31,052 nucleotides of DNA from the NCBI GenBank assembly GCA_026770585.1, contig MU646669.1, positions 106,791 through 137,842 on the forward strand. The letters are read 5' to 3'. The notes below the pieces were generated by a model. That model searched no databases. It saw only the letters and a list, made by a program, of their open reading frames with translations, and had not been told where the DNA came from. Shown here piece after piece: positions 1 through 31,052 of the stretch (its first letter is position 1; each line of letters begins with the position of its first letter). A program made the translations under genes and the position numbers. Source of the stretch: Baffinella frigidus. Its lineage: Eukaryota; Cryptophyceae; Cryptomonadales; Baffinellaceae.

Positions 1-308
1 CCCCGTGCGCCTCCCGTTGACTTCTCGCACGCTTCTCCGGCGCAGAGGTTTTTACCAGGGTGTTGACTACTCCGGGCAGGGTTGCCCTCTGCAGCGCGAA
101 TCAGTCAACCGTGGCGCTCACGGGGGCCTCTCTTGATCGCAGCGCTCTTGATCGCAGCTCGCGATAACAGATCAGTCAACTGCGGTGCTGACCGTGTGGG
201 TCTTGATCGCATGCGGATCTGGCGACGCGCGGGCGGGACATAGGACTCATAACCTCTTATGTCGGACTCATAACCTCTTATGGCGGACTCATAACCTGTT
301 GTTGACAG
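1..308 (+). repeat. Intron upstream of exon 1, with short direct repeats
   Basis: No exon recognised. The phrase tcttgatcgcag or a close variant occurs three times (about 132, 147, 202), a likely acceptor-type repeat. A 21-bp unit (ggactcataacctcttatgt) is repeated three times at 237-300 just before the exon 1 acceptor. Confidence 0.6.
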
Positions 309-374
309 GCTGAGCTGGAGACGCGCAGCCGGGACTACACGGCGATGGAGGCCCAGGTCGTCGAGCTCGAGCAG
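309..374 (+). CDS. Coiled-coil gene, exon 1 of those visible
   Basis: Phase 0 to 0, 22 codons, begins [10 protein letters not shown] and ends VVELEQ. Acceptor ttgacag, donor GTCCTG. Four copies of its last bases plus donor follow in the intron at 496, 596, 724 and 824. Earlier exons must lie upstream of the window. Confidence 0.8.
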
Positions 375-439
375 GTCCTGCACCCTGACCCGCACCCCTG
401 CACGCTGAGCCTCGCACCCTGCACCCTCGACCCTCGACC

Positions 440-478
<39 letters not shown>

Positions 479-674
479 ATTCTGAACCCTACACACGAGC
501 AGGTCCTGCACCCTGACCCGAACCCCTGCATGCTGAGCCTCGAACCCTGCACCCTCGACCCTCAACCCTCAACCCTCAACTCTGAACCCTACACACGAGC
601 AGGTCCTGTACCCTGGCCCGAACCCCTGCACGCTGAGCCTCGAACCCTGCACCTTCGACCCTCAACCCTTAACC

Positions 675-706
<32 letters not shown>

Positions 707-3700
707 ACTCTGAACCCTACACACGAGCAGGTCCTGCACCCTGACCCGTACCCCTGCACGCTGAGCCTCGAACCCTGCACCCTCGACCCTCAGCCCTCAA
801 CCCTCAACTCTGAACCCTACGCACGAGCAGGTCCTGCACCCTACACCCTACGAACAAAACTCGAAACTCTGAACCCTGAACTCTTTACCCTCCAGACGCC
901 CACGCGAGAACCCAAACACCACACCCGAGCCACACGAGGCTACCTTTGAGAACAGAATAAATGTCGATTGTAAACGTGTGTAGTAATTTTCAGGTGAAAA
1001 GCAGCGACTTTACACAGGTCCGACCGCTCAGCGGGCGGAAACGTGATCATTTGCCCACAAGACTTTACAAGTCCGTTTTATTCTGTTCGCCTGGGTAGCC
1101 TCGTGTGGAACCCCCGGCTTCTCCACTTGAGATCAAGCCCTAAAACCGAAAACCGATACACCTATACCCCCCCAAAAAATCCCCAAACCCACACCCCAAA
1201 CCCTGACCAACCAACCCCACACCCTAAATCCTCAACCCACCGCACCCTAAATCCTCCGCTCGCACACTTCCACAGGTGGGCGGGGCGAAGGCGAAGGCGG
1301 AGAACGCGCAGCTCACCGAGGCGATGGAGGCGCTCCGCAAGCAGGCATTTCCCCTCCATCCTTCACCCCCCCCCCGAACCCGCACGCCCTACAACCTAAC
1401 CTCTATGCCCTATACCCTGCACCCTCGAATCCCAAACATCTTTACACCTAAACCCCAGAAGTTTACAGAGGCGATGGCAGCGCTCCGCAAGCATTTCCTG
1501 GCATTTCCTCAAACCTTCCACCCCAAACCCTGAACCCAGGAACCCCTGTACCCCCAACCCCCAACCCTAGAAGCCAACCCCTGAACTTTACACCCTACAC
1601 CCCCGAATCGTAGAAGCTAACCCCTATCCCAACCTATCGTTCGCAAGCAGGCCTGCCCCCACACCTCACACCCCACACACCCTGAACCCCCAAACCCTAG
1701 AGAAGCCAACCCCAAATACCCACACCCCAACCCTCAACCCCTTTCCCCCCAACCCCCCAAACCCCAAAACCTTCACCACCAAACCCTAACCCCCAAACCC
1801 TTCACCACCAAACCCCAACCCCAAAACCCGTGACCTCCAAACTCCACACCCTGCCCCCCAAACCCTTCATCCCCAAACGCTACACGCGAACCCCTCACCC
1901 CTCCGCCCTCCCGGCAGGCGGACACGGTGGGGGCGGAGCGGACGCTGGTACAGAACGCGCTGCAGATCTCCGAGGAGGAGAAGCACCGCCTCGACTCCTC
2001 GTGCGTGCAGGTCCCGCAGCCCTACGCCCTAAACCCCACACCCTAAACCGTGCACCCTGCACCTTACACCCCAAACCCCAACCCCCTAAAACCTCCCCCC
2101 TAAACCCTACATCATAAACCCTTACACCTACCGTGAGACGCTAACCCCCGACGCCCAAACCCCAAAACCCAAATCCCTAACCCCCAGCCCCTAACCCCTA
2201 ACCCCCAAACCCTAACCACCAACCACTCGCCCCTAACACCAAACCCCTCGAGCAGCTCAAGAAGGACGTCAAGGCGGCCGACGACAACGTCAAGCGCCTC
2301 TCCTCCGAGGTCACGCCTCCTCATCTCCACGCAGCGCGTGCTGCTCAGGCTCACGGCGTGTAGGCCAGGCGGGGCGGGATGCTGACGTGTCACTGTCTTG
2401 ACAGCCTCACTCGCACCCGGACTGAAAGTACTAGAGGTAAAAGTGTATGACAAGGCACGGCCAGGATGTACCAGGAAAAAGTACAATTGTACTTTTACGC
2501 CAGATCTGGCGGATATGGAGTGCATTCCTGGTACAAACCGGACGTGTCTTACAACCCTATTGTAGGAAATCCCTAGGGACCTAGGAAGTTCCTATGGGGG
2601 GGGTGAATAGATGGACTCGTAGTATTTTAAGTCCGGGTGCGTCTCTTCCTCTGAACGCAGAGCTACTTGCCGCTACCGAGCGAGGACGGGACACGATTTT
2701 AAAAACTTTATCCTGAATCCTGAAGGAAATGGACTTTTAAAATGAAAAACCAGGACCGGAATCCCGGTCCTGGCTGTCTTATATGTGCCGAGTTGTCTCG
2801 ACAGCGGCTCTGTCTCTGTGTGGGCCCACCAGTTTGTTGAAACCGGGCGCTTTCCCGCTTCAAAGTTGACAGGTGTGTCGCTCACACCCAGCATGGCGAC
2901 TCAAGCATAGTCTGTCAACCCGAGTACGGCAGAGCTAGTCACTCACGCGCATGGTTCGAGCTCGGGCGGGGCTAACGTATCAATGGCTGAAAGGGATGCT
3001 GGCGTTTCAATGTCTCAAAAGGGCGATATGCTGACGTGTCAATGGCTCACAAGGATGCTGACGTGGCAATGGCTCCACAGGTGGATACGCTGACGTGTCA
3101 ATGGCTCAAGAGGACGCTGACGTGTGAATGTTTTGGTGCAGGTGGAGACGCTGACGAACGAGCTGGCGGAGAACACGGACAAGCACTCGAGCAAGGAGTC
3201 GCAGGTCGAGGCGCTCAAGAACCAGCTCACCAAGGTCTGCCTCGCCACCCCGCAACCCGAAACCCGAAAGAGCCAGAAACAGGGAACCCGAACACCGGAA
3301 CCCGGAACCCGAAACGCGGAACACGGAACCCGAAGCTTGGAACCCGGAACCCGGAACCCGGATCCCGGATCCCAGATCCCGAACGAGCCAGCTCACCAAG
3401 GATTGCCTTCCGGAACCCGAAACACGAAACCCGAAACCCGAAACCTGAAGCCCGAAACAAGTCCGAAACACGCCCAAAGCCCGAAACCTGAAACCCGACA
3501 TCCAAAAGAGCCAGCTCACCAAGGTGCCTACCTGAAACACGAGACACGGGACACGGAACACGGAACCCGAAACCCGCCCGAAACCCGAAACCCGAAAGAG
3601 CCAGCTCACCGAAGAAACGCACTAGCGCTTCGATCCAGCAGCATGGACAAATGCACAACCTTACTAGGTGCGCCGGTACTTGTCCGTTGCCGGCGTCTCA

Positions 3701-6700
3701 TTCCGTGTTGTGCAAGACGAACACCTCCCACTAGGCCGCGTGTGGCGCGCTGATACCGCGCCAGCGTTTCGCTTCTGCGCACCCGGTTCGCTTGACAAGT
3801 GGCGGCCCCGGGTGACCATGGTTCAGAGGAGAACATTCCAGCTGTCGATTCTAGGGTAATTCAGTGTGATACCGCGCCTTCGCACCGCTTCTGCGCACCC
3901 GGTTCGCTTGATACGTGGCGGCCCCGGGTGACTATGGTTCAGAGGAGAACATTCAACCCTGAAAACTCGTTGGTTCTTGAGTAGTTCTTTGGCGTCGATT
4001 CTAGAGTAGTTGAGGGTGATACCGCGCCTGCTCACTGCCTCGGCACACCTGGTTCGCTTGTGTAAGTGGCGGCCCCGGGTGACTATGGTTCAGAGGAGAA
4101 CATTCCATCCCGCAAACTCGTTGGTTCTTGAGTAATACTTTGGCGCGCTGATACCGCGCGCCTTCGTTCTGCTTCGGCGCACCCGCCCCGCTTGATACCT
4201 AAACCTTAAACCTTCAAACCTAAACCCTAAACCCTAAACCCTAAACCCTAAACCCTAAACTCTAAACCCTAAACAATACACCCTCAGCCCTAAACCCTAA
4301 ATCCTAAACCCTAAACCCTACACTCCACACCCCCTGAACCCTACACCCTGCACCCTACACCCTCAGCCCTAAATCATAAACCATACACCATGCACTGTAA
4401 ATCATCAACCATAAACCCTGACCCCCCCCCCGGCAGGTGACGGGGGAGAAGCAGGAGACTCGGAGCAAGCTGGCGGCGCAGCTGGAGCAGGCCCAGAACG
4501 ACCTCAAGTCCCGGTCCCGCGCGGCGCAGCGCTCTCGCGGTTGACTGAACCGGGCAGGGTTAGTACCAGGACGGCACCTGGTCGTGTCCTCATCAGTACC
4601 AGGATGCTCCCTAATCAGTCAACTGCTCCCGGCAGGTGACGGGGGAGAAGCAGGAGACGCAGAGCAAGCTGGCGGCGCAGCTGGAGCAGGCGCACAACGA
4701 CCTCGAGTCCCTCGCACGCAAGTCCGCAGGTTGCGAGCCCCCCCCTCCCACGACCCTACACCCTACACCCTACACCCTGCACCCTGCACCCTACACCCAG
4801 AACCCAAAACCTTAAAGAAAACCAACCCAAACAAACCCAAACAAACCCAACCCAACCCAACCCAACCCAACCCAACCCAACCCAACCCAACCCAACCCAA
4901 CCCAACCCAACCCAACCCAACCCAACCCAACCCCTGAACCCTAGAGCCCAAATCCTGAACTGGAAACCCTAAACTGGAAACACACCCGCAGCTACCATCG
5001 AAGAGCTCGAGGCGAAGCACGAGGAGGTGGCCGCGAAGCTGGCCGACACGGAGGCGGAGAGCAAGAAGCAGCAGGACGACCTCGAGGCCCTCGCGACTGA
5101 GTATAACCCCCCCCCCAAAAAAAACAATCTCCGTGGTGAGAACCTCACCACCGACTAACCAATCCGGTTCTCACCACCGACTAACCAATCCCCCTACCCT
5201 AGACCCTAAACACACCCTAGACCCTACCAAACACGAGACCCTACACCCTAAACCCTAAACCATGAACCCCAAACCCCAAACCCCAAACCCCAAACCCCAA
5301 ACCCTAAACCCCAAACCCTAAAACCCTAAACCCCAAACCCCAAATCAGGCTGGAGGAGGCAGAGAGCCGCGCCAAGGAGGGCTCGTCAAACTCCGAGCAG
5401 GCAAGAAGCCCCTCCCCTCTACTGTGTAGCAGTCTTCCATCATTTGAGCCTTTTAATGGTAGTCAAACTCCGAGCAGGCACGCGCCCCCTCCCCTGTTCT
5501 AGTGTGGAATATGTGTTGAGGGTAAGTATGTGTTACGGTAGCCTGTGTTAGGGTAGGTTCACTGTAGCCACTTGACAACCAGCTAACAGGCTGGTTGTCA
5601 CTATTTTGAGATTTCTAGAGGAGGCAGTGAGCCGCGCCAAGGAGGGCGCGGCAAACTCCGAGCAGGCAAGAAGCAATTCGCTTTCAACTTTAGGGGCGGC
5701 CACTTTAGGATCCGGCTTGATGGGGCCCATCAAGCCTGATTTAGGGCCTGTAGCACTCTCCACGGTTTGAGCTTTTTATGATAGGCTCGTCGAACTCCGA
5801 GCAGGCAAGCGCCCTCTCCAGCCTGATTTAGTGCCTGTAGCGCTCTCCACTTTTGGTGTTTTTTTATGGTAGTCAAACTCCGAGGAGGCAAGAAGCCCCT
5901 CCCCTGTACTAGGGCGAATCGCTTTCAACTTTAGACTCAGGTAACAGGCTGGTTCAGCCGGACTGTAGGACTTGTCATCATTTTGAGTTTTTCTATGACA
6001 CTGTGCCTGCCGTCGTTAGTCGTGCGAGGTAGTGTCGAGTGCGCAGGACCTCTCTCGGCGTGCGTCGTTTGACCGCGCAGAACAATCGCCTTTTCCGGCA
6101 AGATTTGTACTGGATGTCGCCCAGATTCGGGTAATGTCTGGTACAAATCTTTGAGGTGCTGAGTTCCCAAATAAACCCGATCCTTCGAGAGCCTGCTCTG
6201 ACGTGGTCCAGTGAGGAAGCGTACATGGCGGCCGTGTTTGGTATCCATAACGCTCTCCCGCATGCCAGACACCCTGAATTCGAGGTCTTGATTCCAAAAA
6301 AAAAAGTTTTGCAGGAATTAAAAAATCTCCCCCTCTCGTTTGCAGGAATTAACTAATCTCACGCTCTCTCTCGTTCGCAGGAGTGGATGACGAAGCTCAA
6401 GGACCAGGAGGACAAACTCCGGCGGAAGACCGCCGAGCTCAACGCCGCCGGCGAGCAGGCACGTCCCCCCACGCAACCACGCCCAAGAAACCATAGTTGA
6501 CTAATCAGAGCTTTCTATGTCCACACGGACCCACGATCAAGCGTTGACTAAACACAACCCGCAATCAAGCGTTGGCCGCCGAGCTCAGCGCCGCGGGCGA
6601 GCAGGCTCGTCCCCGCGCGCCCACGAACAAGCAACATATAGTTGACCAATCGGAGCTTTTTTACGTCCCCACGCACCCACGACCAAGCGTTAACTCATCC

Positions 6701-7680
6701 GAGCGTTGACTGGTCAGAGCTTTTTGACGCCTCCCAGCCATCCCCCTGTTCTTTCTCTCCAGCGACCGGCACCCTTTTTCTGGTTCTGACCCTGGGTGAT
6801 TTGCCGGCCACGGTACACAGCCTGTCCGGGGTGTAGTCGACCGTCGTACGGGGGTTTCGCGTGATCGCAGCTGAAGTTCTTGATCGCTCAGCTGGACTCG
6901 ATTAACATGGGTAGGCTTCGGAAGTTAACAATGCGCGGGAAGTTATCAACGCGCGGGAAGTTGACAAAGCCTGTAAGTTAACAACGCGCGGTAAGTTGAC
7001 AATGGATGGGGCTCGCAACCTGCAGGCGCAGGCGGACATGCGGCGAGGGTTCTCGCAGGAGAAGGAGGTCCTCGAGCTGCGAGTCAAGTCGCTGGAGAAC
7101 CAGTCGCAGGATGTCATCGAGGAGAAGGAGGCCAAGGAGGCCGAGCTCGCGGAGACGGTCCAATACCCGAAACCCTGATACCCGAAAACCTGAACCCGGA
7201 TCCTAAATTCTGAACCCTGAGCCGAAACCCAACGAGCTTGCCGATACGGTCCCAGCCCCGAATCCCGATACCCGAAACCCTGGACCCGAAACCCTGGACC
7301 CGAAACCGTGATCCGTGCAGACGAATCCCGAAGCCCTGAACCCGAACCCCGCACCTCTGAACCCTGAACCGAAACCCGAAACCCTGACCCGCACCTAGAA
7401 ACTGAAGCCTCGACCCGAAACCCGAAACCCGAATCCTGGATCGAAACCCGACACCCGCAAGCTTGACCGTGAGCCCGCAACCCGAGACCCGAAACCCGAA
7501 ACCCGAAACCCTGAACCCTGAACCCTAAACCCTGAACCAGGTCAAAGAGTTCGAGTCGGCGATGGATGAGATGGAGGTCGAGCACAAGCACCAGGTCCAC
7601 TCCCCTCCCCCCCCTCTCCCTCTCTCGTTCGCGCTCTCTCTCTCTCTCTCTCGCTCGCTCTCTCTCTCTCTCTCTATCTA

Positions 7681-7720
<40 letters not shown>

Positions 7721-7812
7721 CCTCCCCTCTCTCTCTGATTCTGACACCAGATTGACCGTACACCCTGAACCCCTTAACCCTACACCCTGAACCCTAAACC
7801 AATCCCTGCACC

Positions 7813-7855
<43 letters not shown>

Positions 7856-10800
7856 CTGAACCAGGTTGACAAGCTGACGAACCCCCAATCCCTAAACCCT
7901 AAACCCTAAAACCTAAACCCGAAACTCCAAACCCTCAACCCAAACCGCGTACCAGATCGACAAGCTGAAGAAGGAAACTTACGACAAGTACAACTCGTTC
8001 GAGAAGAAGACGACCCCTAGACACTCGACACGAAACCCTATACACTACACTTCACACAATACACAATACACAATACACACTACACAATACACAATACACA
8101 ATACACAATACACAATACACAATACACACATCAACTCTAAACCCTCAACCGCATGCATACCAGATCGACAAGCTGACGAAGGAAACCACGGACCAGTTCC
8201 TAACCTCAAAGCCCTTAGCCCTAAACCCTAAACACTAAGCCCTTCACCAGATGGACAAGCTGACGAAGGAGACGTACGACAAGTACAACGCGTTCGAGAA
8301 GAAGACCACCGCCGAGATCGCCGAGCTCACCAAGGTATCATCTCCTCAACCCTAAACTCTAATCCCTCAACCTCACACCCTCAACCTCAAACCCTGAACC
8401 CGAAACCCGAAACCCGAAACCTTGAACCCTAACTCGCATGCACCCCTTGCAAAAATTGCGGCCTCACGATACACCCGAAACCCGACACCCGAAACCTTAC
8501 ACCATACACCCTAAACCCCAAGCCCCAAGCCCTAAACCCTAAGCCAGAACCGCAGCAAAACGAGGGGCTGTTGTCGAGCAAGACCGCTTGCAACTTACAC
8601 CCTGCTCCCTAAACCCCAAATCTCAAACCCCAAGCCCCAAACCCCAAACCCCAAACCCCAAACCCCAAACCCCAAACCCCAAACCCCAAACCCCACACCC
8701 CAAACCGCAGCACAACGAGGGGCTGTCGTCGAAGAACGGGGTCATCGACGAGCAGCTCCGCGAGCTCAAGGCGCAGGCCAAGGTGCTGCCCCGTTCCAAA
8801 GTTGACGGATTTGTACCGCAGACCAGGAATGTCAACTTATGAATAGTCGGCCAAGGTTCGCACCCAGGGCTATGGTGAGCCCCGATCGGACGCCCTTTCA
8901 TGCGGAGTGGTACAATGCGCCTCGTGTGGAGCGGTACAGCACAGCACACCTCTTCCCCTGTTACAGACCACCTCTTACCCTGCCTTCGCCCCTCACCCCA
9001 ACCCCCAAACTCTCAACCCCGAACCCTGAACCCTAAACCTTCCTCTTTGTTATTACTCTCGGGCCATACACCCTGGACCGCAACCCCACAACCAGGCGGG
9101 ACAAGGCAGAGGCAGAGGAGTACATCACACCACACCTCATGCCCTGCCCTCGCCCTAAGCCCCAAACCCTTCAGTACAGCACACCTCTTACCCTGCCCTC
9201 GCCCTCCGCTACCGAGCGAAGTGGGGGTTCGGGGAGGTTTACAAGTGGGTTTTAAAGAGGTTTTAAAGCTTTCCACGTCCAGCAAAGAACCTTATTGTAC
9301 GGGCAATTGTATACGGTCGTGACTGTTTTTCAAAAACAATCGTGATACGTTTACAATGTACATGTAAACTTTACATGACCATGAAAAAAAAGTCACATCC
9401 AGAAAAATGCGTTCGAAAGGCGTAATTAGCACATAGACGGTCGCAGGTGCAATATAATCGTTGTTTAGATGGACGCACCCCCATTATTTCACCTCAGCGC
9501 GTCCGTTTTTTTTGCAAGTCATGAACTCTTCCGCGTGACCTGGTAAAAGGCTACAATGCAGGAACCTTCCCCAACGCTTCTCCAACACCCCTGGTTTGTA
9601 CCAGTCGCGTCCTGTTGGAGAAATAAAGCTGGGACCGGATTCCCGGTCCCAGCTTTTAAACGAACCCTCCCCTCGCTCGGTAGTGGAATACCAAACCCCA
9701 AACCCCAAACCCCAAACCCCAAACCCCAAACCCCAAACCCCAAACCCCAAACCCCAAACCCCAAACCCCAAACCCTAAGCCGGCTTCTTCTTTATTGCGC
9801 TCGAGCCCTGAACCCTAAGCCCCAACCCCCCAACCCTTCCAGGCGGACAAGGCGGAGGCAGAGGAGCGGTACACGCGCGACATGAAGGAGACGCGCGAGG
9901 AGGCCTCCCGCCGCATCAAGGTCTAACCTCCCCCTCAGTCTATCTGGGCGAAGCGATTTGGTGAGCCCGGGCTCTTTCCCGGTCCAAGTTGACGGATTTG
10001 TACCACGGAACCAGCGTTTTAACTTAGGAATAGACCGCCAAGCCGAGTGAGAGTGAAGTAGAAGGCACGCGCGCGACATGAAGGAGACGCGCGAGGAGGC
10101 CTCCTGCCGTATCAAGGTCCAGCCCTGCCTCTTCTTACAACTGTTTTTCCCGTAAAACATTTTTAGACGCCGTTTTGTACTGGGTTCGGTGTTGTACCTG
10201 TGTTTTAGAGTGTTCCGAGTTTTAAAGAAGTGGAGGAGCAGTACACGCGGTGGAGGGTAAAGAGTAGAGGCGGGGCTCTCGTCTTGACGGTGCCCCCGGT
10301 CGGAACGGAGACGGTGTAACGTTGCCCCCGGACGGGACATGCGCTGGAGGCTAAACCCTAAAACCTAAAACTTGCACCCTACACACTACATACTAAACCA
10401 TATACCCTAACCCCCTAAACCCCTAAACCTCATCCCTAAATCCTCACGTTGCCCCCGGACGGAACCCTAAACCCTAAACCCTGAACCCCAAACCCCAAGC
10501 CCGAAACCCGAAACCCGAAACCCTAAACCCTTAATCCCACACAGGAACTTGAGGCGGAGCTGACGTCGCTGAAGGCGAAGTACGAGATGCTGCAGGCCGA
10601 GAGCAAGAAGGCCGAGGAGGTCTCTTCCGCACGGTAACCCCCCGCTCCCCCTCCAATCCCTCCCCACCTACTCCATGCCGTGCGGTACGCCCCCCCCTGA
10701 CCCTACGCCCTAGTACCAAAACCCAAAACCCAGACCCGCGCCCCCCCCCTCCACCGCGCGAGCTTTGGATCCAGGGGTTCGGGTTAAGGTTCAGGGTGTA

Positions 10801-13800
10801 GGGCATCTCGTACTGGGCTCGAGGCGAAGTACGAGATGCTGCAGGCCGAGAGCAAGAAGGCCGAGGAGGTGTCTTCTGCACGGTAACCCTACACCCTAAA
10901 CCCAGGCCCAAAATTCAACCCCCGAAATCACCCCCCTCCCACGCCGCCGCCGCTTAAGGGTTCGGGTTTCAGGTTGATGCTGGCCGGGGCCTACGGCGAG
11001 CAGATACGGTCCGCGGTTAAGGGTTCGGGTTCAGGATATTGGTTTCAGGTTTCGCGTTGGTGCTGATGAATGCTGGCCAGTTTGGGGGTGGCCTCGCTCA
11101 AGACGAAGTGCCTAACCTGAAACTTTACACCCTACACCCTGAACCTTGACCCTAAACCCGACATGCAGGTACGCAGACCTGAACAACAAGTTCATGTCTA
11201 CCCAGGAGAAGGTCGACGCCGAGAAGAAGGAGACCGCCCGCAAGGTCCGAGCGCTGCCTCCCCGCTACACACACACGCGCACACGCACGCACACGCACAC
11301 GCACGCACACGCACACGCACACGCACGCACACGCACACGCACGCACACGCACACGCCCACACACACCGTACGGTCCCACCACCCCTCAATCTGGGAGCTA
11401 CCCCTCTTTCTCGCTCCACCCTGCACCCTGCACCCTGCACCCTGCACCCTGAACCCTGAACCACCCAAACCCAACCGCAAACCCTAACGATAACTCGACT
11501 GCTTTGCAGTCGGGGGAGCGGTTCAAGGACAGGGCCCCTAACTTCTCAAATCCTGGACCCTGAACCCTGGACCCTGAACCTTGAACCACTCAAACCCGAA
11601 CCCAAACCCAAACCCACACCCAAACGCACACCCACACCCACACCCACACCCACACCCACACCCTAACAACAACTCCACGGCTTTGCAGTCGGAGGAGCGA
11701 TTCAAGGAGATGCAGACGGAGATCGACGAGCTGCGCAACCCTGAATCCTGGACCCTGGCCCCTGAACCCTCCCAACCCTCCGAACCCTGAACGCTGCACC
11801 ATGAACCAAGAACCCTGAACCCTGCACTCTGAACCCTACACCCTACACCCTACACCCTACACCCTCCCAACCCTGACCGATGCACCCTCGACAGTCGGAG
11901 GAGCGATTCAAGGAGATGCAGACGGAGATCGACGAGCTGCGCAACGAGGGCAAGCGCCTCGAGAACGAGAAGATCATGTGAGTAACCCCGAAATCCTCAG
12001 ACTTCAGACCCAAAGCCAGAATCCTGAAACCTGGGCCGTATACTTTGAACCCTACGAGGGCAAGCGCCTCGAGAACGAGAAGATCATGTAACTTCCCCTC
12101 CACACGTACACTTACTCGCACACTCCCGCACACTCCCACACACACTCTCTCTCTCTCTGACTGAATCTCTCACGCGCCTCGAGAACGAGAAGATCATGTG
12201 AGTAACCCCGGAATCCATGGACGTAAGACCCAACGCCAGAATCCTGAAACCTGGGCCGTATACCTTGAACCCTACGAGGGCAAGCGCCTCGCGAACGTGA
12301 AGATCATGTAACCCCTGACCCTAGAACCCACGCACTGCAAAGTGTACAGCGGACTACAAAGAACCTCGGAATCCAACCCCAGATATCCTCCCGAAATCCC
12401 AGAACCTAGATTCTACGCCCTACGCCGTATGTCCTAAGCCCTACGAGGGCAAGCGCCTCGGGAACGAGAAGATCATGTAACCCCCTTCAGCTCTAAACTC
12501 CAAGCCCTGAACGCCAACCAGCGCGTCCTGAACCGAAACCGTGCGGGTGCGTGTCACCGTTCGACCTGGTTCGACCTATAAGCCCTACGCGATGTGGCCC
12601 CTTCACCGCCATGCACCCATGAACCGCCCTGCATCGAGTCCTGAGGAGTGCGCGTCTGGACCCCAAATCCTTAACCCCAACCCCTGCACACGACCTGCCT
12701 CCTGAACACTAAACAAGAAATAATAAACACTAAAACCTAACCACTAACCACTAGGCCCTACACTCTAAACCCTAAACCCTAAGTCGAACGTGTTCAACCT
12801 GGCCTTGAACCGCGCGGGTTGGTGTGAGCAGGGCGAACACGGACCGCTAGGGGGTTGCGTGTGACCCTACGCCAAACCTGACACCGCGCGGTTTCGGGAG
12901 GGCAGGTCCAACAAGGACCACGAGACGGAGCGCGCGCTCCTCAAGTCGCACATTGCCCAGCTCGAGAAGCAGCTCAAGGTCCAACTCCTAATTCGGTGTA
13001 GGCTTCAGGAATCGAGGGTTTATGGGGATCATATCAGGAATTCCGGGCTTACAGAACTCCTGAGGGAATTGCGGGTTCAGGAGTTGCGGGTTTATGGGTG
13101 TGGGTTCAGGGTGTGGGGAGTCAGGGTGTGGGGAGTAGGGGTGTGGGGTTTCGCGGGGAACGTTTTGTGGCAAGGACCGCGAGACTTAGTGGGCGCTGCT
13201 CAAGTCGCACATTGCCCAGCTCGAGAAGCAGCTCAAGGTTCGACCCCTAACCCTAACCCTAACCCTAACCCTAACCCTAACCTTGGACCTTGAACCTTGA
13301 ACCTTGAACCATGAACCCTAGCCCGGGATGGTGCAATACAGCCTAACCCATAAACCCTTCACCCCTTCACCCTGGACCAAACCCCGTAAACCCCTGGACC
13401 CTAAACCCTTAACCCCAACCCCTGCACACGACCTGCCTCCTGAACACTAAACAAGAAATAAGAAACACTAAAACCTAAATACTAACCACTAGGCCCTACA
13501 CCCTAAACCATAAGCCCTAAACCCTAAACCCTAAACCCTAAACCCTAAACCCTAAACCCTAAACCCGCTCTCCCAGGACCGGGAGGCGGTGCTGAAGGAG
13601 TTGGAGGAGAGCAAGGAGACGGAGGTGCAGGAGGCGCGCTCCAAGCTCAAGGACTTCTGCTCCACCGAGGCACCCCCCCAAATCCCAAACCCTGCGGCCC
13701 GCCATTTGCTCTGGTTAAAGGCCTCAGTCGAGTCAACCGGATGGTGTCTATGCCCGGAATAGACACCATCCGGTTCAGTCAACTGAGTGCGTCTAAACCC

Positions 13801-14115
13801 TGAACATAAACCCTAAACCGTATACCCTTTTGTTTGCAGGAGGCGAAGATGGAGCGGGAGCGCTCAACCCGCCCCAACCCGACCCTACCTGGCCCTTCCC
13901 AGACCATACACACTCCGTAACACTGGGCTTGTTCTGAGTAGGAGGCGAAGATGGAGCGGGAGGGCCAAAGCCCCCAACCCACCCCAACCCGGCCCTACCT
14001 GGTCTTACCCAGACGATACATTCCGTAACACTGGGCGTGGTGAGTGCAGGAGGCGAAGATGGAGCGGGAGCGGGACGAGCAGAAGAAGAAGTACGATGAC
14101 CTCAAGGTCCCCACC

Positions 14116-14168
<53 letters not shown>

Positions 14169-17100
14169 ACCCCTCAACCCCTCAAACCGAATCACTAATC
14201 CATTATCCATAATCCATAATCTATGATCCTCAAACCTAAGACTGTTAACCCCAACCCCCAAACCAAGGTCCTACACCCTAACTCCTAGCCCGTAAACCGT
14301 GAACCATAAACCCTGAACCCTAACCTCAACCCCTCAACCCGCGAGGCACCCTAGACCCTAGTCCCTAAACCCTAAACCCTAAACCCTCAACCCCTAGACA
14401 CCCAACCCTAACCCCTCAACCCGAAACAGAGCAAGAGCTCGGTTGAGGGTTGGGGGTTGAGGGTTGAGGGTCGAGGGTAGGAACCTTGAGGTCCTCGTAC
14501 TTCTTCTTCGGCTCGTCCCGAGACACCCAAACACCAAACGCCAAACACCAAACACCAAACACCAAACACCAAACAGGGCAAGAGCGACGAGAAGATCCGG
14601 CAGCTCAAGGACGACCTCAACGCCCGCCAGACCGACATCAAGGTCTTTTGACCACTTTCGATTTGTCCCTGAGCCCCCGAAAGTCGGGCACCTCGTTGGT
14701 ACAAATCGAGAAAATCGGGAGGGGGGCAAAAGACCTCAACGCCCCCGCCAGACGGACATCAAGGTCTTTTGCCCACTTTCGATTTGCCCGTGAGCCCCCC
14801 GAATTCGGGCACCCCGCCGGTACAAATCGAGGAAATCGGAGGGTGGTCAAAGGACCGCAACGCCCCCGCCAGAACGGCATCAAGGTCTTTTGACCCCCCC
14901 CCCCCCACCATTTCACTGCTAGCGAAAGTCAACCACCATACATTTTTTGTTCGGATCCTGAAGTATAGGGCCGCTCAACCCCGATTTCCGGCACTTCGCC
15001 GATTTATCTCTCCCAATGCCTCATCCATTAACGCTATTCGCTACCAGGTGCTGACGGAGAGGATCGAGGGGTACAAGACCTCTCTCCCGCTTTCTCTACC
15101 CCCAATCCCTTAACCCTATACTATCTACACACTAATTCCTCGACACTCCGTAAACCGTTATCCGTATACTCTTCCACAGGTCCTGACGGAGCGGATCGAA
15201 GGGTACAAGACGTCCGAGACCTTACGCTCTACGCCCATGGTGGGGGTGATTCAAGCAAAATCTCGCCGCTAGCAGCGCATGTGCCCCCGGCACCCCGCCA
15301 ATTGCTCTCTCCCTCATCCCTCATCCCTCATCCCTCCACCCTTTCTCTCTACCTAATTCATAATCTCTTCACCCTTTCTCTCTCCCCCATCCCTAATCCC
15401 TAATCCCTAATCCCCAATCCCTTACACACCAGGTGTTGACGGAGCGGATCGAGGGGTACACGACCTCTTGGAGACCCTACGCCCTCCCCCCTGCCACCCG
15501 CACTGGCCGCATCTCAACCCTAAACTCTTTATCATCGAGGGGTACACGACGTCGAATCCAATCAATCCGAGCGTGATTTCGAACCGTAAACCGTGTACTT
15601 TTCCACAGGTTCTGACGGAGCGGATCGAGGGGTACAAGACCTCGGAGGCGCGCGCCAACGCCTCGCTCAGCGAACTCAAGTCCCGCCAGGTCACCCCCCA
15701 CACACCTTTATTTATTTATGCATGCACTCGTTCATTTATTCATTTTTTCATTCATTCATTCATGAGTTCGCTCAGCGAACTCAAGTCCCGCCAGGTCACC
15801 CCCCACATCCATTTATTCCGCGTTGATGCACTTATTTATTTATTTATTTATTTGGTGGGATCGCAAACCAACGTGGCGGCCATTGCACCCTCCGCGCCGA
15901 TCACTCGCGTTTATTTATTTACTTTTTAATTTATTTATCAAACCCCTCCACCCCAAACGCTAGACCCCAAACCCCAAACCCTCGACAGTCGGAGGAGAGG
16001 GAGAACATCTCGGTGCAGCTCAAGGGCATCAAGGACGCCCTCTCCATCTCCCAGAAGGTCCCCTCACGCTAAACCCCAAACCCTAAACCCTAGTTCCTGC
16101 CCGTCCCGCCCGTGCCCCGAACCCTAAATCATGAACCCTAAACCCTAAACCCTAAACCCTAAACCCTAAACCCTAAACCCTAAACCCTAAACCCTCACCA
16201 ACAAACGGCTGGACCTGAACGACCATGTTCCCTCACCATGAACCTGAAACTCTGAAACCCTGCACCTGAAACCCTGCACCCGAAACCCTCAACCCTCAAC
16301 CCTCAATCCTGTATTCTGAACCCTCAACCCTGAACCCGAAACGCAGGAGCTTGCGGACGAGAGGAGCGAGCACCAGATGACCAAGCTGCGTTCAGAGAAG
16401 CAGGCACGCCCCTTCCCCACACACACGGTGGACTACGAACCTCGGAAAGTGTTGAGTCTCGGGTTCTCGTGTAGTGAAGGTGACCAAGCTGCGTTCAGAG
16501 AAGCAGGCGAGCCTCACCCCACCCAATGTGCTTCGGCGGAGATTTCGACCGTAACTCTGGGTGAAATGCCGGTTAGTAAGATGTCTTTTTGCCGAGCAAA
16601 TCTTGATTAGCGGCTCGAAAATAGATGGGCCGATCTGCGAAGCCCGCAGAGTGGCGCCCCCCCTCTTCTTCTTCCGAATCGCTGAGTGTACCGCGCCCGG
16701 ATCCGGGCAACTACAAGAATCCGATGGCTCCAGTAACAATACAAGATGGTGGACTGTCATCACGTCCCGACTTTTCCTTGTCTCCTGCTCGACTAGCGCG
16801 TGCCCCACTGCCCCCTCTTGAGCCTGAGCTTGCGCATGAGCATGAGCTCAAAGGATGCTAACGCCGCGAGCGGGGCACAGGAGGAGTGGGACCGGAAAGA
16901 GCTGGCGAACCTCAAGGAGGAGATCGCCGACAAGAAGAAGCTCATGGAGGTCTGTTCCTAACACTCGTACATATATATATATATATATATCAGTGGTGTA
17001 TATATACATATATATGTCCACACAGTGAGCCACGAGGGGATCTCGTGAATGGCCCATTCGTGAATAATTCAAGCGCGTGGAGGTGCAGAGGGGGGGGGGA

Positions 17101-20100
17101 GCGGGGGTGCATGTCGACCTATGCGCATCTTTTGGACCTAGAGTAGGGGCAATCAGGGTGACCGGGCCCACACACACGCAAGTCACAAATAAGCGCGGGG
17201 TTTGACCACTTTGATAACCGTGGGATTTGACCAACGGGATTTGACCACTTCGACATTTGACCAGTGCGCAAACGGGGGCTAGCGAGAGTGGACCTGCGGA
17301 CGACGTTTCGTGCGATTTTGTACTGGACTGCTCAACCTATACGTCTTAAGTCACATGTGGTTCAGGAGGTTCAGTAGGCTCAACCCTAAACCCTAAACCC
17401 TAAGCCTTAGACCCTCAACCCTGAGCCCCAAACCCTAAACCCTCACAGGCTAAACCCTGAACCATAAACCCTAAGCCATAAGCCCTAAACCCTGACAGGC
17501 GATGATCTCGAAGGACATCTACAAGCGCGACATGGACTCGCACAAGGGCCAGCACCAGGTGCCCTATTCTCCCCTTCCCACCACACAGCGGACTTCGAAG
17601 GGGTTTCGAATAACCCGTCAGCGATAAGACCTACGACCCTACGGTAGGCAATCCGTAGGGACATAAGGGGGGTTCCTACGCAGCGGACACCCCACACAGC
17701 GGAGAGCATGTGTGGGAGATTGGCTTCACATTTGCCCCTGGGTTGCCTCCAGGGTGGCTTCCTCCTGTCAAATCCCGGCGCCTACCCTGCCCCCCCCACA
17801 CACACAGCCCTGACACAGCCCTGGCACAGACTCTTCCCCCTCTCCCCCCATTCTATCACCCCCCCCCCCCCCCCCCCTCCCCGCTGCATATCGTGCTGGT
17901 GAATAATTGTATAGTGCTGGCTAACAGTATTATAGTGTTGACTAGTAGTAGTGTAGGCTGACTAGTAGTATTATAGTGCTGACTAATAGTATTTTAGTTC
18001 TGACTAATAGTAGTATATGCTGACTAGTATTGTTATAGTGCAAGACGAATAGTATTATAGTGCTGACGAGTATCCCCCGTAGGCGGCGGTGCAGGAGCTG
18101 CTGCGAGAGAGGGAGGCTGACTAATAGTGTTATAGTGCTGACTTATAGTATGATAGTGCTGAATAATAGTACTAAAGTGCTGACTCATACTATTATACTG
18201 CTGACTAATACTATTATACTGCGGACTAATACCATTATAGTGCTGACTTATAGAAGTAAAGTGCTGACAAATAGTATTATAGTTCTGACTCATCGTGTCC
18301 CCCGCAGGCGGCGGTGCAGGAGCTGCTGCGAGAGAGGGAGGCTGACTAATAGTGATATAGTGCTGACTAATAGTATTATAGTATCGACTAATAGTGTTAT
18401 AGTGCTGGCTAATACTATTATAGTTTATAGTGTTGACTCAAAGCATTATAGTGCTGAATAGTAGTATTACAGTGCTGAATAATACCATTATAGTGCTGAC
18501 TCATACCATCCCTCGCAGGCGGCGGTGCAGGAGCTGCTGCGAGAGAGGGAGGCTGACTAATAGTGTTATAGTGCTGACCGATATTATTATAGTGCTGCCT
18601 AATATTATTATGGTGCTGACTAATAGTATTATAGTGATGATAGTATTGTAGTGCTGACTAATAGTGGTGCATTGCTGACTAATACCATTATAGTGCTGAC
18701 TAATTCCATTTTTTTGCTGACGAACCGTATCCCCGCGCAGGCGGCGGTGCAGGAGCTGCTGCGAGAGAGGGAGGCTGAGAAGATCAAGCTGGAAGCGGAG
18801 CGCCAGAAGGTCGAGGAGGTACGCGCTCCCCCTAAACCCGAAACCCGAAACCTTAAACCCTAAACCCTAAACCCTAAACCCTAAACCCTAAACCCTAAGC
18901 CCTCGCCTCAGACTGCTAAACCCTAAACCCTAAACCCTAAACCCCAAACCCTGAACCCTAAACCCTGAACCCTAAACCCTAAACCCTGAACCCTGAACCC
19001 TGAACCCGAACCGCAGGAGCTGGTCAAGTTGCGCGCGGAGGTGAAGAAGGCGCAGACGGAGGGGGTACTCCCCTAAACCCTAAACCCCCGATCCTAAATC
19101 ACGAACCCTACATCCCATCCCGAACCCTAACTCCCAGACCCTTCATCCCAAATCCCAAACCCTAAAACCCAAACCCTAAACACTAAACCCTAAACCCCAA
19201 GACCTAAGCCCTAAGCCCTGAACCCCAAACAAAAAAACAAAACAAAAACAATATATATATATGTATATATATATATATACAAATATATATATACATATAT
19301 ATATATGTATATATATGTTGACCTATAATAAAAAAAATAAAAACCTAAACCCTCACCTCGGACGCAGGTAATGACAGACTCGAAGCAGAAGGAGTTCGCG
19401 AAGCTGCAGGAGACGACCGAGCGCGTCTCCAAGGAGCTCAACGACTCCAAGGCCGAGGTGACCGTCCATTAGTAAATTCAATTAGGCCTCCTAGTAAATT
19501 CAATTAGGCCTCCTAATTAGGGCTTAGTAAATTCAATTAGGCCTCCTAATTAAATGACAACGCCAATTAAGGAGCTCAACGACTCCGAGGCCGAGGTCAA
19601 CATCCATCAGTTAAGGCATAGCAAATTCAATTATAGGGCATAGTAAATTCAATTAGGCCTCCTCATCAAACGAAAACGCTAATTAGACGGAGACGACCGA
19701 GCGCGTCTCCAAGGAGCTCAACGACTCCAAGGCCGAGGTCAACGTCCGTCAGTAAATTCAATTAGGCCTCCTAATCAGGGCATAGGAAATTCGATTAGGC
19801 CTCCTAATTAAATGAAAACGCTCGTTCAGGAGCCCAACGACTCCAAGGCCGATGCCAGAATCCAGCCTGGCATCGTGTTCATAGGGCAACGTCGTGAAAA
19901 TCGGCCCTGACCCCTGAACCTCAAACCCTGCGCCCTGAACTCTAAGCTCTGAGCCCTAACCCCCTGGATCTTACAACCTGAGGCGTAAACCTTGAACCCT
20001 GCAGATCGACGCGTTGAAGAAGGGCCCCTTTTTTTACCAGAAGGGCCCCTCTTGATGACGGGAGGGGCCCTTTGGCTGACAAAGGGGGCCCTTTGAACGA

Positions 20101-20744
20101 CGAAATGGGCCCGTTTGATGACAAAAGGGGCCCTTTGGCTGACTTTGGCTGACAGAGGGGGCCCTGTACAGATCGACGCGATGAAGAAGGGGTTGAAGAA
20201 GGGCCCCTTTTTCACCAGCAGGGTACCTTTTGATGACAGAATGGGCTCTTTTGATGACAAAAGGGGCCCTTTTGATGACGGGAGGGGCCCTTTGCAGATC
20301 GACGCGATGAAGAAGGGGTTGAAGAAGGGGGATGAGGAGCTCAAGGGCAACAAGCAGTTGATCGAGACCTACACCGAGAAGTTGCGCACCGCCGAAGTGG
20401 TATGTCCCCGGGGCCTAACGAACTAACTAACTCGAGAATCTAGAAATAACTAACTTAACTAGCTAACTAACTAACTAACTAACTGACTAACGCACCGCCG
20501 ATGTGGTATGTCCACGGGTTCGCCTCTAGACAACTAGCTAATTAACTAACTAGCTAACTAACTAACTAACTTAACTAACTAACTCGAGACCTGCTTTGAG
20601 AAGTTGCGCACCGCCGATGTGGTATGTCCACGGGCCCTAACTAACAAAGTAACTCGAGCCTCGAGCCAACTAACTAACTAACTTATCTAACTAGCCATCT
20701 AACTAACTAGCCAACTAACTAACTTCACTAGCTAAGTAAGTAAG

Positions 20745-20777
<33 letters not shown>

Positions 20778-21412
20778 CGAGCCTTACTCCGAGAAGTTGC
20801 GCACCTTCCGATGTGGTATGTCCCCGGGCCCTAACTGACTGATTAACTCGAGCCTCTAGCCAACTAACTAACTAACTTAACTAACTAGCCAGCTAACTAA
20901 CTAGCCAACTAACCAACTTCACTAGCTAACTAATAACTAACTTAACTAACTAACTAACTCAAGCCCTACTCCGAGAAGTTGCGCACCGCCGATGTGGTAT
21001 GTCCCCGGGCCCTAACTGACTAATTAACTCGAGCCTCTAGCCAACTAGTGTGGCCACGCGTCCGCTAAACCCGAAACCCGAAAACCTACACCATAAACCA
21101 TAAACCATAAACCATAAACCATAAACCGCGCGCTGACGCGGCGTGACTGGGGAGCAGGATCGGGAGGAACTGCGGCGGGAGCGTGACGATCTGGACAGCA
21201 AGGTATGCACCCATTACCCCAACCATCAAAAATCAAACATCAAAAATAAAATAAATGATAAATGATAATTAAAACATCAAACATCAAAAAATTCAACATC
21301 AAACATCAACCTTCAACAATCAAACATCAAAAATCAAAAATCAAAAATCAAGCCAAGCCACACACCATACACACCAACCCTTAACCCAACCCCTAAACCA
21401 TACACCCCAACC

Positions 21413-21486
<74 letters not shown>

Positions 21487-22784
21487 ACCCAAACCGCAGG
21501 CGATGAAGCTTGAATTTGAGCTCAAGGGCGTCAAGCAGATGGAGTCGCGCAAGTTTGAGGTTCGAGCCCCGCTCCAACACTTCACCGTTTTCTCAGGTTC
21601 GTATGATCTCGAAAAGTGGTACGTATGATCTCGAAAAGTGTTGCTTCGCTCAACACTTTACTCAAGCGAGCCACGCTCAAGCCTTTTGCTCGAGCGAGCC
21701 ACGCTCAACACTTTTCTCGAGCCAGCAACGCTCAACACTTGAGCGTTTTCTGACTCCGCTCCCGAAGGCGGGGGGGTGTTCAATTGCGAGAGCATACGTA
21801 CCTAAACGCTTCTGTTAGGAGCGTGTGATCTTGCAACGATCTCGCAACGGCTCGAGACTTGAGCGTTTTCTTACTTTCGAGTAACGCGATACTCGACGCT
21901 TTCAAACATAAACCCTAAACCCTAAACGCTGCTTTGCTGGGAGAGTGTGGGGCAATTGAATATTCGTCCGAACTCGCCCTAGTCAGGTCCTAGGGCCCTA
22001 CGGTAGGGTGTGTGAGCCTTCTCTCCACTTACGGGATAGGGTTTGGGGGTTGGATTTGACGTCGGTGCGCGATGTGTGCCCCATCAGGTCAAGATCATGC
22101 ACCTTAAGCCCCAAACGCAACCACCTTACCAAACGCTCACCCGAAACCCGAAACGGTAGGTCCAGATCATGCGGCTACAGAAAACCACGACTTGAAGCGT
22201 CACAACCCCCACCCAAACCTTGACCCTAATCCCAGACGAAAATCCTAACCCTGTTCCCCAAATGATAGGTGGAGATCATGCGTCTCAAGACAGAAAACGA
22301 AGACTTGAAGCGCGCGGAAAAGAAGAAGCAAACCATCGAGCCCAAGCCCGCAGGTCCGCGCCTCAACCCTAACTAAACTCTAACCAAACTCTAACCAAAC
22401 CCTAATTGAACCCTAAACCCTGGACCGTAAACCCTGGGCCGTAAACCCTGAACCTTGAACCCTGAACCCTGTTCAACCCCGGAACCATGTTCAACCCCTG
22501 GACCCTGAACTCTGAGCCCTCAACCCCTCAACCCTAAACCCTAAACCCTAAACCCCAAATCTTTAACCCTTAACCCCAAACCCTCACCCCTAAACCCCAA
22601 ACCCTCACACCTCACCCCTCACCCCTCACCCCTCACCCCTCACCCCTCACCCCTCACCCCTCACCCAGGAGCGGGGGCGGACTCCGGGGGGGCAACGACG
22701 GAGGTGGCGGCGCCCGCGCTGCTCTCGGCGCTTGAGCGCGTGCGCGCGCGCCGCACCACCGCCCAGGGCGGCGGCGCCAAGTAG
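309..22784 (+). CDS. Long coiled-coil protein, 3' part of gene (34 exons, 5' end outside window)
   Basis: Assembled by eye from short GC-rich blocks bounded by AG acceptors and GT or GC donors; all 34 exons join in one frame (about 875 residues) and end at TAG 22782-22784. Of 33 introns, 28 are phase 0; five are not (after exons 6, 7, 15, 17 and 33), and at each the split codon is completed correctly (Ala, Glu, Arg, Met, Gly). The product is rich in Glu, Lys, Ala, Gln, Leu and has no proline until exon 33, which fits an uninterrupted alpha-helical coiled coil; the tail after IEPKPAG is Gly/Ala-rich and ends [14 protein letters not shown] structural, motor-tail or tethering role is possible, but I recognise no catalytic domain and no family. 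Exons occupy about 2.6 kb of 22.5 kb. Donors after exons 2, 8, 9, 19 and 24 are GC. No polyadenylation signal is evident after the stop. Confidence 0.82.
375..850 (+). repeat. Tandem exon-1 junction repeat with CCCTCAA filler
   Basis: Copies of the exon 1 end plus donor (cgagcag then gtcctgcaccc) start at 368 (the true exon), 496, 596, 724 and 824. The spacing alternates 128, 100, 128, 100, so the array is a higher-order repeat of 228 bp. Units differ in the number of CCCTCAA heptamers. Confidence 0.9.
930..1108. mobile_element. MITE-like element with about 32-bp terminal inverted repeats
   Basis: The left end begins ccacacgaggctacc and continues gaacagaataaa; the right end is the reverse complement of nearly the same 32 bases (one run of five differs). 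The body is 179 bp, lower in GC than its surroundings, with no coding capacity. No clear target-site duplication. It sits in intron 1. Confidence 0.75.
1276..1344 (+). CDS. Coiled-coil gene, exon 2
   Basis: Phase 0 to 0, 23 codons, includes [19 protein letters not shown]. Acceptor ttccacag; donor is GC (GCATTT). Decayed copies of the 3' end and donor occur at 1465-1498 and about 1637-1655. Confidence 0.8.
1345..2252 (+). repeat. Introns 2 and 3: C-rich heptamer-like filler
   Basis: Apart from exon 3, this is C/A-rich sequence made of variants of CCCTAAA, CCCCAAA and CCCAACC, all in the same orientation and nearly free of AG. Intron 2 also holds the two exon 2 end copies. Confidence 0.75.
1918..2010 (+). 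CDS. Coiled-coil gene, exon 3
   Basis: Phase 0 to 0, 31 codons, includes [20 protein letters not shown]. Acceptor ccggcag, donor GTCCCG. An earlier donor (GTGCGT at 2001) is possible but would break the frame to exon 4. Confidence 0.78.
2253..2309 (+). CDS. Coiled-coil gene, exon 4
   Basis: Phase 0 to 0, 19 codons ([19 protein letters not shown]), donor GTCACG. The acceptor could be the AG at 2251-2252 or, three bases later, the AG at 2254-2255, a NAGNAG-type choice that changes one residue. Confidence 0.75.
2541..2610. repeat. CCTAGG-type partial palindrome, copy A
   Basis: Contains ccctattgtagg, ccctagggacctagg and a G run. A related segment is at 17630-17690, and the CCTAGG/CTACNGTAGG vocabulary matches the fold-back family at 22986-24902. 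Confidence 0.5.
2669..2830 (+). mobile_element. Dispersed repeat with conserved hairpin, copy A
   Basis: Starts ccgctaccgagcga and contains a perfect 10-bp stem (ccaggaccgg / ccggtcctgg, 4-base loop) and then ctcgacagcgg. It aligns along its length with 30095-30260, and its start and hairpin recur at 9204-9686. Probably a non-autonomous transposon family. Confidence 0.7.
2976..3141 (+). repeat. Tandem repeat before exon 5, including acceptor copies
   Basis: Variants of gctgacgtgtcaatggctca, about 25-33 bp each, repeat up to the exon. One unit (cacaggtggatacgctgacg) is a decayed copy of the exon 5 acceptor and start. Confidence 0.8.
3142..3234 (+). CDS. Coiled-coil gene, exon 5
   Basis: Phase 0 to 0, 31 codons, begins [18 protein letters not shown] and ends NQLTK, donor GTCTGC. 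Three decayed copies of its end follow at 3385, 3508 and 3598; copies of its beginning precede it (about 3078). Confidence 0.83.
3240..3620 (+). repeat. CCCGAAA-type array with three exon 5 end copies
   Basis: Heptamer variants (aacccga, aacccgg) separate copies of gccagctcaccaagg at 3385, 3508 and 3598. The last has lost the donor. Confidence 0.8.
3745..4200 (+). repeat. Minisatellite, four units of 116-150 bp
   Basis: Units start with gataccgcgcc at 3752, 3868, 4018 and 4150, and share ggcggccccgggtgac and ttcagaggagaacattc. It lies within intron 5. No exon similarity seen. Confidence 0.85.
4200..4428 (+). repeat. Interstitial telomere-type CCCTAAA array
   Basis: Several perfect CCCTAAA units at about 4216-4275, then drifted variants (ccctaca, ccctgca, ccataaa). 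In an intron between coding exons, so not a chromosome end. Confidence 0.85.
4437..4539 (+). CDS. Alternative copy of exon 6 (candidate mutually exclusive exon)
   Basis: Near-duplicate of exon 6, 199 bp upstream, with the same start (VTGEKQET, then [10 protein letters not shown]). Its 3' part has diverged but still reaches a possible donor (GTTGAC) in phase 1, so it could splice to exon 7 in frame. Including both copies in tandem would shift the frame because each has length 3n+1. It is either an alternative exon or a decaying duplicate. Confidence 0.5.
4636..4729 (+). CDS. Coiled-coil gene, exon 6
   Basis: Phase 0 to 1, 94 nt, [20 protein letters not shown] then ending ARKSA plus one base. 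Acceptor ctcccggcag, donor GTTGCG. The split codon G|CT (Ala) is completed by exon 7. Confidence 0.83.
4840..4934 (+). repeat. CCCAA pentamer array
   Basis: About 17 nearly perfect tandem copies of aaccc, flanked by heptamer-type sequence, in intron 6. Confidence 0.95.
4992..5100 (+). CDS. Coiled-coil gene, exon 7
   Basis: Phase 1 to 2, 109 nt, [20 protein letters not shown], then [15 protein letters not shown]. Acceptor acccgcag, donor GTATAA. The split GA|G codon (Glu) is completed by exon 8. Confidence 0.85.
5240..5346 (+). repeat. CCCCAAA / CCCTAAA heptamer array
   Basis: Tandem aacccca and aacccta units ending at the exon 8 acceptor. Confidence 0.9.
5349..5400 (+). CDS. Coiled-coil gene, exon 8
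   Basis: Phase 2 to 0, 52 nt, [17 protein letters not shown]. Donor is GC with strong consensus (CAG|GCAAGA). Four copies of the 3' end with the GC donor follow at 5461, 5618-5665 (nearly complete), 5783 and 5871. Confidence 0.84.
5401..5935 (+). repeat. Tandem copies of exon 8 end and GC donor
   Basis: Five occurrences of actccgagcaggca-type junctions counting the exon itself. The copy at 5618-5665 reproduces almost the whole exon but its acceptor is out of phase. Spacers share gcctgatttagggcctgtag and tcgctttcaactttag. Confidence 0.85.
6381..6458 (+). CDS. Coiled-coil gene, exon 9
   Basis: Phase 0 to 0, 26 codons, [20 protein letters not shown] to GEQ; one of only two exons with Trp. GC donor (GCACGT). 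A copy of the end with donor is at 6574-6610. Two copies of the acceptor (tttgcaggaatta) precede it near 6308 and 6340. Confidence 0.85.
6490..6740 (+). repeat. Tandem repeat after exon 9
   Basis: The unit contains gttgactaatcagagctttt, cacgcacccacgaccaagcg and, once, a copy of the exon 9 end with GC donor (6574-6610). Confidence 0.75.
7026..7157 (+). CDS. Coiled-coil gene, exon 10 (longest)
   Basis: Phase 0 to 0, 44 codons, [20 protein letters not shown] through [13 protein letters not shown]. Acceptor aacctgcag, donor GTCCAA. One decayed copy of the 3' end is at 7232-7250. The 18 bases before the exon recur at 30518-30535 before an exon-like block of the second gene. Confidence 0.85.
7158..7540 (+). 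repeat. CCCGAAA/CCCTGAA heptamer filler, intron 10
   Basis: Drifted heptamers (acccgaa, accctga) with one copy of the exon 10 end and donor at 7232-7250. Translations of the opposite strand give GFRV-type repeats, which are artefacts. Confidence 0.85.
7541..7594 (+). CDS. Coiled-coil gene, exon 11
   Basis: Phase 0 to 0, 18 codons ([18 protein letters not shown]). Acceptor ctgaaccag, donor GTCCAC, followed at once by a CT-rich microsatellite. Confidence 0.78.
7600..7740 (+). repeat. CT microsatellite
   Basis: Long CT-dinucleotide tract with occasional CG and TA interruptions directly after the exon 11 donor; a long polypyrimidine tract in the sense strand. Confidence 0.95.
7800..8250 (+). 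repeat. Exon 12 acceptor-side copies with TACACAA heptamers
   Basis: Copies of the acceptor plus exon 12 start at 7866 (16 nt), 7956-8016 (about 60 nt) and 8164-8198 (about 35 nt). Between the last two lies a TACACAA heptamer array (8048-8128). Confidence 0.88.
8251..8334 (+). CDS. Coiled-coil gene, exon 12
   Basis: Phase 0 to 0, 28 codons, [20 protein letters not shown] then AEIAELTK. Acceptor ttcaccag, donor GTATCA. Three shorter 5' copies with acceptor precede it at 7866, 7956-8016 and 8164-8198; the last is the only complete one. Confidence 0.84.
8617..8705 (+). repeat. CCCCAAA heptamer array
   Basis: About a dozen CCCCAAA units ending at the exon 13 acceptor. Confidence 0.93.
8711..8782 (+). 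CDS. Coiled-coil gene, exon 13
   Basis: Phase 0 to 0, 24 codons, [20 protein letters not shown] then AQAK. Acceptor aaaccgcag, donor GTGCTG. A decayed 5' copy with acceptor is at 8551-8582. Confidence 0.82.
8786..8875 (+). mobile_element. Dispersed repeat with GTTGACGGATTTGTACC core, copy 1
   Basis: Shares agttgacggatttgtacc, then a CCA-rich and tcaactta stretch, with 9955-10050, and matches the reverse strand of 26873-26946. Two copies flank exon 14 in the same orientation. Confidence 0.7.
8925..9203 (+). repeat. Tandem repeat before exon 14
   Basis: Three units share gtacagcacacctctt or a variant and ccctgccctcgccc. The segment 9095-9123 is a decayed copy of the exon 14 start (gacaaggcagaggcagagga). 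Confidence 0.75.
9204..9686. mobile_element. MITE-like element with about 26-bp terminal inverted repeats
   Basis: The left end ccgctaccgagcgaagtggg and right end ccctcgctcggtagtgg (inverse) match at about 22 of 26 positions. Near the right end is a perfect 14-bp stem (aaagctgggaccgg / ccggtcccagcttt, loop attc) at 9626-9657. Internal sequence is AT-richer, with no coding capacity. Confidence 0.7.
9690..9776 (+). repeat. CCCCAAA heptamer array
   Basis: About 12 perfect CCCCAAA units inside intron 13. Confidence 0.95.
9843..9920 (+). CDS. Coiled-coil gene, exon 14
   Basis: Phase 0 to 0, 26 codons, [20 protein letters not shown] then ASRRIK. Acceptor ccttccag, donor GTCTAA. A 5' copy lies upstream (9095-9123) and a 3' copy with donor downstream (10065-10118). 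Confidence 0.84.
9955..10055 (+). mobile_element. Dispersed repeat with GTTGACGGATTTGTACC core, copy 2
   Basis: Includes gatttggtgagcccgggctc upstream of the core, which identifies the inverted copy at 26873-26946. It lies immediately before the copy of the exon 14 end. Confidence 0.7.
10545..10633 (+). CDS. Coiled-coil gene, exon 15
   Basis: Phase 0 to 2, 89 nt, [20 protein letters not shown] then KKAEEVSSA. Acceptor cacacag, donor GTAACC. The split CG|G codon (Arg) is completed by exon 16. A near-intact copy of the 3' two thirds with donor is at 10818-10883, and a short inverted piece ends near 10814. Confidence 0.85.
10770..11070 (-). repeat. Filler in inverted (TTAGGG-like) orientation with an inverted exon 15 fragment
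   Basis: The sense strand switches to G-rich heptamers (gggttcg, gggtttc). A 12-bp perfect inverted repeat joins an inverted exon 15 piece (10803-10814) to the direct exon 15 copy (10828-10839). Confidence 0.7.
11169..11244 (+). CDS. Coiled-coil gene, exon 16
   Basis: Phase 2 to 0, 76 nt, [20 protein letters not shown] then ETARK. Acceptor acatgcag, donor GTCCGA. Confidence 0.84.
11263..11368 (+). repeat. CACACG microsatellite
   Basis: Tandem cacacg/cacgca units just after the exon 16 donor. Confidence 0.95.
11500..11894 (+). repeat. Exon 17 acceptor-side copies
   Basis: Two exon 17 starts with acceptor (gctttgcag then tcggrggagc) at 11510 and 11689 precede the complete exon. The second runs 51 bases before breaking into CCCTGAA-type sequence. 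Confidence 0.88.
11895..11977 (+). CDS. Coiled-coil gene, exon 17
   Basis: Phase 0 to 2, 83 nt, [20 protein letters not shown] then RLENEKI. Acceptor ctcgacag; donor GTGAGT, the textbook donor. AT|G (Met) is completed by exon 18. Two 5' copies precede it (11510, 11689-11739) and four 3' copies follow (12055, 12174, 12275, 12444). Confidence 0.87.
11978..12480 (+). repeat. Exon 17 donor-side copies
   Basis: Four copies of cgcctcgagaacgagaagat-type ends with GT donors (12055, 12174, 12275, 12444); two units share the spacer cctgaaacctgggccgta. Confidence 0.88.
12906..12978 (+). CDS. Coiled-coil gene, exon 18
   Basis: Phase 2 to 0, 73 nt, [20 protein letters not shown] then KQLK. Acceptor gagggcag, donor GTCCAA. 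A copy at 13172-13237 has an in-frame TAG and so cannot replace it. Confidence 0.85.
13250..13285 (+). repeat. CCCTAA hexamer array
   Basis: Short run of perfect CCCTAA hexamers, distinct from the heptamers elsewhere, just after the exon 18 copy. Confidence 0.9.
13577..13669 (+). CDS. Coiled-coil gene, exon 19
   Basis: Phase 0 to 0, 31 codons, [20 protein letters not shown] then [11 protein letters not shown]. Acceptor ctctcccag, donor GC (GCACCC). Confidence 0.82.
13723..13787. repeat. Perfect hairpin in intron 19
   Basis: Arms 13735-13751 and 13759-13775 are perfect 17-bp inverted repeats (aaccggatggtgtctat) around a 7-base loop; imperfect arms extend both ends to about 29 bp. It could fold strongly in RNA or be a small fold-back insertion. 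Confidence 0.9.
13840..14049 (+). repeat. Exon 20 acceptor-side tandem, about 100-bp unit
   Basis: Copies of the exon 20 start at 13840, 13942 and the true exon at 14050, with spacers sharing aacccgaccctacctgg and ccgtaacactgggc. Confidence 0.88.
14050..14106 (+). CDS. Coiled-coil gene, exon 20
   Basis: Phase 0 to 0, 19 codons ([19 protein letters not shown]). Acceptor gtgcag, donor GTCCCC. Two 5' copies with acceptor precede it (13840, 13942) and an inverted copy of its end and donor lies at 14441-14520. Confidence 0.84.
14441..14520 (-). repeat. Inverted copy of exon 20 end, donor and intron start
   Basis: The reverse complement matches 14071-14150 with few differences, including gaagaagaagtacga, the donor and the following CCCTCAA filler. 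It is followed by a CACCAAA array (14523-14574). Confidence 0.88.
14577..14642 (+). CDS. Coiled-coil gene, exon 21
   Basis: Phase 0 to 0, 22 codons, [20 protein letters not shown] then IK. Acceptor accaaacag, donor GTCTTT. Two 3' copies with donor follow at 14732-14763 and 14853-14884 with a period of about 120 bp. Confidence 0.84.
14613..14905 (+). repeat. Exon 21 end tandem, about 120-bp unit
   Basis: Three units including the exon. Each unit carries its own inverted repeat (cgatttgt / acaaatcg) flanking a CCC-rich centre. Confidence 0.85.
15048..15608 (+). repeat. Exon 22 acceptor-side copies
   Basis: Exon starts with acceptor at 15048, 15180 and 15433 and a fragment at 15535, with ccctaatcccta filler. 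Confidence 0.85.
15609..15689 (+). CDS. Coiled-coil gene, exon 22
   Basis: Phase 0 to 0, 27 codons, [20 protein letters not shown] then SELKSRQ. Acceptor ttccacag, donor GTCACC. Three 5' copies with acceptor precede it (15048, 15180, 15433) plus a fragment at about 15535; one 3' copy follows (15768-15794). Confidence 0.85.
15700..15940 (+). repeat. TTTA/TTCA tetramer arrays with exon 22 end copy
   Basis: Arrays of ttta and ttca after the donor; a copy of the exon end and donor sits at 15768-15794, then more ttta repeats. A clear AT-rich contrast to the other introns. Confidence 0.88.
15989..16057 (+). CDS. Coiled-coil gene, exon 23
   Basis: Phase 0 to 0, 23 codons, [20 protein letters not shown] then SQK. 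Acceptor ctcgacag, identical through the first codons to exon 17, suggesting an old exon duplication. Donor GTCCCC. Confidence 0.82.
16130..16200 (+). repeat. Interstitial CCCTAAA array
   Basis: Nine or so near-perfect telomere-type heptamers in intron 23. Confidence 0.93.
16347..16403 (+). CDS. Coiled-coil gene, exon 24
   Basis: Phase 0 to 0, 19 codons ([19 protein letters not shown]). GC donor (GCACGC). A 3' copy with GC donor (GCGAGC) is at 16481-16506. Confidence 0.82.
16404..16880 (+). repeat. Intron 24: mostly unique sequence with one exon 24 end copy
   Basis: The copy with GC donor is at 16481-16506. The remainder (about 16510-16880) looks non-repetitive and I see no further exon in it. 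Confidence 0.6.
16881..16949 (+). CDS. Coiled-coil gene, exon 25
   Basis: Phase 0 to 0, 23 codons, [20 protein letters not shown] then LME. Acceptor ggcacag, donor GTCTGT. Confidence 0.83.
16968..17018. repeat. TA microsatellite
   Basis: Two runs of alternating TA around cagtggtg, in intron 25. Confidence 0.95.
17499..17558 (+). CDS. Coiled-coil gene, exon 26
   Basis: Phase 0 to 0, 20 codons ([20 protein letters not shown]). Acceptor cctgacag, donor GTGCCC. Confidence 0.8.
17600..17900 (+). repeat. Intron 26 start: CTACGGTAGG palindrome and C tract
   Basis: 17636-17681 contains accctacggtagg and ttcctac, related to 2541-2610. It is followed by C-rich sequence with an 18-base C run near 17860. 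Confidence 0.6.
17900..18740 (+). repeat. TGCTGACTAATAGTATTATAG satellite with three exon 27 starts
   Basis: About 20-bp drifted units (gctgactaatagtattatag) fill the intron and are broken three times by acceptor plus the first 40 bases of exon 27. The unit contains ctgac and ctaat, which resemble branch-point sequences, and few AG. Confidence 0.9.
18741..18818 (+). CDS. Coiled-coil gene, exon 27
   Basis: Phase 0 to 0, 26 codons, [20 protein letters not shown] then RQKVEE. Acceptor ccgcgcag, donor GTACGC. Three copies of its first 40 bases with acceptor precede it (18083, 18309, 18520), each running into a TGACTAATAG repeat instead of the rest of the exon. Confidence 0.86.
18850..19010 (+). 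repeat. CCCTAAA/CCCTGAA array
   Basis: Telomere-type heptamers fill intron 27 almost end to end. Confidence 0.92.
19017..19064 (+). CDS. Coiled-coil gene, exon 28
   Basis: Phase 0 to 0, 16 codons ([16 protein letters not shown]). Acceptor aaccgcag, donor GTACTC. Confidence 0.82.
19246..19320. repeat. TA-rich microsatellite
   Basis: Alternating TA runs after an A/C-rich stretch, in intron 28. Confidence 0.93.
19368..19457 (+). CDS. Coiled-coil gene, exon 29
   Basis: Phase 0 to 0, 30 codons, [20 protein letters not shown] then [10 protein letters not shown]. Acceptor gacgcag, donor GTGACC. Three 3' copies follow (19567, 19687-19739, about 19830). Confidence 0.84.
19458..19860 (+). repeat. 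Exon 29 end copies with AATTAGGCCTCCTAATT spacer
   Basis: Units of taaattcaattaggcctcct alternate with three copies of the exon end (19567, 19687-19739, 19830). The palindrome aggcct is at the heart of the spacer. Confidence 0.88.
20004..20297 (+). repeat. GGGGCCC palindromic array with exon 30 starts
   Basis: About ten units of tgatgacaaaaggggcccttt type, each centred on gggccc, are interspersed with two partial exon 30 starts (20005, 20172). Confidence 0.9.
20298..20399 (+). CDS. Coiled-coil gene, exon 30
   Basis: Phase 0 to 0, 34 codons, [20 protein letters not shown] then [14 protein letters not shown]. Acceptor tttgcag, donor GTATGT. Two 5' copies precede (20005, 20172) and four 3' copies with donor GTATGT follow (20491, 20598, 20791, 20973). 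Confidence 0.86.
20405..21050 (+). repeat. ACTA(A)C array with exon 30 ends
   Basis: Tetramer taac/ctaa arrays between four copies of the exon 30 end and donor GTATGT. The array is essentially serial CTAAC, the branch-point-like pentamer. Confidence 0.9.
21069..21126 (+). repeat. CCATAAA heptamer array
   Basis: Six tandem ccataaa units before exon 31, a variant of the heptamer theme. Confidence 0.9.
21158..21202 (+). CDS. Coiled-coil gene, exon 31
   Basis: Phase 0 to 0, 15 codons ([15 protein letters not shown]). Acceptor ggagcag, donor GTATGC. Starting three bases earlier (CAG included) is an equally valid choice. Confidence 0.78.
21220..21490 (+). repeat. ATCAAAA then CCCTCAA heptamer arrays
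   Basis: Intron 31 begins with drifted atcaaaa/atcaaac units and ends with about ten perfect CCCTCAA units. Confidence 0.9.
21500..21559 (+). CDS. Coiled-coil gene, exon 32
   Basis: Phase 0 to 0, 20 codons ([20 protein letters not shown]). Acceptor aaccgcag, donor GTTCGA. Confidence 0.82.
21570..22268 (+). repeat. Intron 32: CTCAACACTT repeats and exon 33 starts
   Basis: gtatgatctcgaaaagtg occurs twice and cgctcaacacttttctcgag variants several times (21580-21760). Two decayed exon 33 starts with acceptor are at 22088 and 22160-22200. The palindromic piece tcctagggccctacggtagg is at 21987-22006. Confidence 0.78.
22269..22353 (+). CDS. Coiled-coil gene, exon 33
   Basis: Phase 0 to 1, 85 nt, [20 protein letters not shown] then QTIEPKPA; holds the first prolines of the chain and so marks the end of the coiled coil. 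Acceptor tgatag, donor GTCCGC. Two 5' copies with acceptor precede at 22088 and 22160-22200. Confidence 0.84.
22598..22666 (+). repeat. CCCCTCA heptamer array
   Basis: Nine or so tandem cccctca units ending at the terminal exon acceptor. Confidence 0.93.
22669..22784 (+). CDS. Coiled-coil gene, terminal exon 34 with stop
   Basis: Phase 1, 116 nt including TAG. The first codon G|GA (Gly) is completed from exon 33; 37 further residues, Gly/Ala-rich with a basic end ([19 protein letters not shown]). Acceptor ctcacccag after a CCCCTCA array. Confidence 0.84.
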
Positions 22785-22864
22785 AGCGCTGCCTATCCAT
22801 GAAGCGGTGAGTAGGCGCATACGCCCTACCGTAGGGCCCTAGGACCTGCCTAGGACCTCTTGGC

Positions 22865-22940
22865 GGTAGCTGTGCCGCCCTACAGCTGTGCCGCCCTACA
22901 GCTGTGCCGCCCTGCAGCTGTGCCGCCCTACAGCTGTGCG
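22865..22940 (+). repeat. 16-bp tandem repeat CAGCTGTGCCGCCCTA
   Basis: Five copies just downstream of the coiled-coil gene stop; each contains the palindrome cagctg. Confidence 0.9.
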
Positions 22941-22985
22941 CACTGCGCGCGCCCGCCACGTCGCCATCGCGCGGGGCGCGCCCAC

Positions 22986-23108
22986 GTACAGGGCTACCTC
23001 GCTCATAAGAAACCGCCCCCCCCCCTAGGATCACCATAGGGCCCTAGGCATGGTCCTACTGTAAGGTCCTAGGGGGGGGCGGTTTCTTATGAGCGAGGTA
23101 CCCCTGTA
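22986..23108. mobile_element. Fold-back element, copy 1
   Basis: Terminal inverted repeats begin tacaggg(g)taCCTCGCTCAT and continue aagaaaccgcccccccctagg, with an internal atagggccctaggc core. The 123 bp could form one long hairpin. Translations of these elements give TSLIRN and MSEVPLY peptides, which are not genes. Confidence 0.88.
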
Positions 23109-23400
23109 GCGGCGCCACGCGCGGCAGGTAGCTGGAGTGTGGATGGGTTGGGCCGTTGGGCGGTGGCCTGAAGTACTCACTGGATCTGACGAACAAAGAC
23201 GCCCGCCACGTGTGGAGGCGGGTGTGGCGGGGGAGGGGCGCGCGGGAGGCGGGAGAGTTTGGTTTGTTTTGGTTCGTGGGTTGGTTGACTTCCGGGGATG
23301 GTGGCTCCGGAGAATTGACTTAAGCGGTGCGAGGCCCCGTGGGGCGCGGCGTCCCGCTGATTCGGGGCGGGATGGTGCGGAGGGGCGGTTTGGGGGGGGG
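23109..23400. other. Intergenic, GC-rich, no feature recognised
   Basis: Open frames exist on both strands only because the sequence is GC-rich. No splice-linked exon or conserved motif seen. Confidence 0.5.
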
Positions 23401-23407
23401 TCTTTCA

Positions 23408-23514
23408 ATGAAGGATCTCTCTCTCTCTCGCTCTATCTCTCTCTCTCTTACACTCACTCTCTCTCGCTTTCGATCTCGCTCTCTCTCTCGCTCTCGCTCT
23501 CTCACACACACACA

Positions 23515-23545
<31 letters not shown>

Positions 23546-23570
23546 GCACACACACTCTCTCCCCCCTCCC
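23408..23570 (+). repeat. CT microsatellite with CACACA interruptions
   Basis: Long pyrimidine-rich CT tract; two CA blocks. Confidence 0.95.
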
Positions 23571-23598
23571 ACCACGTACGCTCTGTTTCCCCCTTTCT

Positions 23599-23685
23599 GT
23601 ACAGGGATACCTCGCTCATTAGTAAGCCCCCACCCCCAGGACCACCATAGGGCCCTAGGCATAGGCCTACGGTAGGGTCCTAGTA
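23599..23685. mobile_element. Fold-back element, copy 2 (truncated)
   Basis: Retains the left end (tacagggatacctcgctcat) and the palindromic core but lacks the right terminal repeat. Confidence 0.8.
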
Positions 23686-23771
23686 TGAGATCTTTGTTAC
23701 GGCCAACCGGGCCGCCATGCAACGACGTGACCTCTGCTTCTGGTGTGGCGGACACATCCCCGCCGTGCTCA

Positions 23772-23876
23772 CATCCCTTGAGTGCCCAGTAGGCTCATAC
23801 ACCCTACCGTAGGACCCTAGGACCTGCCTAGGACCTCTTGGCCTACAAATTTGAGGGCATGGGCACTTAAGGGATA
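23772..23876. mobile_element. Second fold-back type
   Basis: 16-bp terminal inverted repeats (atcccttgagtgccca / tgggcacttaagggat) surround ctaccgtaggaccctaggac. The internal block recurs at 22805-22862. Confidence 0.75.
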
Positions 23877-23919
23877 GCAGCCGCACCACCGCCTTGTGAC
23901 CGTGGCGTGACCGCGACAT

Positions 23920-24046
23920 GTACAGGGGTACCTCGCTCATCAGAAACCGCCCCCCCCCTAGGACCACCATAGGGCCCTAGCTAGGCATAGGCCTACTGTA
24001 GGGTCCTACGGGGGGGCGGTTTCTTATGAGCGAGGTATCCCTGTAT
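23920..24046. mobile_element. Fold-back element, copy 3
   Basis: Complete, same terminal repeats as copy 1. Confidence 0.88.
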
Positions 24047-24074
24047 GCACCCCCCACTGAGGCGTGAATAACCT

Positions 24075-24195
24075 GTACAGGGTACCTCGCTCATAAGAAA
24101 CGCCCAGCCCCCTAGGACCTCTATAGGACCCTAGGCATGGTCCTACTGTAGGGTCCTAGGGGGGGGCGCTTTCTTATGAGCGAGGTACCCCTACA
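24075..24195. mobile_element. Fold-back element, copy 4
   Basis: Complete; 29 bp from copy 3. The left arm has cgcccag in place of the C run. Confidence 0.88.
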
Positions 24196-24505
24196 GGGAT
24201 ACACGAACCCACAACAAAAGAACCAGCACCGGATTGGGGGCCTGCGTGTTCTCAATTTAGCACCATAGGGTTCCCCATCTCGCATTTAAGGGGGTGCCTC
24301 GCTCATAAGAAACGGCCACCCCCTAGGGCCCTACAGTAGGCCTATGCCTCTAGGGCCCTATGGTGGTCCTAGGGGGGGGGGGCGTTTTCTTATGAGCGAG
24401 GTACCCCTGTACACGAACCCTGAACTTGAGAAACCGCACCGGATTGGGGGCCTGCGTGTTGTTAGTTTAGCACCATAGGGTTCCTGAATCTCGCGTTTAC
24501 AGGGA
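24196..24505 (+). repeat. Direct repeat of about 218 bp containing fold-back copy 5
   Basis: The segment gcaccggattgggggcctgc then tttagcaccatagggttcc occurs at 24226 and again at 24437. The fold-back element at 24290-24412 lies between, so element and flank were probably duplicated together. Confidence 0.8.
24290..24412. mobile_element. Fold-back element, copy 5
   Basis: Core is in the opposite orientation to copies 1-4 (ccctacagtaggcctatgcc first), as expected for a near-palindrome inserted either way. Left end eroded. Confidence 0.85.
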
Positions 24506-24777
24506 CGCCTCAAACAACCTTGCTCGAGGGTCGGTCGGGATTTAGTACGTGTACATGTACCCCTCTCCTACATGTAGAGACGGTGTGGCCGTGTTTAGCA
24601 AAGCCTGTTTGGTGAACCCAGGTACTGTTTTAAGAACACAGACACCGACCGAGGGTCCTCCAATAGTGTTCGTGTTGCCCGGATATCCCTGTGGTGCATG
24701 TACGCACACCGCCATCGTGTATGCACCAGCTCAGAGACGAGGTTTGAGCAGGACCTAGAAAGAGGTCATGCGGCACT
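24506..24777. other. Intergenic stretch, nothing recognised
   Basis: Single-copy-looking sequence. A 69-codon open frame is present but has no signal or similarity I can see. Confidence 0.4.
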
Positions 24778-24902
24778 CTACAGGGGTACCTCGCTCATAA
24801 GAAACCGCCGCCCCCTAGGACCCTACAGTAGGCCTTTGCCTAGGGCCCTATGGTGGTCCTAGGGGGGGGGGCAGTTTCTTATGAGCGAGGTACCCCTGTA
24901 CA
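24778..24902. mobile_element. Fold-back element, copy 6
   Basis: Complete, same core orientation as copy 5. Confidence 0.88.
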
Positions 24903-25623
24903 CGTTGTGAACGAAGGGAGACAGGGGCGCAAACGCCGCCATCTCCGGGAAAGGAACAGAACGAGCCGGGCGGGGCACCCAGCGCGCTGGTTGGGGGAGC
25001 GGGCTGCAACCGAGCTCTGACGGGTCATAAATACCGCGGGAAAGCATGTCACATGCTTTCCTTCCTGTATCCCCACGAATGGATATCCCATGTGATGCGA
25101 CCCTCCCCGTACGCTGAAGTGACGCTGTGAGTTGACGGGACTCTTCCCCGAGTGCAGCGTGGCGGTAAGATCGCTCGCACTCCCGCGCCTCTTATGCTAT
25201 TCGACGCTGGTGCATTAGGTGTAGAGGCGCGAGTGTGAAGGTCGCCGAGCATGGCTCCTACAAACTGTGTTGCAGCCGTGTTGCAGCCAGTCGCAAAAAG
25301 CCACGAATCGCCTACAGAGCGCGGTCTGCGCCAGGAAACGCGGGGCGAGGCGGGAGGGGCGAGTCGGTGGAGATGGGAGGAGCAGCACACCCGCTGGAAT
25401 GTCTAGGATATTACGCCGAAATGCTCGGCAATGCGACCCTCAGCGAGAACGCCAGCAGCATGCAGATCCTCACCAAAGCGCCATGCGGTGACTCCTCTGG
25501 GCGAAAGGAGGGCCCCCGAGAGCGATGGCAGAGGCACGCGGGCATGGAGGGCCGCTCGAGGCACGCAATTCTGGGGTGGATATGTCGAGGACGTTCATTA
25601 TTTTACCTCGCGCTCAAGGCGAT
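24903..25623. other. Region downstream of the minus-strand gene
   Basis: Contains the duplicate of the gene's 3' part (24988-25022) and an inverted repeat (aaagcatgt / acatgcttt) at 25042-25060. A + strand open frame at 25235-25633 (with an LGYYAEMLGNATLSENASS stretch) has no clear start context or known motif; I leave it unassigned. Confidence 0.4.
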
Positions 25624-25917
25624 TCATCTCTGACCGGCGATGTCAGGGATGGTGAAGGAGTGGGACCGCGTCATGCCGTTGCCGTCGTGCTTGCTTTTCT
25701 TCTTGGTTCCCTCGTCGGTGTGGCGGTTCTCCGTCTTGACTTGGGGGAGCGGGCCGCAACCGAGCTCTGACGGGCCAACAGAGCCGCGAAACCACCCGAG
25801 CGAGTCGGCGATGGTAGACATGACGCCACCGCCGCGGAGGCGCATCGTGGGTGTGTGGATGGAGCCGGCCGACGCCGCGACGAAGAGGAGCGCGAGAGCG
25901 ATGAAGCGGGCGAGCAT
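25624..25917 (-). CDS. Small secreted or targeted protein, 97 aa
   Basis: Minus-strand reading frame from ATG at 25917 to TGA at 25624; an in-frame GTG lies four codons upstream. The N-terminus (MLARFIALALLFVAASAGS) is a clear signal-peptide-like segment; next comes MRLRGGG, then WFRG and a Lys/Asp-rich hydrophilic tail ending SFTIPDIAGQR. Codon use (GCC, CTC, AAG, ACC) fits a real gene. The stretch encoding SELGCGPLPQ has a diverged copy about 740 bp further downstream on the minus strand (24988-25022), as if this gene also shed an exon-edge copy; if so, the real exon could end at CCCCAA|GTCAAG and the remainder would be intron. It is divergent from the + strand gene at 26337. Function unknown. 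Confidence 0.55.
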   Translation of the reverse strand: MLARFIALALLFVAASAGSIHTPTMRLRGGGVMSTIADSLGWFRGSVGPSELGCGPLPQVKTENRHTDEGTKKKSKHDGNGMTRSHSFTIPDIAGQR

Positions 25918-26261
25918 TCTGCGCAGCACATATCCACGTCAGAGAAATGTCACCGAGTCCTTGCTTGCAACACACCAGGCACCGTCCCCCCTGGATCATG
26001 CTCAGGGGACGCCTCCTCCCCGCCACAATCAGCACGTCGGGGCGGCGCGGCGCAGGGTGGGGGACGGCGCGGGGGGGCGGCACTGACCTGCAGCAGAGAA
26101 CGTGTAATGGATTCGTGGAGCGATGCGCGTTTTGTGGAAAGCCGCAACTCGGTCTGTAGCGTTGTATTTTGTCTATTTTGCTGCAACTCGATTTTTAAGC
26201 GAGGGTTTTAAAAAAAGAGGACGGTTGTGCATATTCGTCCTTCTATTCGATATGAACATGG

Positions 26262-26308
26262 TGTACAGGTTATAGGCGCAATTCTGTTGCGTGCCTGTAA
26301 CCTGTACA
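26262..26308. promoter_or_regulatory. 47-bp palindrome upstream of the discoidin-like gene
   Basis: Arms tgtacaggttataggcgcaa and ttgcgtgcctgtaacctgtaca pair at about 18 of 20 positions around ttctg. It ends 28 bp before the start ATG and lies in the shared region between two divergent genes. It could be a binding site, a 5' leader hairpin or a small fold-back insertion. Confidence 0.55.
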
Positions 26309-26336
26309 TTTTGCCCGGGTGGAAAGGGATTCCCCG

Positions 26337-26437
26337 ATGGGCCAAGGGATGGGCCGGGCAGCGCCGCTGCTCTTCGCGCTCGCAGCGTTGGCGGTGGCCA
26401 GCGGCGGCGCGGACGAGGCCAGCGAGCCTCCCGAGCG
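26337..26437 (+). CDS. Discoidin-like gene, exon 1 (start codon and signal peptide)
   Basis: Begins at the first ATG after the 26262-26308 palindrome; a second in-frame ATG four codons on (MGRAAPLL) is the other possible start. Ends CG|GTGCGG in phase 2; the split codon (Arg) is completed by exon 2. Confidence 0.62.
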
Positions 26438-29400
26438 GTGCGGGACCCCCGCCCTCCGTCAAACCCGCGATCCTTTTCAGAAATTGGCAGGAACTCATCC
26501 GCGCCGGATCCGCAGCAGAACCCCCGCTTTCCCGGCCGTGCGGTCCCCAGACAGGCGGCAGGAGCCCGGGAGGATATTCAGTCTGTTAGAGTGTCCCATG
26601 GGTCTCGCTGAAATCGAGGCGCTGCGAAAATGCACCCTGTCAGAGCTTCCTCGGCGCCCCTCCTGTTTCTGACCCAACGTTGCCCAACCCTACGCAGGCT
26701 GGTCAATGCGGCATCCGCTGCCATGGGAGGCGTCGCCGCGGCGCTCTTCAGCCAGCGCACCTTCGACGCGTCCAAGGCGCCCTCCCTTCACTCTTTTTAA
26801 ACCCTCATTTCGAGTTGCTCCCGGATTCCTGCCTCTGCCTCCCTCATGTTTCCAGACTATACTGAACTTGTCATGCTGGGTGTGCGGTACAAATCCGACA
26901 ACTTTGCAGCGGAAAATATCCCGAGCTCACCAAATTGGTGAGCCCAAATAGACTGGGGCAGAGCTAGGATTCGCCCCTGCCTCGGATCCTCCTTGTACCA
27001 TCGCCATCGGGAGAGAACTCTCCAGGAGGGTACTTCTCCTTCATGTCGGTAAAATTATTGATTAAGTGCTTGCAGGGCCACGAAAATTGCTGACCAAATG
27101 CTTTACACGCACTGGTATGATCTATGTGTGTAGAAATTTCCGTCACCCAAAAGCAATTAATCCTTTAGTGAGATTTCCCTGCAGCAGCGCCCACCCGCTC
27201 GCCCACGAGCCCTGAGCCGTAAAGGTGTTGATTAATTGCTTATGGGCGACGAAAATTACTACCCATATGGATCATACTAGTACTAGTAAAGCATCTGTGC
27301 AGGATTTTCCGTTGCCCTGACGGCCTCCATTCTAATCTCACATAAAGCTTTCTAGAAAGGTTACTGTCAACAGGTTACTGTCAACGAAATTTACTGCACA
27401 ATTTGATCCTACTGGTAAATAAAGCGTTTGTGTAGTGAATTTCGTCGGCGAGAAGCCCTTTTAAGAGAGACCTTTCAGAGATGATTTGAGCAAAAGGCTT
27501 TTCTGAGATGGTTTGAGACAGGCTTTTCTGAGATGGTTTGAGACAGGCTTTTCAGAGATGATTTGAGACAGGCTTTTCTGAGATGGTTTGAGCAAGGCTT
27601 TTCTGAGATGATTCGAGCAAGGCTTTTCTGAGATGATTCGAGGAAGGCTTTTCTGGGATGATTCGAGGAAGGCTTTTCTGAGATGCATTCGCTGCCGGCC
27701 ATCGCCGGCGACGCGGCGGCGCAAGCTTGTACACTCGCGGGGCGCCTCTGGGAGGCGACACGCGAGAGCAGAAAGATGCTCTAGAGAGTCGCCTACCCAG
27801 AGTCATATATCACCGAGTATACAACAGTATACGAAGATTATCGCGGCTCCTCGTTACATGCGTCTAGGCGAATACTATCACGTGTATGGCCCATTCGTGT
27901 AGGAATGTTCGTCGCCCGACAGTAATTGATTAATGCGTGTGCGGAGATTAACTAAGGGCCTCCCTTCGCGGCAGGCCATTGATGGCGATGTGGGGGCACA
28001 GGCTGGGTGGGCCTACCACGGCAGGCGAGAGCGCCCCCCTCAGGGAGATTTTCTTTCCATTTTTTGCTTTGTTCACATTTGTTTTACAAAACTTCTCACC
28101 CTTCGCCTTTTTTATAAACCCTCTGAGCCCTTGACTCGAAACCTTTAAATCCTTGACCCTAAACCTCTAAACTCGAACCCCGAAACCCTTAAACCTCTAA
28201 ACCCTAAACCCTTGACCCTAAACCCTTAACACTTGACCCCAAACCCTAAACCCTAAACCCTAAACCCTAAACCCTAAACCCTAAACCCTAAACCCTAGAC
28301 CCTAATCCCGAACCCCCCGACAGGCTCGACCCTTGACCCTAAACCTTAAAATCCTTGGCCCTAAACCCTTAAACCTCTAAACCCTTGACCATGCACCTCA
28401 AAACCTCAAAACCCTAAACCTCTGAACCCTTGACCATGAACCGCTAAACCTCTCAACCCTAAACCCTAAACCCTAGACCCTAATCCCGAAACCCCCGGCA
28501 GGCTCGATCTCGCAACCATCATCTTCTCTTTCGATGGTCGCGCCCCCTAAACCCTAACCCCTACCTAAACCCGAAACCCTAAACCCTAAACCCTAAACCC
28601 TAGACCCTAAACCCTGAACCCTGAACCCTGAATATTAAATCCGAAACCCATAAACCCTAAACCCTACACCATAAACCCTGAAACCCTACACCCTAACCCC
28701 GAAACCCTAAAACCTTAACACGAAGACAATGAAACGATCCCAACAGTTGACAGCTTAGTCCCAGCATCGTCCAACTTTTGCCTTTTTTGTTGCTCTGGTG
28801 CTGCCAACCGTTGCGAAACACCTCTACACAGGTGTGTACAACATGTCATCCGTGACGGTCGTGTCCGGGCTCGCGTCCGGGGACCACCGAGTCACGTCCT
28901 TCCGCCTGGCTTATCTCCGCTGCGCCGCGGGGCAGCGTACGCCCGAAACCCGAAACCCGGAACCCGAAATCTAAATCCCGAAACCCGAAACCCGGAAACC
29001 GGAAACCGGAACCCGAAACCCGGAACCCGAAACCCGGAACCCGAAACCCGAAACCCGGAACCCGAAACACGAAACCCGGAACCCGAAACCCGAGCCCCGA
29101 AACTCGTAACCCTAAACGTCTTCCTCCTGTTCTTCAGTACTCACGTACTTTCAAGCCTAGAACTGAGCGATTTAAAATCCTACGGCTGTCTCGCAGAAAG
29201 CGTGGCATTTGTTTGGGCGGTGCACGCGGAGGCAGAGGAAACCCTAAACCCTGAACCCTAAACTCTAGTCCCTAAACCCAAAACCCCAAACCTATATACG
29301 CGTCCTGTCAGCGGAACACTAACCCTACACCCTGCACCTTGAACCGTCGAGCAGAAAGCGTGGCGTTTGCTGGGGCGGTGCGCGCGGAGGCGGCAGAGGC

Positions 29401-29836
29401 GGCGGCGGGCAGGGAAGGCGGGGAAGCGGTGGGTGGGGTTTGGAGATAACAGTTTAGGGGTTCGCGTTCAGGGTTTAGGGTTGAGGGGTTTGCGCCGAAA
29501 CGTAGGGATTTTGGGGGTTTTGTGTGTGGGTAAGAGAGAGCGAGAGAGAGAGCGGGTAGGGAAGGCGGGGAAGCGGTGGGTAGACCCTTAGGTCCTTTAG
29601 GTTTTGGGGTTTCGCGTGCAGGGTTTAGGGGTTTGAGCCGGGCAGTGGGGAAGCGGTGAGTGGGGTTTAGAGTTTAGGGTTTCGCGTTGTGGGTTTAGGG
29701 TTTAGCGGTTTGAGCCGGGCAGTGAGGAAGTGGTGGGTGGGGTTCTTACCGGAAACCGAAAGCGGTTTTAGGGGGATTTGAGATTTTTGTGTGTTGGTGT
29801 GGGTGGGTGGGTGGGTGACATAGAGATTGGGAGGGA

Positions 29837-29879
<43 letters not shown>

Positions 29880-30320
29880 CGCGAGGGAGGGAGGGAGGGA
29901 GAGAGAGAGAAAGAACGGGCACGGTCGGCGGGGGAGCGGTGAGTGGTCCGTTAGGTCCTTGAGGCTTTTCGAACTCCCACCATCGGCAGACGCTGGAACT
30001 TATCTGCAGAATGGCCCTGAATTGATTCACGCATCGAGCCATGCGTTGGGTTACCCGACTCCCAACGACCTGACTCCCAACGACTGTGCACTAACCGCTG
30101 CCGAGCGAAGACCAGACACAATTTGAAACACCTTCACCTGAATCCTCAAGGAAATAGACGTTTGAAAATGAAAAGGCCAGGACCGGGGTTCCGGTCCCAA
30201 CTTTTATTCTTGTACTTAGGTAGCTCGACAGCGGTAGAGCTTTCCTTCGTACCAGGCAAACTCTGCGGTATCACCAATTTCTTTTTGGTTGCTCTTTCTC
30301 TCTGTCCCTCCCTCTCCCCC

Positions 30321-30366
<46 letters not shown>

Positions 30367-30781
30367 GAAGAAGAAGCCCAGAGAAGATCCCACCCCCGCA
30401 CAAACTCTGCGCGTTTCAGTCAACCGTCGCCGGGGGTTCACCTTTGAAGAGCTCTCTTGATCGCAGTTCAATTTAATCTTCGCGGGACTCAAATCAAACG
30501 TTATGGCTTGAAGTCAGGGGGCTCGCAACCTGCAGATGGTGTGGCTGGTCATGGACGAGCGATGGCAGGCCACTTAGCAGCCACCGGGGGCTTCACGGAT
30601 ACAGTCCATCTTCACGATTTGTACTAGAATCTTATCCATTGCTATGGAGTCCAACGGATTTTCCCCCGGATTTCCGCGCAGCGAAATGGTGATACTGAAT
30701 AGAGTCGGAACGGGCAGATGGTGCGGTTGGTCACGGATGAGCGATGGGAGGACCTGCGAAACGTCCGGAGCGCCTCGCGAG
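26337..30781 (+). CDS. Secreted protein with discoidin-like (F5/8 type C-like) domain, 5' part (continues past window)
   Basis: Seven exons assembled by eye: 26337-26437, 26698-26776, 27975-28024, 28502-28536, 28832-28936, 29355-29428, 30718-30781. Phases agree at every junction (2, 0, 2, 1, 1, 0) and give about 169 residues with no internal stop. Residues 1 to about 24 are a signal peptide (MGRAAPLLFALAALAVASGG). Across exons 2-5 the chain reads ALFSQRTFDASK, AIDGD, GWAYHG, LDLATIIFSF, YNMSSVTVVSGL, GDHRVTSFRLAYL. A Phe-Ser-Gln/Ala-Ile-Asp-Gly-Asp/Gly-Trp-Ala opening followed by alternating hydrophobic strands resembles discoidin-like beta-sandwich (F5/8 type C-like) carbohydrate-binding domains; that family call is inference. 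Exon 7 (MVRLVTDERWEDLR) may be the closing strand. Donors of exons 2 and 3 are GC. The 3' end is beyond the window. Confidence 0.65.
26698..26776 (+). CDS. Discoidin-like gene, exon 2
   Basis: Phase 2 to 0, 79 nt, LVNAASAAMGGVAAALFSQR then TFDASK. Acceptor tacgcag, GC donor (GCGCCC). The DASK end continues to AIDGD in exon 3. Confidence 0.65.
26873..26946 (-). mobile_element. Dispersed repeat with GTTGACGGATTTGTACC core, inverted copy
   Basis: Reads ggtacaaatccgacaactt and then gctcaccaaattggtgagc, the reverse complement of the 9955-10010 arrangement. The end forms a 7-bp stem. Confidence 0.7.
27057..27325. mobile_element. Two MITE-like elements with ATTGATTAA ends
   Basis: 27057-27163 has imperfect inverted ends (attgattaagtgcttg / agcaattaatcc) and an internal ggtatgatc. 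27228-27325 shares the left end (ttgattaattgcttatgggcg), gatcatactagtac and tttccgttgccc. Both are in intron 2 of the discoidin-like gene. Confidence 0.7.
27383..27453. mobile_element. Related shorter inverted-repeat element
   Basis: Inverted ends cgaaatttactgcac / gtgtagtgaatttcg surround gatcctactggtaaataaag, matching the interior of the preceding elements. Confidence 0.65.
27474..27690. repeat. 27-bp minisatellite, about 8 units
   Basis: Unit ggcttttctgagatgattcg plus agcaa-type ends. Because 27 is a multiple of three and the unit lacks stops, long minus-strand frames appear (9-residue repeats such as EKPCSNHLRKA). No start or splice context supports coding. Confidence 0.92.
27975..28024 (+). 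CDS. Discoidin-like gene, exon 3
   Basis: Phase 0 to 2, 50 nt, AIDGDVGAQAGWAYHG. Acceptor cgcggcag, GC donor (GCGAGA). AG|G (Arg) is completed by exon 4. Confidence 0.6.
28130..28500 (+). repeat. CCCTAAA array with exon 4 acceptor copy
   Basis: Perfect heptamers at 28241-28300. The acceptor-plus-gctcga copy at about 28323 lies inside. Confidence 0.88.
28502..28536 (+). CDS. Discoidin-like gene, exon 4 (micro-exon)
   Basis: Phase 2 to 1, 35 nt, LDLATIIFSFD. Acceptor cccggcag, donor GTCGCG; G|GT (Gly) is completed by exon 5. An acceptor copy (cccgacag then gctcga) sits at about 28317-28328. Confidence 0.6.
28550..28725 (+). repeat. CCCTAAA/CCCTGAA array, intron 4 of the discoidin-like gene
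   Basis: Tandem drifted heptamers, sense-strand C-rich. Confidence 0.85.
28832..28936 (+). CDS. Discoidin-like gene, exon 5
   Basis: Phase 1 to 1, 105 nt, VYNMSSVTVVSGLASGDHRV then TSFRLAYLRCAAGQ. Acceptor ctacacag, donor GTACGC. The most domain-like exon of this gene. Confidence 0.7.
28940..29100 (+). repeat. CCCGAAA/CCCGGAA array, intron 5
   Basis: Tandem acccgaa and acccgga units; again a different heptamer from the neighbouring introns. Confidence 0.9.
29355..29428 (+). CDS. Discoidin-like gene, exon 6
   Basis: Phase 1 to 0, 74 nt, SVAFAGAVRAEAAEAAAGRE then GGEA. Acceptor gagcag, donor GTGGGT. A 5' copy with acceptor is at 29197-29240; four 3' copies with GT donors follow (29552, 29641, 29717, 29919). 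Confidence 0.66.
29429..29945 (+). repeat. Exon 6 end copies in G-rich TTTAGGG filler
   Basis: Copies of the exon 6 end with GT donors at 29552, 29641, 29717 and 29919 are separated by gggtttagggttt and GA tracts (29838-29910). Here the sense strand carries the TTTAGGG orientation. Confidence 0.85.
30095..30260 (+). mobile_element. Dispersed repeat with conserved hairpin, copy B
   Basis: Aligns with 2669-2830: cgctgccgagcga, cctgaatcct, aaggaaat, gaaaatgaaaa, the ggaccgg/ccggtcc stem and ctcgacagcgg occur in the same order. Confidence 0.75.
30316..30364 (+). repeat. CT microsatellite
   Basis: Uninterrupted CT dinucleotides just after copy B of the dispersed repeat. Confidence 0.95.
30415..30535 (+). 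repeat. CAGTCAACCG...TCTTGATCGCAG dispersed segment
   Basis: cagtcaaccgtcgccggggg followed by tcttgatcgcag resembles 103-145 (window start) and 6836-6888. It ends in ggggctcgcaacctgcag, identical to the bases before exon 10 (7008-7025). Confidence 0.65.
30718..30781 (+). CDS. Discoidin-like gene, exon 7
   Basis: Phase 0 to 1, 64 nt, MVRLVTDERWEDLRNVRSAS then R. Acceptor cgggcag, donor GTCTAG. A 5' copy with acceptor is at 30536-30573 and a 3' copy with donor at 30868-30910. The gene must continue beyond the window. Confidence 0.62.
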
Positions 30782-31000
30782 GTCTAGCGCAGCCTGACTT
30801 TCATTCTGGCTATCCGGGTTCAGGGTCTCGGGTTTCAGGTTCCGGGTTTCAGGTTTCAGGTTTCAGGTTGCGATGGGAGGACTTGCGCTACGTCGGGAGC
30901 GCCTCGTGAGGTTTCCCACGCCCTCTGATTAGGGTTGAGGGTTTACCTTAGACGTTTGGGGTTCATTGGTCCCATACCTGCGCCCTGCGCGCCACATGGG

Positions 31001-31014
31001 AGAGCGAGAGCGAG

Positions 31015-31052
<38 letters not shown>
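31001..31052 (+). repeat. GA microsatellite at the window edge
   Basis: gagagc units grading to pure GA; continues beyond the window. Confidence 0.95.

Follow-up and report, generated by a model that had tools for sequence, protein, structure and literature searches.

The window analysed here is a stretch of 31,052 nucleotides from the cryptophyte Baffinella frigidus (assembly GCA_026770585.1, contig MU646669.1, forward-strand positions 106,791 to 137,842). Between positions 309 and 22784 its plus strand carries 34 exons, separated by 33 introns, that code for 874 amino acids, with the stop codon at 22782-22784. The exons are short (45-132 nt), while the introns have a median length of 567 nt and are all in phase; 28 are of the GT-AG type and 5 of the 33 have GC donors (GC-AG). 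The model is identical to P0006, a transcript-derived protein of 1565 residues (sources jgi, mmetsp and eukprot, with an MMETSP transcript name), over 874/874 residues and free of gaps, and P0006 extends a further 691 residues N-terminal of the modelled part. This identity shows the exon model to be correct and P0006 to be free of the exon-edge copies described below. A Pfam scan of the modelled 874 residues found no domain. The homologs P0001/P0002 and P0006, however, carry the marks PF02263 and PF02841 (guanylate-binding proteins), and the gene is therefore assigned to the guanylate-binding-protein (GBP) family. Hanusia phi and Guillardia theta are among the few named close relatives, and few gaps are needed to align the relatives' proteins with the model. 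The assembly comprises 382 Mb in 1364 contigs, and the sampling covered part of this one genome at selected gene families.

The introns are rich in repeats. Telomere-like repeats make up 26-36% of the intron bases of the GBP gene, depending on the definition. Degenerate CCCTAAA repeats account for 26% of the window's intron bases on the coding strand, against 1.2% in the TTTAGGG orientation, and when other loci are read in gene direction, minus-strand genes included, 19 of 20 lean alike (L021-L040; L038 is reversed and L040 nearly even). A possible explanation is that CTAAAC resembles a branch site and TTTAGG would be a cryptic acceptor. Two of the four readable contig ends (L049, L050) fall within arrays of CCCTAAA or CCCCAAA, and the assembly may therefore be interrupted by arrays of this kind; no recognisable telomere end was seen at any of the four. 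In addition, intron 1 contains an element of about 185 bp with inverted ends (930-1115), which occurs at 39 other places at 93-97% identity among 40 genome candidates scored, and a hairpin-forming element (TACAGGGGTACCTCGCTCATAAGAAACCGCC...), with 35 inverted-repeat pairs, is present in several copies 3' of the gene at 22986-24902.

When each exon of the GBP gene was compared with each intron at a threshold of at least 25 bits, the upstream exon was matched in its own downstream intron in 13/33 introns and the downstream exon in the intron before it in 10/33. Non-adjacent exon-intron pairs gave 3/1056 matches on the plus strand and 1/1056 on the minus strand, and adjacent pairs on the minus strand gave 2/33 for the upstream and 0/33 for the downstream exon. 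At 28 bits or more, 20 of the 33 introns hold a copy, and 21 when intron 1 is added, where four junction copies contain just 7 nt of exon 1; the same query has no match in the remaining 32 introns. A sequence-only reading had placed copies in roughly 24 of the 33 introns, and the observation proved real at this lower count. The ten cases which that reading named as clear donor or acceptor copies were all recovered, the intron 1 case consisting mostly of intron sequence, and its prediction that a shuffled control would contain no copies was nearly borne out by 20 dinucleotide shuffles of the introns (donor cases 0/33 each time, acceptor cases at most 1/33). The copies are listed in Table 1.

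Table 1. The GBP-family gene of the window and the exon-edge copies in its introns (window positions)
Feature	Position	Strand	Remarks
GBP (guanylate-binding-protein) family gene, C-terminal part	309..22784	+	exon model and P0006 identity
Intron 1: four donor-junction copies (7 nt of exon 1 end and donor flank)	495..846	+	100- and 128-bp periods
Intron 2: exon 2 end copy	1465..1493	+	
Intron 5: three short exon 5 end copies	3385..3610	+	23.8-29.2 bits
Acceptor and exon 6 start copy	4437..4512	+	76 nt, 93%
Exon 8 end, four copies	5462..5887	+	5615-5665 covers 51/52 nt of the exon, without AG at the matching place
Exon 9 end and GC donor copy	6576..6604	+	
Acceptor and exon 12 start copies	7956..8186 (7956-8015, 8164-8186)	+	
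Acceptor and exon 13 start copy	8556..8577	+	
Exon 14 start copy	9099..9120	+	
Exon 14 end and donor copy	10064..10116	+	53 nt, 92%; preceding spacer matches a dispersed repeat
Exon 15 end and donor copy	10822..10882	+	61 nt, 97%
Acceptor and exon 17 start copies	11510..11739	+	20 nt; 51 nt at 100%
Exon 17 end and GT donor, four copies	12054..12476	+	27-34 nt
Exon 18 end and donor copy	13171..13237	+	
Acceptor and exon 20 start, two copies	13840..13962	+	100%
Intron 20: exon 20 end, donor and flank, inverted copy	14485..14520 (region 14430-14530)	-	
Exon 21 end and donor, two copies	14732..14884	+	2-nt indel in each
Exon 22 start, four copies	15048..15554	+	one interior (exon 16-36)
Exon 22 end and donor copy	15768..15794	+	
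Exon 24 end and GC donor copy	16478..16506	+	
Acceptor and exon 27 start, three copies	18083..18556	+	38 nt, 100%
Exon 29 end, three copies	19569..19852	+	
Acceptor and exon 30 start, two copies	20005..20203	+	
Exon 30 end and donor, four copies	20491..20996	+	
Exon 33 start, decayed copy	22164..22199	+	

Of the donor-side copies, 20 of 23 are located within the intron's 5' half, and of the acceptor-side copies 14 of 19 within its 3' half, in agreement with the sidedness that had been claimed for them. The exceptions to orientation in this gene are the inverted copy in intron 20, which may point to strand-switching synthesis, and a 16-bp minus-strand match in intron 22. Polarity was further examined in a set of 83 copies (at least 28 bits) drawn from all 34 GBP exons and from 14 of 53 other-gene exons picked for having clear copies, with weak, distant and copy-of-copy cases omitted (both L027 exons, L033, L037 and L032 6269); having been chosen for its copies, this set serves polarity and decay, not frequency. 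The near edge of the exon is present in 68 copies, the far edge in 1, the interior in 12 and both ends in 2. Among the 44 upstream copies, 35 contain the exon start, 9 the interior and 0 the exon end; the 39 downstream copies comprise 33 with the exon end, 3 interior ones, 1 with the start alone and 2 that span the whole modelled exon. Both of the latter are without AG at the matching place, so that 2/83 span an exon and none is a complete one. The median distance between copy and exon is 185 bp. The copying is thus direct and local duplication, and in most copies the duplicated segment crosses the exon-intron boundary. Because the polarity follows from geometry and splicing, it proves local duplication and not special machinery.

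The pattern extends beyond the window, as copies are also found in kinesin, dynein and chaperonin genes. These were sampled as 20 stretches of 10 kb at matches to the chaperonin, kinesin and dynein heavy chain families, a non-random choice in which 14/20 stretches contain some N. Exon edges were taken from a gene finder trained on the window, and 53 predicted exons that overlap a family match in frame were retained, one of which (L032 6269) probably represents a copy. On the window the gene finder recovered 30/34 exons exactly and made 38 other calls, of which 4 misplace the borders of real exons and about 31 lie at copies. Within 1.5 kb of the 53 exons there are 44 plus-strand copies at 28 bits or more, at 16/53 exons and spread over 10/20 loci, where 0.16 would be expected from stretches with unrelated genes. 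The minus strand over the same distance yielded 0 copies at 28 bits, and at 25 bits a single minus-strand match was found near an other-gene exon (L022). In the CCT alpha chaperonin gene (L036), whose 18-exon model equals the transcript-derived protein P0121 over 552/552 residues, 5/17 introns contain copies, the six matches being five near-edge and one interior; non-adjacent pairs gave 0/272 and cross-gene controls 1/594 and 1/578. The density of copies is therefore higher in the GBP gene (21/33 introns). Neither of the outcomes that would have spoken against the sequence-only reading, namely copies in this gene only or copies on both sides at random, was encountered in the sampled part of the genome.

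In several arrays the whole unit, intron part included, is repeated (the exon 17, exon 30 and exon 29 donors and the L021 kinesin exons), with unit sizes of about 110-270 bp. Within arrays, identity is 84-100% for the exon parts and 35-91% for the intron parts. In the exon 27 array, for example, 228/228 exon bases are identical over six pairs, against 75-80% for the intron. In well-alignable units the two parts are closer: one pair of the exon 17 donor array has 91% identity over 110 nt of intron and 26/27 matches (96%) in the exon part, and an exon 30 pair shows 90% and 84%, respectively. A flank test was applied to the 66 junction-reaching copies, 17/83 being omitted because the edge was not reached or the flank was absent. 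Intron flank is common to the copy and the real site beyond chance in 30/66 copies, and in the other 36/66 the exon part is matched with little beyond the splice dinucleotide. For the 33 window copies with an indel-free alignment up to the edge, an ungapped comparison gives matches at intron positions 1 and 2 in 33/33, at positions 3-13 in about 0.4-0.8 and later in about 0.3-0.55, so that the identity of copy and exon falls off at the splice site. The exon 17 acceptor copy, for instance, has 51/51 exon bases identical, while a 155-nt telomere-like stretch, unlike the copy's own flank, precedes the real acceptor. Loss of the flank with age was rejected as an explanation, as exon-part divergence is similar in copies without and with a shared flank (0.083 vs 0.065, p 0.16). 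Plain tandem duplication is consequently not enough. Duplication with filler between the copies fits the unshared flanks best, the alternative being a quick replacement of intron sequence beside splice sites.

Taken together, the introns of the genes studied hold serial exon-edge copies, most of them with the splice dinucleotide, that are absent from two transcript-derived proteins, and we consider it likely that they arose by repeated small duplications of exon-intron junctions hidden by splicing. A duplication over an exon end and its donor would place a second exon tail within the intron, and one over an acceptor and exon start would do the same with a second exon head. If the sole site still flanking a whole exon remains in use, the mRNA would be unchanged and junction duplications would thus be tolerated, while duplications of whole exons or within exons would probably be removed by selection. 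Tolerated events of this type would yield the polarity and add about 110-270 bp per unit. The duplications themselves may be products of break repair involving either fill-in synthesis or template switching, and the 36 copies with no shared flank would then be duplications with filler. Exon edges would also be hit more often than intron interiors, a break-prone exon border being one candidate cause. The tandem junction duplication proposed from sequence alone accordingly accounts for the 30/66 copies with a shared flank and falls short for the 36/66 with none, whose exon parts are equally old.

The further claim, that introns generally expand in this way, goes beyond what the data show. Stretches running from an exon edge to the outermost of its copies account for 39% of the intron sequence in the GBP gene but 17% in the chaperonin gene, and telomere-like repeats contribute their own share, as given above. 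Exon-derived sequence itself amounts to 7% of GBP-gene intron bases. Copy number rises with intron length (rho 0.69, p 9e-6), although longer introns also give more room.

Small tandem duplications might instead occur at random everywhere in introns, with no preference for edges, those at edges merely standing out through a constrained partner and a non-repetitive exon part. Geometry alone would produce near-edge polarity, and the introns are not only repeat-rich (short tandem repeats, masked before pairs were counted, cover 40% of the gene span) but often faster-diverging, which makes purely intronic duplicates harder to see. Nevertheless, 61 of the 67 direct-repeat pairs at 32 bits or more that are left in the GBP gene after masking involve exon-derived sequence, and 20 edge families stand against 3 purely intronic clusters. 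This contrast shrinks at lower thresholds (22 vs 7 at 28 bits and 22 vs 9 at 25 bits), and some intronic clusters sit inside edge arrays. Under uniform tolerated duplication, edges would account for a share of 0.18-0.25, rising to 0.30-0.39 if the detectability of intronic duplicates were halved. In this one gene the edge excess is significant against 0.25 (p 7e-10, 1e-8 and 1e-7 at 32, 28 and 25 bits, respectively) as well as against 0.39 (p 3e-6, 6e-5 and 3e-4). We therefore regard random duplication without edge preference as doubtful, while leaving it an appreciable weight.

The edge excess may mean either that edges are hit more often, or that exon-derived DNA lasts longer in introns, or that it is easier to see. 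A bolder form of the first option, to which we give slightly more credit than to random duplication and which is put forward tentatively, is that exon borders are duplication hot spots, that a process starting or stopping at the splice site re-copies the edges, and that splicing shelters a genome-wide lengthening of genes in which the proteins stay unchanged. GC skew flips its sign at acceptors, and at donors it passes from mildly to strongly negative; that R-loops confined to exons cause breaks at the borders is an idea only.

Longer persistence would imply that exon-derived DNA is retained, through gene conversion with the real exon or some function of the copies, while the intron around it turns over. 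The higher identity of exon parts than of intron parts in arrays, the fall of identity at the splice site and a third-position excess in the other genes are in line with this. Changes unique to the copies are distributed over codon positions one, two and three as 7/7/5 in the GBP gene and 17/15/31 in the other genes, and those unique to the real exon as 1/0/3 and 0/0/8. We read these figures to mean that copies in the GBP gene decay freely and unused while the real exon drifts at silent sites; coding constraint on the copies is unsupported there, and 6/6 indels in copies are frameshifts. The main result against free decay is the distribution of all differences between copy and exon (52/52/176), whose third-position excess goes beyond the 1:1:2 expected of a neutral copy of a single date and a constrained exon. 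The copies may be snapshots of the exon taken at different times, which fits this excess without settling it. As alignable intron parts can equal exon parts (the exon 17 and exon 30 pairs) and the copies of the GBP gene change at all three positions, retention appears unlikely as the source of the pattern. A gradient of age with distance from the exon was also considered and set aside, as nearer copies tend but weakly to be younger (37 to 22 pairs, permutation p 0.06), a trend that is gone over all copies (rho 0.08).

The sequence between copies bears on a third possibility, that the spacers are mobile, introner-like elements inserting at exon edges and the exon copy an unusually long target duplication. 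In the 36/66 copies with no shared flank the arrangement does look like edge, new spacer, edge, and a dispersed repeat present at 15 other loci of the sampled sequence matches the exon 14 spacer. The other nine of ten spacers examined, however, were read as showing telomere-like, tandem or short matches, and copies of one exon vary in length. Target duplications of 20-80 nt and of varying length would be unusual for a transposase, and insertion of mobile elements is accordingly judged quite improbable. The idea that microhomology at outer junctions primes a telomere-like filler was rejected: telomere-like sequence beside 68 outer junctions shows no enrichment (0.34 of 28 nt vs 0.355 of window intron bases), and no heptamer-phase microhomology was found (p 0.19). 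Two further features were noted in the intron sequence. Near 7990-8020 of L024 the end of a copy appears by eye to run into its own reverse complement (AAAGCGCCC...GGGCGCTTT), possibly through fold-back copying. Furthermore, a motif near ACACAGCGGACTTCGAAGGGG (at most 5 mismatches) is dispersed over 20 places in 223 kb, where one shuffle gave 1 (window 17583; L002, L006, L008, L022-L026, L029, L032 and L035), and lies inside spacers 3' of donors of L022 and L035 exons.

That junction duplications are hidden by splicing, as the preferred reading holds, is consistent with the transcript evidence. No exon-edge copy occurs in the transcript-derived P0006 or P0121 (one protein per gene), both of which use just the site adjoining the complete exon, as the sequence-only reading had supposed. 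Most copies do keep GT, GC or AG, as would be expected of alternative splice sites or exons that give isoforms or regulate by truncated messages. Even so, 31 of 38 window copies would bring in a stop if spliced in and 3/38 are in frame without one, and copy sites score below real ones on a matrix built from the real sites (donor medians 4.4 vs 5.8, acceptor 3.9 vs 5.7), which leaves regular use of the copies very improbable, although minor use may occur. An assembly artefact of collapsed or repeated stretches, although conceivable in a repeat-rich genome with contig ends in heptamer arrays, can practically be dismissed given the many substitutions in the copies, their stop at the near edge, the many contigs involved and the exact match of the exon models to the transcript proteins (874/874 and 552/552).

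Intron lengthening is usually credited to mobile elements and slippage. Introner elements can bring about mass intron change by added sequence, and that sequence is common to different genes. The introns described here are similarly changed en masse by added sequence, but the copies are local and exon-derived, and the same family was not seen in introns of unrelated genes (3/1056 non-adjacent pairs and 1/594 and 1/578 cross-gene). In AGGT models of intron gain, the direct duplication of an exon-internal AGGT supplies both GT and AG, and patch-mediated break repair in plants is a related duplication route. Both the AGGT models and the present copies involve direct duplication, with the difference that here the segment reaches over an existing splice site.

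Such AGGT-type models are named in PMC4974935, whose account of the potato RdRp gene describes one case of a new intron formed when a tandem duplication spanned an intron-exon boundary. As that case is presented there, the likeness is close: a border-spanning duplication, an exon part turned intronic and splicing signals taken from the parent junction. The potato case is a single event that formed a new intron, whereas here copies are serial, lie on both sides of exons and occur in several genes, a comparison that concerns the duplications and leaves exon number aside. PMC8355091 deals with small tandem duplications that form when CST-Pol alpha-primase fills in break ends, and also names earlier human and plant work. 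The duplications in that account are short, direct and near breaks, and those described here are likewise direct and short. The present units, known from sequence alone, differ from what is described there in reaching about 270 bp, in recurring at the same place and in clustering at exon edges. Side-specific exon-edge copies as a general genome feature were not found in the open-access literature. The type of event is thus known, and its serial, two-sided occurrence in several genes is new as far as the literature searched reaches.

These findings carry a warning for annotation, as a simple gene finder called many of the copies as exons. They also provide a natural setting in which to test how the spliceosome selects the site adjoining a complete exon among near-identical sites, and whether breakage is more frequent at exon borders. 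Part of the growth of these introns is written as copies of the neighbouring exons, probably of different dates, and the order and rate of intron growth may therefore be readable from one genome.
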